A stretch of DNA of 64,000 nucleotides from a virus. The first letter of the stretch is position 1. The number at the start of each line of letters is the position of its first letter. The notes beneath the pieces were generated by a model, which made no database searches, was not told where the DNA came from, and was given only the letters and a program-made list of their open reading frames with translations. The DNA is taken from IMG/VR virus record IMGVR_UViG_3300028840_004314, positions 1 through 64,000 of that record. One strand, 5' to 3'. The position numbers were made by a program, and so were the translations under genes. Positions 1 to 64,000 of this stretch are shown here, in pieces.

Positions 1-159
1 GGTGTGGACGAATCGGATCTTCGCGATATGTTGGAGATTATGCCACTACAACAGGACGTTCATCCTTCGGAAGAAGGGGATACACCTTCAGAGGTTTTTG
101 TTAACTACATCAAGTTTGCCCTGGGTGAAGGATTCTTGGATGGGGGTGGGTTCGCCTAA
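1..159 (+). CDS. C-terminal fragment of an unrecognised protein (cut by window edge)
   Basis: Frame 1 is open from the first base to a TAA at 157-159 and encodes the last 52 residues of a protein whose start lies outside the window. The fragment is acidic (DESDLRDMLE near the left edge) and ends in a glycine-rich FLDGGGFA. Its stop overlaps the ATG of the next gene by one base (TAATG), so the two are probably translationally coupled. No domain is recognisable. A longer frame-2 reading of the same DNA was discarded because it runs through the next gene. Confidence 0.7.
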   Translation, partial: GVDESDLRDMLEIMPLQQDVHPSEEGDTPSEVFVNYIKFALGEGFLDGGGFA

Positions 160-509
160 TGATCAAAGACTTGCTACAAATCTTGTTAGAAGGCCAAGGC
201 CTATCAGAAGCCCACCGGGATCTGTTCCAGCCAGACAAAAGGGAACAGGAGGTGTACTACCTGGGTGGATTGCACATCCCTTTGGAAATAGTAATCTACT
301 GGAACAGGCCTTTGGAGGGATTGGAGAAGGATATGTTGTATCCCTTCATCCTATCCTTGGCGAGAACAGAATCGGAAGGGATCCCAAAACTAGGGGCCCC
401 ACTAATAGAAGGGATTGTAGATGCGTCGATGAATGTGGAGAGTGTTAACCCTTCGGGCGGTATCGAAGCGGTTATGGAGATTCTTATCAAGAGTGCCACC
501 AAGGAGTAG
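159..509 (+). CDS. Small protein with LxE-AHRDLF N-terminal motif (candidate capsid-targeted)
   Basis: A 116-residue protein of unknown function. Its first 25 residues hold two possible prohead-protease sites, LLE-G (residues 9-12) and LSE-A (15-18), the second followed directly by HRDLFQP. The same block recurs in many proteins of this window. The rest has no family I recognise; a segment reading DMLYPFILSL resembles EILYPFVLYA of the next gene, so the two may be distant paralogues. The start is the ATG overlapping the upstream stop. Role as an internal head protein is inferred from the motif alone. Confidence 0.75.
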   Translation: MIKDLLQILLEGQGLSEAHRDLFQPDKREQEVYYLGGLHIPLEIVIYWNRPLEGLEKDMLYPFILSLARTESEGIPKLGAPLIEGIVDASMNVESVNPSGGIEAVMEILIKSATKE

Positions 510-512
510 ATT

Positions 513-1187
513 GTGAGCCAGGAACTACTACAAAAACTATTGGAAGCACATCGAGACCTCTTCAAGCCTGGACAGGTACCGGAGGACATGCACTTCTTTG
601 TACTACCCGAGGCGGAGTTCGCCTTCACGGACGGGTTGTCTCTGGTGATTGATGAGAGGGAGGAAAACAGGCGATTCTCCAAGGATGAAATACTCTACCC
701 GTTTGTACTGTATGCCAATCCACATTTTACTGGGCAAGTCCTAGTAAGAGGTTATTTTGATGATGCTGGTTTTGTTCATACTATCACCAAAATGGAGGAT
801 AAGGAGTTACTTGTCCAAGGACTGTTTGAGCAGATGACCCCCGTCGAAAGGAACGCGACGGAGGTTCCGGAGGCGGTCCAGGAGGCCCACCGGGATCTTT
901 TCAAGCGTATGTCTAAGGAAGAGGCAGACCAAATCGAGGATACGACGGAGGTTTGGTTGCAGGATAATGAGTACATGGATATGTACAAGATGGTGGACGA
1001 TGGTGAAGGGCACGCCTCCTTGTATCTTGTGGAGCATCCGAGTATGGAGGAAGAACTGATAGCCAAGTTTGAGTATGGGGGAGCAGGTGTAACGGATGTA
1101 GTGGAGATGGATCAGGTGGCTGTACTGAATGCCATCTCTGGATTTTTCACAGGTGGGGCCACCAATTACAACGAGCCACCAGTGTAG
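513..1187 (+). CDS. Protein with two EAHRDLF motifs (candidate capsid-targeted, two-part)
   Basis: A 224-residue protein starting at GTG 513, preceded by AAGGAG with good spacing. The first 19 residues contain the complete recurring motif (LLEAHRDLFKP, Glu11 before the inferred cut). A second copy, VQEAHRDLFKR, lies at residues 122-132. The protein therefore looks like two units joined in tandem, each headed by its own motif. Both halves are acidic and neither resembles a family I know. If the prohead protease cuts at both sites, two mature peptides of about 113 and 100 residues would result; that is inference. Confidence 0.8.
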   Translation: MSQELLQKLLEAHRDLFKPGQVPEDMHFFVLPEAEFAFTDGLSLVIDEREENRRFSKDEILYPFVLYANPHFTGQVLVRGYFDDAGFVHTITKMEDKELLVQGLFEQMTPVERNATEVPEAVQEAHRDLFKRMSKEEADQIEDTTEVWLQDNEYMDMYKMVDDGEGHASLYLVEHPSMEEELIAKFEYGGAGVTDVVEMDQVAVLNAISGFFTGGATNYNEPPV

Positions 1188-1215
1188 CTTTTACTTCTTT
1201 TTGAAAGGGTGTACG

Positions 1216-1704
1216 ATGAAGCGAATGTTTATGTGTGCAGTATTGATTGTGCTACTGACAGGAGGTTGTGGCGAACAGATCTCAGCCGTTAGGGAGGAGA
1301 TTAGGGATCCCAACAGTCCTACCCAAAAGGTCGTTGAGGACATCAACAAGATCGGGGAGACGATTGAGCCTATTGTGAAGATCGTCGAGAAGACTCCTTG
1401 GGGAGCCCCCGTGTCCCTGGTTTTTAATGGTGTGATGGGTGCCGTGGCCTTCTTGTATCAGCAGAGACGCAAAAAGGAACGCAAGGCATTACAGGGAACT
1501 GTGGCATCGTTACAGGTTCTTAAGTCCAGTTTGGCAGCCGCGAGTCCTACCAAGAATTTGATTAAGGAAGCGTGTAACGTCATTCAGGACGCGGAGATCC
1601 AGGCGGAGGTTGCGAAACTCCGGGCCGACCCCACCACTAAGATATTGGTGGACAATGCCCTGGCGGACATGGCGATTGCGACCAAAACGCCGACTACACA
1701 GTAG
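1216..1704 (+). CDS. Putative lipoprotein with a second hydrophobic segment
   Basis: A 162-residue protein. The N-terminus is a typical lipoprotein signal: basic start (MKR), hydrophobic core and lipobox LTGGC with the Cys at residue 18. A second hydrophobic stretch (about residues 64-82, around VFNGVMGAVAFLY) is followed by a strongly basic QQRRKKERK, suggesting a membrane helix with a cytoplasmic-side anchor. The C-terminal 70 residues are Ala-rich and probably helical. Start ATG 1216 follows GAAAGGGTGTACG. The gene ends just before a strong terminator. It could act in lysis or superinfection exclusion, but nothing in the sequence decides this. Confidence 0.75.
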   Translation: MKRMFMCAVLIVLLTGGCGEQISAVREEIRDPNSPTQKVVEDINKIGETIEPIVKIVEKTPWGAPVSLVFNGVMGAVAFLYQQRRKKERKALQGTVASLQVLKSSLAAASPTKNLIKEACNVIQDAEIQAEVAKLRADPTTKILVDNALADMAIATKTPTTQ

Positions 1705-1725
1705 AATACTTTTCTTTTCTTGGCA

Positions 1726-1768
1726 GGGTGGTCCGCAGGGTGTGGGCGGGCCACCCAGTTTTCCTTGG
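1726..1768 (+). terminator. Rho-independent terminator after the lipoprotein gene
   Basis: GGGTGG at 1726-1731 pairs with CCACCC at 1751-1756, extended by TCCGC (1732-1736) against GCGGG (1746-1750) with one G-U pair. This makes an 11-bp stem with a 9-nt loop, followed by AGTTTTCCTT. It separates the lipoprotein gene from the next coding block. Confidence 0.7.
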
Positions 1769-1786
1769 GTGATGGGAGTAACAACC

Positions 1787-2077
1787 ATGTTGAAGTTTTC
1801 ATTAGAAGGTAACTTGAATAATCCCGCCGATCAGGTGGCCCTTAAGATGGCTCTGCACGGTGAGGACTTTTGTAGTATTGTACATTCACTGTCTCTGGAG
1901 TTACACTCCTTGGCGAATCCCCCTGGAGGAGTGTTTCCCGCGGAGATGCCAAAGGATCCGGAGGAGGCTTACTTGTTCGCCCTCCGAAAGGTATCCGAGT
2001 CTCTTTTCGAGGACATTGAGATCCACGGAGTGAATCCGGATTGGTGTGAGATGTGTCCTGAGGATACAGATGCTTAA
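1787..2077 (+). CDS. Small acidic hypothetical protein
   Basis: A 96-residue protein from ATG 1787 (GGGAG upstream at 1774-1778); ATG 1772 in the same frame is possible but lies at the foot of the terminator and lacks a binding site. It is acidic, with a Cys pair (CEMC) close to the C-terminus and an MPKDPEEAYLFALRKV helix. Its 3' end overlaps the next gene by 8 bases. No family is recognised. Confidence 0.65.
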   Translation: MLKFSLEGNLNNPADQVALKMALHGEDFCSIVHSLSLELHSLANPPGGVFPAEMPKDPEEAYLFALRKVSESLFEDIEIHGVNPDWCEMCPEDTDA

Positions 2078-2711
2078 CGAAATCTATGACACTTTGACAG
2101 AAGCCCACAGGGATCTCTTCAAACCTTGGGATTTGGACGACTGGATCTCCGATCAGATGAAGGAGACAGGAGCCAAGTGGAGGCTGAACGTCCGTGGTAA
2201 CAAGTGGGTCGTAGAGGGTGATGTAGTAATACCCATCGCCACGGAAATGACACAATTACCAGTGTCCTTTGTGTCCGTGTCTGGGAACTTCATCGCAGAG
2301 GATGTATCCCTAACTACACTGAAGGGATGTCCATCCGTGGTAGGTGGTAGCTTCAATGTATCCCACAATCCACTACAAACCTTGGAGTTTGGTCCATACA
2401 TAGTACACGGGAATTACATGGCGATGGATTGTGACATTGTGGACCTGCGTTGTGGCGAGACTGTGTGTGTCGGCGATTTCTCCGTGATGTACAACAGGAT
2501 TACAACGCTGTATGGTATGCCCAAGTACGTTGGTGGGGATTTGATTGTAGCACACAACCGGTTGGAGAACCTAGGAAACACAGCTGCAGTTGTTGTAGAA
2601 GGTAAGATTTACTACTTTCCACAGAGTTCCAAAACAACGGCCTTGGGTTCGGATTGGTGGGAGTCTACTTTCGAGGGTGATAGGGAAAAAAGAATGTCAG
2701 AATGGGAGTAA
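2070..2711 (+). CDS. Leucine-rich-repeat protein with capsid-targeting-like N-terminus (copy 1)
   Basis: A 213-residue protein from ATG 2070, preceded by TGAGGA. Residues 1-20 are the recurring motif LTEAHRDLFKP, with Glu11 before the inferred cut. From about residue 60 it has degenerate repeats of about 21 residues with the core pattern LxGxPxxVGGxFxxxxNxLxxL, a leucine-rich-repeat type common in phage and bacterial proteins. The repeats should form a solenoid for binding another macromolecule. Three paralogues occur at 3128, 25242 and 40804. I infer a packaged, target-binding protein; the target is unknown. Confidence 0.8.
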   Translation: MLNEIYDTLTEAHRDLFKPWDLDDWISDQMKETGAKWRLNVRGNKWVVEGDVVIPIATEMTQLPVSFVSVSGNFIAEDVSLTTLKGCPSVVGGSFNVSHNPLQTLEFGPYIVHGNYMAMDCDIVDLRCGETVCVGDFSVMYNRITTLYGMPKYVGGDLIVAHNRLENLGNTAAVVVEGKIYYFPQSSKTTALGSDWWESTFEGDREKRMSEWE

Positions 2712-2714
2712 ATC

Positions 2715-3128
2715 ATGACGGTCAGTAGGGAAAGTGTAATCAACTATGTGATGACGGGACAGAAGCCGGAAGAGTCTGGTGTCCCTGACAATAATCTGCA
2801 GGAACACAACATGCAGGATTCCTTGCCTAACATTCCTCCTTCAGATAGGGGACCAGGTGGGCCTAAATCGTCGAGCGATGCCTGGTCCCCAGTTTTTGAA
2901 ACCACATTGGAGGCCATCCTGGAGTATGTACAGACACACGGACGTCGATGTAACTACAAGATGATTGAACGGATGGCGTCCAAGGCTCTGGGGAAGAAGA
3001 GTGACATGGAGGAGAAAGTCCAGGAGGTTATGGAGCCGAAGACCACCCCTAGTGCAACGGAAACCAAACAAACCATGTCCGAGAATGTGGTGGATCACCT
3101 GGACACCCTGTTGAAGGCCTTGTCGTAA
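2715..3128 (+). CDS. Hypothetical protein, disordered N-terminus and helical centre
   Basis: A 137-residue protein of unknown function. Residues 1-55 are rich in Pro, Ser, Gly and Asn and look disordered. Residues about 58-90 form a helical, partly basic segment (VQTHGRRCNYKMIERMASKAL), and the tail is charged. It sits between two leucine-rich-repeat genes and its stop overlaps the ATG of the second (TAATG), so it is probably co-translated with them. No propeptide motif is seen at its start. Confidence 0.65.
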   Translation: MTVSRESVINYVMTGQKPEESGVPDNNLQEHNMQDSLPNIPPSDRGPGGPKSSSDAWSPVFETTLEAILEYVQTHGRRCNYKMIERMASKALGKKSDMEEKVQEVMEPKTTPSATETKQTMSENVVDHLDTLLKALS

Positions 3129-3856
3129 TGAGCGATCTGTTGACCACATTATTGGAAGCCCATTCAGACCTTTTCCAGCCAATGCCGGAGAAGGAATGGA
3201 TCGAACTTCTTCTTGAACAGGATGGGTGGACTAGGAACAAGGATGGAACTATCTCTGTAGACGGAGATGTGAATTTATCCAGTTGGGATTTCATTAGAAT
3301 TCCTATGAAGTTCAAGGAGGTTACGGGTAGTTTCAATGTGGCGAGCAACAGTTTGGAAACCTTGGAGGGATGTCCAAAAGTGGTTGGTGGATCCTTCATA
3401 TGTTCGTACAATATGTTGGATGACTTGAAGGGAGGGCCACAGGCGGTTGGGCTTCACTACAAGTGTGACAACGCTATGTTGACTTCCTTGGATGGGTCTC
3501 CATCTCGTATAATTGGTGGCTTTGATTGTCGTTTCAACAATTTGGAAACCCTGGAAGGTGGTCCGGATTATGTGGAGGCGGATTTTCTTTGTGCCTCCAA
3601 TCAACTCACCAATTTGGAGGGAGGACCACTGGAGGTGGGTGGGTCTTTGGATGTGAATGATAACGAACTGACCAGTTTGGAAGGGGCCCCGAGACGTATT
3701 GGACGGTATGTGTATCTTCGAAATAACAAATTGACCTCCTTGGAAGGCCTACCAGCGGAGGTGTATCCGAGCCAGTTCAAGAGTTTGAACTACAATCCAG
3801 CGTCTCGGGAAGAGTTACTATCAACTATTGGATTTGACAATGAACACGCAGATTGA
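3128..3856 (+). CDS. Leucine-rich-repeat protein with capsid-targeting-like N-terminus (copy 2)
   Basis: A 242-residue paralogue of the 2070 protein. The N-terminus carries LLEAHSDLFQP (Ser replaces Arg of the usual motif; Glu10 precedes the inferred cut). About seven repeats of 21-22 residues follow from residue 60, with units such as LTSLEGAPRRIGRYVYLRNN. The repeat register is the clearest of the four family members. Sheet-forming residues alternate with conserved Asn, as in leucine-rich solenoids. The gene overlaps its neighbours at both ends. A packaged or delivered binding protein is the inference; the repeats themselves are seen directly. Confidence 0.82.
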   Translation: MSDLLTTLLEAHSDLFQPMPEKEWIELLLEQDGWTRNKDGTISVDGDVNLSSWDFIRIPMKFKEVTGSFNVASNSLETLEGCPKVVGGSFICSYNMLDDLKGGPQAVGLHYKCDNAMLTSLDGSPSRIIGGFDCRFNNLETLEGGPDYVEADFLCASNQLTNLEGGPLEVGGSLDVNDNELTSLEGAPRRIGRYVYLRNNKLTSLEGLPAEVYPSQFKSLNYNPASREELLSTIGFDNEHAD

Positions 3857-4211
3857 ACTAGTACAAAGAGTGTGCGAAGCTGAAGGAAGATTTAACAACA
3901 CATCCTACGAGTCAACTGTACGGCAGGCGTCGGAGTGTTTGAACAAGAAGCAGTATGGACGTTGTGTAGAACTGTTAAGCACTCTACCTACCAACAAAGA
4001 ACTGTTACAACAACTGATAGAAAACCTCAAGGGCAAGTCAGTGTACAGTACACTAAAGAAGTTGGAAAAAGGTCGGATTGATAACAAATATCAGAAACTA
4101 AAAGCCTTGTCATCCCTGTTAACACATACTATAATAGAATGTGAGAAGGGTAATTTTCATTACCGTCCATTGATCATTTATCTGTATGAAAGAATAGGAG
4201 CCGCCATGTAA
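3840..4211 (+). CDS. Helical hypothetical protein
   Basis: A 123-residue protein from ATG 3840, inside the last codons of the previous gene. It is lysine-rich and predicted almost wholly helical (for example LNKKQYGRCVELLSTLPTNK). It is basic, unlike its acidic neighbours. The stop overlaps the next ATG (TAATG). No domain is recognised and there is no propeptide motif at the start. Confidence 0.65.
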   Translation: MNTQIELVQRVCEAEGRFNNTSYESTVRQASECLNKKQYGRCVELLSTLPTNKELLQQLIENLKGKSVYSTLKKLEKGRIDNKYQKLKALSSLLTHTIIECEKGNFHYRPLIIYLYERIGAAM

Positions 4212-4525
4212 TGAAAGATTTGTTGGATAATCTGTTGGAGGCCCACAGGGATGTATTCTCTCCTGAAAACCTTCCCCCCGAGGAACAGGACAAGTGGGAG
4301 AAGGATCAAGTCATGTCTAACTGGGAGCCGGAGGATATTGATACCTTGGCTCGTGGTGTTTTGAATCAGATGCGTAGGGCCATGGAAGCGGTGATGAAGG
4401 AAAAGTGGGACGAGGCCGTACGGTTGTATCCACAACAAGTACTGTCAGCTATCGCCCTTACCCTGGATGAACGTGGATGGGATATAGCTCCACCCGACAA
4501 CATAGAGGACTACCTGGACGTTTAG
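4211..4525 (+). CDS. Small protein with EAHRDVF N-terminal motif (candidate capsid-targeted)
   Basis: A 104-residue protein. Residues 1-19 are a clear copy of the recurring motif, LLEAHRDVFSP, with Glu10 before the inferred cut. The mature part would be about 94 residues, acidic and helical, with several Trp. It is the last of the first run of motif-bearing genes. T4 internal proteins are similarly small and begin with a ten-residue targeting peptide, which supports the reading as an internal head protein; the mature part is unlike any T4 internal protein I know. Confidence 0.75.
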   Translation: MKDLLDNLLEAHRDVFSPENLPPEEQDKWEKDQVMSNWEPEDIDTLARGVLNQMRRAMEAVMKEKWDEAVRLYPQQVLSAIALTLDERGWDIAPPDNIEDYLDV

Positions 4526-4526
4526 T

Positions 4527-5873
4527 ATGCTAGATCTACCCTTTACAGACATATGGGAACAAGCCGCCCCCGCCGCCCCTACGAGGCCGACGGAGGTACC
4601 TGTCACTCCGCGGACGCCCAGGAAACGTCCTCCCAGTCCTATTAAGCCAGTACCTCGTAAACGTCCCAAGCCCAAAGGGGAGAACCGGGACGTAGAGCTG
4701 TTTAAGCGGAGTCGGGAAAACAAGGCCCCGGCGGTGGAGAACTCCTTACTCGGTCGCCTGCGTTCCATCATGGAGATGGCGTTTGATCCTGGAAGGTTTC
4801 CTGACTTTGTTGATCCTGGCAAGCGTGATTGGATCGAGACCGGGGACGAGGAGTTGGACAAGATCCTTCCCAACCTCACCAACACCGAGCAGACCTACTT
4901 GGAGATGGTTACCAGTGACAGTTATCAGAGGATAGTTTCCAGGTTGGAACAATACACTGGTCTGGAAGCGGACGAATTACAGTTACCCTCTGTGTTTAGT
5001 TTGTGTGCTCAAACCATGGAGAAGACTACGGAGTTGGAGAAGGCTCACCAAAGGGAGTTGGAAGACGTAGCCCTGGAGCTTGTACTAGGATTGGATGAAT
5101 ACAAAATCGTTCATGAAGCCTGGTTGAATGGTGAGGTGGAGTTTGACGTTCGCTTCAGTGAGTATGGTATGGAGTTGCCAGAGGGAGGTCCACAGGAACA
5201 GGACCAGGAACTCACCGACGAGGAAGAGATGAACGTGGATCTTACGGATGAGTTGGAAGATCTGGATGATGAGGGTCTGAAGAGAAGGGTGGCCAACATT
5301 CTTACTCAGGGCAGTGCCAGTAACAAGTTGTACTTGTTTAACATGGTGATGGACACTATCAAGAAGATGGATGAGGATCTTCCCCAGTTGTATGGTGTAA
5401 TCGCCGTGTGTGCCCAGCTAGGGTACTTCGTAGTGCCCTTCGGTTATGAGGAGATGGCCAAAGACAATACAATGATAGGGACGGAAGAAGTTACACCTAA
5501 GGATGACAATTATGTAATCAAGGCCCGTGGGGCCTTTTTCCCATTGTTGGTCAGTGAGTTGGTGAAAGGAATAGAGGAGTGGATCTCAATCCGTGAAACC
5601 ACTGGCCAACACGAAGAACAAGACACCCTGGAGAAGGAAACTCAGGATCTTATTGTAGGACCTGAGGTGTACAACAAGGTGGCTTCCATGGTTCCCACCG
5701 AGGACAGGGAACTACTTCCTTTGATTCGGAAGTATCTGTTGGATTTGGACGTGGAGGATATCCGAGACCTTTTGGGTGGTGACGAACAAATCATGAAGGA
5801 ACTTATTCAACGGGCCAGGGAGGCCTGGGACGCGTATGTCGATCAAAAAGAAGAATTGGAAGAACCTAACTAA
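4527..5873 (+). CDS. Large acidic protein with proline/arginine-rich N-terminus (probable virion or prohead-core protein)
   Basis: A 448-residue protein. Residues 15-55 are rich in Pro, Arg and Lys (RKRPPSPIKPVPRKRPKP) and probably disordered. The rest is acidic and helical, with a central segment (about 250-300) of the type RRVANILTQGSASNKLYLFN. I have a loose recollection of similar segments in hypothetical structural proteins of T4-like marine phages, but cannot verify it. It lies among genes leading to the prohead protease, where T4 keeps its core proteins. A structural or core role is inferred from position and charge. Confidence 0.6.
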   Translation: MLDLPFTDIWEQAAPAAPTRPTEVPVTPRTPRKRPPSPIKPVPRKRPKPKGENRDVELFKRSRENKAPAVENSLLGRLRSIMEMAFDPGRFPDFVDPGKRDWIETGDEELDKILPNLTNTEQTYLEMVTSDSYQRIVSRLEQYTGLEADELQLPSVFSLCAQTMEKTTELEKAHQRELEDVALELVLGLDEYKIVHEAWLNGEVEFDVRFSEYGMELPEGGPQEQDQELTDEEEMNVDLTDELEDLDDEGLKRRVANILTQGSASNKLYLFNMVMDTIKKMDEDLPQLYGVIAVCAQLGYFVVPFGYEEMAKDNTMIGTEEVTPKDDNYVIKARGAFFPLLVSELVKGIEEWISIRETTGQHEEQDTLEKETQDLIVGPEVYNKVASMVPTEDRELLPLIRKYLLDLDVEDIRDLLGGDEQIMKELIQRAREAWDAYVDQKEELEEPN

Positions 5874-5888
5874 TTGGGAGCTTTAATC

Positions 5889-6518
5889 ATGTCGGATTTT
5901 AAAGATGCCGTTGAATTCATGACAGATGAAATTGAGAATCAGGCCAAACTCCTGGAGGACTCCAAGTTGAATGAGTCCGAGGACAAACCCAAGGACAAGG
6001 AAGTGGACGAGAAGAAGAAGGCTCCCAAGTGCAAGAAGTGTGGTGCCACCCACTGGCCGTTCCAGAAATGTGGGGCCAAGAAGAAGGGCAAGGACGACAA
6101 GAAGGAAGAGAAGCCCAAGAAGAAGTCCAAGAAGGACATGGAAGAGCGTCGGGCCGCCTGGAAGAAACGTCTGGCCGAGCGTCGTCGCAGGATCAAGGAG
6201 GAGGCCATGGACTCCGAGGACGACTATGTCGAGCCCACGGATGAAAAGAAGGAATGTGACGAGGAGAAACTTCCCTGTGGGTGTATGGGAAAGTGCACCT
6301 GCGAAGAGAAAAAGGAGTGTGACGAGAGCAAGGTCAACGAGGAAGCCGACTCCAAGGAGAAGCAACGCAACGAGAAGCTTCTGAAGGGCGAGATCGTTTA
6401 TGAGGAGTTCGTCAAGGGCTGCTTAGGTGGCCTGGCGGAAGTCTCCATCGTTGAAGGGGCCCTCGTACTGAAGAACGACCATGGAAAGGAAGTGAAGTTC
6501 GATCTTCCAAAGGAGTAG
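5889..6518 (+). CDS. Highly charged Lys/Glu-rich protein with Cys motifs (prohead-core-like)
   Basis: A 209-residue protein from ATG 5889, preceded by GGGAG. More than half of residues 20-165 are Lys, Glu, Asp or Arg. It contains a zinc-binding-like CKKCGATHWPFQKC (about residues 52-65) and a second Cys cluster CGCMGKCTC (about 137-145). The last 40 residues look folded (GEIVYEEFVKGCLGGLAEV). T4 prohead core proteins are also small and highly charged, and several LxE or NE sites (KLLED, LNESE, VNEEA) would suit processing. Function is not established. Confidence 0.6.
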   Translation: MSDFKDAVEFMTDEIENQAKLLEDSKLNESEDKPKDKEVDEKKKAPKCKKCGATHWPFQKCGAKKKGKDDKKEEKPKKKSKKDMEERRAAWKKRLAERRRRIKEEAMDSEDDYVEPTDEKKECDEEKLPCGCMGKCTCEEKKECDESKVNEEADSKEKQRNEKLLKGEIVYEEFVKGCLGGLAEVSIVEGALVLKNDHGKEVKFDLPKE

Positions 6519-6575
6519 GAGACACACGTTCGGTAGTACAACCTTTTACAATCACCATGACAGGAGTGTAAAATC

Positions 6576-6950
6576 ATGGCTTTAGCAAATACAATGGTGA
6601 CATACCAGTCCGCCGGAAGTGATCCTGGTGTAATCAAGCAGGCCTACGTTCCGTTGGAATCTGGGGCTACCACCTACACAATTGTGGAGGCAGTGACAGG
6701 GGCCCAGATTCAGGTTCTGTCCATCGCCATTGATACTAACGTGGCCTCCAAGGCGGAGTTTAAATCCCAGGCGGACGTCATCGCTTCGTTCACCATGCAA
6801 CAGAACACCAATGTGTGGAAACACTCCGACAACTCGGAGCGTCCTTTGTTCTGTACGAACACGGGAAACGCCTTACTGCTCACCATGTCAGGGGCCGTCA
6901 ACGCGGGAGGCGTGTATGTACAATGGAGGGAACGTACGCCCACCTCGTAG
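6576..6950 (+). CDS. Small beta-rich virion protein, possibly capsid decoration
   Basis: A 124-residue protein with good binding site AGGAG 12 bases ahead of ATG 6576. It is beta-rich, Ala/Thr/Val-rich and has few charges, in contrast to both neighbours. It resembles the small beta-sandwich proteins that decorate capsids or tails, but no specific family is recognised. Codon use is close to that of structural genes. Position between core-like proteins and a large acidic protein, about 6 kb ahead of the capsid gene, suits a head-surface protein. Confidence 0.55.
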   Translation: MALANTMVTYQSAGSDPGVIKQAYVPLESGATTYTIVEAVTGAQIQVLSIAIDTNVASKAEFKSQADVIASFTMQQNTNVWKHSDNSERPLFCTNTGNALLLTMSGAVNAGGVYVQWRERTPTS

Positions 6951-6999
6951 TTGATCTTTTAGTCATTCTATTACCGTGGGTCATTTTTTGGAGCGCATC

Positions 7000-9147
7000 A
7001 TGCGGAAAGACATTGTAGATATCCTAGTCGATGGTGGAGTTAAGTTGGTTCATGAATCCGCCCATCACATTACAAAGGTTCACCGTACAAAGGTGAACGA
7101 ACAGGGTGTGGATGAAGAGCCATTGAAGCTCCCCGCCTCCGAGGACGTTCCCATGGGAGACGATATCCCTACTGATGAGGAGGTACCTCCAACGGGTGGT
7201 ATACCTGAGGAGGAGAAAGAGCAGGAGCCAGTTAGCAAACGATACCTCGGAAAGGCCGGGGACAACTACCTGTACTTCGTTACGAAACAGAACGACGGGG
7301 ATCAGGTGGAAGATATGCAGATACTGAATCAGGATGAGGAAGTAGTGTACAGTGCGGCCGACGCCGACGAGGATTTCTCCAACTTTGACGAGTTTCTCTT
7401 GCATGCCATTCACAACACCGAGATGGACGACGTCGCCAAGGACGTGTACGACGAGTTCATCTATCCGAAGTTGGTTGAACCCGAGATGCCCGAGGACGCT
7501 CTGGCTATGGGCGATGAAGAGGAGGGGCCGATGGATGATGCGGGTCCTGGTCCCTCCAGGTCCAGGAAACCTTCCAGGTTGGGTCCGATCGGTAAAAAGG
7601 GCCCCTTAAGCGGACCTAAGGGTGGACCAGAGGGTGGACCGGAGGAGGGCCCCTCCTTAGGTGGGCCTAAATCCCCGACACCACCCATGAAGGATGAAGA
7701 GGGTCCCGAGGGTGGGCCGAGAAGTCCGGAGAAGCCACCTGTGCCCGAGCCTGAAATGGACGAGCCTCCAATTGGTGAGCCCGAGCCCGAGGAGAAACCT
7801 CGTCGTCGGCCTCGTAGACGTCCTCCGACTTCACCAAAGTCCTTTGGACCGGACCTTCGTCCCAGGGAGTCCAGGAGACGTGGTCGAAGAGTGAAGGAGG
7901 CCCATCGTGATTCATTTGAACCAGACGAGATCGAACTTCCTCAGGCGCTTCACCAGGCCATTATGAGCCTTCGGAACGATCCGGAGTTACAGGCTGTCGG
8001 TATTGGTGATACAGCCACGGATGAGGGTATTTCCATGTCAGTGGAGTACCTTCTTCAAAATGGATTACAGTCCATGGATTCTTTGTTGGACAACACAGGA
8101 GGAGATCCCTATAATCTTCTTCCCACGGAGGACGAGGCTGATAACATGGAACCCGAAAGTTGGGATCCCATGCAGTTTGCCTCTGTGCAGAAGGGCGTGA
8201 AGAAGATCACTCAAACAGTGTACAAAGCCTTGGAGGACTCTTGGGACGAGTTGCAGCAATATGATCCTCAGACGGTGGGTGTAGAGGTGTACGACATACT
8301 CCATACGTCTGATGATTCGGAGTACGACGACGAGGAGGATGGGGATTGGACCCAGGAGAATGAACGCCGGAAAAAGATGAACGAGATCTTTTATGGTAAG
8401 CAGGACGAAGGTCCAACCCTTTCGGATATGCCCAAACCCTTGGTGGATGCCCTGAAAAAGATCAAGTCGGATCCGGAGCTTCAGACGTTGGGTGTAGGTG
8501 ATACTGCCACGGACGAAGGTATTTTCCATGCCATCGCCTACATTTTTGAAGAGGGGTTGGACGGTTTCAATACATTACTCCAAACGGAGTCCGGTGAGTT
8601 GATGGATCCGTATAACCTTCTTCCGACTGAGCAGGAGGCCAAGGATGCCGAGCTGTCCGATTACGATCCTACAAGGTATCCTTCTGTACAGAAAGGAATG
8701 AAGAAGATAACACAGATGTTGCAGGCAGGTTTGGAGAAGAGCTGGAGTGGGTTGGAGACCTCCGGGTTGGATGGTAATGAAATACTCCACGTTCTGTACA
8801 GTTGGTTTCACTTTGGAAGTGAAGAGGACGACGAGGAGGAGGCCGCTCCGGAGTTTGAAAGTAGGAAACGTCCTACTAAGGAGAGTCGTGTAAACGAGGA
8901 GCGTTACACATATTCCGGACCCACTGGTGACAACCACTACTTCCTGGACTTCAACGACGCCGAAGAGGAAATGATGGTGACGGATGACAAGGGCAACTCC
9001 TTGATCTCGGGCACTTATGGAACGAAGGGAGAGACGTATACGATCCAGAGTCCCCACGCTGTGGCCAAGTTGGTGTTGGATTTGTTCCAAGAGGAGGACG
9101 AGAAGGTATCAGCCGGATGGAGACTTATGAAGAGGCGGGTATGTTGA
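7000..9147 (+). CDS. Large acidic modular protein with duplicated domain and internal EAHRDSF motif
   Basis: A 715-residue protein from ATG 7000 (GGAG 9 bases upstream; GTG 6976 is in frame but lacks a site). Order: helical start with VHE-S (residues 17-20); a domain near residues 80-170; a Pro/Gly-rich linker (about 185-285) ending in a basic patch; VKEAHRDSFEP at 298-308; two tandem copies of a domain of about 145 residues (306-455 and 468-610), both with GDTATDEGI, YNLLPTE and SVQKGxKKITQ; then VNEERY at 631 and a C-terminal domain. Propeptide-like sites fall at domain borders, as in a polyprotein cut during head maturation. The cutting is inference. Confidence 0.7.
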   Translation: MRKDIVDILVDGGVKLVHESAHHITKVHRTKVNEQGVDEEPLKLPASEDVPMGDDIPTDEEVPPTGGIPEEEKEQEPVSKRYLGKAGDNYLYFVTKQNDGDQVEDMQILNQDEEVVYSAADADEDFSNFDEFLLHAIHNTEMDDVAKDVYDEFIYPKLVEPEMPEDALAMGDEEEGPMDDAGPGPSRSRKPSRLGPIGKKGPLSGPKGGPEGGPEEGPSLGGPKSPTPPMKDEEGPEGGPRSPEKPPVPEPEMDEPPIGEPEPEEKPRRRPRRRPPTSPKSFGPDLRPRESRRRGRRVKEAHRDSFEPDEIELPQALHQAIMSLRNDPELQAVGIGDTATDEGISMSVEYLLQNGLQSMDSLLDNTGGDPYNLLPTEDEADNMEPESWDPMQFASVQKGVKKITQTVYKALEDSWDELQQYDPQTVGVEVYDILHTSDDSEYDDEEDGDWTQENERRKKMNEIFYGKQDEGPTLSDMPKPLVDALKKIKSDPELQTLGVGDTATDEGIFHAIAYIFEEGLDGFNTLLQTESGELMDPYNLLPTEQEAKDAELSDYDPTRYPSVQKGMKKITQMLQAGLEKSWSGLETSGLDGNEILHVLYSWFHFGSEEDDEEEAAPEFESRKRPTKESRVNEERYTYSGPTGDNHYFLDFNDAEEEMMVTDDKGNSLISGTYGTKGETYTIQSPHAVAKLVLDLFQEEDEKVSAGWRLMKRRVC

Positions 9148-10082
9148 CCAACGACAAAGGGTTGGTGATTCATCTGGACAACGGACAGTCGTTCACCGTT
9201 ACTGTAAAGAGGTACAAAGGAGATGGTAGTGTAAGTGAAAAGGACATTGTTGAAATACTGCCGTACCTAAACGCCGAACTGGAGGATAACTGGAGTAAGC
9301 TGGGAGACGACGACAATGAAGACATGGAGGAAGGGAAGAAGTTCGACAAGTGTGTAAAGGACGGTGGTCGTGTACGTCGAGTGTCCGGGGAGAAGAAACA
9401 TGGCCTGGACAAGGATGAGTATGTGAACTACTGTTACAGTGGTGGAGATTCCTTCCGAGGTGAAGTGAAGAAGAAAAAGACAAAGGAGGCCTGTGGTAAA
9501 ATCCATCGCGACAAGAGCAAAAAGAAGGTGAACGAGACCTGGGACGAAGGTCCCTTCCGTCGGATGTGGGACGAGCAACAGGATCCCAAGGCCATTCTGA
9601 TCGCCAATCTCATCGCCGAGGTGTGGAATGGTGGCTTTGAACAGTGGGTCGCCAATACCTCCACGGGGGATCAAACAGACACCCGGGATGCCCTGGAACC
9701 CATTCAAGGGGAGAATGTAAAGAAGCTGGCCAAGATGGTGGATGAAATCATTTCCATGCAAGTTCCTGCCTCTACTCCTTGGATAGAGGAGGAGTCGTGG
9801 TATCAGGACAATGAGGAGAGGTTGGACGCCATGGATCGGGAGTTTTACGACGTGGATGAAGTAGTGGTCAATGAGTTGGACGCCCACTATGGTGGAGACC
9901 TTTCCGGAACCGCGAAGTACAATTTCGAGGGTATCCAGGTGGAAGGTGAAGACGGGAATTACAGGATTCGAACCAAGGAAGGGGTGACACATTGTAGTGA
10001 AGCTGCTATACTGGCGTGGTCAGGAGCCGACTCCATAACGGAGGAAGTACTGAAAGTGTTTGTAACTGAAGCCATCAATTAA
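9117..10082 (+). CDS. Multi-domain protein with DMP19-like segment
   Basis: A 321-residue protein starting at ATG 9117 inside the previous gene's end; ATG 9138 is also possible. Residues 145-215 contain NGGFEQWVAN (171-180), the hallmark of DMP19/DUF4375 domains, a fold studied in Neisseria as a DNA mimic. The segment just before it is basic and Cys-containing (85-140) and ends in KVNE-T at 138-141, a possible processing site. The C-terminal 60 residues resemble a small beta domain and end in VTEAIN. Like its neighbours it is likely to be packaged or core-associated, which is inference. Confidence 0.6.
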   Translation: METYEEAGMLTNDKGLVIHLDNGQSFTVTVKRYKGDGSVSEKDIVEILPYLNAELEDNWSKLGDDDNEDMEEGKKFDKCVKDGGRVRRVSGEKKHGLDKDEYVNYCYSGGDSFRGEVKKKKTKEACGKIHRDKSKKKVNETWDEGPFRRMWDEQQDPKAILIANLIAEVWNGGFEQWVANTSTGDQTDTRDALEPIQGENVKKLAKMVDEIISMQVPASTPWIEEESWYQDNEERLDAMDREFYDVDEVVVNELDAHYGGDLSGTAKYNFEGIQVEGEDGNYRIRTKEGVTHCSEAAILAWSGADSITEEVLKVFVTEAIN

Positions 10083-10093
10083 GGTGACAATAG

Positions 10094-10810
10094 ATGGATC
10101 CATACTTGACATTAGTGAAACGTCTGTCTCTTATGGAGGCGGAGGCTTCCTTGGCCATTTCCGAGGCCTTGGACAAACCTGAAGATCTCTACAAGCAGTA
10201 CGTGGAGACAGAAAAGGTGGACGAGCAGGATTTCGAGTACTTCCGAGATCAGGATCCTACTGCCGACAAGTATCTGTCTTGGATGCTGAAACAAGTGGCT
10301 CGGTATGGAGAACAGTATTCTAATCTTGAGATCGCCAATGTAGTGAAGGAATTCGAGCAACAGAAGAAGCGGAAGAAACTGAGTCAGCCGGACATTAACC
10401 AGCATGACATGGAATCCGCCAGACATGACATCGAAAACGCCAAGAAGATGGAGACTCAGCAGGACAAGAAGAAGATCCAGGGGGAAGGGATTGAGATCCT
10501 GGAGGATGACGAGAACAAGCGTGTTGCACTGATCACATCCTACGAGGCCTGTCATAAGTACGGTAAGGGTAGTAAGTGGTGTGTATCTGCAGATCCTCCC
10601 CAGGGCAAAAAGGACTGGGATCAGTACTATCGCCAACGGGAGAGGATTTACATTGTATGGGACAAGAACAAACCGCATGACCCAAAGTACCACAAGTGGT
10701 TGATCGAAGTCCCATTACATGGAGAGCCAACCGCCTGGGACGCCCAGGACAACGATTATACATTCGAAAAGTATTTGGAAATCACTGGGTTCGGTGAGGA
10801 AGACGACTAA
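10094..10810 (+). CDS. Protein with propeptide-like start and a YGKGSKWC domain
   Basis: A 238-residue protein. Residues 1-16 end in LMEA (Glu15), which fits the LxE-A cleavage rule but lacks the HRDLF extension. Residues 25-130 are helical and charged. The C-terminal half carries YGKGSKWCVSA (156-166) followed by DQYYRQRERIYIVWDK. Domains with a GxGTKWC-type motif followed by a phenylalanine/tyrosine and a YIV strand recur in phage proteins; I know no assigned activity. It lies 40 bases ahead of the prohead protease gene. Confidence 0.65.
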   Translation: MDPYLTLVKRLSLMEAEASLAISEALDKPEDLYKQYVETEKVDEQDFEYFRDQDPTADKYLSWMLKQVARYGEQYSNLEIANVVKEFEQQKKRKKLSQPDINQHDMESARHDIENAKKMETQQDKKKIQGEGIEILEDDENKRVALITSYEACHKYGKGSKWCVSADPPQGKKDWDQYYRQRERIYIVWDKNKPHDPKYHKWLIEVPLHGEPTAWDAQDNDYTFEKYLEITGFGEEDD

Positions 10811-10849
10811 ACCAATCAGAACCTTCAAGTTGAATTAGGAGCCATTCTA

Positions 10850-12715
10850 ATGAAAGAGCAGTTATTTGAAACCAGTTTCGTGAAGGCCGACATACTTGAA
10901 TCTGATTCGGCGAAGCTTCCCAAGGGTGTCCTGTGTCAGGGTGTGTGGCCGATTTGCAACATCGGTAAATTGAACCACAACAATCGGATGTACGAGAAGG
11001 ACGTTTACGAGAGGGTGATCGCAAACGCCCTGATTACCGAGAAGATGAAGAACAGGACCCTGTACGGTGAACCCGAGCATCCTCAGGAGACCCAGTCGTC
11101 CTTGGATCGTACTTCTCACATCGTCACCGACATGTGGATCGATGAGAAAACCGACCGCGTGATGAACAGGATTGAAGTCCTGAACACCCCTGGTGGTCAG
11201 CTCATCAATACACTCCTGGAGGCAGGGTGCCTTGTGGGTGTATCCACACGGGCCGAGGGAGAACTGGAGGAGGTTCGCGAAGGTCAGAAAGAACCTTACA
11301 TGAGAGTCGTTCCGGAGTCGTACAATTATGTAACCACGGACTTCACGGCCGATCCCAGCACACTTGGGGCCATTCCTGTCCAAGTGGAGAAGAACGTCGT
11401 GAACCAGGTACAGGAGGCCTTGAAGGAAGGTAAAGTGGACAAACGCTTTGCCTGTTCCTTGCTGGAGTCCTGTAAGAGCAAGGAGGCGAAGACTCTTCTG
11501 GAAACCGTCCAGGAAAAGGAGGAGCCCACGGAGAAGGAGCCTACCAACGAGAAAGATGAATCCCCCTGGCGTAAGCTGAAGGTGGGAGACAAAGTGAAGT
11601 ACGAAGGAAAGGAGTACTCCGTCAAAGGTATTTCATTGGAGGAAAGCACCGTGGATATTTCAACCGATGATGGAACGGTGGTATCCGTCAATGATCCCGA
11701 CTCACTTGTCGTGATCACACCTCCTGATGGATCTGCTGTACCAGTTACTGATGAACCTCCATCATCACCCCCAGTGGACCTGGAGGACGTCGTTCCTCCA
11801 GGTCCCGATATTGACGTGGCCATGGAACCTCCTGGAGTACCCGAGGAGGACCTTGAGGCCGAATTGGAACCCGAAGGCCCCTCCGGACCAGAAGCCCTAG
11901 GCCTGGACCTGGAAGAGCCGGAGGAGGTTCCTGAGCTCGAAGAGGAGCCAGAGGAGGAGGAAGAGGACGAAGAGGAGATGAACGACAGTAAGAAAGCCTC
12001 CTCTGGTGATGACAAATTGGACGAGACGGACGATCAGAAGGCCAAGGAGTCCAAGACTCCCGCGTCGGACCTAACCAAGGAGATATTGTCCAACAAGATC
12101 GACAAGGCCCTGGCTGAAGCCCAACGAGACAAGGCTGTTGAAGTGGCCAGTGAGATTGAGGAACAACGTGTGAAGGAAATCGCCATCCTCACCAAGAAGC
12201 TGAACGCCCTCCGCGAAGAGTTGAAACCGGAGGACAGGAGTGTACTGGACCAGGCCCTGGCGGAGAACGAGGCCCTTCAGAAGAAGATCCAGGAAATGAA
12301 GAAACAGGCGAAGCTTCTTATGGAGAAGATCAGTAAGATCAAGGAGTCCTTCGCCGCTCAGTTGTCGACCGTTAAGGAAGGCGTCGTGAAGATGGAGGAG
12401 GACTTCAAGAAGAAGTTGGAAGAGGAGAAGAAGAGGTTGGCAGAGGAAGCCCACCAGGTATTTATGGAGAGATACGCCAAGTATAAAATCGAAACGTCAG
12501 GTCTGCCCGTGACGGAGAAGGTTCGAACACTTATCGAATCCTGCGACACGCCAGAGGAGGCGGATGAGTTGGTGGAACATGTACGCGATACGCTTCGCGA
12601 GAGTGCACTTCACTCCGAAAAGTTGGAGAGCGTGGATGTGGACGCCATGAAGGAAAACTCCGGCCAAGTTTACATTGATAAGGTGGTCGGGGATTTCATG
12701 GACGCGATGATATAG
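10850..12715 (+). CDS. Prohead protease (S80, gp21-like) fused to a coiled-coil scaffold-like domain
   Basis: A 621-residue protein. Residues 1-190 are a T4 gp21-type (peptidase S80) domain: NHNNRMY at 42-48, GEPEHP with probable catalytic His77, and GVSTRAEG with probable Ser132. It should cut capsid, scaffold and targeted internal proteins after LxE-type sites. Residues 190-260 form a linker with a small beta segment (VGDKVKYEGKEY). Residues 280-390 are acidic and Pro-rich. Residues 410-545 are a long Lys/Glu coiled coil and the end is helical. In T4 protease and scaffold (gp22) are separate; here one chain seems to hold both. LFE-T (5-8) may be a self-cutting site. The next gene is the capsid protein. 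Confidence 0.88.
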   Translation: MKEQLFETSFVKADILESDSAKLPKGVLCQGVWPICNIGKLNHNNRMYEKDVYERVIANALITEKMKNRTLYGEPEHPQETQSSLDRTSHIVTDMWIDEKTDRVMNRIEVLNTPGGQLINTLLEAGCLVGVSTRAEGELEEVREGQKEPYMRVVPESYNYVTTDFTADPSTLGAIPVQVEKNVVNQVQEALKEGKVDKRFACSLLESCKSKEAKTLLETVQEKEEPTEKEPTNEKDESPWRKLKVGDKVKYEGKEYSVKGISLEESTVDISTDDGTVVSVNDPDSLVVITPPDGSAVPVTDEPPSSPPVDLEDVVPPGPDIDVAMEPPGVPEEDLEAELEPEGPSGPEALGLDLEEPEEVPELEEEPEEEEEDEEEMNDSKKASSGDDKLDETDDQKAKESKTPASDLTKEILSNKIDKALAEAQRDKAVEVASEIEEQRVKEIAILTKKLNALREELKPEDRSVLDQALAENEALQKKIQEMKKQAKLLMEKISKIKESFAAQLSTVKEGVVKMEEDFKKKLEEEKKRLAEEAHQVFMERYAKYKIETSGLPVTEKVRTLIESCDTPEEADELVEHVRDTLRESALHSEKLESVDVDAMKENSGQVYIDKVVGDFMDAMI

Positions 12716-12766
12716 TGTCGTCGCCCATAGTTAGCCACAACACTTAGTTTTGTAAAGGAACTAGTG

Positions 12767-14305
12767 ATGAAGAAATCGACCATTCAAAATCTGGCTGAGG
12801 CCAGGTATCAGCAGATCCTGCAGCAGCAGGAGCAGCTCATCGAGGGGTGGAAGCCCATCCTCAACGCGTGCAACAAGTGGAATGAGGAACACCGCGGAGA
12901 GCCCCTGGATAAGCACCAGATGAGAAACATCGCACAGTGCCTGGAGAACGCCTACATCGAGGGCTCCTTCCGCCAGCACAGCAAGATGTTTGAGGCCACC
13001 ACCGAGGACAACATCAGCTTCCTGGGCGTTCAGCTGCCCGTGATTGCTGCCATCGTTCCCTCGCTGGTGCTGAATGACGTCGCCGTTGTGCAGGCCTTGG
13101 ACCGTCGAACCGGTTCCGTGTTCTATCTGGACGTTAAGGCCGGCTCCACCAAGGGTGGTGTCACGAGCGGAGACGTTCTGATGGATGCCAAGACTGGCCA
13201 TGCCAGGACCAAGACCAACCGCCTGTACGCCGCGGCCATCGTCGAGAACGAGACCCTGGTGGACGAGGGTGGTGGAGGTGCCGCCACGTACACTGGTACG
13301 GTGGATTTCGCCCCCGGGTTGATCAACCTGGAGTACGTGACCATCAAGGATTCCAGTGGAACCGTGCTGGGCCGTTCCAACAGCTCAGGTACGATCACCG
13401 ATGCCACCTCCGGCAGTACGGGTGTTACCGGTACCATCACCGCGGCAGGTGTGTACAGCATCGACTTCAGTGCCACGTCTCTCGGCTCTGGAAATGGTGC
13501 CACGATCACCTACCACTACCAGTACGACCTGCCCACCGATGCCTATGGCAACAATGATGGTGTCCCCCAGATGGACATCAACATCAGCTCGAGTGCCATC
13601 GAGTCCATCGACTTCCCCGTGAGGTCGCGGTACAGCATCGGTGCCATGTTCGACCTGAAGAAGGCACATGGCATGGACCTCGAGTCCGAGGTTGTGAAGT
13701 ACCTGGGTGGCGAAGTCCGCTGGACCGTGGATCATTATGGCATCGACCTGATCGAGACCGCGGCCACTGGTGGGTATGATCCCATCGCGGGGGCCAATTT
13801 CAGCCCCGCGACCGCGATCACGGCCTGGAACGCCAACGTCGGCTCCGGTGAGCCCTGGATCTGGAAAAAGGAGGAGTTCATAGATCGTATCTATGAAGGC
13901 TCCAACAACATCCAGTCCAAGACGCTGCGCGCGATCGGTAATTTCATTATCGCCGATCTGAACGTGTGTCGTGTGATCAGCCAGCACAGCAAGTTCAAGG
14001 GCAATGCCAATATCACTGGCAAGAAGGCCCCGACTGGCCCGGTGAACATCGGTACGCTGGACAACCGATTCACCGTCGTTCAGGATCCCTTCCTGACCAC
14101 CAATCGTTACCTGGTGGGCTACAAGGGCGATCACTTCTTGAACGCGGGCATGATTTACGCCCCGTACATCCCGCTGTTCGCCAGCCCCACGCTGACGACC
14201 GCGGACCTGATCGCCCAGAAGGGCTTCATGAGCTCGGCTGGGTTCAAGATCACGAACGCCGGTATGTTCACCTACGGCTCCATCAGCGGTACCTACTTTA
14301 GCTAG
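12767..14305 (+). CDS. Major capsid protein (T4 gp23-like)
   Basis: A 512-residue protein from ATG 12767, preceded by AAAGGAAC. The segment from about 70 to 125 matches the gp23 family pattern: a processing site followed by hydrophobic VPSLVLNDVAVVQALDRRTG. By analogy with T4, the mature protein probably begins after MFE (Glu76), at ATTEDN; LAE-A at residues 9-12 is a further possible cut. An inserted beta-rich domain (about 165-255, Gly/Ser/Thr-rich) interrupts the core. Codon use is more GC-rich and uniform than in neighbouring genes, as expected for the most abundant product. It follows the protease gene and ends at a strong terminator. Confidence 0.9.
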   Translation: MKKSTIQNLAEARYQQILQQQEQLIEGWKPILNACNKWNEEHRGEPLDKHQMRNIAQCLENAYIEGSFRQHSKMFEATTEDNISFLGVQLPVIAAIVPSLVLNDVAVVQALDRRTGSVFYLDVKAGSTKGGVTSGDVLMDAKTGHARTKTNRLYAAAIVENETLVDEGGGGAATYTGTVDFAPGLINLEYVTIKDSSGTVLGRSNSSGTITDATSGSTGVTGTITAAGVYSIDFSATSLGSGNGATITYHYQYDLPTDAYGNNDGVPQMDINISSSAIESIDFPVRSRYSIGAMFDLKKAHGMDLESEVVKYLGGEVRWTVDHYGIDLIETAATGGYDPIAGANFSPATAITAWNANVGSGEPWIWKKEEFIDRIYEGSNNIQSKTLRAIGNFIIADLNVCRVISQHSKFKGNANITGKKAPTGPVNIGTLDNRFTVVQDPFLTTNRYLVGYKGDHFLNAGMIYAPYIPLFASPTLTTADLIAQKGFMSSAGFKITNAGMFTYGSISGTYFS

Positions 14306-14347
14306 TAGGCCCGGCGATGCTCTCTAGTCGTTAACGGTGAGTAATCA

Positions 14348-14380
14348 GGGAGGGGTCCGCGTGGCCCCTCCCTTTCTTTG
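14348..14380 (+). terminator. Strong Rho-independent terminator after the capsid gene
   Basis: GGGAGGGG (14348-14355) pairs with CCCCTCCC (14365-14372), with CC/GG inside and a GCGT loop, followed by TTTCTTTG. It lies 42 bases past the capsid stop and should insulate capsid transcription from the fibre genes. Confidence 0.85.
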
Positions 14381-14414
14381 TAACAACTGGGAAATGGTGA
14401 TTGGAGATTGAAAA

Positions 14415-15029
14415 ATGGTAGTGAAACAGATCATAGCACTGAAGAATGTAATGATCAACACCGGGATTGAGAAAGTACATCTTATTCCGAATGAGACGTA
14501 CAACATGAAGTTCCAGAGTGAACCTCAATTTCAGGCCTTGTTGGCCTTTGGCAACTTCAAGGAACACTTCTCGGAAGTGCCTGTACTTCCTCCGAGACAG
14601 GAGGAGCCTTCGGCGGACGTGGATTCAGAACCTAAGCGTCAGAAGGTCAACCATCCGCCAGTGGTGGAGGAGATTCCTCCCACAAGGGATGTACGGCCCG
14701 AGGCTGTCACAGAGGTTATCCCTCCCCTGAGGGACGAGGCCTCCGAGCAGGAGGACGATCAGAAGTCCGAGGACGATCAGAAGCCCAGACGGCGTAGGCG
14801 TCGTAGGAAGGCCGAGGAAACCACCGAGGAACTGCCCACCAGGGAACCAAAGGTGAAGTTGCAGGAACCTACTATTAAATTGGAAGTTGCCAAACGCGGC
14901 TGTGAAAACTGTAACAACGAAATGGTCTGTGTAGGCCAGTCCAATGTGGATGGTCTCCTCAAGACCAAGATGCTGTGTCCGGTGTGCGGGGAAACAGGTG
15001 TGATTACAGTCGATCCAAACCAGACGTAG
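14415..15029 (+). CDS. Hypothetical protein with Arg-rich patch and C-terminal zinc ribbon
   Basis: A 204-residue protein. Residues 1-55 look folded and beta-rich. Residues 60-150 are Pro/Glu/Asp-rich and low-complexity, with a run of seven arginines at about 124-130. The C-terminus holds two Cys pairs, CENCN and CPVCG, about 30 residues apart, a typical zinc ribbon. Start ATG 14415 follows GGAGATTGAAAA. The first gene after the capsid terminator, it heads the fibre block. No function is assigned; nucleic-acid binding is possible from the basic patch and ribbon. Confidence 0.65.
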   Translation: MVVKQIIALKNVMINTGIEKVHLIPNETYNMKFQSEPQFQALLAFGNFKEHFSEVPVLPPRQEEPSADVDSEPKRQKVNHPPVVEEIPPTRDVRPEAVTEVIPPLRDEASEQEDDQKSEDDQKPRRRRRRRKAEETTEELPTREPKVKLQEPTIKLEVAKRGCENCNNEMVCVGQSNVDGLLKTKMLCPVCGETGVITVDPNQT

Positions 15030-15043
15030 TACCCAGGTAGAAA

Positions 15044-16090
15044 ATGTCTGAAACCATATTCAGTGTAGAGTCCGGGGATACACTTGATTTTGCTTGTGGG
15101 TATACCTACTCCTATGGCCCTGTGTTTTATTGTCCTGCGGACTTTGAAATCACAGAAGTACATATCTATTTGAAGCGTGTGTACAATCCGGATGGTGAAG
15201 ATGTCAATGTTGATTTGTACCGGGCGGATGAAGACGGACTTATAACTGGATCCATTCTTTCTACTGGTTCCGGTAGTACTGCGGGATTAAGTACAAGTAC
15301 CCCTACTTGGTATCAAGTCAACATGTCGTCGTATAATCTGTCTGTTGGGTTGAAGTACATTCTGGCTTTTTGGTCGAACTCCCCAAGATACTTTCAAGTA
15401 CGTGGTACGGCCGATTTGGAAACTACGGATCCTGTAATAGGTAATTCGTATACAGCCAATCATTGGAGTACTAGTACAATGCAGAACTCCAAGGGCTTTG
15501 AGTTGTTATTCAAAGTCGTTGGGAATTATGGTGCCAGTGCTTATCTACTCAGGACGGGGTGGATAGGGTACATCTATCAAAATGCAACACTGCGACAAAC
15601 AGCCACGTGGAGAGCCCAGACTTTTACAACACCCGCGGACGGGTTTACGATGACTCGTTTTGATACACGACTTCTTCGTAGTGCGGGAGCGTCGGGAACA
15701 GTGTATGCGGATTTGTTTGCCACGGATGGATCAGGACATCCAACTGGATCTGCTCTGGCCACGTCGTCCATTGATGCTTCTACATTAACTACAAACTCCG
15801 TTGGGGCCATGACGCCGTTTACTTTTAGTTACGCCTTGTCAGGGTCCACTAAATACGCGATGAGTTTTCGAACGGATGCCACAGCGGATAATGTGGTGTC
15901 CATTAGGAGATCCCCATCCGCCACCTATTCCAGATATGGTGGAGGGAACTATGAGGTTTCCGCGGATCAAGGATCCAGTTGGACAACGTACACAGCCTAT
16001 GAACATGAATTCTCCATTTATTCAGAATTCAGGTCGACGGCGGGAGCCGCCCAGGCCTTTCATCATTATCAAAAGTTAGCTAGGGGCTAG
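15044..16090 (+). CDS. Virion adhesin with two jelly-roll-like domains
   Basis: A 348-residue protein with two domains of about 165 residues. Each has the pattern hydrophobic strand, YADLFATDGSGHPTGS-type loop (or DLYRADEDGLITGS in the first copy), then a strand with YxxxF. This is typical of the choice-of-anchor-R or carbohydrate-binding domains of phage structural proteins. The composition is Ser/Thr/Tyr-rich with no signal peptide. It sits next to fibre and tailspike genes, so a role on the virion surface is likely; the ligand is unknown. Confidence 0.6.
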   Translation: MSETIFSVESGDTLDFACGYTYSYGPVFYCPADFEITEVHIYLKRVYNPDGEDVNVDLYRADEDGLITGSILSTGSGSTAGLSTSTPTWYQVNMSSYNLSVGLKYILAFWSNSPRYFQVRGTADLETTDPVIGNSYTANHWSTSTMQNSKGFELLFKVVGNYGASAYLLRTGWIGYIYQNATLRQTATWRAQTFTTPADGFTMTRFDTRLLRSAGASGTVYADLFATDGSGHPTGSALATSSIDASTLTTNSVGAMTPFTFSYALSGSTKYAMSFRTDATADNVVSIRRSPSATYSRYGGGNYEVSADQGSSWTTYTAYEHEFSIYSEFRSTAGAAQAFHHYQKLARG

Positions 16091-16093
16091 ACT

Positions 16094-18877
16094 ATGCGGG
16101 AATTAGAGGCCAACACACAAGTCAAGGTTCGTATTGGTCCTGTTGTGGATGTTACTGATGCTGTTACTCCAGTAACCACCCTTAATTTGGGTACCGCGGA
16201 CGAAGCCGAGCTCTTGAAACATGATGGGGCCGCCACAGTGGACATATCAGGAAACACTTTCGCCGCTGTAACAGGTTCAGATGGTTGGTACGATCTTACG
16301 TTAACGGCTGGGAATCTGGATACAGAAGGCGATTTGACTGTAGTGATACAGGACGATAATGTCTGTATGCCAGTCTACGCCCACTTTGAAGTTGTGTCCC
16401 AAGCCTATTACCAGAGTAAGTACGGGGCCAAGGATACCGGATACATGGATGTGAATGTTAAGGCCATTAGTGAGGATACAGCCGCCGCGGACGCCTTGGA
16501 GGCCCAGTTTGATGGTACAGGATTGTCGGGGGACACCTACCCTGCCACGCAAGCCCAGGTGGGTAATCTGTCAACCGGGTCAGCTAGCATTAGTACCACT
16601 GTTTCTAGCACGGAGGCCGTCCTTCCGGCGGTGGTAGGTACTCCTACCAATACGTACACCGCTACATATGAGGAGGATGGGACGTATCATTCCTGGGCTC
16701 CCAGTGGTGGTACCCTGGAGTTTGCGTACAACTTTAACATCGGAGCGAACGCTTCTCCCACCATAATAACCTGGATAGGTTATTGTCAGGGCAATAATGA
16801 CACAATCGGTGTTTATGCTAGAAACTGGGTCGCAGGTACCTGGGAACAAATAGGAACTATTGATGGTACTGCTTTGGCAACACAGCAGACTAGGGTATTG
16901 GACCTTACTACATCCCATGTGAATACTGGAGCAAACGCTGGGGATGTAAGAATTCGATTCTATTCCACAGGTGGTCCAGTTGTTACTACGTTTGCCACGG
17001 ATAGGATGTTGTGTTCCTACACAATCACCAACCAGTCGGTTGGGTATGCGATGGGGGCCATTTGGGTCGACACAAACGCCAGTAATACAAACACAGTCGC
17101 CTTTGTGGATGGTGTGGCTGACAATCCAGTGTCCACCTGGGCGGCGGCCTTGACATTGTCGGCTTCCACGGGAATTAACAACTTTCAGGTGGCGGGTGGA
17201 TCCAGTATTACACTGTCTGCCAATTCGGATAATTACTCCATTCATGGGGATGGGTTATTCACCTTGGCTTTGGGCAATCAAAGTATCGCCAATACACATA
17301 TTCACCAGGCCACAATTAGTGGAGTTGGTTCCGGGTCAGGGGCCATTATGGAAGATTGTAGAATTTCTGCGGATACTTCCTTGGGTCCATGTTATGTTGT
17401 ACGAAGTGGATTTAACACTCCAAGTGGACAGCCTTTTGTAGCCAATGGAAATGGAGAGTATGTGTTTGTGGATTGTGTGTCCTTGGTGGCTGGTTCTGGT
17501 ACACCCTACTTTGACTTCTCTGGTACTGGAGCCTCCAGTGGTGTGAACATAAGAAGGTGGGCAGGTGGAACGAATATCACATTGGATAGTGATAACACGT
17601 TAAGCCTGGAAGTTTTGGCTGGTGGTGGTCAGACGGTTACTACTGGTGGTGGTAATGTTGAAATTCGTGGTTGTTGTAGGTCTGTTACTGTTACCATGTC
17701 GGCGGCTGAAACAGTTCAGTTCGCTGGTGTTACCGGTCCAATTACATTGTCTGGTACTACAAATGGAACGGTGAATTTGTATGGTGTATCTGCGTCCCTA
17801 ACGGATAACACCAGTAACGCCACTGTGACGGATGAAACAGTCTCTAATCCTAACGCGGCTGATGCAGTTTGGGATGAGCAGATCACTAATCAGATTCATA
17901 ATGGGGCCCAGAGTGCTGGTAAGAGGTTGCGACAGTTGTCGTCCCCAGTGATACACGAAGGAACGGCACAGGGTGGAACCAGTACGAGTATCACGTTGGA
18001 TGCTGGGGCCAGTGCTGTGGATGGAACATATGATCCTTCCAACCTTGTAATATCCGGAGGTACTGGAATTGGTCAGTCTAGGCAGATATTGGAGTACAAT
18101 GGAAGTACAAAGGTGGCCTATGTGAATAGGGACTGGAAAGTTACTCCGGACGCCACCAGTGAATTTGTGATTTATGCCTCGGTGGGTGATACGCATATCA
18201 ACGAAGGAGCGGCACAGGGTGGTAGTACTAACACCATCACGTTGAACTCCTTGGCTTCTAGTGTGGATGACATATACAATGAACAGACGGTGTTTATTGT
18301 GGCGGGTACTGGGGCGGATCAGTGTAGAAACGTTGTGGATTATGTTGGATCCACCAGGGTGGCGACTGTGGAACATGATTGGGAGGTTACTCCCGATGCC
18401 ACCTCTGTGTATGTGATGTTACCCTCCGGAAACCACCTGTTGACAGAATTAAATGCTGAAATGGATACAGCCATCGCGGACGCTTCTTTGGCTACAGCGG
18501 CCTCCATAACAACACTCCGTGGGACTGATAATGATACGTTGAAAACCCTAAGCGATCAGTTGGATGGTACAGCCACGGCGGCGGCCTTGACAACACTCCG
18601 TGGGGCTGACAATGACACGTTGAAAACTTTGAGTGATCAGTTGGATGGTACAGCCACGGCGGCAGCCATAACCGCACTGCGTGGAGCAGACAATGACACG
18701 TTGAAAACTTTGAGTGATCAGATAGATTTATTGGCTACAGCTGCAGCCATTGTGGCCATGAGAGGGGCCGATAACGATACATTGAAAACTCTAAGTGATC
18801 AGATAGATGCCATAAGTACTACTATGTCTAACACCAATAACGTGTCTCGTACAAGTGATGTGATAATCAGGAAGTAG
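16094..18877 (+). CDS. Large fibre protein with C-terminal 27-residue repeats
   Basis: A 927-residue protein. The first 110 residues form a domain often found at the start of phage fibre proteins, with VRIGPVVDVTD, ADEAELLKHDG and GSDGWYDLTL. The centre (about 170-650) is beta-rich and contains a parallel beta-helix-like stretch. Residues 620-780 contain two copies of a module with EGxAQGG and DWxVTPDATS. The tail (about 800-920) has four nearly identical 27-residue repeats with LRGADNDTLKTLSDQ, probably a trimeric coiled coil. It fits a trimeric head or tail fibre. Confidence 0.75.
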   Translation: MRELEANTQVKVRIGPVVDVTDAVTPVTTLNLGTADEAELLKHDGAATVDISGNTFAAVTGSDGWYDLTLTAGNLDTEGDLTVVIQDDNVCMPVYAHFEVVSQAYYQSKYGAKDTGYMDVNVKAISEDTAAADALEAQFDGTGLSGDTYPATQAQVGNLSTGSASISTTVSSTEAVLPAVVGTPTNTYTATYEEDGTYHSWAPSGGTLEFAYNFNIGANASPTIITWIGYCQGNNDTIGVYARNWVAGTWEQIGTIDGTALATQQTRVLDLTTSHVNTGANAGDVRIRFYSTGGPVVTTFATDRMLCSYTITNQSVGYAMGAIWVDTNASNTNTVAFVDGVADNPVSTWAAALTLSASTGINNFQVAGGSSITLSANSDNYSIHGDGLFTLALGNQSIANTHIHQATISGVGSGSGAIMEDCRISADTSLGPCYVVRSGFNTPSGQPFVANGNGEYVFVDCVSLVAGSGTPYFDFSGTGASSGVNIRRWAGGTNITLDSDNTLSLEVLAGGGQTVTTGGGNVEIRGCCRSVTVTMSAAETVQFAGVTGPITLSGTTNGTVNLYGVSASLTDNTSNATVTDETVSNPNAADAVWDEQITNQIHNGAQSAGKRLRQLSSPVIHEGTAQGGTSTSITLDAGASAVDGTYDPSNLVISGGTGIGQSRQILEYNGSTKVAYVNRDWKVTPDATSEFVIYASVGDTHINEGAAQGGSTNTITLNSLASSVDDIYNEQTVFIVAGTGADQCRNVVDYVGSTRVATVEHDWEVTPDATSVYVMLPSGNHLLTELNAEMDTAIADASLATAASITTLRGTDNDTLKTLSDQLDGTATAAALTTLRGADNDTLKTLSDQLDGTATAAAITALRGADNDTLKTLSDQIDLLATAAAIVAMRGADNDTLKTLSDQIDAISTTMSNTNNVSRTSDVIIRK
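18490..18822 (+). repeat. Four tandem 81-bp repeats inside the fibre gene
   Basis: Units are exactly 81 bp apart; for example AACACTCCG occurs at 18511 and again at 18592. They keep the reading frame and encode 27-residue units of the fibre tail. Units two and three are nearly identical at DNA level, units one and four more diverged, so the array has probably grown by recombination. Confidence 0.85.
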
Positions 18878-18878
18878 G

Positions 18879-20456
18879 ATGGACGTACAAGAATTAAAAA
18901 CTGAAGTATCCAAGATTGAGCCTCTACAGGATCGTAATCGCGACGAATGGGAGTCCTCGATCAGTTCCAGGGATTGTGATGTGAAATACGACTACGCCCT
19001 GGCTCGAGCCTTGGAGTCCTACGCAAAGAAACTTCCTATCCTGAGACAGTACATCCTGGATACAGAGGGAGACGAGTATCTGTCAGATATTCGACAACAG
19101 GCCATTGAGAAGGTTGACAGGATATTAGATAAGGCGGGTTGTTGTATCAAGGAACAGGAGCTGCGAAGTAAGCGGTTGGTGTCACGAAAACCACACCATA
19201 CCACTTACTACATCGACTACGGTGGTGGGAACGATTCCAACACCGGGCTATCTACAGGACAGGCTTGGAAGACCTTGGCAAAGTATACATCCTCCACAGT
19301 AAGGACCGCCGGCGATATCGCTTTATTGAGGGCCAATGTAACCTGGACTCCTTCTGCCATTGTTAACTTCGATGAAGATGGTACAAAGGACGCCCCCATA
19401 TACATGATCGGCTGTGACAGTGTTACAAATGATCCTTGGGGGGATGGGAGTGATGTAAAACCTATCATAGATTTTCAGGACCTTAGTAGATACCTTAGTT
19501 TCAATACAGACGATTGGTGGTGGTTGAAGCGGTTGGATATTCAAAAGTGTGGGGCCTCCACCGGAGCCGTCTTTATCAACAACAGTAATTATTGGACACT
19601 TGAAGATAGTAAAGTCAGTGATGGTCTTAACAGTACAATAGAAGGACTACAATTCTCCGGAAATTACGTTTTAAGGCGAATCTACGGATGTGAATTTGAA
19701 AATACAGGTGGAACTGCCATCTTTGCCAACTCAGGGAACTATGAAATTAGAAATACTATTATCAATCCAGGAACAGGGGCGGGATGCTACGAAGGTATTT
19801 ACTGCCTGGGCGGTAAGATAGACTTCCATAGTGTACAATTTGCCAGCGATGGACAAACCTTCACACGAAGTCAGATTTACGCTGTACAAGGTTTCCGTAT
19901 AAACGGAGACGCCGTTACGTGTGGTGTAACTACAGATATAGTATTTCAAACCCCATTTGCCGGGGCCTATGTGCAAATGGGTGGTTGGCCGGATTCCGAC
20001 GGGGCCTACTACAGGGACCGATACGGTGTCATTACAAAGACCACTACTAGCCCAAGAACGGGTGGGTCCCAATCAATGGCTAAAATGGAACCTACAAGTG
20101 AAGTAGGTTTATACGCCCCATTGACTTTAGGAAATCCATCGACAGGGTTTACCCCTGTATGGGTAGGAGCGGGATCCTATACAGCCACGGTGTATGCTAG
20201 AACAGGTTCTGCCTGGGACACCGCTTTGGCGGCGGGAGAATGTTATCTGAAGTGTTCCTACTTGGATCATGCAACTAACAATACACGCACGTTTGTACAA
20301 AGTACAGAGACAATAACCAACGACGGTGCCTGGACCGCCTTTACATGTGCGATCTCTCCGGCGGCGGAAGGGTGGGTATTTTTCTGGTTCTGTTTGGCCG
20401 AATACGAGGACGACACGGAGTACATTGAAGTAGACGTTTTACCTGAAATTGGGTAG
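18879..20456 (+). CDS. Tailspike-like protein, beta-helix (copy 1)
   Basis: A 525-residue protein. Residues 1-105 are a helical, charged head with a Cys pair CCIKEQELR, probably the attachment part. From residue 106 a beta-helix domain begins with TTYYIDYGGGNDSNTGLS and AWKTL, the usual start of pectin-lyase-fold spikes. The C-terminal 125 residues are a beta-sandwich-like module. It is a paralogue of the next gene: head, beginning of the helix and C-terminal module are alike, while the middle (about 230-390) differs. Such spikes bind and often degrade surface polysaccharide; catalytic residues cannot be assigned. Confidence 0.75.
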   Translation: MDVQELKTEVSKIEPLQDRNRDEWESSISSRDCDVKYDYALARALESYAKKLPILRQYILDTEGDEYLSDIRQQAIEKVDRILDKAGCCIKEQELRSKRLVSRKPHHTTYYIDYGGGNDSNTGLSTGQAWKTLAKYTSSTVRTAGDIALLRANVTWTPSAIVNFDEDGTKDAPIYMIGCDSVTNDPWGDGSDVKPIIDFQDLSRYLSFNTDDWWWLKRLDIQKCGASTGAVFINNSNYWTLEDSKVSDGLNSTIEGLQFSGNYVLRRIYGCEFENTGGTAIFANSGNYEIRNTIINPGTGAGCYEGIYCLGGKIDFHSVQFASDGQTFTRSQIYAVQGFRINGDAVTCGVTTDIVFQTPFAGAYVQMGGWPDSDGAYYRDRYGVITKTTTSPRTGGSQSMAKMEPTSEVGLYAPLTLGNPSTGFTPVWVGAGSYTATVYARTGSAWDTALAAGECYLKCSYLDHATNNTRTFVQSTETITNDGAWTAFTCAISPAAEGWVFFWFCLAEYEDDTEYIEVDVLPEIG

Positions 20457-20465
20457 TGTGTTTGA

Positions 20466-22058
20466 ATGGGACTAGCTGAACTTAAAAAAGAAATCGCCCA
20501 GAATGCTACTTTCCAAGGTAGAAGTAGGGAGGGCTGGGAAGCCATCATACGAAGGCGAGCCATACATGTGAAGTATGGAGACGATCTTGAACACGCCATA
20601 AGGTGTTATGTTCGAGAGATACCACGTCTACGAAGGATGTTGGCTTTGAAGGAGAATCAATGGGAGCGGGCACAACAGAAGTTAGTGAGGTTAATGGATA
20701 AGTTAGCCTGCTGTTTAAAAGAACAGGAGTTAAGGAAGGCCGGGGAAGTTATAAGAAACCCCCACCACACCACGTACTACATCGACTATGGAAGTGGAAA
20801 CGATGCCAATACTGGACTTTCTACGGGACAGTCCTGGAAGACCATCACACAGTACACTACTACGACAGTCCGCAGTGCCGGCGATATTGCCCTGCTGAGG
20901 GCCAATGTAACCTGGACACAGGGAACAGAAGCGGTGGACATTACGTGTGACGAGGATGGAACCCTGGATGCCTACATTAGTATCATCGGTTGTGATAGTG
21001 TAACTAATGATCCATGGTCGGATGGGAGTGATGTAAAACCCATCATCGATTTTGAGGACGCCGCCTACCAGATCGACCTTACTAGCGACGATTACTGGTG
21101 GCTGGAGAGGTTGGACATTCAAAGAGGGGCAGATACCAATGGGTATTTGTACATTAACAATGGAATAAACAATCGGATCAAGGATTGTAAATTCAGCCTT
21201 GGTACTAATGCCAGTTCCATAGGTGTTAAGGTTGAAGGGACGGCCCCGTGGAACAATGTTTTGGATGGCTGTACCTTTGTGGATAACAATGGAACGGACA
21301 TTTCCAATGTTACCGGTGTACTGGTAGTAAAGGATTGTACCTTCAACGCTGGGTCGGTGGATGGCTGTGATGTTTGCATGTCGGTTTCCAACATGTCAGA
21401 GATCCATATCCACGATGGTTCCATAGGTTCAGACGCCGTGGACTATGACACGGCCGTATTTAGTATTGAAAGTACTGGAGGCGGAGGTCAGATTTCCGGA
21501 GTTGGTGTTACTGTTGGATGTACTTTATCCACTACTGGATTCGCGGCCGCCACAGCAGGTAGTTTTTTGAAATTGGGCGATTGTCCCTCCGCTGGGGACG
21601 CGTACGAGGAAACCTGGCTGGGCACTATCACAAGAACGACTGCAGATATTCGGGCAGGTGGTGGAACCTCTATGGCTAAGATGGAGCCCAGTTCCGCGGT
21701 GGGTTTGTACAACCCACTGGTGTTTGGTGATGTGGAAACAGGATTCCGGGCCATGTGGGGTACATCAGGTGCCTACACAGCCACGGTGTACGTGAGAACA
21801 GGTTCAGCTTGGGACAGTGCTTTGACGGCCGCCGAGTGCTATCTAATGTGTTCCTACCTGGATCATTCAACTAACGCCACCAGGACCTTTGTACAAAGTA
21901 CCGAAACGATAACCAACGACGCGGCTTGGACAGCCCTAACTTGTAGTTTAACTCCACAACAGGAAGGATGGATGTACTTCTGGATTTACTTGGCGGAGTA
22001 CGAGGACGCCACGGAGTACATTGAAGTTGACATACTACCTGTAGTGGTTAAGGCCTAG
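20466..22058 (+). CDS. Tailspike-like protein, beta-helix (copy 2)
   Basis: A 530-residue paralogue of the preceding protein. The helical head has the matching CCLKEQELR, the beta-helix starts TTYYIDYGSGNDANTGLS, and the C-terminal module again ends in AEYEDATEYIEVDILP. The central section differs from copy 1 and probably sets a different glycan specificity. The genes are 9 bases apart. Which receptor each recognises cannot be told from sequence. Confidence 0.75.
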   Translation: MGLAELKKEIAQNATFQGRSREGWEAIIRRRAIHVKYGDDLEHAIRCYVREIPRLRRMLALKENQWERAQQKLVRLMDKLACCLKEQELRKAGEVIRNPHHTTYYIDYGSGNDANTGLSTGQSWKTITQYTTTTVRSAGDIALLRANVTWTQGTEAVDITCDEDGTLDAYISIIGCDSVTNDPWSDGSDVKPIIDFEDAAYQIDLTSDDYWWLERLDIQRGADTNGYLYINNGINNRIKDCKFSLGTNASSIGVKVEGTAPWNNVLDGCTFVDNNGTDISNVTGVLVVKDCTFNAGSVDGCDVCMSVSNMSEIHIHDGSIGSDAVDYDTAVFSIESTGGGGQISGVGVTVGCTLSTTGFAAATAGSFLKLGDCPSAGDAYEETWLGTITRTTADIRAGGGTSMAKMEPSSAVGLYNPLVFGDVETGFRAMWGTSGAYTATVYVRTGSAWDSALTAAECYLMCSYLDHSTNATRTFVQSTETITNDAAWTALTCSLTPQQEGWMYFWIYLAEYEDATEYIEVDILPVVVKA

Positions 22059-22087
22059 GACGATCAGAAGCCCAAGGTGATTTAGAA

Positions 22088-22780
22088 ATGACAACACCCT
22101 TTGCCAGAGCAGAATGGATAGGAGGATCTCCCTTTATGGTGGGATCCCTCCTCTACAATGTGGAGGGATGGTCTGGAGGGGCCCCATACCTTGCGGCAGA
22201 TCCAACGAGAACGGACGCCGAATGGTTAAGGACTTCTACACAAAGTTGGGCGTATCCAGACACAGAGTGGGAAGGTGTAATTCCAATCGCTCGTGGAACG
22301 CGTCATATTGGATTTACAGATTGGGTGGAGACTATCAATGATGGAATTGGAGTAACCGACGTCGATGTAGGAAGTGTAGGTTTTCCACGTACAATTTCTG
22401 ACGCCCTAGGTATGGCGGATTCAACTACAAAAGTATCTACTTTTGTTCGTACCGTGGCAGAATCTTTAGGGTTGACGGATGTCACGTCTTCCCAGTATAA
22501 TGGAGTACGATCCATAGACGATGGTATCGCAATCACCGATGTTAGTACAAGGGTATCCACTTTTGTTCGTTCTTTGGTAGACACCCTAGGATTATCTGAC
22601 GCCGTGGTCAAGGACATGACTTGGACCATACTGGATTCCATGGGATACAGTGATTCACAGTTAGTGAGTTTTGGTCATGTAAGAACTATCAATGATGTAC
22701 TCGGTATGTTGGATGAAAAGGAAAAGGTGGAATTCGCTCTAGGTATGTGTGCTTTTTTGGTGATAAAACAGAGCAAGTAG
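22088..22780 (+). CDS. Repeat-containing tail protein (about seven 22-26-residue repeats)
   Basis: A 230-residue protein. The first 75 residues are rich in Trp, Gly and Pro (EWIGGSPFMVGSLLYNVEGW). The remainder is a run of degenerate repeats with the core R-x-I-x-D-x-LG-x-x-D, several followed by KVSTFVR-like linkers. Repeats of this DxLGLxD type are common in fibre-associated phage proteins of unknown function. It lies directly after the tailspikes and is probably a fibre connector. Confidence 0.6.
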   Translation: MTTPFARAEWIGGSPFMVGSLLYNVEGWSGGAPYLAADPTRTDAEWLRTSTQSWAYPDTEWEGVIPIARGTRHIGFTDWVETINDGIGVTDVDVGSVGFPRTISDALGMADSTTKVSTFVRTVAESLGLTDVTSSQYNGVRSIDDGIAITDVSTRVSTFVRSLVDTLGLSDAVVKDMTWTILDSMGYSDSQLVSFGHVRTINDVLGMLDEKEKVEFALGMCAFLVIKQSK

Positions 22781-22793
22781 AAAGGACCTAACC

Positions 22794-23291
22794 ATGCTAG
22801 AAAGTAAAATCGGACTTCGTGGTGAAGTGATAGCCGAACTCCGTGGCCCGGATGGGAAGCTGAAGCAAAGATCGGTTACACATAACTTGGTGACCGACCA
22901 AGGCGATGATTTCGCCAAGTCTGCCATTTACTCTGCGGCGTACAGTACCTGGGGAATGAAGCTCGGTACCGCCAGTACGGCGGCTGCCAAGAATGGGGCG
23001 GGAAGTTTCATCGCCGTTGGCGACTACGTGAGTGGTTCAGCCCAGGCTCTGGATGATTCCACTCCGAAGGAAGGAGCGGCTGCCAATATTGTCCAATTCC
23101 GAAGACTGTGGGCGGCCGGGGAGGGTACCAGTGCCACGATCAATCGGGTGGCTATTGTGAATAACACAACGGACGCCGGGGAGGCAGATGCCACGGGAAC
23201 CTTCGCCATCTCCGTCTTTTCTGCCACAATCGCCAAAGGGGCCGGCGACACTCTCACGGTGACATGGAATGTCACTTACACTGGAGCCTAA
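22794..23291 (+). CDS. Virion structural protein (tail fibre/baseplate associated)
   Basis: A 165-residue protein. It has a pattern I know from many phage structural proteins: THNLVTDQGDDF near residue 30, MKLGTAST near 50, SGSAQALD, and TLTVTWNVTYTG at the end. Position after fibre genes supports a virion role. No enzymatic motif is visible. Start ATG 22794 follows AAAGGACCTAACC. Confidence 0.6.
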   Translation: MLESKIGLRGEVIAELRGPDGKLKQRSVTHNLVTDQGDDFAKSAIYSAAYSTWGMKLGTASTAAAKNGAGSFIAVGDYVSGSAQALDDSTPKEGAAANIVQFRRLWAAGEGTSATINRVAIVNNTTDAGEADATGTFAISVFSATIAKGAGDTLTVTWNVTYTGA

Positions 23292-23293
23292 TC

Positions 23294-23905
23294 ATGCAAC
23301 GGTTTGTAGCTGCTGTAGACAATGTGTTGATTTTTGATCTGGTTGCCAAGGAGAGCGGATCAGCCATTTCGTCGGGTACTGTTAACTTCTACCTGGTGGC
23401 TGATTCAGGATCCAACCAGGGCAAATGGTGGAACGCCTCTACCAAGACTTGGTCGGCCACAAAAGTCTCCGCTGGTGTAGGGACCTACAAGGACGGGAGT
23501 ACATGGAGGGTCACCGTAGACGCCGACGCCTGGGTAACCAGAACACATTACATAGTGTACGCGGAAACCGCGGCCGGGACTCACATCCCGTATTCGGAGA
23601 AGGTGGTGGAATTGGAATATTCCACTGGTGTGGGTACTGTAGTTGTGACGGATACTTATGGTGGAGGGGATTACAGATACCTTACATCGGCTGGTATTGG
23701 AATTGAAAACGCCCTGGTGTACGCCTTCCTATCCTCGGATTACAGTGCGGATAATGTGGGATCCGCCTACATCAAGGCACAAACAACTACTACAAGCACT
23801 GGGGAATGGAATAGCCCATTGAATTTGGATCCTGGGACGTATACCTTGTACTATTACAAGGCGAATGCCTACGGTCCTGATATTACGACTCTTGAGGTGT
23901 CATAA
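23294..23905 (+). CDS. Beta-rich virion protein, Ig/carboxypeptidase-regulatory-like
   Basis: A 203-residue protein from ATG 23294 (upstream in-frame ATG lies inside the previous gene). It appears to hold two beta-sandwich domains: residues 1-118 (GTVNFYLVADSG, TKTWSATKVSAGVGTYKDG) and 125-203, the latter like a carboxypeptidase-regulatory Ig fold (ENALVYAFLSSD, GEWNSPLNLDPGTYTLYYYK). The stop overlaps the next ATG (TAATG). A surface or fibre-linking role is likely. Confidence 0.6.
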   Translation: MQRFVAAVDNVLIFDLVAKESGSAISSGTVNFYLVADSGSNQGKWWNASTKTWSATKVSAGVGTYKDGSTWRVTVDADAWVTRTHYIVYAETAAGTHIPYSEKVVELEYSTGVGTVVVTDTYGGGDYRYLTSAGIGIENALVYAFLSSDYSADNVGSAYIKAQTTTTSTGEWNSPLNLDPGTYTLYYYKANAYGPDITTLEVS

Positions 23906-24939
23906 TGGCTGTTATTGGGACTCCTGTAACTACTACTACGACCACATCCACTGGGGATGTAACGATATACGAGACCTTTCAAAAGAATGGTGTGTATTTC
24001 GATCCCACTTCCGTGGTGTTGAGTGATACTACTGGTACCTACGGAGTGAAGCGGGACGATACCGATGCCGTGGTAGTGGCGGCGGGTACGGCTTTCACCA
24101 AGACGGCCACAGGGAAGTATGAGTACACCTTCACTCCTAGTGTGGGTGGGTTGACTTACACCTATGTTACTAAATGGGTACACGAGGGAGAAACGTTCCA
24201 TGATTCGGAACGTGTTACAGATCGGGCGGGAAGTAGTCTGGCCTCCCAGAGGTCCACAAGTAAGTGGCTCACCTGGTTTGCCAATCAGGCGCTTCCTCGT
24301 ACACTCGCCACTCCACAGGCGGGTCAAGAACAAATCATCGAGACTGCCATCCGATTTTGGAACACACATAGTGCCTACAAACTCAGTACAATGGTGGACA
24401 CGCCGGCCCAGGGTGGTAGGGTCCAGCTGAATTCACAATTCAAGAACGTCGTACAAGCCTATCCTAGCCAGCAGGCGTCCACCATTTTAAATCACCATCC
24501 ATTGTGGACATTGGTTGGTGTGGAGATCCTGGATAATGTGACAGGGGACTTGATCCTCATGTCAGAGGCGTATAAGAACTACCAGATCTATACAGGAACG
24601 GACTTCCGATGGATGTGGGTAAAGTCGGATGACCCCGACACCGGTGGGTACCTGTACGTTAGGAACCCTCCCAACAATTCCTCCAAACTTCTGGTGGTGG
24701 GTACAAAACGAATTACGTCTACGGAAGATGTAATCATAGAGCCTGTGTTGGAATGGCTTCTTCGGTACGCCTGGGCGTTGTTGAAGAAACATGAGGGACG
24801 GGCCTTACGGGCCGCCGAGACGGCCGGTATCAAAACGGATGGATCGGATTGGTACAGCGAAGGAGAAGAGGAACGGAAACAATTGGAGGAAGAATTGTCC
24901 AGAAATGGTAGATGGGTAGCTTTTGCTAGGAGATGTTAA
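23905..24939 (+). CDS. Neck protein, gp13-like, with N-terminal Ig-like domain
   Basis: A 344-residue protein. Residues 1-110 form an Ig-like beta domain (VTIYETFQKNGVYFDPTSV) resembling those in fibre genes upstream. The C-terminal half follows the layout I recall for T4 gp13: a strand-rich segment, a hydrophobic LLRYAWALLKKHEGRALRAA helix, GIKTDG loop, and a final Glu-rich helix. gp13 completes DNA-filled heads with gp14. The assignment rests on pattern and on position ahead of gp15- and gp18-like genes. The fused Ig domain would be unusual for a neck protein. Confidence 0.5.
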   Translation: MAVIGTPVTTTTTTSTGDVTIYETFQKNGVYFDPTSVVLSDTTGTYGVKRDDTDAVVVAAGTAFTKTATGKYEYTFTPSVGGLTYTYVTKWVHEGETFHDSERVTDRAGSSLASQRSTSKWLTWFANQALPRTLATPQAGQEQIIETAIRFWNTHSAYKLSTMVDTPAQGGRVQLNSQFKNVVQAYPSQQASTILNHHPLWTLVGVEILDNVTGDLILMSEAYKNYQIYTGTDFRWMWVKSDDPDTGGYLYVRNPPNNSSKLLVVGTKRITSTEDVIIEPVLEWLLRYAWALLKKHEGRALRAAETAGIKTDGSDWYSEGEEERKQLEEELSRNGRWVAFARRC

Positions 24940-24969
24940 AGTGATAACAACATACTAGGAACACTGAGC

Positions 24970-25245
24970 ATGCCAAAGAGGAAGCCGGTTAGAACACATA
25001 CGTTCCGTTACGGTGTTTACAGAATCGAAGAGGCCTTGGGGGCCGATGGTGTTTGTGATGTACCAGACAACAGATTACGAAAAACACTGGATATGATGAT
25101 CTACCAGGGAAATAGTCTAAGGGCGTTGAGAACGGCGATACATGAATCCATGCACGCCGAAGGTGTACCTGACAGATTCGTCCATGGGCTGACTCCTGAT
25201 AGGATCGCCAGTTTTCTATGGAGACTTGGTTGGCGACGAAGATGA
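24970..25245 (+). CDS. Small HExxH protein (putative metallopeptidase-like)
   Basis: A 91-residue basic protein with HESMH at residues 58-62, in the helix context RTAIHESMHAEG typical of zinc HExxH folds. Such short proteins in phages (TLIHExxHA type) have a minimal metallopeptidase core, but often no proven activity. A third metal ligand is not obvious. The gene overlaps the start of the downstream leucine-rich-repeat gene by four bases (ATGA), so the two should be produced together. Confidence 0.6.
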   Translation: MPKRKPVRTHTFRYGVYRIEEALGADGVCDVPDNRLRKTLDMMIYQGNSLRALRTAIHESMHAEGVPDRFVHGLTPDRIASFLWRLGWRRR

Positions 25246-25877
25246 TTAAACACATCGAACAATTAATGGAAGCCCATAGGGACATCTTCAAGCCAATGCC
25301 AGAGGATGAACAGAGAAACATCTGGACTGACTTCCTGGCACAAATGGTGATATTGGAGGGATGGAAACTCACAGATCATGGAATAGAAGTTCCAGGTACT
25401 GTGAATTTCGGGGAGGATTTTACAGATGTGGAGGAACTACCCTTTAAATTCTGGACTGTAGGAGGCGATTTTCTCATATACAATGGAGTGTTGGCCACCT
25501 TGGCAGGTTGTCCAGTTCAAGTAAAGAAAACTTTCGACTGTGAAGGTAACATGCTGACTTCGTTGAAGGGTGGACCGAAATTTGTAGGGGCTCATTACGA
25601 ATGTGGTTGGAATGTATTGAATTCCTTGGAAGGGGCCCCGGAGTTTATACCTGGAAACTTCTCTTGTAGCAATAATAACTTGGTTGATTTACGAGGTGGT
25701 CCAAGGGTGGTGATGGGTGACTATCGTTGTGAAAACTGTAACATAAGATCCTTCAAAGGGGCCCCAGAATATGTGGGCGGGAATTTCTACTATGCTAAGA
25801 ATTCTGTGGATCTGGAGGATTACAAAGAACTACAGAAATGGTGGCTTCAACTTCGCCGAGAAGGTTTGAAGATATGA
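25242..25877 (+). CDS. Leucine-rich-repeat protein with capsid-targeting-like N-terminus (copy 3)
   Basis: A 211-residue protein from ATG 25242 in an ATGA overlap. Residues 1-20 contain LMEAHRDIFKP with Glu10 before the inferred cut. From about residue 70 there are six repeats of about 21 residues of the type LxxLxGxPxxVxGxFxCxxN. It belongs with the proteins at 2070, 3128 and 40804. Differing synonymous codons in the shared motif show that these copies are not recent duplicates. Confidence 0.8.
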   Translation: MIKHIEQLMEAHRDIFKPMPEDEQRNIWTDFLAQMVILEGWKLTDHGIEVPGTVNFGEDFTDVEELPFKFWTVGGDFLIYNGVLATLAGCPVQVKKTFDCEGNMLTSLKGGPKFVGAHYECGWNVLNSLEGAPEFIPGNFSCSNNNLVDLRGGPRVVMGDYRCENCNIRSFKGAPEYVGGNFYYAKNSVDLEDYKELQKWWLQLRREGLKI

Positions 25878-26560
25878 TATTTGATATTGTAGATCGTATA
25901 ATCAATGAGATCTCCTATCGTGGTACGGTACGAAAACAGAGATCCATTAACAGGCTGTTTCCTGATTTTGACGACAAGGTCCAGGGAGTAAGAAGCCGTG
26001 GTGGATTACGTCTCCAGGGACAGGACGAGAATACCTGGTACTTCAAGATCCATTCCGGTACCAAAGACAACGTTTGGTATGATGGTGTATTGGAGTGGTT
26101 GGATACACTGGATGTACTCCAAGAACAGGTATTCAATCGCCGCCTATGGGTGAAGGACAAAACACGGGTGGATCGTCGGCGGTTGGCCAAGGAGGTTTTG
26201 TACACGGCCAACATACGCTGGTTTTGTAGCTGTCCGGCCTTTCAGTATTGGGGCCCCTCGTACATCCTCAGTCTTTCCAGATACGATGGGAAGTACGGGG
26301 ATAGGGAAACCAGGCCACCTCGTATCAGGAACCCGCGGCAGTATGGTGCGGTGTGTAAACACCTGCAGAACCTAATCAACGTTCTGCCATTTTATGAATC
26401 CGATGTGGCTCGGTGGCTGACTGATTACTATGACGATGTAATACAGGAGTTGGAGTTGGCAGCCAGGGAGAACTACGGATGGATCCAAGCTGGGGCGGAG
26501 GAGCTTGGTAGACGTCAAGAGGAGCAAGAAGTAGAACAGGAAACGGAAAGGGAAGGATAA
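25874..26560 (+). CDS. SWIM-type zinc-finger protein
   Basis: A 228-residue protein from ATG 25874, overlapping the previous stop. CSC at 118-120 and CKH at 161-163 make a CxC...CxH SWIM-like zinc site, with a long insert between the pairs. The first 60 residues are basic, with RGTVRKQRS and a beta segment; the C-terminus is a Glu/Gln-rich helix. SWIM sites bind nucleic acid or protein. Similar proteins exist in large phages but without a clear role. Confidence 0.65.
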   Translation: MIFDIVDRIINEISYRGTVRKQRSINRLFPDFDDKVQGVRSRGGLRLQGQDENTWYFKIHSGTKDNVWYDGVLEWLDTLDVLQEQVFNRRLWVKDKTRVDRRRLAKEVLYTANIRWFCSCPAFQYWGPSYILSLSRYDGKYGDRETRPPRIRNPRQYGAVCKHLQNLINVLPFYESDVARWLTDYYDDVIQELELAARENYGWIQAGAEELGRRQEEQEVEQETEREG

Positions 26561-26754
26561 TGAGTAGAATGGGGTGTCCACGTCGTGGTAGACTGTTGTT
26601 GGAATGTCAGGAGGACTTCAGTCGACGCATCGACGAGGAGGAAAGGATGTTACTTATGGAGACGGAGGGACTTAGTCGTGAATTCCTCCGGACAGTGAAT
26701 GGAGACGGGGTGAGTTGGAAAGGGTCCCAGTTCAGAATAAAGAGGCCGAAGTGA
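26560..26754 (+). CDS. Short basic hypothetical protein
   Basis: A 64-residue protein starting in a TAATG overlap with the previous stop and ending in an overlap with the next ATG. It is rich in Arg and Glu (DFSRRIDEEERMLLMETEG) and mostly helical. No domain is recognised. Tight coupling on both sides is the main evidence that it is real. Confidence 0.5.
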   Translation: MSRMGCPRRGRLLLECQEDFSRRIDEEERMLLMETEGLSREFLRTVNGDGVSWKGSQFRIKRPK

Positions 26755-27641
26755 TGTTTGATCTGATTGAAAATATCGAGAACTACGACGTGGTGAACGA
26801 GACTACCACCGAGGACAACGTGTCTTTTGTACCGGCACAAATGGGAGTAGTACAACACAGGTTGAAATCCTTGTCCAAGAAGAAAACCGATTGGAACCTG
26901 GAGGTCCTGGAGGACATGAACAAGCGGGCCGTGATGTTTGAAGATCAAATGGCCTTCATTGTCCCCGATGAACATTGGTCTGTGTTCCAGTCCATTTTTG
27001 GATCGGAGGATTTGAAGACGGGTAGTGTAGTAAACCTTCAACGATTCTTGAACGAATCCATGGAGGATGAGCTGGAAACCTTGAACAATGAGGTCCGTCC
27101 GGCTATAATTAATCTATATGAGTCATCTATTTTTGATGCGGCCGACGCGAATATACGAAGATGGATGGCTTTTTTCAAGAGAAGCGACCACGTTCCACAA
27201 TCGGATGTGCTTGTTTCTTTCATCGACAAGCAAAAACAGTTGGCGGCCGTTATTACTGGTCTGAAGAAAGCCTACGGAGGGGAGAAGGGCAGTTTGGAGA
27301 TGCTGCTGGATGCTTTGGAACAAAAGGATCCTTTGTCCACGTTTGAGATATTCAAACGCCGCACCTATTTGTATGGGGCCAAAGTATCCAGTTTTTATGA
27401 AGGCGTCCAATTGTATTTTGTATCAACGATTGATCCAACGTACACTTTACAGGAAAAGGTGGTCATAAGGTCGGAAGGAGTCGCCGAAGAGTTAACAGTA
27501 GACATGGGAAACGTTAGAGTTGTGCGTGATACTATCTATCCGATAGGGGAACAGTTCAGCTCTAGCTTCTTTAACCTCCTACGTACAGCCTTGGATGACT
27601 ACACCACGGATGCTGTGGCCTCAATGGACGAGGAGAGTTAG
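26754..27641 (+). CDS. Virion protein with capsid-like processing context
   Basis: A 295-residue protein from ATG 26754. Near the N-terminus it reads VVNETTTEDNVSF, closely matching the inferred maturation site of the capsid protein (MFEATTEDNISF). If both are cut after Glu, this protein is another substrate of the prohead protease. The rest is acidic, helical and strand-mixed, with no known domain. It lies between the SWIM gene and the second run of propeptide genes. A head or neck role is inferred. Confidence 0.6.
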   Translation: MFDLIENIENYDVVNETTTEDNVSFVPAQMGVVQHRLKSLSKKKTDWNLEVLEDMNKRAVMFEDQMAFIVPDEHWSVFQSIFGSEDLKTGSVVNLQRFLNESMEDELETLNNEVRPAIINLYESSIFDAADANIRRWMAFFKRSDHVPQSDVLVSFIDKQKQLAAVITGLKKAYGGEKGSLEMLLDALEQKDPLSTFEIFKRRTYLYGAKVSSFYEGVQLYFVSTIDPTYTLQEKVVIRSEGVAEELTVDMGNVRVVRDTIYPIGEQFSSSFFNLLRTALDDYTTDAVASMDEES

Positions 27642-27675
27642 AAATCCACGAGTGTTTAACAATCAGGAGTAAACG

Positions 27676-28119
27676 ATGAACGTCACAAAGAGAATTTTGG
27701 AAGCCAAGGAGATTTCTTTGTTCAAGAAACTTCTAACTGTTATGGGGGATTACTGTGTATCCTTCCCTGCCACAGGTGTTGACAGATTGTTAGACGCCGT
27801 GATGGCGGCTGGGAAGAAGGTTCTTCCCTCGGACAAAAGAGCCCAGGCCATTCTGAACCACGTTTTGGATCAGGATTCGTGTGCGGCCGCCGTTCAGTGT
27901 CTGCTCAACAAACGGTTTTCCGATCTTCCGGCGGACATTCGCCCCATTGCCAAGATAAGGCGAAGACATGAAGTGGTCGTATGGAACCGCGGCGGTACCA
28001 TTTACGACAAGATCCAAGGATTGATCAACTGGGAGGGTGGAAGTGGATCGGGTAACTGGTCCACCGTGGAAGGAGACAAGGCCACATTACTGGATACGGA
28101 ACAACCCGAGGACGAGTAA
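27676..28119 (+). CDS. Small protein with ILE-A propeptide-like start
   Basis: A 147-residue protein with a good ribosome site (AGGAG, 27665-27669). Residues 1-10 end in RILEA, matching the T4 targeting-peptide pattern of about ten residues closing with (L/I)xE-A; HRDLF is absent. The central part is helical and contains several Cys. The C-terminus is Gly/Ser/Asp-rich. A packaged internal protein is inferred from the start alone. Confidence 0.6.
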   Translation: MNVTKRILEAKEISLFKKLLTVMGDYCVSFPATGVDRLLDAVMAAGKKVLPSDKRAQAILNHVLDQDSCAAAVQCLLNKRFSDLPADIRPIAKIRRRHEVVVWNRGGTIYDKIQGLINWEGGSGSGNWSTVEGDKATLLDTEQPEDE

Positions 28120-28123
28120 ACCG

Positions 28124-28675
28124 ATGAGTGGTGTACAAGTAGATTTTAGTGACCTTCTTACGACGATCCAAGAATTAGAGGAACGGGTCATCTCCGAAAA
28201 GACCTCCGTACCTTCGGAGTTTTCCTACGATCCTATCATAAAGGCTTTTTGGGATCGAATCGTAAAGGAGGAGAGGGAGGCCAAGAACATACGTTTTGAC
28301 ATGGAAAACGACGATCCCATAGGAAAACCTAAGAAGGTTACTTTGGATATGAATTATCCAAATGGTGATCCAGTGGCCTTTCTAGCTCAGTTGTATAGTG
28401 CTGGTGGTGATTGGCAGAACTCCGTGGGCTACTTTCGTTGTCAGGATAGGCACAGGTACTTCATTGTTATTCCAGGACCGGAGGTCAACAAAAATCTGAG
28501 GAAGGACGAGGAAGGTTACTCCGTCAGTGATAACAACGAGGAGGACGGGGAGATGGTAACTGATATGGAGAAGGAACTTTGGGAAGCCATGAAACAAGAG
28601 GTGGCAGAGCGTTTTACAAAACACGTTAACGCAGACGACCATGACACGGAACCGGAGCGTGTATTTTACAATTAG
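28124..28675 (+). CDS. Acidic hypothetical protein
   Basis: A 183-residue protein from ATG 28124, four bases after the previous stop. It is acidic with a central alpha/beta segment (WQNSVGYFRCQDRHRYFIVI) and a helical, charged C-terminus. It lies within the run of propeptide-bearing genes, but its own start holds no convincing LxE-A site near residue ten; ISE-K at residues 23-26 would be further in than usual. Function unknown. Confidence 0.6.
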   Translation: MSGVQVDFSDLLTTIQELEERVISEKTSVPSEFSYDPIIKAFWDRIVKEEREAKNIRFDMENDDPIGKPKKVTLDMNYPNGDPVAFLAQLYSAGGDWQNSVGYFRCQDRHRYFIVIPGPEVNKNLRKDEEGYSVSDNNEEDGEMVTDMEKELWEAMKQEVAERFTKHVNADDHDTEPERVFYN

Positions 28676-28684
28676 GAGCCTGAA

Positions 28685-29809
28685 ATGATTAACGAACTCT
28701 ATGACATCCTGGAGAGTATGGAGCCTTGTTGGGAGAAGGCCCCCACCATACCGGAACAACCTGTTGTCCAGAATCCTGGTGTTAACGATAAGGAGCCGGA
28801 ACTGGACAAGGAGGATGACACTGTGGTGGATCCTGAAAAGGTACATCCTGATAAGGAACCCAGTGGGATGGAACCTGTTTCTGGTAAGGAGACTGAACAG
28901 GATGTGAAGGAGTCTGAGAAGCCGGAGTACGATTTGGAGGGGGCCAAGGAAGCCATTGATTACGCCCAGTCTCTTATCGCCTCCGCGGAGAGTCCGGACC
29001 GGGACGCCGTGATACGCTCCGTCCAAGAAGAGTACGACCTCAGCCCACAGGAGGCCTCCATCGTTGTTGACCAAGCCAGGAAGGGTATGCTGGAGAAAGG
29101 AACCTTAAAGCTACCCGATAGTTTGGATCCGCTTCGTCTCTGTGACGACTGTTGCTGCACCTTCCGATCCAAGACAAGGGAGTGTACAGAGTGCCAGTCC
29201 AAGAATACCTTTTCTCTGTTGGAAAACGAGGAGGACATCCAGGCCGACCTGGACGACATCACCGACGAGGTAGCCATGCAGGTCCTGGATACAGGTGGAA
29301 CTATTCATCCTGGCAAACTGAAGAATCTGAGACTCCAGGTCGAAGAGTTTTTGAAGGGTATCGGTTACGACATTGACAAGCACAACCCAGAGGACGTGAT
29401 TCAGGCCATCGTCAATACCCTTCACACCTACGAAAGTAAGGTGACTGAGAAGTCGGAGGACGTTGAAGACGCCCTTACTGACATTGTGATCGATGTTGGT
29501 ATGGAGATTGGAGGCGATCCGGAGGACCTGAAAGCCAAAGTCAAGTCCTTCTTGGATCACATGGACTTTTCCTACGACAAGGACGACGTGGGAGAAGTGA
29601 CTCAGGCCATTATCTCCACCCTGAAGACCTATCAGGAGTCCAGGGCCAAGAAGTTAAAGGAGCAAGACATGACCCCGCATCTTCGGGTAGTGGCCAGAGG
29701 ACTCGAGGATCGGCGGGACGCCGAACAGATCGCCCAGTCCAAAAATGGACGGGTCGCCACGGATGATAGGGACGAAGAGAAATTCATGGTTGTTGTGGAT
29801 GCTTCCTAA
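28685..29809 (+). CDS. Modular protein: propeptide-like start, zinc site and duplicated helical domain
   Basis: A 374-residue protein. Its start, MINELYDILES, resembles MLNEIYDTLTEA of the 2070 protein and gives ILE-S at Glu10. Residues 15-80 are acidic and Pro-rich. A helical segment (83-140) is followed by CDDCCCTFRSKTRECTEC (about 153-170), a zinc-ribbon-like site. Two tandem copies of a helical unit of about 70 residues follow, both containing a KxxVxxFL helix and a VxQAI(I/V)xTLxTY motif. The last 50 residues are a separate small domain. Probably packaged; role unknown. Confidence 0.65.
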   Translation: MINELYDILESMEPCWEKAPTIPEQPVVQNPGVNDKEPELDKEDDTVVDPEKVHPDKEPSGMEPVSGKETEQDVKESEKPEYDLEGAKEAIDYAQSLIASAESPDRDAVIRSVQEEYDLSPQEASIVVDQARKGMLEKGTLKLPDSLDPLRLCDDCCCTFRSKTRECTECQSKNTFSLLENEEDIQADLDDITDEVAMQVLDTGGTIHPGKLKNLRLQVEEFLKGIGYDIDKHNPEDVIQAIVNTLHTYESKVTEKSEDVEDALTDIVIDVGMEIGGDPEDLKAKVKSFLDHMDFSYDKDDVGEVTQAIISTLKTYQESRAKKLKEQDMTPHLRVVARGLEDRRDAEQIAQSKNGRVATDDRDEEKFMVVVDAS

Positions 29810-30768
29810 TGATTTTTGAAGACCTACTCCAAAGTGTAGAAGAGGCGGGGTACATACTCCGTAAGGTGAAGGCCCCTTCTCGTCGGTGGATTTGGGAGTC
29901 CGTGGTGGACTACCCCAAGCCAGCCCTTCCCACTATTTGGAGGAAGGAAGGGGAAAAGTGGATTCTACGTGAAGAGGTTAGGGCCCAGATCAATGAGATC
30001 CTGGACACCTATCCGAAGTTTGATCTACTTCAAATAGGGGATCAGATCCACATCACTGGATCCATCGGTACTAACCAGTACACTCCGGATGCTGACATCG
30101 ATGTACATATTGTAGTCGATCCAGGAATGTTCGGGGACCCAGAAGGGATACAACGAGAGGTGTTCAAGTTCTTCATAGATGCGGACAACCGAATCGAAGG
30201 ACACCCCGTGGAAGTGTATCTCCAGTACAACCCTGCTCAAGAAATGTTGTCGGATGCTGTATACGACTACAGGTCCGAGGAATGGGTGGTAGGACCTAAA
30301 CTCGTAGACCCCTCTTATGACCCCCAGGAGGACTTTTCGGGCGTCCTGGCTGATGTCAGGGCCCAGGCCAGCCGGGCGGACCTAGGGATCGGTGAGCTAC
30401 GTAGGGACATCGTGGATTATGAGACAATCCAGCAGGCCATTGAGGGCCTACCAAGTAGGGAACAGAAGATACTCCTCACGAAGTTACAGGGGAAGTTGGT
30501 GGAGATACAACAGGATATTGATACCCTGTTGGACTTAAAGAAGGGTTGGGGTTTGATGCGACGGAAGTCCTCCATTCCAAAGGATGAAACGGAGGCCCTT
30601 CAAAGTGTAGACCTGGCCAAGAGTTGGAGAGACGCGAATTTTACGTTCAAGATGTTGAACAGATACAAGTACATGCGGGTGATCGCTCTGTTGGATGGAA
30701 TTGTAACGGGTAAAACGCTGGACGATGAAACCTTGGACACCATTAAGTCGGTTACAGGAATAGTGTAA
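29809..30768 (+). CDS. Nucleotidyltransferase-fold protein with possible propeptide
   Basis: A 319-residue protein. GS at 84-85 followed by DADIDVHI (94-101) gives the hG[GS]...DxD signature of the polymerase-beta nucleotidyltransferase superfamily, with Asp96 and Asp98 as probable metal ligands; VEVYLQ some 40 residues later could supply the third strand. A helical C-terminal domain (200-319) follows, as in many adenylyl- or nucleotidyltransferases. The start MIFEDLLQSVEEAG contains VEE-A at Glu12, a weak cleavage site. Substrate is unknown. Coupled to both neighbours by TAATG overlaps. Confidence 0.65.
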   Translation: MIFEDLLQSVEEAGYILRKVKAPSRRWIWESVVDYPKPALPTIWRKEGEKWILREEVRAQINEILDTYPKFDLLQIGDQIHITGSIGTNQYTPDADIDVHIVVDPGMFGDPEGIQREVFKFFIDADNRIEGHPVEVYLQYNPAQEMLSDAVYDYRSEEWVVGPKLVDPSYDPQEDFSGVLADVRAQASRADLGIGELRRDIVDYETIQQAIEGLPSREQKILLTKLQGKLVEIQQDIDTLLDLKKGWGLMRRKSSIPKDETEALQSVDLAKSWRDANFTFKMLNRYKYMRVIALLDGIVTGKTLDDETLDTIKSVTGIV

Positions 30769-31142
30769 TGAGAAAAATCAACGAGTCCATGTACATCTAC
30801 AGCCAGGACGAGTTAGGTCAGCTTCCCAACTTGTCTTTGAAAAAGAACATTCAGGATTTTTCTCTGTCTGATTTAACGAGGGCCCTTGGACCCGCCAGTT
30901 GGGAGTATGATCCGGCTTCAGGTGTATCGGAGTTACAGGATTACATCTGGGTTGGGAATTTGGATGGAGAAGATTTTATCATCGCCAACCATGGCACTGG
31001 TCCGGCGTACAAGGCCAGTGATGAAGAGTTGGATCCTGAATTTGAAGACTGGTGGTTCGGCGGAAAAGCCGATCCTGAAAAAGTAAAGGAGTACATCCAA
31101 CTGGAGTTGTCGTACAAAGAGATGTTTGGTGAGTACCAATAA
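30768..31142 (+). CDS. Small acidic protein with INE-S start
   Basis: A 124-residue acidic protein. The start MRKINES could be a very short propeptide (cut after Glu6), a weaker case than its neighbours. Residues 50-80 are strand-rich (YIWVGNLDGEDFIIANHG), and the C-terminal part contains FEDWWFGGKAD and a helical end. No family recognised. TAATG overlaps tie it to both flanking genes. Confidence 0.55.
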   Translation: MRKINESMYIYSQDELGQLPNLSLKKNIQDFSLSDLTRALGPASWEYDPASGVSELQDYIWVGNLDGEDFIIANHGTGPAYKASDEELDPEFEDWWFGGKADPEKVKEYIQLELSYKEMFGEYQ

Positions 31143-31618
31143 TGTCGAAGTTAATCCCAAGGTCCACGATAGATGCGTTGCGACAAAACGTTGTTGTCGC
31201 ACTCGATATGACAGGCATCGACTGTGACCTATACATCCCGAACAATAGTGAGTCAGTAGAATCCGAGGATGCCTACGCCACCCCCGCCTCGTACACGTAC
31301 ACTCACTACACGACGGATGTTTTCATTGAATGGTCGCCTAACACACATCGTTTACGGGCCTTGGGTTTGTTTACAGATGATACAAACCCAATTATCTGTA
31401 AATTCCCTCACAAGGGCGTGAACGACTCGGGTGTGACAGTTGCAATGGATCCGCTGATTAACAGTTATTTCAGTATCGATCCGGAGTATGTTCCATCCAA
31501 CTTTTCCGGGTTCGATGAATTTCTGATAGTAGATATTCAAATACCGGCGATGCATGATGCCGCCATTGTGAAGTATTACAAGGTGGTGCCAAGAAGAAAA
31601 GAAACGTCTAGTGGATAG
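31142..31618 (+). CDS. Probable head-tail connector or neck-region protein
   Basis: A 158-residue alpha/beta protein. It starts with a helix (LIPRSTIDALRQNVVVALDMTGIDCDLYIP) followed by mostly strands. Composition is typical of virion proteins and it precedes the gp15-like gene by two small genes, in the place where T4 has gp14. Sequence similarity to gp14 is not evident to me, so the connector reading comes from position and general character. Confidence 0.45.
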   Translation: MSKLIPRSTIDALRQNVVVALDMTGIDCDLYIPNNSESVESEDAYATPASYTYTHYTTDVFIEWSPNTHRLRALGLFTDDTNPIICKFPHKGVNDSGVTVAMDPLINSYFSIDPEYVPSNFSGFDEFLIVDIQIPAMHDAAIVKYYKVVPRRKETSSG

Positions 31619-31627
31619 AGGTGTAAC

Positions 31628-31834
31628 ATGAGAGTAAACAGTATCAAAAACACAGGACATAGTCCAGTAACTGTGGAGTTGAAAGAGGGTGGAACTGTTC
31701 AGCTTCCAGTTGGGTGTGAACTCCAAGGAGTGGAAGTGAAAGGTCCTGGTTCCATAAAGGGAGAACATGAAGCCATTTACGACTGTAGTGATGTACGGGA
31801 ATCCGGTCATGGACTTCAGAGATTGGACGGGTAA
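31628..31834 (+). CDS. Very small beta-rich hypothetical protein
   Basis: A 68-residue protein with GAGGTGTAAC ahead of ATG 31628. It reads as a small beta-barrel-like sequence (GTVQLPVGCELQGVEVKGPG). It has no known family. Its last 68 bases overlap, in another frame, a possible extended start of the next gene. Confidence 0.5.
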   Translation: MRVNSIKNTGHSPVTVELKEGGTVQLPVGCELQGVEVKGPGSIKGEHEAIYDCSDVRESGHGLQRLDG

Positions 31835-31835
31835 C

Positions 31836-32108
31836 ATGCAGTATGATCCACAATTGGTGACGGCTACTACCCAAGGTTGTGTGGAGGCCTGGTGCCAATA
31901 CCAGGAAGCTCATAGGAATGTGTTGGATCAGCTGGATGAGATGGGAGTTTGTTCTTGTCCAAACTGTGCTGCCATTCCAAATTGGTCTCTGGAAGGGTTT
32001 ATTGAAAATTGGATGAACCTGTATGTACTAGGAAACGATCCAGTTTTCCGACAAACTGTGATGACTGCCGTGATACAACACTTGGCCGGGCGACACAAAG
32101 GTAAATAG
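31836..32108 (+). CDS. Small Cys-containing hypothetical protein
   Basis: A 90-residue protein if it starts at ATG 31836, one base past the previous stop; ATG 31767 in the same frame has an AGGGAG just upstream and would give 113 residues. CSCPNC near the middle suggests a metal site. It contains YQEAHRNVLDQL, which looks like the recurring motif by chance but is internal, lacks LxE and the LF pair. Function unknown. Confidence 0.55.
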   Translation: MQYDPQLVTATTQGCVEAWCQYQEAHRNVLDQLDEMGVCSCPNCAAIPNWSLEGFIENWMNLYVLGNDPVFRQTVMTAVIQHLAGRHKGK

Positions 32109-32110
32109 TA

Positions 32111-32827
32111 ATGGCCTCTTTTATCAAAACAATTGATTTGGCAGCAAGATCCGCGTTATACTCTAAGTTCAGGAGTATAATGGGACTTACTTCCATCAAT
32201 GAGGGAGTAGTGTACTTTCCGAAGGAAGTCGCCTTTCGAGAACTGTCGGAAAAGAAAGGGGCCCAGCTGACGGAGTTCGTTAATCTATGGAGGAGTAAAA
32301 CAGGACCGTCGTGGGATAGAATGAGAACTCCCGCGGCCAGGCGTGGCATGAACATGGCGTATGTCAGTGGAACCACCAATGAGATAACGCGTGTAACAGC
32401 TATGCCAATCGACTTGGGGTATGATGTTTGGTTCTGGACACTGGATTTGGATATTCTGAATCAGGTGAGTGAAACGTATTTGTTGTGGCAACACGCGAAT
32501 CCGTACATGTCTCTAACGTACGCGGATTCCTTTCCTATGGAATTGGATCTACACTTTGGAGACATGGTGTATGAGGGTACACAACAGAACATGTACAATG
32601 AAGGTGAACACCACATACTACATGTTCCACTGCGGGTTGATGGTTGGATACCATCTTCGAGTACATCGAAGTTGATCGAAACCATCATTATGCGTATTTG
32701 GGATGAAGATGATCTGGAGTCCCCCTACGAGGAAGTTATACCCTCCACTGGGGACAATTATGATGCGGAAGTAGCCGCCCGGTTGATCTTGTCTACCAGG
32801 ACAATTACTTCAACGTCAATAACATAA
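32111..32827 (+). CDS. Tail completion / sheath stabiliser, gp15-like
   Basis: A 238-residue protein. The layout resembles T4 gp15: a strand-rich domain with MPIDLGYDVWFWTLDLD (compare the IYELSIFTR region of gp15), a helix covering LLWQHANPY, then LRVDGWIPSSS (compare FEVNGWMYPP). gp15 caps the tail tube and sheath and joins head and tail. Its position, immediately ahead of the sheath gene, matches T4 order (13, 14, 15, then 18, 19). A Phe-Ile-rich N-terminus and no signal peptide fit a virion protein. Confidence 0.6.
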   Translation: MASFIKTIDLAARSALYSKFRSIMGLTSINEGVVYFPKEVAFRELSEKKGAQLTEFVNLWRSKTGPSWDRMRTPAARRGMNMAYVSGTTNEITRVTAMPIDLGYDVWFWTLDLDILNQVSETYLLWQHANPYMSLTYADSFPMELDLHFGDMVYEGTQQNMYNEGEHHILHVPLRVDGWIPSSSTSKLIETIIMRIWDEDDLESPYEEVIPSTGDNYDAEVAARLILSTRTITSTSIT

Positions 32828-32860
32828 GTAGTTAATCCTTAGTAAGTAGGAGAAAACAAA

Positions 32861-34510
32861 ATGGCCTTCTATTTGTCACCGGGTGTGTATACCAAAGAAA
32901 CAGATCTGTCGACTCTCGTTCCTCGTATCGCAACCACCACAGCAGGGTTGGTCGGGTACTCCAAACGTGGTACGACCGACACTAATCTCATCACCTCCGC
33001 TCAGGACTTTGTTGCTGAGTATGGGGAGCCGGAAGTGGGTACCTATTTCCACTACACGGCCCTGGCCTACTTGGAGCAGGGCACACAACTCTACTGCAAG
33101 CGCGTTATCAACGGGGCCCTGTTTGGTGGTATGCATGTTGTCCAGTCTGGGGCCTCCGGCAATAACGTGGCCTTTGACACAGGACAGTCCACCGCGGCTT
33201 TTTACAATCAGTCGGGATTGTCGGATGAGCTGTTCAGTATCGTCGCCGCCAACCAAGGGGCCTGGGGCAATTCCATCTCCTGTATCATCAAGAATGTGCA
33301 GGGGGCCGTCTCCGAGGTGACCGAGCAGTACACGTTTGAGATCGATGTCTATTGGACGGACTCGGATGGGAATTCATCCAGGGTGGAGAACTGGAAGGTG
33401 TCCAGGAAGACAAAGCTGGATGGCAATGGGAAACAGTTGTACTTGGAATCCAGGATCAACGGATACAGCAAGTACATCAAAGTCTACGACAACACCGGAT
33501 TGGCCGACACAGTGGTTCCCAAGACCAACGCGACGGCTGTATCCTTGGCAGGTGGGTCCGATGGTAGTGTTGCAACGGCCGCCCAGATCGCCGGCACGGC
33601 CTCGGCCTCCTCTGGTTGGTACGCCCTCCAGAATCCGGACGACGTGGACGTTCGTGTCCTCCTGGGAGGCGGTTTTACGTCCAGTCACAGTGCCAGTGAC
33701 ATCGTAACCATTCAAAGTGCCATGAAAACCGTGGCGGAAGCCAGAAAAGACTGCGTGGCCATTCTGGATGTACCATATTCGGAAACGGCGGACGTCGATG
33801 ACACTGTCACCTTCCGAAGTACTACCCAGGCCTTTGACAGTTCCTACTGTGCTCTGTACTCCCCCTGGGTGAAAATCAACGACAATTACAACGACCGCGT
33901 GGTTGATGTACCTCCGAGTGGGTACGTTGGGGCACAGTTGGCATACAACGATTACGTCAAGTATCCCTGGTTCGCCGCGGCTGGCCACAACCGAGGAAAA
34001 GTCAATTCCTTGTCATTGTCCAAGGTGTTTACGGAGGGTATGAGAAACACTATTCATGCCCAACAGATCAATCCGTTGCAGGTGTTCCGCGGTCGTGGTG
34101 TTCGTATTTGGGGAGAATTGACAGAACAGTCGAAATCGTCTGCCCTGTCTAGCCTGGCAGTCCGCCGAACGTTGATTATCATCGAGAAGTCCATCTCGGT
34201 GGTACTCCAGGACTTCGTGTTTGAGCCCAACAGTGAGCTAACCAGGTTCCGTATCGAACAAATCTGTACGGAGTACCTGAGTACTCTGTCGTCTCAAGGG
34301 GCCTTCCAAACGGAGGCCGGCGATGATGGGTTCACTGTGGTCTGTAATACCACAAACAATACGCCTGCGGTGATTGATGCCCACGAGCTTCATGTGGATA
34401 TCTTTGTGAAACCCTCCAGGGCCGCCTATTACATCCAGCTGCAGACGATCATCACTACGTCGGGAACCTCGTTCAACGAGCTGGTGGCACGTGGGGCCTT
34501 GTTCCAGTAA
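32861..34510 (+). CDS. Tail sheath protein (gp18-like)
   Basis: A 549-residue contractile sheath subunit. It starts with the family signature LSPGVYTKETDLS and contains GLVGYSKRG and SAQDFVAEYGEP, as in gp18 and pyocin/T6SS sheaths. The C-terminal sheath domain is present, with MRNTIHAQQINPLQVFRGRG, RRTLIIIEKSI and FVFEPNSELTRFRIEQIC. Length is a little shorter than T4 gp18 (659). Ribosome site AGGAG precedes ATG 32861. It polymerises around the tube and contracts to drive injection. Confidence 0.95.
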   Translation: MAFYLSPGVYTKETDLSTLVPRIATTTAGLVGYSKRGTTDTNLITSAQDFVAEYGEPEVGTYFHYTALAYLEQGTQLYCKRVINGALFGGMHVVQSGASGNNVAFDTGQSTAAFYNQSGLSDELFSIVAANQGAWGNSISCIIKNVQGAVSEVTEQYTFEIDVYWTDSDGNSSRVENWKVSRKTKLDGNGKQLYLESRINGYSKYIKVYDNTGLADTVVPKTNATAVSLAGGSDGSVATAAQIAGTASASSGWYALQNPDDVDVRVLLGGGFTSSHSASDIVTIQSAMKTVAEARKDCVAILDVPYSETADVDDTVTFRSTTQAFDSSYCALYSPWVKINDNYNDRVVDVPPSGYVGAQLAYNDYVKYPWFAAAGHNRGKVNSLSLSKVFTEGMRNTIHAQQINPLQVFRGRGVRIWGELTEQSKSSALSSLAVRRTLIIIEKSISVVLQDFVFEPNSELTRFRIEQICTEYLSTLSSQGAFQTEAGDDGFTVVCNTTNNTPAVIDAHELHVDIFVKPSRAAYYIQLQTIITTSGTSFNELVARGALFQ

Positions 34511-34562
34511 TCTATAAGCCGATGACTTTTACCCTGACCGGTAGTTTATAGGAGACCTTATC

Positions 34563-35066
34563 ATGGCTTACATGTCAGTAGACTCATTAAGAAACAACCT
34601 AACCAATCCCGCTCGCGGGTATCTCTGGGAGGCCCTGATTCCGAATCCTCCCAGTGGTGACTCGGAGACCATGTTGCTGAGGTGTGTTTCCGCCAGCCTT
34701 CCTTCCAGGTCGTTTGGTGCCATCCTGATTCCGTTCAAACAGAGTGCAGGGGTGAAGTTTCCTGGGAAACTCACCTACGACCACATCATAGACCTCACCT
34801 TCTTGGAAGGGGAGGACAGGGCTATGTTCGATGCCTTCTATGAGTGGTGTAACACCATCGTCAATGACAAAACAGGCGTTGGTTCGGTGTCTGTCAAGAC
34901 GGACATCTATCTCCATCTGTTGAATACTGATGGGGAGGTGGCTTTGAAGATCCGTTTGGTGGGCTGTTACCCTGAACGTATGTCCGATGTTCCCCTGGAT
35001 ATGGGTTCCGAGGCGGAGATGCGGTTCACCATTGGATTCTCGTTTGATCGTTGGGAAAAGGGATAA
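34563..35066 (+). CDS. Tail tube protein (gp19-like)
   Basis: A 167-residue tube subunit of normal family length. The pattern RGYLWEALIPNP, SASLPSRSFG, KFPGKLTYDHIIDLTFLEGEDRAMFDAFYEWCN and LVGCYPERMSDVPLD is that of T4 gp19-type tubes. It forms the inner tube inside the sheath encoded just upstream. AGGAG lies 8 bases ahead of ATG 34563. The stop overlaps the next ATG (TAATG). Confidence 0.92.
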   Translation: MAYMSVDSLRNNLTNPARGYLWEALIPNPPSGDSETMLLRCVSASLPSRSFGAILIPFKQSAGVKFPGKLTYDHIIDLTFLEGEDRAMFDAFYEWCNTIVNDKTGVGSVSVKTDIYLHLLNTDGEVALKIRLVGCYPERMSDVPLDMGSEAEMRFTIGFSFDRWEKG

Positions 35067-35668
35067 TGAGCCTTTTAGAGTTCCATGCCAACTATCCTCC
35101 AATTGTGCACGCCCAGAGGGCCTACAACTGGGAGGTTCTATTTCCGGATATCCGAGGCATACCCTTCATCGGTAACATTGAGGGGTATGCTGTGTCCAAA
35201 TTCTGCCAAAACGCTTCTTTTGGTCAGTATAACATTGGACAGACTACGGAAGTAAAGGAAGGTGTGGAACAGGCTTTCTTCGCGGACCTATTATCCTTGG
35301 AAACCGCTAGCTTCACCTTTATTTGTCCAGTTCCAGATAACGTGATGTTTTACTTCACGTCCTGGAAAAGCCTGATTGTGGATAAACGAGGTCATTACAG
35401 CCCAGCCAACAAGTACAAAAAGACCATCACAGTGATACTGTATGATAGGTCCGGCCTACCTTCCAACTTTATTCGGTTGGAGAAGGCGTTTCCTATCAAG
35501 TATCCCGCTTACAGTCTGACCTACGCCGGGGAGGAACTTGTAAGGTACGATGTGGATGTGAAATTTGACAAGATCAGTATGGGGACCACGGCTGTGGCCT
35601 CAGCTGTTGGAGGTATTATTGAGGGGGTGAATAGTGGAGTGCAGGCTATAACCGATGTAGTGTTTTAG
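35066..35668 (+). CDS. Second tube-like protein
   Basis: A 200-residue protein resembling gp19-type tube subunits: AYNWEVLFPDIRG at the start, a strand pair with SFGQYNIGQTT, and a final strand-rich KYPAYSLTYAGEELVRYDVDVKFDKI. It is a divergent paralogue of the preceding tube protein, with an added Gly/Val-rich C-terminal tail. It may be a minor tube ring at the baseplate or neck end. Which end cannot be told. Confidence 0.65.
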   Translation: MSLLEFHANYPPIVHAQRAYNWEVLFPDIRGIPFIGNIEGYAVSKFCQNASFGQYNIGQTTEVKEGVEQAFFADLLSLETASFTFICPVPDNVMFYFTSWKSLIVDKRGHYSPANKYKKTITVILYDRSGLPSNFIRLEKAFPIKYPAYSLTYAGEELVRYDVDVKFDKISMGTTAVASAVGGIIEGVNSGVQAITDVVF

Positions 35669-35682
35669 AAAGGAATAGAGAG

Positions 35683-36375
35683 ATGAGTCGAGTACAAGTA
35701 CATCTACCTTCAGGGTGCCAGCCCTACCCTGAGGTAGATCCGGAGGAGGTTTACCTACACACCTTTAAGGGTAAACACCAGCAAATCATCGCCGAGATGG
35801 GCCCTAAGAATCTGAAGAAGAAGTTCCTCCACTTGATGGAGGATGTTTTGGAGGGTCCGGATCCCAAACTTCTCACTTCTGGAGACGTAAAACACATCAT
35901 GCTGTGGGAGTTAATCAACTCCTATTCTCATCTGTACGGCGTACGATTCCAGTGTCCTGCATGTCAGTTGAAGGTGAAAATGCAGGTGGATCTTACCATG
36001 ATTGAAAGCCATGAGATGATTTCCTTTTCTGGACATCACGAGGTGGAACTTTCCGATGGGAAAACAATGCGGATTCGTCCGTATACCATAATGGATGAAA
36101 TAGAATCCGTGAATTACGCCTTGTCAGGAAAATCCCCCGTGCTTTACGATTTGGCGTTGACAATGATTCTGGAGGATACAAACGTTCTGGAGCGGTTGAC
36201 GATGTTAGAGAACATGGACGCCAGGGATGTACAAGCCATTCAGCAAGGACACAAGGAGTTGGAACATGGACCTGACATGTTGGCTCCTTTCACTTGTCCC
36301 TACTGTGATGAGGAGGACCGCGTCGCGGTTCCCTTTCGGTTTGACGGAATTATTCTCCTCGGGATGGGATCTTGA
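35683..36375 (+). CDS. Baseplate/tail assembly protein of gp26/gp51 type with two zinc-binding sites
   Basis: A 230-residue protein. Two Cys pairs, CPAC (about 90-93) and CPYC (about 207-210), each followed by a basic/hydrophobic strand, match my recollection of T4_baseplate (gp26/gp51) family members. LLTSGDVKHIMLWELINSYS and VRFQCPACQLKVKMQVDL follow the family layout. In T4, gp51 is a chaperone of hub assembly and gp26 part of the hub. The 3' end overlaps a second frame that may be joined by frameshifting (see 36331). The tape-measure candidate follows. Confidence 0.65.
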   Translation: MSRVQVHLPSGCQPYPEVDPEEVYLHTFKGKHQQIIAEMGPKNLKKKFLHLMEDVLEGPDPKLLTSGDVKHIMLWELINSYSHLYGVRFQCPACQLKVKMQVDLTMIESHEMISFSGHHEVELSDGKTMRIRPYTIMDEIESVNYALSGKSPVLYDLALTMILEDTNVLERLTMLENMDARDVQAIQQGHKELEHGPDMLAPFTCPYCDEEDRVAVPFRFDGIILLGMGS

Positions 36376-36541
36376 ACAATTATGGGGCTGTAAATTCGAT
36401 CTGTTGTATTACACTTCCATAGGAGGGGAGGCGTTTGATAATACGGATCTGAAACAATTGAAATGGCTCCATGGGAAACTGATCGAACAAAGAAAAAAGG
36501 AAATGGAACCTCCTAACAAGGTTGTAGAATACCCGAGTTGA
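36308..36541 (+). CDS. Small tail-assembly ORF overlapping the gp26-like gene (separate gene or frameshift extension)
   Basis: An open frame +1 to the gp26-like gene. ATG 36308 would give 77 residues and TTG 36341 66, but neither has a ribosome site. The credible part begins about 36341: WDLEQLWGCKFDLLYYTS, then a Lys/Glu-rich helix WLHGKLIEQRKKEME. Many gp26/chaperone-type genes are followed by a short frame with such a Trp start and charged helix. It may be read only by frameshift as a C-terminal extension. It ends one base ahead of the tape-measure ATG. Confidence 0.55.
   Translation: MRRTASRFPFGLTELFSSGWDLEQLWGCKFDLLYYTSIGGEAFDNTDLKQLKWLHGKLIEQRKKEMEPPNKVVEYPS
36331..36334 (+). other. 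Candidate +1 frameshift site (CCC-T)
   Basis: The gp26-like frame reads GTT CCC TTT CGG here. A +1 slip on the Pro codon CCC followed by T would pass ribosomes into the downstream frame, giving ...VAVP joined to FGLTELF. Listeria phage PSA is known to use +1 frameshifting at CCCU in structural genes, and tail-chaperone frameshifting is widespread. The site is only a candidate. Confidence 0.35.
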
Positions 36542-36542
36542 A

Positions 36543-38120
36543 ATGGCTAAACAGATCCTAACCAAAGCGAGCGTTGATAAGGCCATACTCCTTCAAAAGA
36601 GATTGGCGGAGGCGTACCTTCCCTTCTTTCAGTACGCTGTAACCTTCCTGGACGAACTGGGAAAACAGGGTAGGGATGAAAAAGGACGATACACTCCGAA
36701 ACGTCAGGTACGGGAGGCCTCCTTGGCTCGGGCGGCCATTGGGTACACCAAGAGATCCATTCGACTTATTGCGAAGGTGTACTTGAGTGAGACAAAACCA
36801 GAGGACAAGGATCTACAGGAACTTAATTTCAATCTGGACATTATACAGCAAAACTATGATGACATAGTACAGCTGTTGGATTCCGAGGAACAGGTGGCTG
36901 GTAAGTTGGACGACGCCTTGTCCAATCTGGGTTTGTCTGCCAGGGATTTGGATATGCGAGTCAAGGCCCAGCGGAAACGTCGACAAAGTGGGAGGGCTGG
37001 TCTTCGTCAGGGATTTGGTATACCGTACTTCAAGACGATCGCCGCCTACGGAGGTTTGAAGGCCGTTACGCAGGCCCTAGGTCCGTTGATGGGTCCTTTG
37101 TATGGTCCGCTTTCCCTATTGGGAGATATTGGTTTTGGTGTAGGTCGTGGTGGTATTGGTTTGTACAACACTCTTTTCAACAGGGAAAAGGGTGGGCCAA
37201 TTGGTGGAGGTATAACTGACTTTAGTTTCCTGGAGGATGACGTTCCGATGGGACAGCCGGCGGCCGCCCCCGCAGCTACTGCGGCAGGTCCTTCAATTTC
37301 TCCGGCAGCCATCAAAAGCTCCATAACTGGTGGAATATCCGCTGGGCTGTTTGACTTTTTTAATGATGGGGCCCTTAAAGCCAAGTACACTGCCAGGGCC
37401 TTAAGAGCCTTGGAAACCATGGCCGGTCAGGATGGGAAAGGTGGAAAGTCCTCTTGGATTGGTAAGTTGGGGGATACATTCAAGTCAGTACTGGCTGGTA
37501 TGGGACTGAGCGGTGGATTATCTGGGTTGTTATCCTCCTCCATTGTAAAGGGATTGGCCAAGTCATCCTTTGCGATCGCCGCCGCGGCTGTTACATTGTA
37601 CGCCGGGAAGGTGTTGTGGGATCGTTGGGAGAAGACAAAGGATGCTGTAGGAGAGTTTATAGAATCCCGTGGTAGGGAAACAGGATTCACCCAAAAACTG
37701 TTGGACCAGGCCCGTGCCCGACGTGAGGCTGGCGATTTTGAAGGTGCCAACCGATTGGAGGCCTCGGCTTACGCCACCTCCGAACAGGGAAAGTTAGTTA
37801 CAGCGGAACAAATGTACGGGGCCATAACAGGTACTCCTATACCCTCAGGGGAAGGGCTGCCAGAGGTGCCTATTGGAACCAGAAACCCCGAATTAGATGC
37901 CGTAATGGATAAGGTATTCCCCAATATGGGACCCAAACTTCCTACAAGGGAGCAGCTGTCCCAGCCAGATCCATTCGCTTCTCCGGCTTGGCAGGAGTTT
38001 TTGAAAGAATTGAAAGCCATGAATCAAGGCGGTAGTCTAGACACAGAACGTATGATGGAGCCATCCCCCGTGGGTACTTCCAGGGAGACGGACGCCATTA
38101 ACAGAATACCGGGTGAATAA
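36543..38120 (+). CDS. Tape measure-like tail protein
   Basis: A 525-residue protein. Residues 1-155 are helical and charged; 160-205 hydrophobic and Gly-rich; 235-260 an Ala/Pro linker; 310-385 include hydrophobic helices (SLLSSSIVKGLAKSSFAIAAAAVTLYAG); the C-terminal 130 residues are Pro-rich and probably disordered. Helical stretches plus membrane-like segments, and position between the assembly chaperone and tube-initiator genes, are typical of tape-measure proteins that set tail length. It is short for that class, implying a short tail or another role (T4 gp29-like hub). Confidence 0.6.
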   Translation: MAKQILTKASVDKAILLQKRLAEAYLPFFQYAVTFLDELGKQGRDEKGRYTPKRQVREASLARAAIGYTKRSIRLIAKVYLSETKPEDKDLQELNFNLDIIQQNYDDIVQLLDSEEQVAGKLDDALSNLGLSARDLDMRVKAQRKRRQSGRAGLRQGFGIPYFKTIAAYGGLKAVTQALGPLMGPLYGPLSLLGDIGFGVGRGGIGLYNTLFNREKGGPIGGGITDFSFLEDDVPMGQPAAAPAATAAGPSISPAAIKSSITGGISAGLFDFFNDGALKAKYTARALRALETMAGQDGKGGKSSWIGKLGDTFKSVLAGMGLSGGLSGLLSSSIVKGLAKSSFAIAAAAVTLYAGKVLWDRWEKTKDAVGEFIESRGRETGFTQKLLDQARARREAGDFEGANRLEASAYATSEQGKLVTAEQMYGAITGTPIPSGEGLPEVPIGTRNPELDAVMDKVFPNMGPKLPTREQLSQPDPFASPAWQEFLKELKAMNQGGSLDTERMMEPSPVGTSRETDAINRIPGE

Positions 38121-38122
38121 TT

Positions 38123-38998
38123 ATGGGTACTACATCGAATGTAGTTTCATTTAGTGCCACCATTAGTAACGCTACTGGTGTTATCAATTCTTCTGCCAGA
38201 TCCTACCAGGATACTCGATGGGGCCCCGCCGGAGACTTTGGTTATGTGGGACAGAGTGTCAATCCCAATTATGTAATCATCATCCGAAGTCAGCAGTTGA
38301 TGTGTTCGGTTAGGGCCTTGTTACAAGACAAGTTTACCATGAAGGCCACGTCGGAATGGCGTTCTGTTTTTGGTGGTGGTAGAATATCCTCCCGTATTCA
38401 AGAGGGTATCCAATATCTAACAGGAAGGGCCCTTGTGAATAAGTTGATGTCCCGTCGAATATGGTCGGGCACATCTCCTTTGACATTTACTATTCCATTG
38501 AAATTCGAAGCTCTGGACGATGCTCTATCCGAGGTGTTTCTTCCCTGTCTGAAGCTGGAGCAAATGGTTTTACCTACCCAGTTTGACACCAATAGTACAG
38601 GGGAGGTAGCTGTGGAGGGACAGGGAAGAGGCCTGTTGAATAGGTTCTCTGTTACTCCTCCTGGACCGTCTCCGTATGAGGATCTTCCTGGTTGGAAGGA
38701 TGATGACTCCAGACGTAAAGGGTCGGAGCGTATTAGTGTTTCCATTGGCAATTTGGTGAACTTCCCCAACGTTATTATGAGGGAAGTTACAATCGATCTT
38801 GCTAACAAGTTCACGGAGGAAGGGCATCCAGTATCTGGCACGGCGAACATAGTCTTTGAAACCTACACCATGCTAACAAAGGAAGATGTACTTGGTGGGG
38901 AGGAGGCTTTCGCCAGTACCAAGGGACGTGCAGAAAATAGTTCTTTGGTCTCCGCGGTACTTAGTGGTAGTGAAAAGTATGGAGTGATAGCCGGATGA
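38123..38998 (+). CDS. Baseplate tube initiator (gp48/gp54-like)
   Basis: A 291-residue protein. It contains tube-like strands (PLTFTIPLKFEALDDA, ISVSIGNLVNFPNVIMREVTID, GTANIVFETYTML) in a longer frame, as in gp48/gp54, the proteins on which tube and sheath begin to polymerise. It sits between the tape-measure and gp53-like genes. The stop overlaps the next ATG (ATGA). Which of gp48 or gp54 it corresponds to is uncertain. Confidence 0.55.
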   Translation: MGTTSNVVSFSATISNATGVINSSARSYQDTRWGPAGDFGYVGQSVNPNYVIIIRSQQLMCSVRALLQDKFTMKATSEWRSVFGGGRISSRIQEGIQYLTGRALVNKLMSRRIWSGTSPLTFTIPLKFEALDDALSEVFLPCLKLEQMVLPTQFDTNSTGEVAVEGQGRGLLNRFSVTPPGPSPYEDLPGWKDDDSRRKGSERISVSIGNLVNFPNVIMREVTIDLANKFTEEGHPVSGTANIVFETYTMLTKEDVLGGEEAFASTKGRAENSSLVSAVLSGSEKYGVIAG

Positions 38999-39300
38999 AC
39001 CGACTAAAATTCTTCCAAAAAGTAACTGTAAACGGTACTCCAGAGGTGGACTTCCTCTGGAACAATCTGTCGAAATTCGAACTGAAATACGAGCCGTTCT
39101 ACTATCGTATTGAAGAAGAGGATTTCATGCGGCCAGATCTTATCAGTTACAAGATATATGGCTCAGTAAGATACTGGTGGGTGATCCTCTTGGTGAATAA
39201 AGTACAGGACCCTTACTCGGAGTTGACAGTAGGAGCCCTTATTCAACTACCGTCTATGCAGGACATCTATGAGTTCAACAAACGCTGGAGAGCCCGTTAA
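38995..39300 (+). CDS. Baseplate wedge protein (gp53-like)
   Basis: A 101-residue protein. DLISYKIYGSVRYWWVILLVNKVQDPY matches the gp53 core (T4: ELANAIYGNPQLYWVLLMCN). gp53 clamps wedges around the hub in contractile tails. Shorter than T4 gp53 (196), close to the minimal versions of other myoviruses. ATGA and TAATG overlaps join it to both neighbours. Confidence 0.75.
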   Translation: MNRLKFFQKVTVNGTPEVDFLWNNLSKFELKYEPFYYRIEEEDFMRPDLISYKIYGSVRYWWVILLVNKVQDPYSELTVGALIQLPSMQDIYEFNKRWRAR

Positions 39301-40532
39301 TGGCCGTAGCTGCCCAATCTGTTCCTACTGGTTTACCAGGTGAATACAGTCTTCGTGTGAAGTTTGCGAACGACGACGATCTTGTTTTGGATCCTCGGGG
39401 TATTCGTGAACTCAGTATCACACACGACCTGAACAGAACACTTCCTTCCTTTAGGTTGAAGACGGAGGATGGTACTGGTATACTAAGCCATTTCACCAGC
39501 GTAGATGTCACGCGAACCATAACAATTGAAATTGGGAGTAAGTCGGGGGAATTGGATCCTTTTGTATCGTATACGTTCGACGACTATCGGAAGTTTCCAA
39601 ATTCCAATGACATCTATGACATTGAAGGGCTGTTGTCAGTACCTAATGTGTTTTCTCCTAGTTTCTGTAGGTCGTTTTCCTCCCCTAAGGCCGCCATCGA
39701 ACAGGTGGGTGCCGACATGGGAATGGATGAAGTAGTTGTAAGTTCCAGTCTGGATTACGATAGGAACATCGTACAGCCGGATTGGTCGAATGCCACCTTT
39801 CTGAATTATCTGTCCAGTACGGTGGTAGGGGCCTCCCAGGAGGCCGGGTACTATTATTTCATCCGCAAGGAGGACCAGAAACTTAAGTTGTTTTTCAAAC
39901 ACCTTGGAGAATTAGTTCACTCTCCAGTTAAGTACAATTTCGTGGTGGGATCCGCCTTCGAGACCAAAACCAAGAAGGGTGATACCGTTCAGTACTATCC
40001 AGTATGGAATTACCGCGTTGAGGAAAACCACCTGACGGTTGGAATCAAAGGCCTGACAAAACGTGGATACACGTATTTCGACTACGATACAGGAACCTTC
40101 AAATACAATGAAGTGAATTTGGATTCCTTCCCGTCCTGTGCGGAGGCCTTTCTGATATCCAAGGATGATGACGCCGGACGTTTTCTGGATGTAGATACAG
40201 GTCAGACAAGCGCATACACCTCGGACTTTGTGGGACAGGTAAAGGGAACACATTACAAGAGAACAAACAAACTCGTACGGATGTGGATAACGTCCTTTGG
40301 TTTAGGGGATCTACATTCTGGTGATACTATTCTGTTAAAGTGGACTATTGGTGTTCTTCCGAACAGTGAGATGGAGTACCAGTACCAGGGGTACTGGATG
40401 GTGGAGAAGGTGATACATAGGTTCGGTATGACTTGGATCTCCGAGATTCTACTTTGTAGGAATGGAGTAGATGTTGGGGATCTAAACACATCCTTGGAAG
40501 TCGCCAGTAGAGTTCAAAGGAAGAAGGTATAA
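39300..40532 (+). CDS. Baseplate hub protein (gp27/gpD-like)
   Basis: A 410-residue protein. It has the layout of the phage late-control-D/gp27 hub family: an N-terminal strand domain (LSITHDLNRTLPSFRLK), DIYDIEGLLSVPNVFSPSFCRSFSSPKAAIEQV, SNATFLNYLSSTVVGASQEAGYYYFIR and a C-terminal barrel ending in YQGYWMVEKVIHRF. It should form the trimeric hub between tube and spike. PAAR and VgrG/gp5-like genes follow, as expected. Confidence 0.7.
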   Translation: MAVAAQSVPTGLPGEYSLRVKFANDDDLVLDPRGIRELSITHDLNRTLPSFRLKTEDGTGILSHFTSVDVTRTITIEIGSKSGELDPFVSYTFDDYRKFPNSNDIYDIEGLLSVPNVFSPSFCRSFSSPKAAIEQVGADMGMDEVVVSSSLDYDRNIVQPDWSNATFLNYLSSTVVGASQEAGYYYFIRKEDQKLKLFFKHLGELVHSPVKYNFVVGSAFETKTKKGDTVQYYPVWNYRVEENHLTVGIKGLTKRGYTYFDYDTGTFKYNEVNLDSFPSCAEAFLISKDDDAGRFLDVDTGQTSAYTSDFVGQVKGTHYKRTNKLVRMWITSFGLGDLHSGDTILLKWTIGVLPNSEMEYQYQGYWMVEKVIHRFGMTWISEILLCRNGVDVGDLNTSLEVASRVQRKKV

Positions 40533-40807
40533 TGGCTTCAAAAAACATAGCTTGTTTAGGTGATGGGGCCACTCACTCGGGTTCTATTGTCACATCCGGG
40601 CAGGATGGGAGCTTCACGCTCAACGGGTTGGAAGTCGCCGTGGAAGGGGCCCGATTTTCTTGTAACATAAAGAAACATGGAACGACGGATATTACACCGG
40701 CTTCCACCACTACTGGTGCCAATGGGAAAGCCATCATAGGTACTGGTTCCGTGGCTGGCTGTGGGGCCGTGATAACGCCTCCGGATAGAAAGGCCTACAT
40801 AGGATGA
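40532..40807 (+). CDS. PAAR spike-tip protein
   Basis: A 91-residue protein with the usual PAAR layout: KNIACLGDGATHSGSI at the start, a mid-segment with NIKKHGTTDI, then GKAIIGTGSVAGCGAVI. PAAR proteins form a metal-binding cone on the trimeric spike of contractile tails and type VI systems, sharpening the tip. Normal length for the family. It overlaps the previous gene (TAATG) and next (ATGA). Confidence 0.9.
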   Translation: MASKNIACLGDGATHSGSIVTSGQDGSFTLNGLEVAVEGARFSCNIKKHGTTDITPASTTTGANGKAIIGTGSVAGCGAVITPPDRKAYIG

Positions 40808-41451
40808 GAGAGTTACTAGACATCTTATTTGAAGCTGACGAAAAGAAACGTCATCGGGATTTGTTTCGTCCTGTAACTCCGGAGGAACAGGATGAAATGT
40901 ACAAGGAGGAGGTTCGTGGATTTATCGAATGGGTTCAGGCTCTACCAGGTATTATAGTACATCGCGATGGTTCTTTGTCTACCAACGGAGATGTTAACAT
41001 AGCGGACTGGTTGGACGGATATACTGGCGGGGAAGAAGTGCAATTAGACGGACAACTTCCGTTCAAGTTTAGGTACGTTGGAGGAGATTTTGACTGTTCC
41101 CACTTACTTCTTCATACACTTAAGGGTTGTCCTAGAAATGTAGGAGGAAGTTTCTTTTGTGAACATAACAGTTTGGACTCTCTGGAAGGTGGTCCTAACA
41201 AAGTGGGAGGGATGTACGATTGTTCCGACAATGAATTAACTACTTTGTATGGTGTGGCAGACACGATTGGGGACAATCGAGTTTTTGACTGTTCAAATAA
41301 CGCGTTAGAGGAGATAGATGAACTTCCTTCAAATGTGGATGGTTGTGATGTGGTTGCCGGCGGTAATGTAGAGTATCAGAAGAGGATGGTCTACGACTAC
41401 TTCGGAGAGGATTACGACGAGGATGATGAAGATTGGGAGATAGAGGCGTAA
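40804..41451 (+). CDS. Leucine-rich-repeat protein with split capsid-targeting-like N-terminus (copy 4)
   Basis: A 215-residue protein in an ATGA overlap with the PAAR gene. The start reads LLDILFEADEKKRHRDLFRP: LFE-A (Glu10) and HRDLFRP are both present but separated by five extra residues. From about residue 85 it has repeats LxxLxGxPxxVGGxFxCxxNxL. The C-terminus is a very acidic tail (EDYDEDDEDWEIEA). A head-targeted solenoid gene inside the baseplate cluster is unexpected. Related to the 2070, 3128 and 25242 proteins. Confidence 0.8.
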   Translation: MRELLDILFEADEKKRHRDLFRPVTPEEQDEMYKEEVRGFIEWVQALPGIIVHRDGSLSTNGDVNIADWLDGYTGGEEVQLDGQLPFKFRYVGGDFDCSHLLLHTLKGCPRNVGGSFFCEHNSLDSLEGGPNKVGGMYDCSDNELTTLYGVADTIGDNRVFDCSNNALEEIDELPSNVDGCDVVAGGNVEYQKRMVYDYFGEDYDEDDEDWEIEA

Positions 41452-41729
41452 TGGAGAGGCCTGAGGAAAGTACTAAATTACAGCGGGTATGTAGTAAACG
41501 TACCATATGTGAAGTACATCGTCAGATAAAAGATTTGGTATTTTTCGATGGTGACAAAAAGGAGATTTTGGCTTTAGTGGATGAAGCCTTTGAGATGGGT
41601 GTGGCGATGACTAAGAAGTTGGTGGAGTACAAGTGTAGTTTGCCTGACTGGAAAAAGAACACCAACAAGGAGGAGATCGCCCGTATTCGGAAACTACGAT
41701 TGGAATTGGAACGTCATGACAATGGATGA
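41451..41729 (+). CDS. Small helical hypothetical protein
   Basis: A 92-residue protein beginning in a TAATG overlap. It is helical and charged with a pair of Cys near residues 14 and 20. The end overlaps the spike gene by 14 bases. No domain is recognised; it may be a small assembly factor for the spike, by position only. Confidence 0.5.
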   Translation: MERPEESTKLQRVCSKRTICEVHRQIKDLVFFDGDKKEILALVDEAFEMGVAMTKKLVEYKCSLPDWKKNTNKEEIARIRKLRLELERHDNG

Positions 41730-42414
41730 TCACAAGTTTACAGGAATGTACCGCGGAAAAGTACTGGCTACCGACGCCAATGAGTCCAACCAATATGGAC
41801 GGCTCAAGGTGGAGGTATATCCCATGATGTTGGGTAAAGCCACTGCCGTGGAACAAGGGAAACTGGGCAACACAGTTGAAGGAATGACTACATCACAAAT
41901 GCCTTGGGCTGTTCCTGCAACTCCACTCTTCTCTGGGGCTGGATCTGGACATGGTTGGTTCGCTGTACCTGAGGTAGGATCCTATGTGTTCGTGTTCTTT
42001 TTGGAGGGCGACATCAACCAACCAGTGTACTTTGCGGAGGCCCCCACGGGATCCCACGGACTACCGGCCTCCCGTACGACTAATTACCCTGCCAGGAGGG
42101 TCCTCCGGACCAAGGCTGGGTTGGAAGTCATCTTTGACGATACTGACACCCAGATCGATATAAAACAGCCTACAGGGTCGTACATTCGGTTGGACAGCGA
42201 TGGTAATATCAAGGTGGTAGCCACGGGAGATGTAGATGTACAATCGGAGGGTGACACAAACATAACATCTGAGGGTGATACACAAATAACGACAACTAAA
42301 AGTGCGAAGGTGAACTCCACAGAAGGGGTACAAGTTACAAGTGTAGGTCCCGTTACAGTAACATCTTCTTCCACAGTAACCATAACTGGAACAGCCGTGA
42401 GTATAAACACATGA
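41716..42414 (+). CDS. Baseplate spike protein (gp5/VgrG/gpV-like)
   Basis: A 232-residue protein. Residues 10-100 are an OB-fold: FTGMYRGKVLATDAN, GRLKVEVYPMM, AVPATPLFSGAGSGHGWFAVPEVGSYVFVFFLEGD, typical of gp5/VgrG. The C-terminal 90 residues are a triple beta-helix needle of short VxSxGDxxITS repeats. No lysozyme domain is present, unlike T4 gp5, so peptidoglycan cutting must come from elsewhere. The PAAR protein would cap this needle. Confidence 0.88.
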   Translation: MTMDDHKFTGMYRGKVLATDANESNQYGRLKVEVYPMMLGKATAVEQGKLGNTVEGMTTSQMPWAVPATPLFSGAGSGHGWFAVPEVGSYVFVFFLEGDINQPVYFAEAPTGSHGLPASRTTNYPARRVLRTKAGLEVIFDDTDTQIDIKQPTGSYIRLDSDGNIKVVATGDVDVQSEGDTNITSEGDTQITTTKSAKVNSTEGVQVTSVGPVTVTSSSTVTITGTAVSINT

Positions 42415-42713
42415 ACCTAATACAACAACTAATGGAAGCCGATGATGGACATCGCGAACTGTTTCGTCCTATGGACAGTAAGGAAGTACACAAGGCTGAT
42501 GCCAATATGTCTGTGGATGATCTAAACAGGGAGGCCAATAATGTGTATCAACAGTTTCGTTCGGAACTCATAGAGATGGTCAAACACATTGGGGAAGGTC
42601 GTGGGGAGAATTTGCTGGAAGGTGTGTGTGAATTTATCTACGAGGACAGGCAGGAAATCATTGATATGATCATCGAGGGACTGGGCAATCCTGGTATGTT
42701 TGGAGCAGGCTAA
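42411..42713 (+). CDS. Small protein with split LME-A...HRELF motif (candidate capsid-targeted)
   Basis: A 100-residue protein in an ATGA overlap with the spike gene. The start reads LIQQLMEADDGHRELFRP: LME-A (Glu9) and HRELFRP separated by three residues. The rest is helical and acidic. It is the second propeptide gene embedded among baseplate genes, directly before gp25. A packaged protein is inferred. Confidence 0.7.
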   Translation: MNLIQQLMEADDGHRELFRPMDSKEVHKADANMSVDDLNREANNVYQQFRSELIEMVKHIGEGRGENLLEGVCEFIYEDRQEIIDMIIEGLGNPGMFGAG

Positions 42714-43111
42714 TGGCACTTGTAAGTACAATTGAAACAGTATGGAGTGACTTGGATCCGGCCTTGGTGACGGATGCTCAGGGGGATATCAAGAAGGGAC
42801 TGAACCTGGAGGCGGTGAAGGGATCCATTGACAATATACTTCACACAAACCGCGGGGAGAGATTATGGCTTCCTGAATTTGGATCTTCCCTGATGGATGT
42901 GTTATTCGAGCCCATTAGTGAAGAAACCTTTGCGAATTTGGCCTCCACCTTGAAAGAAGAATTGACGAAATGGGATGATCGCATTATAATCAATTCCATT
43001 GATTACACGGGTGATCCTGATTCCCACCAAATTACTTTGAAAATGCAATTCAGTGCTCGTGGGTACGATAGTGTTTTCCAGTACTCCACTACAATTGTTG
43101 GTACAGGATAA
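42713..43111 (+). CDS. Baseplate wedge protein gp25 (GPW/gp25 family)
   Basis: A 132-residue protein of the GPW_gp25 family, of normal length. Key features are AVKGSIDNILHTNRGERLWLPEFGSSLMDVLFEPIS and the EEL-terminal helix, followed by two strands. gp25 helps connect wedge and sheath at the baseplate; most members lack lysozyme activity despite the family name. TAATG start overlap; 6 bases ahead of the gp6-like gene. Confidence 0.94.
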   Translation: MALVSTIETVWSDLDPALVTDAQGDIKKGLNLEAVKGSIDNILHTNRGERLWLPEFGSSLMDVLFEPISEETFANLASTLKEELTKWDDRIIINSIDYTGDPDSHQITLKMQFSARGYDSVFQYSTTIVGTG

Positions 43112-43117
43112 TCAATT

Positions 43118-44830
43118 ATGGCTACAACTAATCCCCTCAGCTATACCACGTACGACTTTGACTCCATCAAAACACAGTTGGAGACAAGGTTGAAAGCCAC
43201 GGACGCCTGGAAGGACACTTATGAATCCTCCACTGGGCAGACGATGATCGAGATGTTGGCTGCCACTCTCCAACTGGCTATGTTCTATCTGGAGAGAAGG
43301 GCGGAGGAGTGTTACATTGACACAGCCCAGAATCGTTCCAGCGTGGTGAATCTGTGTAGACTAATCAATTACACACCTAAACGGAAAATCTCCGCCACAG
43401 GAACGCTGACATTCTCTATCGCCACAGCCAAATCTGTACGTGTGTACATCCCTCAGTACACCTCTTGCCAGACAGTCAACGGGGTGAAGTTTGTTACTAC
43501 TACGGATGTAACTATTGAGGCTGGACAAACCTCTGTGGATGTAACTGCCATTGAAGGATCGCTCATCACAGAGTCCTTCACTGGTGATGGTACAGCCGAT
43601 CAGGAACTATCCATAGACGATACGGCCGTGGAGAATGACGACCATACCGCCATCACTGGGTTTTCAGCCATCCGTGTAACTGTGGCGGGGGAGGATTGGA
43701 CAAAAGTAACATCCTTCCTGTCATCCACCAACACCAGCAAGCACTACCGTCTCAGGGAGGAATTGGATCAGACGATGACCGTCATATTCGGGGATGATAT
43801 CCGTGGAAAGGCCCCAGAAACTGGTGATACCATCACCGTGAGATACATTCGATCCACTGGGGCGGACGGTAACGTGTACGAGACGGGGAAGGTCACCACC
43901 CTAAATGACACTATTTACGACGCGGCTTCCGCAGAAACTACTGTTACTGTAACTAACAGTACAACTATGTCGGGTGGGGATGATGAAGAGGGGATCGAGG
44001 AGATTCGGACGGAGGCCCCCGATGTGTTTAGTACGGGGGACAGGGCAGTTACGAAGAACGATTTCAAGGCCCTCATCCAAAACTATGGTAGTGTAGCGGA
44101 CGTAAACGTGTGGGGAGAGAATGAGGAGAGTCCGCCCAACTACAACATGTTCAACAAGGTAAGGATTGTGATGTTGATCGACGGGTGGGCGGATCCCACT
44201 ACAAGTTTCAAGACGGCCCTGTCGGATTACTTGTACGAGAAATCCATGTTGACGGTGAAGTACGAGTACATCGACGCCCAGATTTTGAACGTTATTGCCA
44301 TGGTTGATGCCACCGTCAACGAAGGATATTCACTAAGCCAGACGGAGTCTGATATTGGTACTGCGTTGGACGCCGAATTCGTGTTGGGTTCCACTACCAA
44401 GTTGGGAACCAGTAAGTATGTGTCGAACTTGATTGAAACCATCGACGATTTGGCAGCCATTAACTATCATCATTTAACCCTTGAAATCAAACAAACACTT
44501 TCAACTTCAGCAGATTCAGGATACGATTATGGGGCAACACTGTACGCCACACCTTTGAAGACTTCAAGTGTAAAGGTGTATGTTGGCAGTACTCAGGTAG
44601 CCATCGACGATGGTTCTGGGGCCTTAACTGATCAGTCCTCCACATACACAGTTACTGGTACTGTAAATTACACTACTGGTGCTGTGAATGTAAACTTCAC
44701 GCCTGACGTATCTGGGGAGAGCGTTTACGTTCGATACCGACAGGATCAGAACGGGGATATCATTGTAGGCAACAAACAGGTATGCAAATTGGATTCCACC
44801 GAGGTTTCAAGCATCGCATACGTATCTTAG
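43118..44830 (+). CDS. Baseplate wedge protein (gp6/gpJ-like)
   Basis: A 570-residue protein of the Baseplate_J/gp6 type. The N-terminal helical part (FDSIKTQLETRLKATDAW, IEMLAATLQLAMFYLERRAEECYIDTAQNRSSVVNL) is characteristic, followed by beta domains and EEGIEEIRTEAPDVFSTGDRAVTKNDFKALI, a strongly conserved family segment. The C-terminal 130 residues form an extra beta domain. gp6 dimers build the wedge ring of the baseplate. Confidence 0.92.
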   Translation: MATTNPLSYTTYDFDSIKTQLETRLKATDAWKDTYESSTGQTMIEMLAATLQLAMFYLERRAEECYIDTAQNRSSVVNLCRLINYTPKRKISATGTLTFSIATAKSVRVYIPQYTSCQTVNGVKFVTTTDVTIEAGQTSVDVTAIEGSLITESFTGDGTADQELSIDDTAVENDDHTAITGFSAIRVTVAGEDWTKVTSFLSSTNTSKHYRLREELDQTMTVIFGDDIRGKAPETGDTITVRYIRSTGADGNVYETGKVTTLNDTIYDAASAETTVTVTNSTTMSGGDDEEGIEEIRTEAPDVFSTGDRAVTKNDFKALIQNYGSVADVNVWGENEESPPNYNMFNKVRIVMLIDGWADPTTSFKTALSDYLYEKSMLTVKYEYIDAQILNVIAMVDATVNEGYSLSQTESDIGTALDAEFVLGSTTKLGTSKYVSNLIETIDDLAAINYHHLTLEIKQTLSTSADSGYDYGATLYATPLKTSSVKVYVGSTQVAIDDGSGALTDQSSTYTVTGTVNYTTGAVNVNFTPDVSGESVYVRYRQDQNGDIIVGNKQVCKLDSTEVSSIAYVS

Positions 44831-44845
44831 TACTGGAGTTTTAAA

Positions 44846-45238
44846 ATGGCAAACAACAGATCGACAAGTGCATCAAACGGAACAAATGGAACGAAGGCCT
44901 CTCTACATAAGGGCTTGACCATAGCCCTGGCGATCTTTTCCATTGTGTCGATCGCCTACACGGCGGGAATCACCATCCGAAGTACTTCGGTAGAGGACCT
45001 TCTAAAGGAATCTCAGAAGCAGTCCAAGGATGATATTCATCTTCAAAATCAGGCCGAACAGGTGGACGAGGATCTCCAGGATCTGAAGGTGGATGGCTGT
45101 CTACCCGCCCAGCAAAATGAGAAGGATATCATAGCAATCCAGGGTAATCTGGAACATCTGAAGAATGGACAGACCAGTATTATCCGGAGTCTGGATGATT
45201 TGAAAAAGGAAGTCAACAGATCCAATTCTGAAAGATAG
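44846..45238 (+). CDS. Single-pass membrane protein with coiled coil
   Basis: A 130-residue protein. Residues 1-22 are polar; residues 24-43 (LTIALAIFSIVSIAYTAGIT) form one transmembrane helix; the rest is a charged coiled coil with a single Cys. The topology would leave the coil outside the cytoplasm or the reverse; this shape suits an i-spanin or a membrane anchor. It sits between two baseplate wedge genes, an odd place for a membrane protein. No family is certain. Confidence 0.6.
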   Translation: MANNRSTSASNGTNGTKASLHKGLTIALAIFSIVSIAYTAGITIRSTSVEDLLKESQKQSKDDIHLQNQAEQVDEDLQDLKVDGCLPAQQNEKDIIAIQGNLEHLKNGQTSIIRSLDDLKKEVNRSNSER

Positions 45239-45241
45239 ACC

Positions 45242-46336
45242 ATGGCCGTTGACCTATTAAAAGTATTCCCAGAGAAGTTTCATAGTTCGGAGTTGTTGCA
45301 GGCCTACTTCGATACCTACGAGTATTACCTGGACGACTTCATAACTAAGACTGGGTCTCTACTTCAATTACAGGATCCTAACGAGGTTAGTGCCACCTAT
45401 CTGCAAAGGTTGGCTAACCTGTTGAACTTCAAGCTCAGTAATCCGGATTCTGTTAGTGATGCCATTCGACGTAATGAGCTGATCGGGGCCGTGGACTGGT
45501 ACAAAATGAAAGGGACCTACGAGTCCCTGTTACTCATCGCCCTCTGGGTGAAATTCGATTTCACCATTTACGATAAGTACACCAACGACTATTCCACCTT
45601 TGTGGATCAGGAGTGGTTTGTTGGTGAGGAGGATGAAAACCCGACTGGGTTGGATTCCACGTATTACAAGAGTCCTCACTTTGGTTTGAGTGTGTCCTTG
45701 AACCAGGTGAGGGACGCCGGGACTTACGACGAAGGTTATTTGGATCGACATCTATGGCGTCCCTCCCTGTTTGTAGGTATCACTGACCATGTGGAGAAAA
45801 CCAGACCTGTAAACACGGTTCCATCTTACTTGATCGAACACAATTGCCTCACGGATGAGACGTTGGCAGCGGTGGAAATAGCCACTACGGAAACGGTTAC
45901 GAAGATTGTAGGTACATGGCCGGCCAGTAAATTGGTGTTTGATGGTGATGGTTTGTCCACCCCCAACCAACGATACTTTGACAATGGAGATCAGTTTGAT
46001 CAGGATCCATCCAGTTACATTGCCACTATTACTGGTTGGAAATTGAGCACAGGTGGTGGATCCGGTATGTTGGATCTTACACAGGATTCCTCTTCCTACT
46101 CCCTGGATAATGTTGTACTTACTGGTACCGTGGATGGTTATTCTGTATCCGACAGTGAAATACAGATTTGGTTTACCGTTCCTCAAGCCACCGTACAATA
46201 TGATATAAGCCAATTGGGTTTGTATGTTCAGATTCCTTCCGAGGAACTAATCATCGCTTCCACGTTTCCAGAGATCAACAAAGGAAGTAGTACAGCCCTG
46301 AAGGTTATCGTTACAATAGATAGATCCCAAACCTAG
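45242..46336 (+). CDS. Baseplate protein (gpI/gp7-like)
   Basis: A 364-residue protein. Residues 1-110 resemble the P2 gpI/tail-protein-I type: SSELLQAYFDTYEYYLDDFI, LLQLQDPNEVSATYLQRLANLLNF, RRNELIGAVDWYKMKGTYESLLLIA. The C-terminal half is beta-rich, with a jelly-roll-like segment. Follows the gp6/J-like gene as gpI follows gpJ. It would link the baseplate to tail fibres. Confidence 0.72.
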   Translation: MAVDLLKVFPEKFHSSELLQAYFDTYEYYLDDFITKTGSLLQLQDPNEVSATYLQRLANLLNFKLSNPDSVSDAIRRNELIGAVDWYKMKGTYESLLLIALWVKFDFTIYDKYTNDYSTFVDQEWFVGEEDENPTGLDSTYYKSPHFGLSVSLNQVRDAGTYDEGYLDRHLWRPSLFVGITDHVEKTRPVNTVPSYLIEHNCLTDETLAAVEIATTETVTKIVGTWPASKLVFDGDGLSTPNQRYFDNGDQFDQDPSSYIATITGWKLSTGGGSGMLDLTQDSSSYSLDNVVLTGTVDGYSVSDSEIQIWFTVPQATVQYDISQLGLYVQIPSEELIIASTFPEINKGSSTALKVIVTIDRSQT

Positions 46337-46346
46337 GAGATTTACA

Positions 46347-47534
46347 ATGCCGGCGAATGAAGGTTCACAAACACTTAGCATTAAGTACTTGGATGATGTT
46401 GACAGTGCCAAGGTCAACGAGAGATTCCTTAACACAAGGGACACCGGCATCTACGAGGGTGGGTACATCACTATCACTGATGGAGCCACCGGAGCCATTT
46501 CCTTGTCACCTGTTGTATGTGAGATAGGTGACGGTTCCTATCAGGTCCGGGCCCAAACTACCACCGCTGTTACCAAGACATTGGTGGAGACCACCGGGGA
46601 GTACTTGGTACTTCGATGGACTTACACGGGGGCCAACACCGACTTCATGGAGATTCTGGTTTCCAATAACCCCCAGAGTACCGACTTGATTGTTGGGCAA
46701 GGTGTATGGACGGCTGGAACCCTTACCAGTATCACCTACGCTGACAGGAAAACTCCTGTTAACATGTGGAAGTACCTGCAGGTGGTTCCGACGTCTCCCG
46801 CCAGTTCCAGTGTCCGAGTACGTCCAGGAACTTACATGTCTGGAAGTGGTCCAGTGTCTATCACGGATCAATCTGTGAGTTTGGCCAGTTACTCCGCGGG
46901 GGAGGTTGTTTACATATACATAAACTCTGCGGGAGCCGTTGCCCATTCGACGTCTTCATCCTCCTATCTTGGGAATGTACTGTTGGCTTCCATTACTATT
47001 CCTGTGAGTGGGACTATCGCGGCCACAGATATCTCAGATGTTCGTAGCTTCCTCAGTCCTACATACAACTCTCAGGAAAGAACCGCTTACATAAAGATTA
47101 TTGACAAGAAATCCAATGGAACCGATGGACAATCCATGAGTGGTAACAGTTGGAACACCAGGGAATTGACGGATGAAATTTCCGACACACACAATTTGGC
47201 AACATTGTCTTCCAACCAGATCACACTATTGGCCGGTACTTATGAGTGTAGTATCGTGGCTCCGGTCACCGCCGCAGCCACACATGTATCCCAACTGTAT
47301 AATGTTACGGATGGAGACACAGAGGTTCTTGGACTGGGTACAGCGGGGGCTGCCAGTTCCAATGAAACACACGATAGCCCAATACGTGGACAGTTTACTA
47401 TCACCACTAGTAAAGTGTTTGATATTAGAACGTACGTGTCGGATAACAGTAAATCGGGTATATCACAGGAAGCCTTATCTGGTGTGGACAACATTTATAC
47501 TATAGCGGAGTTTTGGAGAATTGGTTACTCCTAA
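46347..47534 (+). CDS. Tail fibre-type protein with C1q/TNF-like tip
   Basis: A 395-residue protein. The first 100 residues are beta-rich, residues 120-240 include a baseplate-attachment-like domain (KYLQVVPTSPASSSVRVRPGTY), and the last 150 residues have a C1q/TNF-like pattern: SGNSWNTRELTDEI, LLAGTYECSIVAPV, SPIRGQFTIT and a final YTIAEFWRIG. C1q-like tips form trimers that bind receptors. It lies at the end of the baseplate block and is probably a short tail fibre. Confidence 0.65.
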   Translation: MPANEGSQTLSIKYLDDVDSAKVNERFLNTRDTGIYEGGYITITDGATGAISLSPVVCEIGDGSYQVRAQTTTAVTKTLVETTGEYLVLRWTYTGANTDFMEILVSNNPQSTDLIVGQGVWTAGTLTSITYADRKTPVNMWKYLQVVPTSPASSSVRVRPGTYMSGSGPVSITDQSVSLASYSAGEVVYIYINSAGAVAHSTSSSSYLGNVLLASITIPVSGTIAATDISDVRSFLSPTYNSQERTAYIKIIDKKSNGTDGQSMSGNSWNTRELTDEISDTHNLATLSSNQITLLAGTYECSIVAPVTAAATHVSQLYNVTDGDTEVLGLGTAGAASSNETHDSPIRGQFTITTSKVFDIRTYVSDNSKSGISQEALSGVDNIYTIAEFWRIGYS

Positions 47535-47546
47535 GAAAGGTGATGG

Positions 47547-48293
47547 ATGGGATATGGGTTAACACGCAATAAGAAGAAGTTGATCGTCAGAAGAACTAAG
47601 GTACGTCCGGCCCTGGACGCCCACCATATTGAGGAGGTGTTGTCCAGTGGTTGTTGGTCAGGTGAGAGATGTTTTTTACTGGGTGGTGGTCCCTCGTTAG
47701 TTAACTTCGATTTCTCCAAATTGGATGGCGAACTTACTATTGGAGTTAACAAAACTTTCAACGATTACTACTGTACAGTTAATTACTCCATGGACATAGG
47801 ATTCTATGATTACATTACGAATCCTTCCCCACACCCACCTCACAAGGCTCTGTGTAAAAGGTGGGAGGAGTATCCTGGTATAAAAGCCATCCTAGTACCG
47901 GATAGGCCTTTTCGATTCAAAGACAACTCCTATGTTGTGCCGAAGGTAGCCAAGGAGTGTATCAATCTGGAGGTTATGGATGGGATCTTTCCAGGAAACA
48001 ATAGTGGATTTGGGGCCCTAATGTTGGCTTTACAGTTTGGAGCCAACCCAATTTACTTACTAGGCTATGATTTCAAAACGACAAAAACAAAAACGCACTA
48101 TCATGAAGGTTACGAACACTACCGTAAGCAGGACACGGACAGTTTACAGCCAGTTTTGGACAAGTTTCGTCGTCAATTCGAAAGGTTGGAGCCGACGTTC
48201 CGCTCATTAGATGTCTCAATCATCAACCTGAATCGTGAAAGTGCTCTAGAATGCTTCCCAAAAGGCCGGATAGAAAATCTGTTAAAAGGGTGA
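47547..48293 (+). CDS. Sialyltransferase/DUF115-like protein 1
   Basis: A 248-residue protein. CFLLGGGPSLVNFDFSKL (GGGPSL at 46-51) and SGFGALMLALQFGANPIYLLGYDF match the two conserved blocks of GT42 sialyltransferases and of the DUF115/Maf family, which transfer nonulosonic acids from a CMP-sugar. A THYHEGYEHY segment follows the second block. With NeuA- and NeuB-like enzymes nearby, a nonulosonic acid transferase is a good guess. Start ATG 47547 follows AGAAAGGTGATGG. Confidence 0.6.
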   Translation: MGYGLTRNKKKLIVRRTKVRPALDAHHIEEVLSSGCWSGERCFLLGGGPSLVNFDFSKLDGELTIGVNKTFNDYYCTVNYSMDIGFYDYITNPSPHPPHKALCKRWEEYPGIKAILVPDRPFRFKDNSYVVPKVAKECINLEVMDGIFPGNNSGFGALMLALQFGANPIYLLGYDFKTTKTKTHYHEGYEHYRKQDTDSLQPVLDKFRRQFERLEPTFRSLDVSIINLNRESALECFPKGRIENLLKG

Positions 48294-49123
48294 AAGTTGT
48301 GGGGTATGGAAAATTACGTACGAGGAAGTCCACCCAATTCAACACTAAGCACGTATCACCTAAACCGGCCTTAAACATTTCTACGAAACAACGAAGTAGG
48401 GTTCCAAAAATCCCTACTGCCATACCCACAGCTACTCCATCCCCGAGCAAGAAACAACTATTCATTGTAGGTGGCGGATCCAGTCTGGCCAATTTCGAAT
48501 TTAGTCGCCTGATGGGGCGGGATGTGATGTGTGTCAATACAGCCATATTCAGTGTTCCCTTCGCCAAATACTTTGTAACGAAGGATTACACCTGGTTAGT
48601 GAAGAAGGGTGTAGTAAAAAGCAACACACAGTATGGTAATAGGGAAAGGTTTCTGAATCACAAAGCCATAAAGGTGTTCATGGCTTGTTTAGGAGAGACG
48701 TTGGTGTGTACTCCTGAGGGGTACATTGATACCAAATTCAGTTTGAGATACGACCTTACTATGTTTCATACCATTTTGGACTGTATGAAGAAGGGAGGAA
48801 TCGGTCTTACGAAGAAGGACGCCAGGTACGCGGGCGATAGTGGATACAGTGCACTACAATTGGCAGTCATATTGAAGTATGATCAGATCTTTCTACTTGG
48901 GTACGATATGACTACCACCAACAAAACACATTATCATCGAGGGTATGGAGATGGGGTGAAAGAATTTCAGACCCGACTTGATAGATATTTGGTACACTAC
49001 AGCAGGGCGATGGATGATATTAAGGAGAAGACAGAGATAGAGGTATTTAGCTGTTCCCCTATCAGTCGATTGAATGAATTTGTACCGTTCAGGGACATCC
49101 AGGAGGTTTTATGCGCTCGTTAA
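48251..49123 (+). CDS. Sialyltransferase/DUF115-like protein 2
   Basis: A 290-residue paralogue of the preceding protein. Residues 1-68 are a basic, Thr/Pro-rich extension. The fold begins with LFIVGGGSSLANFEFSRL (74-79 GGGSSL), and the second block reads SGYSALQLAVILKYDQIFLLGYDM followed by THYHRGYGDG. ATG 48251 lies inside the previous gene; translation from there has no clear ribosome site, and a later start is possible. Substrate and acceptor unknown. Confidence 0.6.
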   Translation: MLPKRPDRKSVKRVKVVGYGKLRTRKSTQFNTKHVSPKPALNISTKQRSRVPKIPTAIPTATPSPSKKQLFIVGGGSSLANFEFSRLMGRDVMCVNTAIFSVPFAKYFVTKDYTWLVKKGVVKSNTQYGNRERFLNHKAIKVFMACLGETLVCTPEGYIDTKFSLRYDLTMFHTILDCMKKGGIGLTKKDARYAGDSGYSALQLAVILKYDQIFLLGYDMTTTNKTHYHRGYGDGVKEFQTRLDRYLVHYSRAMDDIKEKTEIEVFSCSPISRLNEFVPFRDIQEVLCAR

Positions 49124-49806
49124 CAATAGTGATAGCCACAAGACATCGACAGGAAAAGTTGGAGAAAACACTCAACTCCATTCCAATACATGATTGGATT
49201 GACTTGATCATAGTGTGTGATGGCGATGTAGAGACATACCAATGGTTGAACGGCAATAAGGATCGGTACAACCCAATGTATACTTTGCTACTTCCAAAGC
49301 ACGTGGGATCTGTGGCCGCCCGAAATAGGGTAACTCCTAGTATCCAGGATGGATTTCTGTGGGCCACGGATGACATCATCTTCAAGGAGGGATCTATCGA
49401 GAGCGCCTTTAAAACATTCAACAAGTATTTTCCGGATGATGATGGAGTAGTAGGGTTTGTACAAGAACCCGGTGACTTCCATCCTACTGGTGTAGGACTG
49501 ATGGGACTGAGATTTCTGATGAGATACCCAGGGATGAAGCCTTTTTATCCCGGGTTTTACCATTTCGCCTGTCAGGAGATCCTATACCTGGCAGATGGAC
49601 GGTTTGAACAGGATCCCAACGCTGTTGTGATACATAAACATCCTGATGCACACCCAGAGGAAAAGGACATCACACACGTGGAAGCCAGAAGGTATAAAGC
49701 CCAGGACATGGCGTTGATAGCGGATCGAAAAAACCAGAACTTAGTATGGGGCCGTGACGATGAGGATCCACCAAGCGGACATATCGAAGAGCCTCCGTCA
49801 GTTTGA
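49111..49806 (+). CDS. Glycosyltransferase, GT-A fold (GT2-like)
   Basis: A 231-residue protein. LTIVIATRHRQEKLEKTLNSI and LIIVCDGDVETYQWL match the nucleotide-binding start of GT-A transferases; FLWATDDIIF takes the place of the DxD metal site. The C-terminal part has FACQEILYLAD and a His-rich segment. It overlaps both neighbours, within a run of at least five transferase genes. Sugar donor is not predictable. Confidence 0.7.
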   Translation: MRSLTIVIATRHRQEKLEKTLNSIPIHDWIDLIIVCDGDVETYQWLNGNKDRYNPMYTLLLPKHVGSVAARNRVTPSIQDGFLWATDDIIFKEGSIESAFKTFNKYFPDDDGVVGFVQEPGDFHPTGVGLMGLRFLMRYPGMKPFYPGFYHFACQEILYLADGRFEQDPNAVVIHKHPDAHPEEKDITHVEARRYKAQDMALIADRKNQNLVWGRDDEDPPSGHIEEPPSV

Positions 49807-50575
49807 ACCGGCCCTTCGCAAAAAGTTTCAACTGGAGAAGTACATTCGTATCACCCAGCCAGCCATTTTCTATGGGTGTCTGTCAGCTCACACTGCCAGG
49901 AAAATCATCAACCATAAAACAACGGCCGTGGTTTGCTGGCGTGGTACTGATGCCCAAAACTTGGCTAAGGCCCGACAAGGACTCCTGAAGGATCGTAAAC
50001 TGGCTGAAGTGTTAGTACGAATGGTGGATTGTGACCATATAAAACATGTAGCCATTTCGGAGTTCATCGAGAAGGATTTACAAATAGCAGGAGTCCCTTA
50101 CAAGAGTGTTCCTGTGACGACGTTGGATCCAAACAAATGTAGACCTCTTCCTCGTGGGGACTGCCTGTATAGTTATGGACATCGCAGGCGTCCCCATATT
50201 TACAACGCCGCTTTAGTAGAAGCCGTGTTCCAAGAATTTCCTTCGGAGTATTGTTTGTATGGGGAGTTAGGAAGTAAAAACACCAGAATGCATCAAGACA
50301 TGTTTAAGGTGTACATTCAGGTGGCGGTGGGTCTCCGTCTTACACAACATGATGGACTTCCAAATACTGTACTAGAATTAGGTTTGATGGGTAGACCTTG
50401 TATCTACAATGGAAAACTACCCAACGCCATTCCTTGGCGGAACAAGAAACATATCATACAGATCTGCCGACAACAACAGCAACGACGAGGAGAAATAGAT
50501 GCGGACATTGCGGAAGCTGTCCGAGAATACATAACTATCAAGGACGATTGGCTAAGGACGGAGTTTTACGAATGA
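49760..50575 (+). CDS. Glycosyltransferase, GT-B-like
   Basis: A 271-residue protein from ATG 49760. There is a central LYGELGSKNTRMHQDMFKVYIQVAVGLRLTQHDGLPNTVLELGLMGRP segment; the DGLPNTVLELGLMG block matches the donor-binding E-containing motif of GT4-type enzymes. The N-terminal half is shorter than usual, so this may be a minimal GT-B enzyme. ATGA overlap with the next gene. Confidence 0.6.
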   Translation: MRIHQADISKSLRQFEPALRKKFQLEKYIRITQPAIFYGCLSAHTARKIINHKTTAVVCWRGTDAQNLAKARQGLLKDRKLAEVLVRMVDCDHIKHVAISEFIEKDLQIAGVPYKSVPVTTLDPNKCRPLPRGDCLYSYGHRRRPHIYNAALVEAVFQEFPSEYCLYGELGSKNTRMHQDMFKVYIQVAVGLRLTQHDGLPNTVLELGLMGRPCIYNGKLPNAIPWRNKKHIIQICRQQQQRRGEIDADIAEAVREYITIKDDWLRTEFYE

Positions 50576-52056
50576 ATCCGAAAGTATCGGTAATAGTTAC
50601 ATTGTATAACTACAAGGAGTACATCCCTGAGTGTATAAACTCCTTTTTGATTCAGGACTTTCCCGACTCTGAGATGGTTATTGTGGATGATGGATCCACG
50701 GATGATCCGGTTCCAACCCTACTCCCCTATTTGAACAAGAGGGTTAGGTTGTTTCAAATACCACACAGTAACTATGCCTGTGCCAAGAATGTTGGTATTC
50801 AAAAAGCCAGGGCGGACATCCTAGTAATGTTGGACGCCGATGACATGTTAACACAGGATGGAATCTCCACCCGCTATACGAAGATCCAGGAAGGGTACGA
50901 CCTGGTCCACGGACCGTCCATCCGCTTGGAAAGGGGCGGGGCCCGTCGTATTGACCCCATGTGGGATAAATGGGTGGAGACGCGTAGTCCTAAGTGGATA
51001 CATGCCCAGGGTGTAATGCTTAGGAAATGGATCCACCGGGAGATAGGTTTGTATGACAGCTGGTTTTGGGCCAAGGCGGATCGGGAGATGTTTTACAGGA
51101 TCGCCCAGGCCAAATACAAGATTGGAAGTGTGGATCGTCCTGTGTCCTTTTACAGGATACACTCCCGCCAGATGCACAGAAGTAAAAAGAAACAACAAGA
51201 CAAGGACACCTTGAGTCGTAGGATGACAAAAGTGTTGGAGAGAAGGAGGAAAGGGAGTTTCAAAGGATTACAGATTTTGGAGACCGCAATGAAACCAGAA
51301 CCACTCAGTCAGATGTTTCAATATAAGGAAAGTGATATAGCTGTTGTCCTTGGTTCTGGTCAGTCGATCAACAGAATAAGTAAGGCAGAATGGAAGGCCA
51401 TTATACACAAGACAGATACATGGGCCATGAACAATTGGGTGTATCATCCTACCGTAGTTCCAAAGTTCTACCATGTGGAAGCCAAATGGTACAACTACAA
51501 TCTACTACGAGAAAGGTTGGAGGAGAAGAGATCCCAGTATCACAATACCAAGTTCCTGTTTGAAAAAGGTAAAGGTATTCGCCACCCACAACAGGGAAGT
51601 AAGTGGTTGCACATGGTCGCCGATGGTTTTCCCTACAAATTCGAGTACCCTATGAAGAAAAGGGATCCCAAGAGGACCCATCCAGTCTATTCGGCAGATT
51701 ACACAATGGATGGTGTGTACCTTACTAAAAGCTATGACATGTCCATGACATGTTTGTTAGAGTTGTTGTACAAGTTTGGGTACAAGTGGGTGGTGCTGTA
51801 CGGGGTGGATCTTACTAACAGTTACTACTTCTGGTCGGGACATGAAGCCAAGTATGGGCAGGTACATCACCAAACAAACAAGGCACACGAAGGGAAGGAT
51901 CCAAAGCTACCACACAACACAGCCCTTATTAGTGATTTCATTGTGGATTTCCATGAGAGGAGATTCAAACCCAGTAACAGGGAAATACTAGTAGGTCACA
52001 CAAAGACAGCCTTGTGGCCAAGATTGGATTGTTCAACTGTAAGGGAATTGCTATGA
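50572..52056 (+). CDS. Fusion of GT2 glycosyltransferase and sialyltransferase/DUF115-like domain
   Basis: A 494-residue protein from ATG 50572. Residues 1-225 are a GT2 domain: VSVIVTLYNYKEYIPECINS, VIVDDGSTDDP (37-46) and MLDADDM with DAD at 88-90. Residues 255-494 are a second domain beginning DIAVVLGSGQSINRISKAEW, the GxGxS start of the sialyltransferase/DUF115 fold seen in the 47547 and 48251 proteins, later with VVLYGVDLTNSYYF. One chain may add two successive sugars. It overlaps the genes on both sides (ATGA). Confidence 0.68.
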   Translation: MNPKVSVIVTLYNYKEYIPECINSFLIQDFPDSEMVIVDDGSTDDPVPTLLPYLNKRVRLFQIPHSNYACAKNVGIQKARADILVMLDADDMLTQDGISTRYTKIQEGYDLVHGPSIRLERGGARRIDPMWDKWVETRSPKWIHAQGVMLRKWIHREIGLYDSWFWAKADREMFYRIAQAKYKIGSVDRPVSFYRIHSRQMHRSKKKQQDKDTLSRRMTKVLERRRKGSFKGLQILETAMKPEPLSQMFQYKESDIAVVLGSGQSINRISKAEWKAIIHKTDTWAMNNWVYHPTVVPKFYHVEAKWYNYNLLRERLEEKRSQYHNTKFLFEKGKGIRHPQQGSKWLHMVADGFPYKFEYPMKKRDPKRTHPVYSADYTMDGVYLTKSYDMSMTCLLELLYKFGYKWVVLYGVDLTNSYYFWSGHEAKYGQVHHQTNKAHEGKDPKLPHNTALISDFIVDFHERRFKPSNREILVGHTKTALWPRLDCSTVRELL

Positions 52057-53021
52057 AAGTGTTCGTACCTGCCCTACAGAAGGCCCCTGGAGGAGGGAAA
52101 AGTGCCTTCTATCATCGTCTCGCCAAGGAGATGAGGAAACAGGGAGTGGATGTAATCGCCGATCCGGAGGAGATCTGTGACATCAGTCTTAACAATGTGA
52201 TAGCCTCTCATGGACCCAGTCGCAAGAAGGTGGTACGTATAGATGGAATATGGCATGATACTGCAAAGCCCTGGAAAGCCAGGAACGCGGCCATCTCCAA
52301 GAGCCTTCACGAATCCGATGGAGTAGTGTATCAGTCGGAATTCTCCGCGAAGATGGGGGATGTATTTCTTGGAAAATACAAGGGACCTCGGGCTGTAATA
52401 CACAATGGAATGGATAGCCGGGAGTTCGCCTCCGTAAAACCTGACAAGTCCATTCTTACTGGCCGTTTTAACTTTTTGGCTGTGTCCAAATGGAGGCCAC
52501 ACAAAAGACTACATGAGATTGTAGATTCCTTTTTGTTAGCTGGAATCAAGGACAGTCTATTGGTGATAGCCGGAGATTTATCCAGGGCGGGTCTAAGACC
52601 ACAGGCCATGCAAAACATCCGATCCCATCCACGTATAAAGTACGTCGGCGTTTTACCACAAGCCAGATTGGCGTCTCTTTGGAAGGGGGCCACGGCTTCC
52701 ATTCACCTCTGTTGGTCGGATTCCTGCCCTAACAGTGTAGTGGAAGCCATCGTACACGGAGTTCCTGTCATCTGTACAAACACGGGAGGTACTCCTGAAT
52801 TGGTAAGGCCTTCTGGAGGTAAGATCGTTTACTTGGATCATGATTATCCCATGGTGGCCTGTGACCTTTACCATCCTCCTCCCATAAACAAGAGGGCACT
52901 GGCGACCGCCATGCAGGAGGTTACTAAGGTTAGTCGTATCATATCCTGTGACCACGTGCATATCAAAAACATTGCAAAGCAATACATTTCCTTTCTGGAG
53001 GAAGTACTGTGCAAGAGTTAA
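52053..53021 (+). CDS. Glycosyltransferase family 4-like
   Basis: A 322-residue GT-B enzyme from ATG 52053 (ATGA overlap). PGGGKSAFYHRLAKEMRKQGVDV at the N-terminus, FNFLAVSKWRPHKRLHEIVDSFLLA in the middle and the C-terminal SDSCPNSVVEAIVHGVPVICTNTGGTPELV are diagnostic of GT4. Retaining transfer of a hexose or similar sugar is expected. Part of the surface-glycan cluster. Confidence 0.82.
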   Translation: MKVFVPALQKAPGGGKSAFYHRLAKEMRKQGVDVIADPEEICDISLNNVIASHGPSRKKVVRIDGIWHDTAKPWKARNAAISKSLHESDGVVYQSEFSAKMGDVFLGKYKGPRAVIHNGMDSREFASVKPDKSILTGRFNFLAVSKWRPHKRLHEIVDSFLLAGIKDSLLVIAGDLSRAGLRPQAMQNIRSHPRIKYVGVLPQARLASLWKGATASIHLCWSDSCPNSVVEAIVHGVPVICTNTGGTPELVRPSGGKIVYLDHDYPMVACDLYHPPPINKRALATAMQEVTKVSRIISCDHVHIKNIAKQYISFLEEVLCKS

Positions 53022-53785
53022 TCTCCATTGTATCTACCCTCTACAACTATGAGCGGTATCTTCGAGATCTAATCGACTCCTGTAAAGCCCAAACGTGGGA
53101 TAATTGGGAACTAATCATTGTGGATGATGGTTCTACCGATAACCCTCTTCCTACCATAACAGAGTGTGCAGATGGTTGGAAGGGTGGTACAATTAGATAC
53201 ATTCCCTTGTCGCGGAATTTTGGATACAGTTACGCCAAGAACATTGGTATAGATGAATCCAGGGGAGAATACATTGTCATGATCGATGCGGATGACATGT
53301 TGATTCCGGATTCACTTAAACACAGGTATGAAGTACTACAAAATACCGACAAGTTGTGGGTCCATGGAAACGTGTTACAGAGAACGGAGGATGGAAAATA
53401 CCACGTTAGTGATATGAATAAACGCACACTGCTCAGGAGAGAACTACTGAGGCAGGGAAAGGATTTGAATACATATTACCATCATCGATTGATACACGCC
53501 CAGGGTGTAATGGTACGAAGGGAATTTCATCGTCGCCTCGGTTTGTATGATGCCAGCCTCCGATTTTCTTCCGATAACGAAATGTTCCGTAGAGCCATTC
53601 GTTTCGGGATTCTTCCGGAGTACACAGGAAGGGTGGTGGCCGTTTACAGGTGTCATACTCACAGGATGAGTAAATCACCTGACAAGAAGAAACAAATCAA
53701 ACAAGTCAAGCAATACATTTTGGATGTAGTTGAAAAGCGTTTTAAGGAAGGTATCAACGAAACCAATACTTGGGTTTTACAATGA
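53009..53785 (+). CDS. GT2 glycosyltransferase
   Basis: A 258-residue protein with GTG start at 53009 (GAGGAA upstream). LISIVSTLYNYERYLRDLIDSC, LIIVDDGSTDNP (DD at 39-40) and MIDADDM (DADD 93-96) are the family hallmarks; GRVVAVYRCHTHRMS near the end is also typical. It resembles the GT2 half of the 50572 fusion, so one may derive from the other. Overlaps the NeuA-like gene by four bases. Confidence 0.82.
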   Translation: MQELISIVSTLYNYERYLRDLIDSCKAQTWDNWELIIVDDGSTDNPLPTITECADGWKGGTIRYIPLSRNFGYSYAKNIGIDESRGEYIVMIDADDMLIPDSLKHRYEVLQNTDKLWVHGNVLQRTEDGKYHVSDMNKRTLLRRELLRQGKDLNTYYHHRLIHAQGVMVRREFHRRLGLYDASLRFSSDNEMFRRAIRFGILPEYTGRVVAVYRCHTHRMSKSPDKKKQIKQVKQYILDVVEKRFKEGINETNTWVLQ

Positions 53786-54450
53786 ACCAGAGAATAGTTA
53801 CATTGATTCCTGCTCGCGGTGGAAGCCAGGGAGTCCGTCGAAAGAATGTTGCCATGGTGGCCGGTATGCCTTTGGTTGCTTACAATATCACGGCGTCTCT
53901 CCTTTCCAAATCAAAGGAAACTTGGGTATCAACTGACAGTACATACATCAAAGAGGTGGCCCTAAGATACGGGGCTAACGTCCTGGACCGTCCAAAATCC
54001 TTAGGAAAGGCGGATAGTACAACGGAGTCGGTTATTGATCACTTTCTGTCCGAAGTGGAATGTGACACCGTGATATTGATGCAACCCACTTCTCCATTCA
54101 CCCTTCCCGAAGATATTAATAGGGGAATACATATTTTCGTGAAAGGACGGTTTCAATCCGTGTTCAGCTGTGTTGAAACAAACGATATGTTGATTTGGAA
54201 ATTCCGAGGAAGGAAGTTTGGTCCAATCAACTATGACCCCCGCAACCGTGGTAACAGACAAACACGACAAGATACCATTTATTGGGAGAATGGGGCCTTT
54301 TACATTTTTACAAAGAAAATGTTTCTAAGGAAACAGTGTAGATTAGGTGGTAAAATTGGAAGAGTACCGATGCCATTTTGGAGATCCTTTCAAGTGGATG
54401 AACCGGAGGACCTCCAAGGTGTGCGTAAACTAATGGGAGGATGGGAGTAG
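53782..54450 (+). CDS. neuA: CMP-nonulosonic acid synthetase (NeuA/PseF-like)
   Basis: A 222-residue cytidylyltransferase from ATG 53782. TLIPARGGSQGVRRKNV near the start is the CTP-binding motif of acylneuraminate/KDO cytidylyltransferases; VSTDS and MQPTSPFTLPEDI are further conserved blocks, and WENGAFYIF is the usual end segment. It activates a nonulosonic acid (sialic, legionaminic or pseudaminic type) as CMP-sugar. A NeuB-like gene lies 2.8 kb on. Which sugar cannot be told; the symbol denotes the family. Confidence 0.82.
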   Translation: MNQRIVTLIPARGGSQGVRRKNVAMVAGMPLVAYNITASLLSKSKETWVSTDSTYIKEVALRYGANVLDRPKSLGKADSTTESVIDHFLSEVECDTVILMQPTSPFTLPEDINRGIHIFVKGRFQSVFSCVETNDMLIWKFRGRKFGPINYDPRNRGNRQTRQDTIYWENGAFYIFTKKMFLRKQCRLGGKIGRVPMPFWRSFQVDEPEDLQGVRKLMGGWE

Positions 54451-54452
54451 GG

Positions 54453-54704
54453 ATGGACCAGGGATACAATACTTGTATTTTATGTGGTGCCAATACATTC
54501 CAACATGATGAGATTTGTCTTCATTGTTGTCGACATGGATGTAGACACAATGAAATGAAAGATAGGAAAGCCTTGAGTCCTCATTTTATGTTTCCAGAGG
54601 ATACCCCGGAGGCTGAGATGGCGGATAGTGAGGTGGAGGATAGGTGGTACAACTCTCCTCCACCTGGAACCCATTTAGTAAATGGCCGACCAATACTAGA
54701 GTGA
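54453..54704 (+). CDS. Small Cys/His-rich protein
   Basis: An 83-residue protein. CILCG, then CLHCCRHGCRH, gives two zinc-binding clusters in the first 35 residues; the remainder is acidic and Pro-rich. ATG 54453 is three bases past the NeuA stop. Similar small zinc proteins are common in phages without known function. Confidence 0.6.
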   Translation: MDQGYNTCILCGANTFQHDEICLHCCRHGCRHNEMKDRKALSPHFMFPEDTPEAEMADSEVEDRWYNSPPPGTHLVNGRPILE

Positions 54705-54709
54705 TCAAA

Positions 54710-54913
54710 ATGAGTACTAACAATAAAATGTTGTACGTCAAGGGAAAGTTGTTCTACTGTGAATGTGGATGTAATGTATTTCACGAGTGTGTCAAAAGAG
54801 TTCCCGAGGATCCTAACGTAAAAAGATACCTCTGTAACAGTTGTGACGTCGGATATTATGGAGAAGTAGCTGATGAGTCCCCCGAAGGAGACAATCTTGG
54901 AAAAGTTGTATAA
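54710..54913 (+). CDS. Small zinc-ribbon protein
   Basis: A 67-residue protein from ATG 54710. CECGCN and CNSCD about 28 residues apart suggest a zinc ribbon in a small beta domain. Its 3' end overlaps the SDR gene by 41 bases. Function unknown. Confidence 0.55.
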   Translation: MSTNNKMLYVKGKLFYCECGCNVFHECVKRVPEDPNVKRYLCNSCDVGYYGEVADESPEGDNLGKVV

Positions 54914-55688
54914 CGTCAAGGGAAAAACAATCGTTCTTACTGGAGCTTCCGGGTATCTGGCTGTAGAGCTCAGTTTACATCTGTATCACCTTGGTGCCCA
55001 GGTGATAGGTTTGGACAAGGACAAGTCAACCTCTGGTCAATACTACAAATTCTTTCAAGTGGATTTCAATAGTCCGGAGTTTCCGAAGGTGTTGGAACGT
55101 ATCACAAAGGAGGAGGAACATCTGGACGTTCTGATCAATATGGCTTGGGATTTGTCGTACAACACTGGGTTTAACATCCCAGGGGCCGAGAAATATACCT
55201 ACGAGCATTGGTACAGGAACTTCATGTGTATGTACTGGGCTGTTTTGACCACGACATACATAGGAGAGATGATGAAACAGGAGGGTGATGGAAGTATCAT
55301 CAACATTGGTACAATGTACGCCAAGACGTGTCCGGATCCAAACATGTACATAGGTACTAGATTTCGGAATCCACCCGCCTACTCTGCCATGAAGGCGGCT
55401 TTGGCCATGTACACAAAGAGGTGTGCCGTTGATCTTGGTGTATATGGTGTCCGATGTAATGTTGTACATCCTGGAGCCTTTCCCAAGGTAAAATCCAAGG
55501 CGAATGGGAACGCTGTTGATTTAGATCATGATCAGGATTTTCTCAACAGACTAGAACGTAAGTCCCCACTGAATATAACTGGACATCCGGCGGATTTGGT
55601 GGGGTTGATTGTTTTCTTGTGTAGTGATTGTTCCAGTTATCTAACTGGGCAGGAGATTTCCGTGGACGGAGGTTGGGACATATGGTAG
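54873..55688 (+). CDS. Short-chain dehydrogenase/reductase
   Basis: A 271-residue SDR. The nucleotide-binding motif is TGASGYLA (usual TGxxxGxG; the last Gly is Ala). INMAWD takes the NAG position, YSAMK is the catalytic Tyr-Lys pair, and HPGAF plus LTGQEISVDGGW close the fold. SDRs of this kind appear in nonulosonic acid and other sugar pathways, in keeping with NeuA/NeuB nearby. Substrate not determined. ATG 54873 has a weak ribosome site and lies in the preceding gene. Confidence 0.8.
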   Translation: MSPPKETILEKLYNVKGKTIVLTGASGYLAVELSLHLYHLGAQVIGLDKDKSTSGQYYKFFQVDFNSPEFPKVLERITKEEEHLDVLINMAWDLSYNTGFNIPGAEKYTYEHWYRNFMCMYWAVLTTTYIGEMMKQEGDGSIINIGTMYAKTCPDPNMYIGTRFRNPPAYSAMKAALAMYTKRCAVDLGVYGVRCNVVHPGAFPKVKSKANGNAVDLDHDQDFLNRLERKSPLNITGHPADLVGLIVFLCSDCSSYLTGQEISVDGGWDIW

Positions 55689-55704
55689 GGTGGGTGTATG
55701 GGGC

Positions 55705-55732
55705 CCAGGAGGCCCGGATGGCCCTGTCCTGG
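55705..55732 (+). other. Stem-loop ahead of the radical SAM gene
   Basis: CCAGGA (55705-55710) pairs with TCCTGG (55727-55732), with an inner GGCC/GGCC pairing. It lies in the 82-base gap between the SDR and radical SAM genes, with no T-run, so it may affect mRNA stability rather than terminate. Confidence 0.4.
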
Positions 55733-55770
55733 TCCGAGGAGGGATCCTCCAGGTTAAGGAGGTGTTTACC

Positions 55771-56589
55771 ATGTTTGACGACGTGAGACCACTTCATGGT
55801 TTGTGTAATGTTAACGTAGAATTGACGTCCAGATGCAACAAAAACTGTTGGATGTGTGGACGTCGGGAACGTGAACGTTTGCACGGGCCCCAAGAAGAAG
55901 GAGACATGACTCAGGAGACCGTTTACAAGATCGCAAATGAACTTCCTCCGGGCCTGTTGGTACAACTACACAACAATGGAGAACCGCTGGTGTATCCACA
56001 TTTTGGGCACGCCGCGGCCTGTTTCAATGTGAGACACTTTACAAACATTGTTACAAACGGGAAGTTGTTGTTTCGAAAACACGATGAAATCATAGGAAAA
56101 CTGGATACTTTATCCGTGTCTGTATTTGAGAATGATCCGGAGGCGGACGCACAATACGCCATTTTGGAGGGGTTTCTTGACAAGAAGGGGGATCAGCGGC
56201 CGTTTGTTACAGCCAGATTGATAGGTAACATCCCTCCAGAACAGGAGAAATGGTATACTGATTTGGGTTTGGAGATTGTACGACGTACTCTTCACGACCC
56301 AAGAGGTAGTGTAAACTACCGCAAGGAACCCACCAAACCAGAGGCAGGTTTTTGTTGGGACATGTTTACGCGGTTGGCGATCAATTACAAGGGGGATGTT
56401 TCGTGTTGTGTACGTTATGATCCCGAGGGGGATCTCGTTCTGGGTAATATAAACGAAACATCCCTTTATGATATGTGGTACGGAGAAAAACGACAGTACA
56501 TGTTAGCCAAGCACATCCAGGGGCGACGATGTGATTTGGATTATTGTGGGAAGAAATGTCACTATTGGGGAGTGCCTACCGGTGTATAG
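55771..56589 (+). CDS. Radical SAM protein with SPASM-like tail
   Basis: A 272-residue protein from ATG 55771, preceded by a near-perfect AAGGAGGTG. CNKNCWMC at 22-29 is the CxxxCxxC cluster that binds the SAM-cleaving 4Fe-4S centre. LHNNGEPLVYPHF matches the GGEP region. The C-terminal third has conserved Cys in FCWDMF, SCCVRYD, and C(D)LDYCGKKC, a SPASM-type auxiliary site. It is likely a sugar- or peptide-modifying enzyme. In this cluster a role in nonulosonic acid or glycan tailoring is inferred. Confidence 0.78.
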   Translation: MFDDVRPLHGLCNVNVELTSRCNKNCWMCGRRERERLHGPQEEGDMTQETVYKIANELPPGLLVQLHNNGEPLVYPHFGHAAACFNVRHFTNIVTNGKLLFRKHDEIIGKLDTLSVSVFENDPEADAQYAILEGFLDKKGDQRPFVTARLIGNIPPEQEKWYTDLGLEIVRRTLHDPRGSVNYRKEPTKPEAGFCWDMFTRLAINYKGDVSCCVRYDPEGDLVLGNINETSLYDMWYGEKRQYMLAKHIQGRRCDLDYCGKKCHYWGVPTGV

Positions 56590-56607
56590 GGAGGGTAGGA
56601 GAATACT

Positions 56608-57429
56608 ATGAGCTGTAAGATTGTTGCTGACATTGGAATCAATCACAATGGTGATGTGGATTTGGCGAAACAGATGATATGTATGGCCAAACAGGCCGGA
56701 TGTGATTACGTCAAATTCCAAAAGAGGACCGTGGGTCTGGTGTACACTCAGGAAGAGTTAGACAAACCGAGGGAGTCCCCCTGGGGAACAACGAATCGAC
56801 ACCAAAAGGAGGGTTTGGAATTCACGGAGGCGGAGTATGTGGACATTGATGCCTTCTGTAACAGTATACAGATACCATGGTTCGCTTCTCCTTGGGATCG
56901 TGTGTCTGTTGAATTCCTAACACAGTTCGAGCCTCCGTACATCAAGGTGGCTTCCGCGATGTTAACAAACATTGAAGTGTTGGAGAAGATTCGGGAAACT
57001 GGAATTCCAGTGATCCTTTCCACTGGAATGTCACTACAACATGAATTGGATCAGGCTCTGGAATATCTAGGAGGTCAGGTGGAGTACATTCTGGCTTGTA
57101 CCTCCACCTATCCTACTGCCACGCATGAGATGAATCTCCGGTTCATTACCACCCTGAAGAAGCAGTATCCACACTGGAAGATTGGTTTTTCCAATCATCA
57201 TCCTGGTGTATTTCACATGGCCTCCACGGTGGTTCTTGGGGCCGAGATGATTGAATTTCATATTACTCCTGGACGGTCCTTTTATGGATCTGATCAGGCC
57301 GCCAGTATTGAGGCTGAAGGCGTTCGTAAGTTGGTGAAGTATGTACGGGATACAGAAATTGCCATGGGACACGGTGATTGGACTGTATTCCCGAATGAAA
57401 TTCCGATTCGTGACAAATTACGAAAATGA
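56608..57429 (+). CDS. neuB: Nonulosonic acid synthase (NeuB-like), lacking the C-terminal antifreeze domain
   Basis: A 273-residue protein of the NeuB/SpsE family, which condenses a hexosamine with phosphoenolpyruvate. Conserved blocks: ADIGINHNGDVDLAKQMI, YVKFQKR, FASPWDRVSVEFL, PYIKVASAML, ILSTGMS, CTSTYPT, IGFSNHHPG and HITPGRSFYGSDQAASIE. Length stops at the end of the TIM barrel; the C-terminal SAF domain that normally lies over the partner's active site is missing. Short versions are known but activity is not certain. Symbol denotes the family. Confidence 0.82.
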   Translation: MSCKIVADIGINHNGDVDLAKQMICMAKQAGCDYVKFQKRTVGLVYTQEELDKPRESPWGTTNRHQKEGLEFTEAEYVDIDAFCNSIQIPWFASPWDRVSVEFLTQFEPPYIKVASAMLTNIEVLEKIRETGIPVILSTGMSLQHELDQALEYLGGQVEYILACTSTYPTATHEMNLRFITTLKKQYPHWKIGFSNHHPGVFHMASTVVLGAEMIEFHITPGRSFYGSDQAASIEAEGVRKLVKYVRDTEIAMGHGDWTVFPNEIPIRDKLRK

Positions 57430-57442
57430 GGAGGAGTTTAGG

Positions 57443-58039
57443 ATGTTACTGATCAACGTAGGTGGTGCGAAGGGATTCAAAAACTTTTCTGACAAGGTTA
57501 GGGATAACTGGAAGGTAATGGATGTAGATCCGAAAAAAGCGGACTACCTCTATGACGTAAACAGCACGGAGCCTATCCCATTGAATTCTGACAGTGTGGA
57601 TGGATACTACTGTTCCATGATACTGGAACATGTGGACCCAGGAATTTTACCGGGTTTATTGAAGGAATTCTATCGTACCCTAAAGCCCAATGGAAGGATT
57701 CGGGTGGTAGTTCCTGACTTTCGGTTGGCTTGTTTCCATTACTTGAACGATCCACGTTGGTTGTGGCGAAAGGATCTTCCGACTGGTGACAAAACCTTCC
57801 CGGAAACGGCCCTAGGGAAGTTAATGCCTTGGTTCTATTCCAGGGATGGAGTAGTAAAGGGTGCCATGCGCCATGGTCACAAAATGTGTTTTGACGCGGA
57901 AACCCTGAAGCAGTTTTTTATGGGGGCAGGTTTTCGGGGTATTGTGCAAAGGGACTATAATACAAAGGATTCCATGTTTGATGGAAAGGATTTCAAGAGA
58001 TACGCGGAGTGGTCCATTTACTTGGAGGCACAAAAATAG
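57443..58039 (+). CDS. SAM-dependent methyltransferase (class I)
   Basis: A 198-residue protein from ATG 57443 with GGAGGAG upstream. LLINVGGAKGFKN and WKVMDVDPKKADYLYDV form the SAM-binding start, SDSVDGYYCSMILEHVDP the motif-II region, and FYRTLKPNGRIRVVVPDFR the next strand: a methyltransferase_11 type. Acts within the glycan island, so O-methylation of a sugar is a reasonable guess. Confidence 0.75.
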   Translation: MLLINVGGAKGFKNFSDKVRDNWKVMDVDPKKADYLYDVNSTEPIPLNSDSVDGYYCSMILEHVDPGILPGLLKEFYRTLKPNGRIRVVVPDFRLACFHYLNDPRWLWRKDLPTGDKTFPETALGKLMPWFYSRDGVVKGAMRHGHKMCFDAETLKQFFMGAGFRGIVQRDYNTKDSMFDGKDFKRYAEWSIYLEAQK

Positions 58040-58053
58040 GTTCTTGATCTGGT

Positions 58054-58070
58054 CTACATGATATATGTAG
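58054..58070 (+). promoter_or_regulatory. Perfect 6-bp inverted repeat in the gap before the Tat-signal gene
   Basis: CTACAT (58054-58059) and ATGTAG (58065-58070) flank GATAT in the 59-base gap between genes 57443 and 58099. It could be an operator or part of a promoter; too short to be sure. Confidence 0.3.
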
Positions 58071-58098
58071 GTGAAAGTATGGGTTTAGGAGTGTACTT

Positions 58099-58476
58099 GT
58101 GGATAGAAGAAACTTCTTAAAAAGGTTAGGCGGTACCATTGGGGCTGCTTTAATAGGCGTTAACCTTTTGGAAAAGGAAACTCCTTGGTCCTCCCCTAGT
58201 TCACTTCGTATCGTAACATTGGATTCTTTAGGTTCCAGTGTTTCTACTTGTGACGTGTGTCCTCTCAAAGCCAAAAACAAATGTATGTGTCTTTGTAGAC
58301 TGGGACGTAAACAAAACCCCGAAAACATTGAAAAGTACGAAAGATGGGTAGTCACACAATACGATTCTACCACTAAAGTAGCCACTGTGTCGGAGACCTT
58401 TCCAAAACATATTGGAAATGGTGTATACGAATTCAACGTACAAACCCTAGAGGAACAAAATGCCAAAAAATCTTGA
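58099..58476 (+). CDS. Putative Tat-exported Cys-rich protein
   Basis: A 125-residue protein with GTG start at 58099 (TAGGAG upstream). DRRNFLKRL followed by GGTIGAALIGVNLL is a twin-arginine signal of the RRxFLK type, implying export in folded form. Five Cys follow in CDVCPLKAKNKCMCLC (about residues 50-65), which could hold a metal or Fe-S centre. The C-terminus overlaps the next gene by 17 bases. Tat substrates are rare in phages; role unknown, perhaps linked to envelope modification. Confidence 0.6.
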   Translation: MDRRNFLKRLGGTIGAALIGVNLLEKETPWSSPSSLRIVTLDSLGSSVSTCDVCPLKAKNKCMCLCRLGRKQNPENIEKYERWVVTQYDSTTKVATVSETFPKHIGNGVYEFNVQTLEEQNAKKS

Positions 58477-59023
58477 AGTTAACGATCGTCACAAAATCAT
58501 CGCCTCCCGTTTAGAGGAGTTAGTTCCACCCAAGTCTTCCAGACGACAACGGAAACTGGTGATCGATGTGGGATGCTACAAAGGCCGGCTGGGTTATCTT
58601 CTTCGAAAGATGAAGTACAAAACCATCGGATTCGACATTAGCGTGAAGTGTGTTGATGAATGTCGGAGATTGGGACTTAATACCTTCATCAAAGACATCA
58701 CAAAACAACCATTGAAGGCCTGGCCCAAGGCGGATGCTGTTGTATGCTCCGAATTGTTAGAGCATCTTACAGAGCAAGGATTTCATGTGGCGGTCCGCAA
58801 CTTGGATTCCATGCTGGATTCGGGTGGAGTACTAATCATCACTGTGCCCGAGAAAGAGGAAGCCATCGAGAAACATTCCTTCCACAAAAGGTATGTAACC
58901 TCCAAAATGATCAAGGAAGCCTTCCCAGAGTATGATTTATTGGAGGAATCCTTGGTTTACAAAAACGAGGGAGCCAGACTCCGTAACAGTGCCAACCTTA
59001 TGCTGGTATTCAAGAAACAGTAG
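58460..59023 (+). CDS. SAM-dependent methyltransferase
   Basis: A 187-residue class I methyltransferase. LVIDVGCYKGRLGYLL is motif I, TIGFDIS the acidic post-I position, AVVCSELLEHL and SMLDSGGVLIITVPE the following blocks. It is probably a sugar O-methyltransferase by context. Starts within the end of the previous gene. Confidence 0.75.
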   Translation: MPKNLEVNDRHKIIASRLEELVPPKSSRRQRKLVIDVGCYKGRLGYLLRKMKYKTIGFDISVKCVDECRRLGLNTFIKDITKQPLKAWPKADAVVCSELLEHLTEQGFHVAVRNLDSMLDSGGVLIITVPEKEEAIEKHSFHKRYVTSKMIKEAFPEYDLLEESLVYKNEGARLRNSANLMLVFKKQ

Positions 59024-59031
59024 GAAGTTAC

Positions 59032-59730
59032 ATGCCATTCTTTAATTACGACGATCTGATCAAGCTACAACTCCGCCGTTTGAAAAAGAAACACATCAAC
59101 ATGGTGGAGATAGGGGCCTTTGATGGTGTGTACCTTCAACAGTACGTGGATTGGTACAGAGGAATCACAATACATGCCATAGAGCCCTGTAAACGGAATT
59201 ACTCCGCCTTGGAAAGGAGATATAGGAAATGTCGCCAGGTACATCCAGTTAACTGTGCCATATCCTCCAAGGAAGGTAAACGGGACTTGTTTATAGTGGA
59301 TCATCCTAAGTATGAAGGGACCAAGTCCTCCCAATCCAATAGTTTGTACAAGAGTTTCGCCCAGAGTAAGAAGTCATCCAAAACACGAGTAGAACAAGTG
59401 GAGACACTTACACTGAAACACTTTTGTGCCCGTTACAAGATCGAATTACTGGACCTGTTGAAATGCAACTGTGAGGGTGGGGAGTACGACATTTTTACCG
59501 ACACACAGGCCACAGTGGATATCCTGTCACGTACTAACATAATTGACATCGTGATCCATGGGAAAAGTCCTTTGTTTATCGAGGAAAAGTACCGTCGCAA
59601 AAAAAGGGAAATCAACGCCTTGTTAAAGGATCTAGGATTTGTTATCCTGGTGGGGCCAGATCTACAAACAATAAAGAAGCTACCATACTACCACATTCGA
59701 CAAGTGTGGACTAGGGATAAATTGAAATGA
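59032..59730 (+). CDS. FkbM-family methyltransferase
   Basis: A 232-residue protein. MVEIGAFDGVYLQQYVDWY, IEPCKRNYSALERRY, VNCAIS, VEQVETLTLKHFC and DLLKCNCEGGEYDIF are FkbM signatures (here the usual K-D-EG is KCNCEGGE). FkbM enzymes methylate sugars of surface glycans and antibiotics. Stop overlaps the next ATG (ATGA). Confidence 0.82.
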   Translation: MPFFNYDDLIKLQLRRLKKKHINMVEIGAFDGVYLQQYVDWYRGITIHAIEPCKRNYSALERRYRKCRQVHPVNCAISSKEGKRDLFIVDHPKYEGTKSSQSNSLYKSFAQSKKSSKTRVEQVETLTLKHFCARYKIELLDLLKCNCEGGEYDIFTDTQATVDILSRTNIIDIVIHGKSPLFIEEKYRRKKREINALLKDLGFVILVGPDLQTIKKLPYYHIRQVWTRDKLK

Positions 59731-60320
59731 ATTACATCGTTTGTGGTTACTATACTCTCAACACGGATTACGAGGATATGGCCAAGGATCTGATAAAGAC
59801 CTTGGAGACATGGAACCTGGATTACGATATCAGAGCCATCCAGAACCGTGGTAGCTGGTATACCAACATGCAATACAAACCTACTTTCATTCGTCAAATC
59901 ATGGAGGAGTATCCTGACAAGAATGTAGTGTATTTGGATTGTGATGCTGAGGTGATTCAGGATCCCAAACTGTTTCACTATTTAACATGTGATATCGCTG
60001 TACACGTATTGGATCATTCCAAATACGCCAGGAAGAATCACAAACCTGAGATGTTGAGTGGTACCATCTTTTTTAGAAACACAGAAGGAAACAGAACATT
60101 AGTGGATGAATGGATTCGTATTTGTCGGCAGAATGACAGGATGTGGGATCAGGTGGCTTTGGTGAAAGCCATTGGAACCAAACCGTTCCACAATCTTCCT
60201 GAAGAGTACTGTGTTATTTTCGACTACATGCGTACAGTGGAAAGTCCTGTGATAGTTCATTACCAGGCTTCTAGGAAGTTCCGTAGACAGAATGGACGTG
60301 TAACGACAAGAAAGGTATAA
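59727..60320 (+). CDS. Putative glycosyltransferase (nucleotide-diphospho-sugar transferase-like)
   Basis: A 197-residue protein. KNVVYLDCDAEVIQDP contains a DxD metal site, MLSGTIFFRNTEGNRTLVDEWI and RMWDQVALVKA match the small GT-A transferases of capsule clusters. It is the last clear member of the glycan island. ATGA overlap with the FkbM gene suggests that they act on the same product. Confidence 0.65.
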   Translation: MNYIVCGYYTLNTDYEDMAKDLIKTLETWNLDYDIRAIQNRGSWYTNMQYKPTFIRQIMEEYPDKNVVYLDCDAEVIQDPKLFHYLTCDIAVHVLDHSKYARKNHKPEMLSGTIFFRNTEGNRTLVDEWIRICRQNDRMWDQVALVKAIGTKPFHNLPEEYCVIFDYMRTVESPVIVHYQASRKFRRQNGRVTTRKV

Positions 60321-60324
60321 AGAA

Positions 60325-60699
60325 ATGAAAGAAGATCCGTGTAAAGAGGAAAAGTTGAGGAGATATGGACATCCAAAGTTCTATGAGTTGTTGGACGGTA
60401 TGGCAAAACTGCATAGTGAGAAGAATCATGACTATGCGGGAACAGATGATCCTCTCAAGAATTTGAGGTCCTCCACCCGCCTGGGTTTGGAACCATTCAT
60501 GGGCGTGTTGGTTCGTCTTCAAGACAAGTGGAGTCGTTTGGAATCCTACGCCAAACAGGGAAATCTCCTTGTAAAGGGAGAGGGTGTAGAGGATACGCTT
60601 ATGGATAACGCCGTGTATTCCTTGTTGGCTATCATATTGTTACAGGAGGCCGGCGAGAAACAACAAGCCCAGGAGTCTGATCAATCCGAGGACAAATAA
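60325..60699 (+). CDS. DUF1599-like (nucleotide-modification-associated) protein
   Basis: A 124-residue protein. HSEKNHDYAGTDDPLKNL, FMGVLVRLQDKWSRLESY and EDTLMDNAVYSLLAIILLQE match DUF1599 (nucleotide modification associated domain 1), an all-helical fold related to MazG-type pyrophosphatases. It may handle modified nucleotides, together with the deoxyribosyltransferase-like gene two bases on. Confidence 0.72.
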   Translation: MKEDPCKEEKLRRYGHPKFYELLDGMAKLHSEKNHDYAGTDDPLKNLRSSTRLGLEPFMGVLVRLQDKWSRLESYAKQGNLLVKGEGVEDTLMDNAVYSLLAIILLQEAGEKQQAQESDQSEDK

Positions 60700-60700
60700 C

Positions 60701-61156
60701 ATGAAATTCTATCTCGCACATCCAACGGCCGCAAAAAAGGTGATTCGTCAATGGCAACTGAGGGTGGAAAAGGAAACCTCCCTTCGGTTTTTGAATCCTT
60801 TGTTTGATATCGAAGAGGGGATGGGGGATTTTCATGGAAACCTGTTCAAGAGTAAGGAGTTGGTGGAGGCCGATTTGGCCGCCATCTGCAAAGCGGATGG
60901 TATTGTTTCCTTTGTGCTGGATAGAAAGCACTGTTCCACTAACTGGTTCTCCAGAATATGGTGGACGATATTCAATCGTCCAGTGTATTCCTATGGAACT
61001 CCGATGGAGATTTATCAGGGGATGTTGAAAGAACACCACTACATAATTTGTTTGAACAACCAGCATCTTCATCCGTGGATCATGACCATGGGAAAGAAAG
61101 TATTTCGATCTACAAAGGAGTTTGAACGATTTATCGTTACGGAGTTGGGCCAGTAA
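60701..61156 (+). CDS. Nucleoside 2-deoxyribosyltransferase-like protein
   Basis: A 151-residue protein. MKFYLAHPTAA at the start, LVEADLAAICKADGIVSFV in the middle and SYGTPMEIYQGM (with the likely catalytic Glu) match the nucleoside deoxyribosyltransferase fold. It could exchange or remove bases from nucleotides, in line with the DUF1599 gene just upstream. Could instead be a related hydrolase. Confidence 0.65.
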   Translation: MKFYLAHPTAAKKVIRQWQLRVEKETSLRFLNPLFDIEEGMGDFHGNLFKSKELVEADLAAICKADGIVSFVLDRKHCSTNWFSRIWWTIFNRPVYSYGTPMEIYQGMLKEHHYIICLNNQHLHPWIMTMGKKVFRSTKEFERFIVTELGQ

Positions 61157-61180
61157 ACGAGGTTACACCTAGGAATAGCT

Positions 61181-62560
61181 ATGCCACAACTAAATCCAAA
61201 AATCGAACAAAAGGTCCTGAAGTACATTCAGAAAAATCTGACCGCCTCCGGAAAACTTCCGAAGCCCATCATACAGGTGGCGAATCAGTTTGGTGTACAC
61301 AGACAAACCCTCTCTAAAATGATCAAACAGGTGAAGGACGGAAAGGCCCCTGGTGTTGTTACTCAAGAGGAGAAACTTCCAGTTACGGAATGTGAAAAGA
61401 ATTACAAGGAGGATACTGGTAGTGTCACTACCAGATCTCTTCACATTCGAACAGCCGAGGAGGCCTTGAGATACGCCGAGGTGGATACCGATGTATGGGA
61501 GATCGACAGATACATTGTCAACTCCTGGGAAGTAACCACCAAGCTCCAGAAGTACAAACAAACGTCCAGTGGAGATACTGTGCGGTTGGATGACGAAGTG
61601 GGAACCTACACCAACTACCAGGTGAAGGTGTGGCTTCGAAGAAAACAAAAGGAAGTCCGAGCCATGGAGGTCCTACTCACGGACTTATCCAAACAAGGGA
61701 AGAAAACACTTACTCCCTATCAGTTCAAGATTCCCAAAAAACCGAGGAGACAATTGGAGATCTCCGTGGTCGATCCTCATCTTGGTTTGAGATGTCACAA
61801 AGGAGGATCCGACCACAACTGGAGTATGGATGAATGTGAACAAACCGTGAAGGATATGGTTGAACATGTTCTGGCCGACGTGAAGCCATTCGGTCCGTTT
61901 GAAAAGATCATCTTTCCCTTCGGAAACGACTTCCTGCACGTGGACAATGTATGGGGTTGTACTACACAAGGTACGAACCAAAGTGAGGCGGAGGCCTGGC
62001 AACACATTTACATCAGGGCGGAGAAGTTGGTGTTATGGATTACTGAACGACTGCGGAAGGAGGCCCCACTAAAGATCATTACTGTTCCTGGAAATCACGA
62101 TCGACAAAGTGCCTTCACAATGGGACGATTGTTACAGGCGTACTACCATCAGTTTTGTCAGGTGGAAGTACTGTGTGACGCCAGCCCATACAAGTTCCAC
62201 AAGTATGGTGTTAACTTGATTGGGTTCGAGCACGGACACAGTATCAAGAACACTGTACGATTGGCGGCCTTGATGGCAAACGAGTGTAGAGACATTTGGG
62301 CCAGCACATGTTACCGTGAATGGCATCTAGGAGATCAACACAGGAAAGGATCCTCCAAACCGTCCATGATGGAAGAACAAGGAGTGAGTATCGAGTTCCT
62401 CCCTGGACTTACTCCACCCAATGAATGGCATCGCTTGAAATCCTTCAATTGGCAGAAGCGGGCTGGGCTGGGTTTTGTGTGGGATTACGACGCCGGACTC
62501 AAGGCCCGGGTCAATGTCAATATGGATTCCTACAGCGGTACAATAATGAGGCCAAAATAG
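61181..62560 (+). CDS. Helix-turn-helix plus metallophosphoesterase protein
   Basis: A 459-residue protein. Residues 28-52 resemble a helix-turn-helix (IQVANQFGVHRQTLSKMIKQ). A calcineurin-like phosphoesterase domain follows: DPH (198-200), GND (248-250) with His253, GNHD (304-307), GFEHGH (348-353) and WHLGDQH (381-387) provide the metal ligands. Phage enzymes of this build are widespread and may act as nucleases or nucleotide phosphatases. Downstream is a non-coding repeat region and the direction of genes then reverses. Confidence 0.75.
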   Translation: MPQLNPKIEQKVLKYIQKNLTASGKLPKPIIQVANQFGVHRQTLSKMIKQVKDGKAPGVVTQEEKLPVTECEKNYKEDTGSVTTRSLHIRTAEEALRYAEVDTDVWEIDRYIVNSWEVTTKLQKYKQTSSGDTVRLDDEVGTYTNYQVKVWLRRKQKEVRAMEVLLTDLSKQGKKTLTPYQFKIPKKPRRQLEISVVDPHLGLRCHKGGSDHNWSMDECEQTVKDMVEHVLADVKPFGPFEKIIFPFGNDFLHVDNVWGCTTQGTNQSEAEAWQHIYIRAEKLVLWITERLRKEAPLKIITVPGNHDRQSAFTMGRLLQAYYHQFCQVEVLCDASPYKFHKYGVNLIGFEHGHSIKNTVRLAALMANECRDIWASTCYREWHLGDQHRKGSSKPSMMEEQGVSIEFLPGLTPPNEWHRLKSFNWQKRAGLGFVWDYDAGLKARVNVNMDSYSGTIMRPK

Positions 62561-62807
62561 GATTCCTGGGCCCCTCCTGGGCCCCTCCTAGGGCTTAGGG
62601 CATATGGGGCAACCCCTAGGGCCCTCCTAGGGCGTATGGGCCTCCTGGGCCCCTCCTGGGCCCCTCCTAGGGTCGGGAAAGGGCTGATACCTAAGGGCTT
62701 AGGGGCAAGTAAAAAACCTCCCCTAGGGGCGGCCTGGGATCGGAAAATAGCACTCATCCCTCTACCTGGGTTGGGGACGTCGATTTGGGCGTCCCCTTCC
62801 TTTCCCT
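62561..62807. repeat. GC-rich intergenic repeat region between convergent gene blocks
   Basis: No gene is visible. A 30-bp unit rich in GGGCCC and CCTAGG occurs identically at 62564-62593 and 62643-62672, with partial copies between (62604-62634). Many overlapping palindromes (CCTAGG, GGGCCC) can form strong stem-loops on both strands. The region separates + strand and - strand genes and holds terminators for both. Composition is sharply more GC-rich than the rest of the window. Confidence 0.8.
62711..62732 (-). terminator. Rho-independent terminator for the minus-strand genes
   Basis: CCTCCCC (62717-62723) and GGGGCGG (62726-62732) form a stem with one mismatch and a tiny loop; on the - strand it is followed by six T (62716-62711). 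It lies 76 bases past the last minus-strand gene. Confidence 0.6.
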
Positions 62808-62809
62808 TT
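62773..62809 (+). terminator. Rho-independent terminator for the plus-strand block
   Basis: GGGGACG (62773-62779) pairs with CGTCCCC (62790-62796), followed by TTCCTTTCCCTTT. It ends the long + strand block just at the 3' end of the opposing minus-strand gene. Confidence 0.75.
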
Positions 62810-63083
62810 AAATGAATTGACGCCGACGACGTCGACGACTACCTGGGGCGGGCGATACAGTGGTATCCTGAGGAGTGGTGGAAGGAATGGTGGCTGTTGT
62901 AGTAGTACTAGGCAAGGAGGCTATGGAGGCATTCACCTGGGCACAGAATCCATCACATTCCTCCGGTTTGGTACTCTGTCTCTGTTCCACCCAAAACATA
63001 CATCCTGTGACGAGACAGGTTCGTTCCAAAAATGGACACATCTTTTTCTTGGCGACCGCCACGGACATTGATATACGTAACAT
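62808..63083 (-). CDS. Small Cys-rich protein with Ser/Thr/Pro and poly-Arg tail
   Basis: A 91-residue protein on the minus strand. Its ATG (63083) is preceded by AGGAGAAAAC. The N-terminal half has CPFLERTCLVTGCMFW and CDGFC, a Cys spacing seen in small phage zinc proteins. The C-terminal half is Ser/Thr/Pro-rich and ends in a run of six Arg. The overlapping + strand frame is not favoured, as this one has a good ribosome site and joins a minus-strand set. Confidence 0.6.
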   Translation of the reverse strand: MLRISMSVAVAKKKMCPFLERTCLVTGCMFWVEQRQSTKPEECDGFCAQVNASIASLPSTTTTATIPSTTPQDTTVSPAPGSRRRRRRQFI

Positions 63084-63094
63084 GTTTTCTCCTG

Positions 63095-63274
63095 TTAGTT
63101 TGTTTCTAAAATGGAGAATCCTTTGTTGTTGAAGTCTTCTTCCACGGCCTCCTGTATCAGTTCCTGACGTTCCTCTTCAGTTTCACATTCGGCCAGATCA
63201 TCGTCGTTAATGGTAGTGTATTGTGGACGGGCCTTTCCGGCGTATCCATCATTGAATTGCCATCTCACCAACAT
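63095..63274 (-). CDS. Small acidic protein (59 aa)
   Basis: A short minus-strand gene: ATG at 63274-63272, stop TAA at 63097-63095, 59 residues. AAAAAGGAG lies at good distance ahead of the ATG. It starts MLVRWQFNDGYAGKARPQ and continues as an acidic, helical EETEEERQELIQEAVEE-type sequence. Its stop is 12 bases from the ATG of the Cys-rich gene. Function unknown; spacing and ribosome site make it credible. Confidence 0.65.
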   Translation of the reverse strand: MLVRWQFNDGYAGKARPQYTTINDDDLAECETEEERQELIQEAVEEDFNNKGFSILETN

Positions 63275-63289
63275 GTTAGAATCTCCTTT

Positions 63290-63571
63290 TTAACACATAT
63301 CAAAACACAAGGTTCCTAGAATAACGACATCGTTGTAAGGCCAGGGTTCCTGGCAGGCATACATCGTGAACCACCTTTCCATAGGTGTAATGGAATCCAG
63401 GTATTCCCTACACCTTTGTTTGGCAGCCACAGGATCCTGATCCCAACCCTTGGCAAGTTCCAGATACTGGTCATACTGTCTCTGGGATATCAGGTCTATG
63501 TGAACTTCATCATGACTCTCTGGCCACATTAGAAGGTAACCTTCTCTTGTTTTGGTAGGTTCTGGCATCAT
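63290..63571 (-). CDS. Small hypothetical protein (minus strand)
   Basis: A 93-residue protein. Its start overlaps the stop of the upstream minus-strand gene in TTATGATG; GAGGAG lies just ahead. Two ATG codons stand in tandem, so the protein may be 92 or 93 residues. It is mildly acidic with several Trp (LLMWPESHDEVHIDL, MERWFTMYACQEPWPYND). No family recognised. Confidence 0.6.
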   Translation of the reverse strand: MMPEPTKTREGYLLMWPESHDEVHIDLISQRQYDQYLELAKGWDQDPVAAKQRCREYLDSITPMERWFTMYACQEPWPYNDVVILGTLCFDMC

Positions 63572-63783
63572 AACTCCTCTGTATCCTCTTCCTGTTCATT
63601 AAGTAGGGCTATCTTGAGTTCAATGGAGAGGGCCATACTTCCAGCAAGTTGTACGGCAGGACTCAGTTGGAACTCCCATTCGTTTGTGTACACAGTACGA
63701 TGGGCTTCCCCTACTTTGCAATCATCAATGAAAACATGGTATATTTCACCGGGCTGTTTTTTGAATTGTATTGGACTCGACAT
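63568..63783 (-). CDS. Small hypothetical protein (minus strand)
   Basis: A 71-residue protein from the ATG at 63783-63781, with AGGAG upstream. It looks like a small beta domain (EIYHVFIDDCKVGEAHRTVY) with an acidic tail ending in EQEEDTEEL. Unknown function. Overlaps or abuts both neighbours, suggesting one transcript running leftward. Confidence 0.6.
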   Translation of the reverse strand: MSSPIQFKKQPGEIYHVFIDDCKVGEAHRTVYTNEWEFQLSPAVQLAGSMALSIELKIALLNEQEEDTEEL

Positions 63784-64000
63784 CAAAAGATCTCCTCATA
63801 GGTGTTTATGATGCGGAATCCAAGTTGTGTTAACCTACACTTGATTTGGGCATACAACCCACAGACATTCGGATTGGAGGATTGCAACCCACCACGACAG
63901 TCGCCGTCTGTACGTAACTCGATCGAGTGTACTTCGACGTCATCCAGGCCGGTGAGTTCGGGATCCTCCAATGGATCCTTGAAGGGTGTGATATCGATCC
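63783..64000 (-). CDS. Partial minus-strand gene (5' end outside the window)
   Basis: An open frame from the stop at 63783-63785 to the right edge (frame begins at 63998). The visible 71 residues include HSIELRTDGDCRGG and NVCGLYAQIKCRLTQLGFRIIN. A TTG at 63971 is possible as a start, but the frame is open upstream, so the true start is probably beyond the edge. No family recognised. Confidence 0.5.
   Translation of the reverse strand, partial: IDITPFKDPLEDPELTGLDDVEVHSIELRTDGDCRGGLQSSNPNVCGLYAQIKCRLTQLGFRIINTYEEIF

Follow-up and report, generated by a model that had tools for sequence, protein, structure and literature searches.

An N-terminal tag shared by several protein families of an 84-kb myovirus fragment, a candidate two-part head-packaging signal

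Introduction

Several phages are known to direct proteins into their heads by N-terminal signals. In T4, gp21 cleaves after L/I-x-E, and ten N-terminal residues of IPIII are enough for packaging (PMC9026906). In phiKZ and SPN3US, a gp21-like protease likewise cuts after E, and the paralogs gp53 and gp54 have identical N-termini (PMC5694885); the SPN3US site is given as A-x-E, with most propeptides 111-254 residues long and two of 20 and 24 (PMC10052503). For P1 DarB, the N-terminal 30 residues suffice to direct a reporter into the capsid (PMC9024508).

Here we describe a tag in an IMG/VR record of 84,485 bases, described as an 84-kb myovirus fragment. The window is the stretch of 64,000 nucleotides from positions 1 to 64,000 of that record. 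Genes were called with a custom script, not a standard gene finder.

Results

Eight ORFs begin with a short leader followed by an LxE-A/G site and then HRDLFxP (Table 1). The original prediction of these eight starts was correct: all carry LxE-A/G and then H(R/S)(D/E)(L/I/V)FxP, with the H at residue 12-19. An [LIMF]-x-E-A/G lies inside the first 18 residues in 8/8, and a strict L/I-x-E (LLE, LSE, LTE, LME or LFE) is also present in every one; the leaders are about 10 residues long. In three products LxE-A/G stands 3-7 residues away from HRDLF, yet both are kept: five residues separate the A from HRDLF in the 40804 product, three separate it from HRELF in the 42411 product, and LLEG stands ahead of LSEAHRDLF in the 159 product. 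The GTG of the 513 gene has AGGAG a few bases upstream; the gene-call script began this gene at an inner ATG, 588. In the case of 25242 the tag itself stood, but the start position is less certain, as the ORF has a further, upstream ATG at 25218.

Table 1. Coordinates of the tagged genes, internal tag copies and head genes. A slash marks the putative cut.
Feature	Coordinates	Strand	Details
Tagged protein	159..509	+	116 aa, MIKDLLQILLEGQGLSEAHRDLFQP...; held-out profile score 24.4
Tagged protein	513..1187	+	224 aa, MSQELLQKLLEAHRDLFKP..., from a GTG; first half probably paralogous to 159
Internal copy VQEAHRDLFKR in 513 product	876..908	+	held-out score 18.8
Tagged LRR protein	2070..2711	+	213 aa, MLNEIYDTLTEAHRDLFKP...
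Tagged LRR protein	3128..3856	+	242 aa, MSDLLTTLLEAHSDLFQP...; LRR_4 match below cut-off
Tagged protein	4211..4525	+	104 aa, MKDLLDNLLEAHRDVFSP...; body like a 7000-product domain
Acidic protein, two repeated domains	7000..9147	+	715 aa; N-terminus MRKDIVDILVDGG
Internal copy VKEAHRDSFEP in 7000 product	7891..7923	+	held-out score 17.5
Prohead protease, S77, T4 gp21 family	10850..12715	+	PF03420 E 2.7e-14; phrog_207 9.2e-36
Major capsid protein	12767..14305	+	phrog_138 1.8e-41; putative cut MFE/ATTEDN, residues 74-77
Tagged LRR protein	25242..25877	+	211 aa, MIKHIEQLMEAHRDIFKP...; ORF with further ATG at 25218
Tagged LRR protein	40804..41451	+	215 aa, MRELLDILFEADEKKRHRDLFRP...
Tagged protein	42411..42713	+	100 aa, MNLIQQLMEADDGHRELFRP...; held-out score 20.7

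Internal copies had also been predicted in the 513 and 7000 products, and both were found. QEAHRDLFKR in the former, at base 882, lies next to another E-A, and the copy in the latter, KEAHRDSFEP at base 7897, is degenerate; in each, the residue two positions ahead of the E is V and not L/I. Across the whole 84,485-base record a degenerate DNA pattern for EAHRDxF gave 6 forward and 0 reverse matches, and a reversed-pattern control gave 0. There were no minus-strand copies of the tag. When only the four LRR copies were used to make a profile and the other six were held out, all 10 copies scored higher than any of the remaining 7-mers among the 131,184 from six frames, the held-out copies taking top places. 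The tag is far beyond chance.

The gp21-like protease proposed at 10850 is borne out by a match to Peptidase_S77 (PF03420) above the cut-off, and the long charged C-terminal part of the protein is likely to act as scaffold. The putative MFE/A site of the major capsid protein aligns with LRE/S of T4 gp24, LLE/T of LIS04 and IME/A of Molly_1. T4 gp23 is cut at LTE/A, upstream of the aligned column, and has no E in that column, so the putative site rests on gp24, LIS04 and Molly_1.

We consider it rather probable that the tag serves head packaging in the manner of T4 capsid-targeting sequences, and that it consists of two parts. Its conservation is inverted with respect to T4, a feature that the first reading as capsid targeting had not seen. 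Identity between families is 0.74 in HRDLFxP and 0.45 in the leader. In T4, IPII and IPIII have an identical leader (MKTYQEFIAE/A) and are 0.29 identical over the 7 residues past the A; on a 319-kb contig (G005), the leader is conserved and identity past the E is 0-0.25 outside the LRR paralogs, these being small sets of two T4 sequences, with IPI and its different leader left out, and three contig sequences. Conservation that ends at the cut, a property of the two T4 proteins and not a published criterion, is not seen in the tag. Most of the conserved block appears to belong to the mature chain beyond the putative cut, unlike in IPII and IPIII, and this suggests that HRDLFxP is a retained docking motif.

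Alternatively, the whole LLxEAHRDLFxP could be a single uncleaved docking peptide for scaffold, portal or shell, with LxE-A part of a binding helix and not a protease site. The better conservation of HRDLFxP would fit, as would the internal copies, both of which keep E-A-H-R-D without L/I at the LxE position. However, the phage encodes a gp21-family protease, the leader alone resembles T4 leaders, and the 40804, 42411 and 159 products keep both parts at a distance from each other, so that we regard an uncleaved peptide as unlikely and a cleaved packaging signal as the better reading.

Five weaker starts (10094, 27676, 28685, 29809 and 30768) had been added to the set. All five are without HRDLF, and the L of LxE is V in 29809 and I in 30768. 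Among untagged late genes, those before base 47,000, an N-terminal [LIMF]xE[AGS] occurs in 6/50 (2.1 expected), which is little above chance, and the protease and major capsid protein account for two of the six; after base 47,000 the count is 0/50 (1.8 expected). The zinc-like 28685 product and the nucleotidyltransferase 29809 (NTP_transf_2, E 4.7e-6), both named in the first reading, do not bear HRDLFxP. For the "dozen or more" packaged proteins first proposed, eight candidates are well supported and the five weaker ones are not individually so.

Three of the tagged genes, 25242, 40804 and 42411, have no counterpart in a largely collinear relative (L081), in which the PAAR/baseplate gene order also differs, and they appear to be accessory in placement. 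Effector leaders of contractile injection systems load cargo into the tube or onto the spike, and the tag might do the same here instead of serving the head, as the gene directly before 40804 encodes a PAAR protein (40532, E 1.3e-7) and the one directly before 42411 a Phage_base_V protein (41716, E 1.6e-7). Nonetheless, five of the eight, all within 159-4525, precede the protease and capsid genes, and 25242 sits elsewhere; we judge loading of the tail improbable, and packaging into the head the reading to keep.

The bodies behind the tag fall into few groups. All six pairs among 2070, 3128, 25242 and 40804 match, as LRR paralogs. The score of 159 against 513 was reached by 18/500 shuffles, which makes the two probable paralogs, and that of the 4211 body against a domain of the 7000 product by 0/500. 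A relation of 42411 to 7000 (150/500 shuffles) or to 4211 (12/500) was not convincing. Apart from 4211 with 7000, bodies of different tagged families have no convincing similarity, and the tag is common to LRR, 159/513, 4211 and 42411. "Otherwise unrelated proteins", as they were first called, was therefore overstated; the LRR paralogs, the 159/513 pair and the 4211/7000 likeness leave three to four families only. None of the eight tagged proteins has a Pfam match above the cut-off. Matches of the LRR profile to solved structures (Internalin-J, 3e-10; IpaH7.8 chains, 1.7e-4 and weaker) are read as indicating the LRR fold only. The predicted structure of the 513 product has a mean pLDDT of 45.5 and a pTM of 0.36, and no relatives of the 513, 7000 or 10094 products were found.

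Within the tag, synonymous sites differ by 0.892 (pS) and non-synonymous sites by 0.127 (pN) over 38 pairs, and because of this difference the peptide is taken to be under selection. That the tag is a functionless duplication relic, left by one ancestor whose bodies diverged, would suit the four LRR paralogs and the probable 159/513 pair, but it is hardly tenable with a peptide kept while its synonymous sites are near saturation, dissimilar family bodies and two internal copies.

No other scanned phage carries HRDLFxP on such genes, in collections that may omit near kin of the window, so the motif is not traceable through evolution. Five viral_contigs loci from the degenerate DNA scan were judged chance: L063 and L067 share a stretch, MHELHEAHRDLFLP, L065 and L066 are very short frames, and L064 lies inside a longer minus-strand frame. 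Of nine viral loci from an LRR scan in which HRDLF-like patterns were also used, the six read have no tag, and 21 pattern matches in genome_contigs included no relative. Three LRR-bearing contigs searched with up to 2 mismatches gave one out-of-place match, as did the control (1). All 11 of the LRR relatives read in the 319-kb contig carry a different leader, common to two non-LRR proteins there; LRR relatives in L068, L087, L090 and L092 have no clear leader.

Shared extended N-termini were sought in 54 loci of 3-20 kb, some of them near-duplicates. They were absent from 46/54, and the tag was rejected as a general feature of phages with an S77 protease. Five loci (L048, L050, L052, L053 and L057) have one pair with GGTRANRF, presumably tail-tube-like, and L012, L014 and L028 each have a single pair of some other kind. 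Applied to the window, this test, which used ATG starts and so missed 513, returned four tag pairs in 1-20 kb, one in 40-60 kb, and two untagged pairs in 20-40 kb.

Discussion

A leader cut by a gp21-type protease, that is, capsid targeting, is the best-supported reading of the tag. This part of the original prediction is upheld by the S77 protease, the capsid-protein site, the leaders of about 10 residues and the three accessory genes, though not in its larger count of packaged proteins. The leader, ending in LxE, would recruit each new protein to the prohead scaffold core, which may be the charged C-terminal region of the 10850 product. The S77 protease would then remove it by cutting after the E and before the A/G, and HRDLFxP would remain at or near the mature N-terminus and tether the processed proteins to one shared partner within the head. 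Docking is the most likely role for HRDLFxP, given that its conservation exceeds that of the leader, that its spacing from the cut varies and that a second copy stands beside E-A in 513.

The tagged genes may be accessory cargo genes, half of them encoding LRR proteins. More tentatively, and as a possibility we rate below an even chance, the removable leader and the retained HRDLFxP anchor, the latter on both pieces of the 513 precursor, would fix cargo to a shared head receptor, so that any accessory gene acquiring the tag would become anchored cargo deliverable to the host. With the tag as a sequence handle, the accessory proteins that an uncultured phage packages could be listed, and its presence on LRR proteins suggests that large phages may carry such proteins in the head. 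It also points to a docking motif that is retained, whereas the known T4 leaders are discarded, and makes it a testable question whether cargo is fixed at a defined head site after maturation. Potentially, it adds to the tags with which phage heads can be loaded with proteins.

Among described systems, the signal of P1 DarB differs in that the available text describes it for one 250-kDa protein, not for a set of unrelated proteins. The giant phages phiKZ and SPN3US resemble the present case in a gp21-like protease that cuts after E and in N-termini common to paralogs; SPN3US differs in its A-x-E site and mostly much longer propeptides. In the 319-kb IMG/VR contig (locus L089) a leader like NYKTFxNE is similarly placed on a tandem run of 11 LRR genes and on two genes of other kinds, but little or nothing is common past the E outside the LRR paralogs. 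The T4 capsid-targeting sequences of IPI, IPII, IPIII and Alt are like the tag in being short N-terminal leaders ending in x-x-E, common to different proteins of a phage with a gp21-family protease. In IPII and IPIII, however, it is the leader that is identical and the residues past the cut that diverge, whereas here HRDLFxP is the better conserved part.

Occurrence of the tag and evidence for selection

Eight ORF starts carry a leader of about 10 residues, an LxE-A/G site and then H(R/S)(D/E)(L/I/V)FxP (table). As originally noted, further copies lie inside two products, QEAHRDLFKR in 513 and the degenerate KEAHRDSFEP in 7000. In the whole virus record (84,485 bases, the window being its first 64,000), the DNA pattern for EAHRDxF matched six times forward and not at all in reverse or with the reversed control. 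An HRDLFxP profile, built from the four LRR copies only, was scanned against 131,184 stop-free 7-residue windows in six frames of the record. The ten highest-scoring places were the ten tag copies, with the six held-out copies at 17.5-24.7 and the next window at 13.0.

Tag codons were compared in 38 between-group pairs, with the internal copies, 4211, 42411 and 7000 each taken as separate groups and the x position excluded. Synonymous sites differed at 0.892 and non-synonymous sites at 0.127. The tag peptide is therefore under selection, and recent DNA copying is not its source.

Features of the window and of the rest of the record
Feature	Position	Match or remark
Tagged starts	159, 513 (GTG), 2070, 3128, 4211, 25242, 40804, 42411
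Untagged [LIMF]xE[AGS] starts	10094, 10850 (protease), 12767 (MCP), 27676, 28685, 32180
Acidic product	7000-9147	715 aa, two repeated domains
DMP19-like domain protein	9117-10082	PF14300, E 1.1e-9, residues 160-249
Peptidase_S77 prohead protease	10850	Pfam 2.7e-14; phrog_207 9.2e-36
MCP	12767-14305	phrog_138, 1.8e-41
Probable tandem paralogs	18879-20456, 20466-22058	525 and 530 aa
Product resembling MCP past the putative cut	26754-27641
Glycan gene cluster	49111-60320
Family 2 glycosyltransferase	50572	3.9e-22
Cytidylyltransferase	53782	CTP_transf_3 2.9e-18
Short-chain dehydrogenase	54873
NeuB family protein	56608	1.1e-61
GTP cyclohydrolase I	locus L061 5832-6416 (record 69331-69915)	4.6e-66
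Radical SAM protein	locus L062 2800-3516 (record 76799-77515)	1.5e-9
QueC	locus L062 4674-5378 (record 78673-79377)	3.1e-10

Tagged proteins form a few families

The tagged proteins had been described as otherwise unrelated, which is overstated. After the tag was trimmed off, each of the six pairings of the four LRR bodies gave a match (E 9e-34 to 6e-16), and the remaining bodies gave no convincing match to them. The best non-LRR pair was 4211 with 7000 (E 0.008), whose score was reached in 0 of 500 shuffles; the corresponding counts were 12 for 4211 and 42411, 18 for 159 and residues 1-100 of the 513 body, and 150 for 42411 and 7000 (500 each). From these comparisons we would group the eight proteins into three to four families. 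None of the eight had a Pfam match above cut-off, and of five searched against PHROGs (159, 513, 2070, 3128 and 4211) only 3128 matched, to two families of unknown function. The N-terminus of the 7000 product, MRKDIVDILVDGG, resembles the 159 leader, MIKDLLQILLEGQ, with D replacing E.

Protease and putative cut site

T4 gp21 cleaves after L/I-x-E, T4 internal proteins have leaders of 10-19 residues, and the first 10 residues of IPIII are enough for packaging (PMC9026906). The gp21-like protease originally noted at 10850 was borne out by domain searches and has a long charged C-terminal part. The gene preceding the MCP gene of Maribacter phage Molly_1 carries the annotation 'prohead core scaffolding protein and protease'. 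When the MCP was aligned with T4 gp23, T4 gp24, LIS04 and Molly_1, its MFE/ATTEDN was column-matched to LLE/TT (LIS04), IME/AT (Molly_1) and LRE/ST (T4 gp24), slashes marking putative cuts; T4 gp23 lacks an E at this position. The MCP and the 26754 product have a common stretch directly past the putative cut site (FEATTEDNISF and NETTTEDNVSF).

The pattern [LIMF]xE[AGS], beginning at residues 5-18, was found in 6 of 100 untagged gene calls: 6 of the 50 with starts below base 47,000 (2.1 expected) and 0 of the other 50 (1.8 expected). Among weaker starts proposed originally, 10094, 27676 and 28685 fit this pattern, and 29809 and 30768 are not among the six. The counterpart of 27676 in L081, a largely collinear relative, has RIEEAKD at the corresponding place; that of 28685 matches in the C-terminal part only and has a different N-terminus. 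Such starts may be leaders, with none individually supported.

Proposed role of the tag

Most likely, the leader would bring cargo to the prohead core and then be cut off as in T4, with HRDLFxP staying near the new N-terminus. HRDLFxP directly follows LxE-A/G in five starts, lies three residues further in 42411 and five further in 40804, and follows a second site in 159. This variable distance argues against a mere protease subsite. Recurrence of the motif beside another E-A inside the 513 product fits a motif needed by each mature piece. A retained docking motif would account for both observations; the main rival is a docking peptide that is never cleaved. Packaging, cutting, docking and delivery of the tagged proteins are all inferred from sequence.

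Genomic placement and neighbouring genes

The nearest relatives by sheath were L080 (64%), L081 (58%) and L082 (57%). Of the 41 window gene calls with starts between 14 and 48 kb, 21 match an L081 ORF; gene order is conserved apart from a swap between the PAAR and Phage_base_V-like genes. Tagged genes 25242, 40804 and 42411 match nothing in L081, as accessory genes would; there, the Phage_base_V-like gene, the PAAR gene and the following one (42713-like) are directly consecutive, and the counterparts of 23905 and 25874 flank one unmatched 124-aa ORF. These places are not spanned by L080 or L082, and the remaining five tagged genes fall outside the region compared. The N-termini read elsewhere on the L081 contig (L116, L117) carried no tag.

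The DMP19-like gene immediately precedes the protease region; the Neisseria protein DMP19 acts as a DNA mimic. The adjacent 18879 and 20466 products have similar starts. The glycan cluster adjoins tail genes and looks like one for nonulosonic acid synthesis. GTP cyclohydrolase I, radical SAM protein and QueC suggest possible 7-deazaguanine DNA modification.

Comparison with known leaders

LRR relatives were found in 16 phage records (2 Vibrio, 4 uncultured and 10 Prevotella) and at nine IMG/VR loci (six of them read) on seven contigs. None of those read has HRDLFxP. L093 has KNFLFEG, and L068, L087, L090, L092 and L094 have no clear leader. On the 319-kb contig G005 (L089), eleven tandem LRR genes at 38.7-47.5 kb have a common T4-like leader. 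This leader, like MKRIxNYKTFxNES, stands on all 11 LRR genes read, with SES in one and NEI in one, and two non-LRR proteins, found at two and three mismatches, start MIKNYNNFINES and MKNIKLYENFINEK. With as many as three mismatches allowed, the pattern matched 15 times forward and 4 in reverse, versus 3 and 4 for the reversed-pattern control.

Use of one capsid-targeting sequence (CTS) by several proteins is already known, and the CTS has been considered a possible mechanism for incorporating various proteins (PMC9026906). A survey of shared N-termini in 54 protease-bearing loci found no like tag, and the literature searched, including parts of PMC9026906, PMC5694885, PMC9024508, PMC10052503 and PMC3622015, yielded no description of a tag whose conservation across families extends beyond the cut. 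Among the eight tagged starts (21 between-family pairs), HRDLFxP identity is 0.74 and leader identity 0.45, or 0.31 without LxE. Conservation is thereby inverted relative to the compared leaders: T4 IPII and IPIII (two sequences; IPI, whose leader differs, was excluded) have identical leaders and 0.29 identity in the seven residues past A, and the small G005 set (three sequences) has leader identities of 0.6-0.8 and 0-0.25 in the eight residues past E.

Follow-up and report, generated by a model that had tools for sequence, protein, structure and literature searches.

A prohead protease and a probable internal scaffold encoded as one polypeptide directly ahead of a Gp23-type capsid gene

A single viral gene encodes a T4-type prohead protease and, in the same chain, a long coiled-coil region with the properties expected of an internal scaffold, and this protease-scaffold fusion is well supported by gene order, by relatives and by a structure model. 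The 64,000-nt window analyzed here comes from a virus record of 84,485 bases, which is itself probably a fragment. The gene starts with an ATG at position 10850, its stop codon ends at position 12715, and its 621-aa product matches PHROG_207, “head maturation protease,” with an E-value of 9.2e-36. A previous sequence-only reading had placed protease and scaffold on this one ORF, and both the ORF and the residues His77 and Ser132 were recovered where it had located them. The capsid gene begins 49 nt downstream. Neither the ORF list nor a Pfam scan places any gene between the 10850-12715 ORF and the capsid gene at 12764, in agreement with the earlier statement that this interval holds no scaffold candidate. 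The placement is therefore T4-like, in that a coiled-coil protein is encoded immediately 5' of a Gp23-type gene (ORF list, Pfam, and model). The features of the locus are:

10836..10841, + strand: Shine-Dalgarno-like TAGGAG (predicted pairing -6.5 kcal/mol, spacing 7-8 nt)
10850..12715, + strand: prohead protease-scaffold fusion gene, 621 aa (ORF, Pfam, PHROG, relatives fused over the full length)
10850..11359, + strand: S77 protease domain, aa 1-170 (pLDDT mostly >90; Foldseek and profile matches to 5jbl)
11078..11080, + strand: catalytic His77 codon (invariant, 131/131)
11243..11245, + strand: catalytic Ser132 codon (invariant, 131/131)
11339..11341, + strand: catalytic Asp164 codon (invariant, 131/131)
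11384..11515, + strand: helices 179-222, end of the protease part (model pLDDT ~90; conserved in the clade)
11459..11467, + strand: LLE206|S, candidate for self-cleavage where the protease and scaffold parts meet (Glu conserved; T4 L/I-x-E motif)
11564..11719, + strand: small SH3/Tudor/KOW-like beta barrel, aa 239-290 (model pLDDT 74-92; Foldseek; KOW in L105)
11717..12058, + strand: disordered Pro/Glu-rich linker, aa 290-403 (pLDDT <50; composition)
12062..12499, + strand: aa 405-550, long coiled coil that would form the body of the scaffold (pLDDT 77-96, near-continuous helix)
12515..12610, + strand: aa 556-587, C-terminal helical hairpin, putative capsid-binding end (pLDDT ~95; conserved in 8/8 clade members)
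12764..14305, + strand: Gp23-type major capsid protein gene (Pfam Gp23, 1.2e-40)
12992-12994, + strand: codon of the predicted capsid protein cleavage MFE|ATTED (site aligned in clade capsid proteins)

The N-terminus of the fusion protein belongs to Peptidase S77, the type of T4 gp21, and not to Peptidase S80. Pfam assigns aa 23-147 to Peptidase_S77 (PF03420) with an E-value of 2.7e-14 and 53.5 bits, against a gathering cut-off of 27, while Peptidase S80 (PF20034) reaches 19.2 bits and stays under its cut-off of 23.4. Accordingly, the two catalytic positions of the sequence-only reading hold and its S80 label does not. The modelled protease matches the crystal structure of T4 gp21 (5jbl) in Foldseek with an E-value of 5e-11 and a TM-score to the target of 0.80-0.83, and a profile search found the same structure at 1.3e-33. 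All three residues of the His-Ser-Asp triad (H77/S132/D164) are unchanged across the 131 aligned sequences.

The remainder of the protein had been described as one acidic, coiled-coil region. In an AlphaFold2 model of the whole chain, built on 57 sequences (mean pLDDT 76.7), the coiled coil is present at aa 405-550; the single block is not, as helices, barrel, disordered linker, and hairpin were modelled too, followed by an end helix at aa 604-620. The barrel matches Tudor domains in Foldseek with a probability of ~1 but an E-value of only ~0.1, and at the corresponding position of the relative L105, Pfam scores a KOW motif above its cut-off. Further Pfam hits in the fusion family (CBM_5_12, Bap31, and AAT) were weak and were judged to be chance matches.

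Gene order in relatives, proposed earlier as a check, favors fusion. The survey covered 116 distinct related protease genes in collected loci that were gathered by pattern searches, so that its counts do not represent frequencies in nature: 68 proteases measure 200-250 aa, one 287 aa, and 47 are 444-1342 aa long. In all 63 loci that contain both a short protease and a capsid gene, the gap between them is at least 716 nt, enough for a gp22-like gene, whereas 44 of the 47 long proteases adjoin the capsid gene with a gap of at most 132 nt (the exceptions are L079, L093, and L150). The fused layout is present in five named phages and about 40 environmental loci and is thus not unusual outside T4. 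LIS04, vB_SagM-GXN1, IME392, phiXF1, and Colly_1 carry one gene of 435-559 aa directly before the capsid gene; in Acj61, S-ShM2, and Rhizobium phage RHph_I1_18, protease, scaffold, and capsid protein are encoded by separate genes, and the protease of Phosso is likewise short. In a phylogeny built from 64 dereplicated protease domains, the fused/split label changes state three times, versus 21.4 times with shuffled labels, indicating that fusion or fission is rare and old. In two of the three exceptions to the gap pattern, ORFs resembling homing endonucleases were seen to split the major capsid gene, at 8825-9235 of L079 and at 10199-11110 and 11956-12609 of L093.

The seven nearest relatives are all fused (L105, 694 aa; L107, 533 aa; L079, 846 aa; L109, 795 aa; L110, 1021 aa; L093, 1342 aa; and L108, 872 aa from its likely start) and every one of them retains the protease with its helices as well as the last ~95 aa. 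The middle of the protein, by comparison, ranges from ~100 aa in L107 up to ~900 aa in L093, and most of its modules show no relationship to one another or to other ORFs, the exceptions being L108/L110 and one weak match of L093. A scan of the genome_contigs set found no relative. The motif ESKxNE occurs in the middle six times in L093 (aa 284-972) and three times in L109 (aa 321-523), where composition shuffles predict ~0 occurrences, and is absent from the protein of the window gene; these repeats are possible polyprotein cleavage sites. Similar K[VL]NE motifs were noticed in the window ORFs 5874, 6976, and 9117. The distinctive feature is the hypervariable middle, which holds a KOW-like barrel in the window protein and ESKxNE repeats in L093 and L109. 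With its inserted domain, this middle raises a testable question, namely that of cargo loading: in this lineage the fusion might represent a head polyprotein whose protease cuts small cargo modules of the middle free in the prohead, the scaffold thereby loading proteins for delivery into the host, a speculative idea to which we attach a low probability.

It is highly probable, in our assessment, that the one polypeptide performs the jobs of both T4 gp21 and gp22, first as scaffold and then as self-cleaving protease, without an internal start. In this model, the gp23-type capsid protein would assemble around an internal scaffold formed by the C-terminal coiled coil and hairpin, so that an S77 protease would enter the prohead with each scaffold copy. 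Completion of the shell would activate the protease, which would then self-cleave at L-x-E sites (LLE206|S as a candidate, possibly LLE218|T), destroy the scaffold, and trim the capsid protein at MFE|ATTED. Scaffold destruction and trimming together would clear the head for DNA. In T4, 576 copies of gp22 stand against ~100 of gp21 (PMC5694885); a fused chain would depart from this protease:scaffold stoichiometry, which counts against a model with the fusion only.

We infer the scaffold role of the C-terminal part from four points: where it lies, its coiled coil, the hairpin conserved near its end, and the lack of a gp22-like gene on the contig. The sequence-only reading had named a separate gp22-like scaffold elsewhere, together with another role of the C-terminal region, as what would refute it; no such gene was found when it was sought on all 84 kb. 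Homology to gp22 was likewise sought and not found: hhalign comparison of the C-terminal part with T4-type gp22 gave 3.3% probability at best (last 110 aa), 60.7% was reached to the LIS04 group only, and iterative HMM searches yielded no connection to gp22. The C-terminal part is therefore not classed as gp22. This result would also fit a targeting or core segment belonging to the protease, like gp67/gp68 or a long propeptide, with the true scaffold encoded elsewhere. Given that the record is probably a fragment and that no portal or terminase gene was identified on its 84 kb, another scaffold gene could lie beyond the contig; E/K-rich ORFs, e.g., 5874-6518, could be core proteins, and L150 has, in addition to its long protease, a separate ORF of 206 aa with coiled-coil-like sequence. 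However, the slot between protease and capsid gene is empty where the protease is long, the 84 kb hold no detectable gp22-like gene, and the long coiled coil and conserved hairpin resemble a scaffold in the model. A mere targeting or core segment is thus improbable.

Under the preferred single-polypeptide model, the protease and scaffold parts are likely separated by self-cleavage at their junction, a prediction that follows from the conserved sites, the specificity of T4 gp21, which cleaves after L/I-x-E (PMC9026906), and the example of SPN3US gp245, which removes its own C-terminus by self-cleavage at Glu203 (PMC5694885). In the junction column, Glu is found in 8/8 clade members, followed by S or T and preceded two positions earlier by a hydrophobic residue. 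LLE218|T is a second possible site of the window protein. A motif as short as L-x-E also arises by chance in a Glu-rich protein, which counts against the model. The clade capsid proteins show an aligned F/L-x-E-type site ahead of an ATTED-like sequence.

Motifs of this kind were also observed elsewhere in the window. A near-identical N-terminal tag, LLEAHRDLF or variants of it, is carried by eight otherwise different proteins (ORF starts 159, 513, 2046, 3128, 4211, 25218, 40804, and 42411), with internal copies in ORF 513 (aa 120) and ORF 6976 (aa 308), and a search of viral contigs for it gave no convincing match. Its sequence would suit cleavage at L-x-E|A, and the tag could serve as a propeptide for targeting to the capsid. 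More generally, [LIVMF]xE[AS] occurs within the first 33 aa of 21 of the 83 predicted window genes, whose starts were called mechanically, versus 6.9% of 33-aa stretches elsewhere; this excess suggests many cleaved head-internal proteins. In the tail region, 38123-38998 matches PHROG_1114, “PmgG-like head morphogenesis” (8e-30). By eye, the translations of a run of ORFs in 47547-60320 resemble glycosyltransferase, sugar-nucleotide, and methyltransferase genes, which is unusual for a phage structural region.

Nested protease/scaffold genes are exemplified by lambda C/Nu3 and herpesvirus UL26/UL26.5. A corresponding arrangement here, in which the full-length protease-scaffold is accompanied by an excess of in-frame scaffold-only protein from an internal start, would settle the protease:scaffold ratio, and T4 gene 21 has an internal start of its own, Met45 (PMC9026906). 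Yet the ATGs between the protease and the coiled coil of the window gene have no Shine-Dalgarno signal beyond what synonymous-codon shuffles give, nor is any of them conserved in relatives: the best-placed one, Met377, shows a pairing of -5.8 kcal/mol (p 0.79 versus shuffles), and of the clade ATGs that precede the coiled coil, only Met221 of L079 has a low p (0.01), at a codon that the others do not share. Some internal GTG/TTG codons are preceded by Shine-Dalgarno-like sequence, but runs of GAG/GAA codons yield such sequence for free. The internal initiation that had been entertained at the outset thus finds no support, and such an excess scaffold-only product is very improbable. A gene of the lambda C/Nu3 type, with a conserved internal start and ribosome-binding site before the scaffold part, was rejected. 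Finally, the fusion gene was read from a single metagenomic contig, and an assembly artefact or misjoined ORFs can practically be dismissed, as the identical layout recurs on independent contigs (L105, L107, L079, L108, L109, L110, and L093) and in the isolates LIS04, IME392, Colly_1, and phiXF1.

Fused genes of this kind are already known from databases and named phages, and some carry the label “prohead core scaffolding protein and protease,” which is also given to short proteases. The literature searched contained neither an experimental study of the S77 fusions of named phages nor a paper treating a T4-type protease-scaffold fusion. For large T4-related phages without a gp22 gene, the protease gene's tail is the place to look. 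The pattern of protease length and gap provides a simple annotation rule that corrects automatic plain-protease labels.

Among known systems, the head proteases phiKZ gp175 and SPN3US gp245 are related Peptidase S80 members whose C-terminus is self-cleaved (PMC5694885); they have no scaffold tail, gp245 is short (263 aa), and the window protein stays under the S80 cut-off. T4 gp21 shares protease family, fold, and triad with the window protein, is likewise encoded near gp23, and has L-x-E-type sites too, one of them near the N-terminus in both (LIE-9 in gp21); in T4, however, a short gp21 and a separate gp22 take two genes instead of one. The PHROG_207 fusions of LIS04 (Listeria, 559 aa), IME392 (Escherichia, 478 aa), Colly_1 (Maribacter, 435 aa), phiXF1 (Xanthomonas, 474 aa), and vB_SagM-GXN1 (Streptococcus, 558 aa) combine S77 with a long tail that is partly coiled coil and, as in the window, immediately precede the capsid gene, but they are only ~20-24% identical to the window protein, and neither a KOW-like barrel nor a Pro/Glu linker comparable to its own is seen in their alignment. 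In P2 gpO, an N-terminal serine protease (residues 1-141) and a C-terminal scaffold (195-284) share one chain, which demonstrates that a protease-scaffold fusion of the kind proposed here can work (PMC7552001). P2 gpO is half the size, and neither a beta barrel nor a long variable middle was found reported for it. It cleaves itself and the capsid protein (PMC7552001), for which the fusion protein has predicted sites, and by analogy P2 gpO would be its closest counterpart in working.
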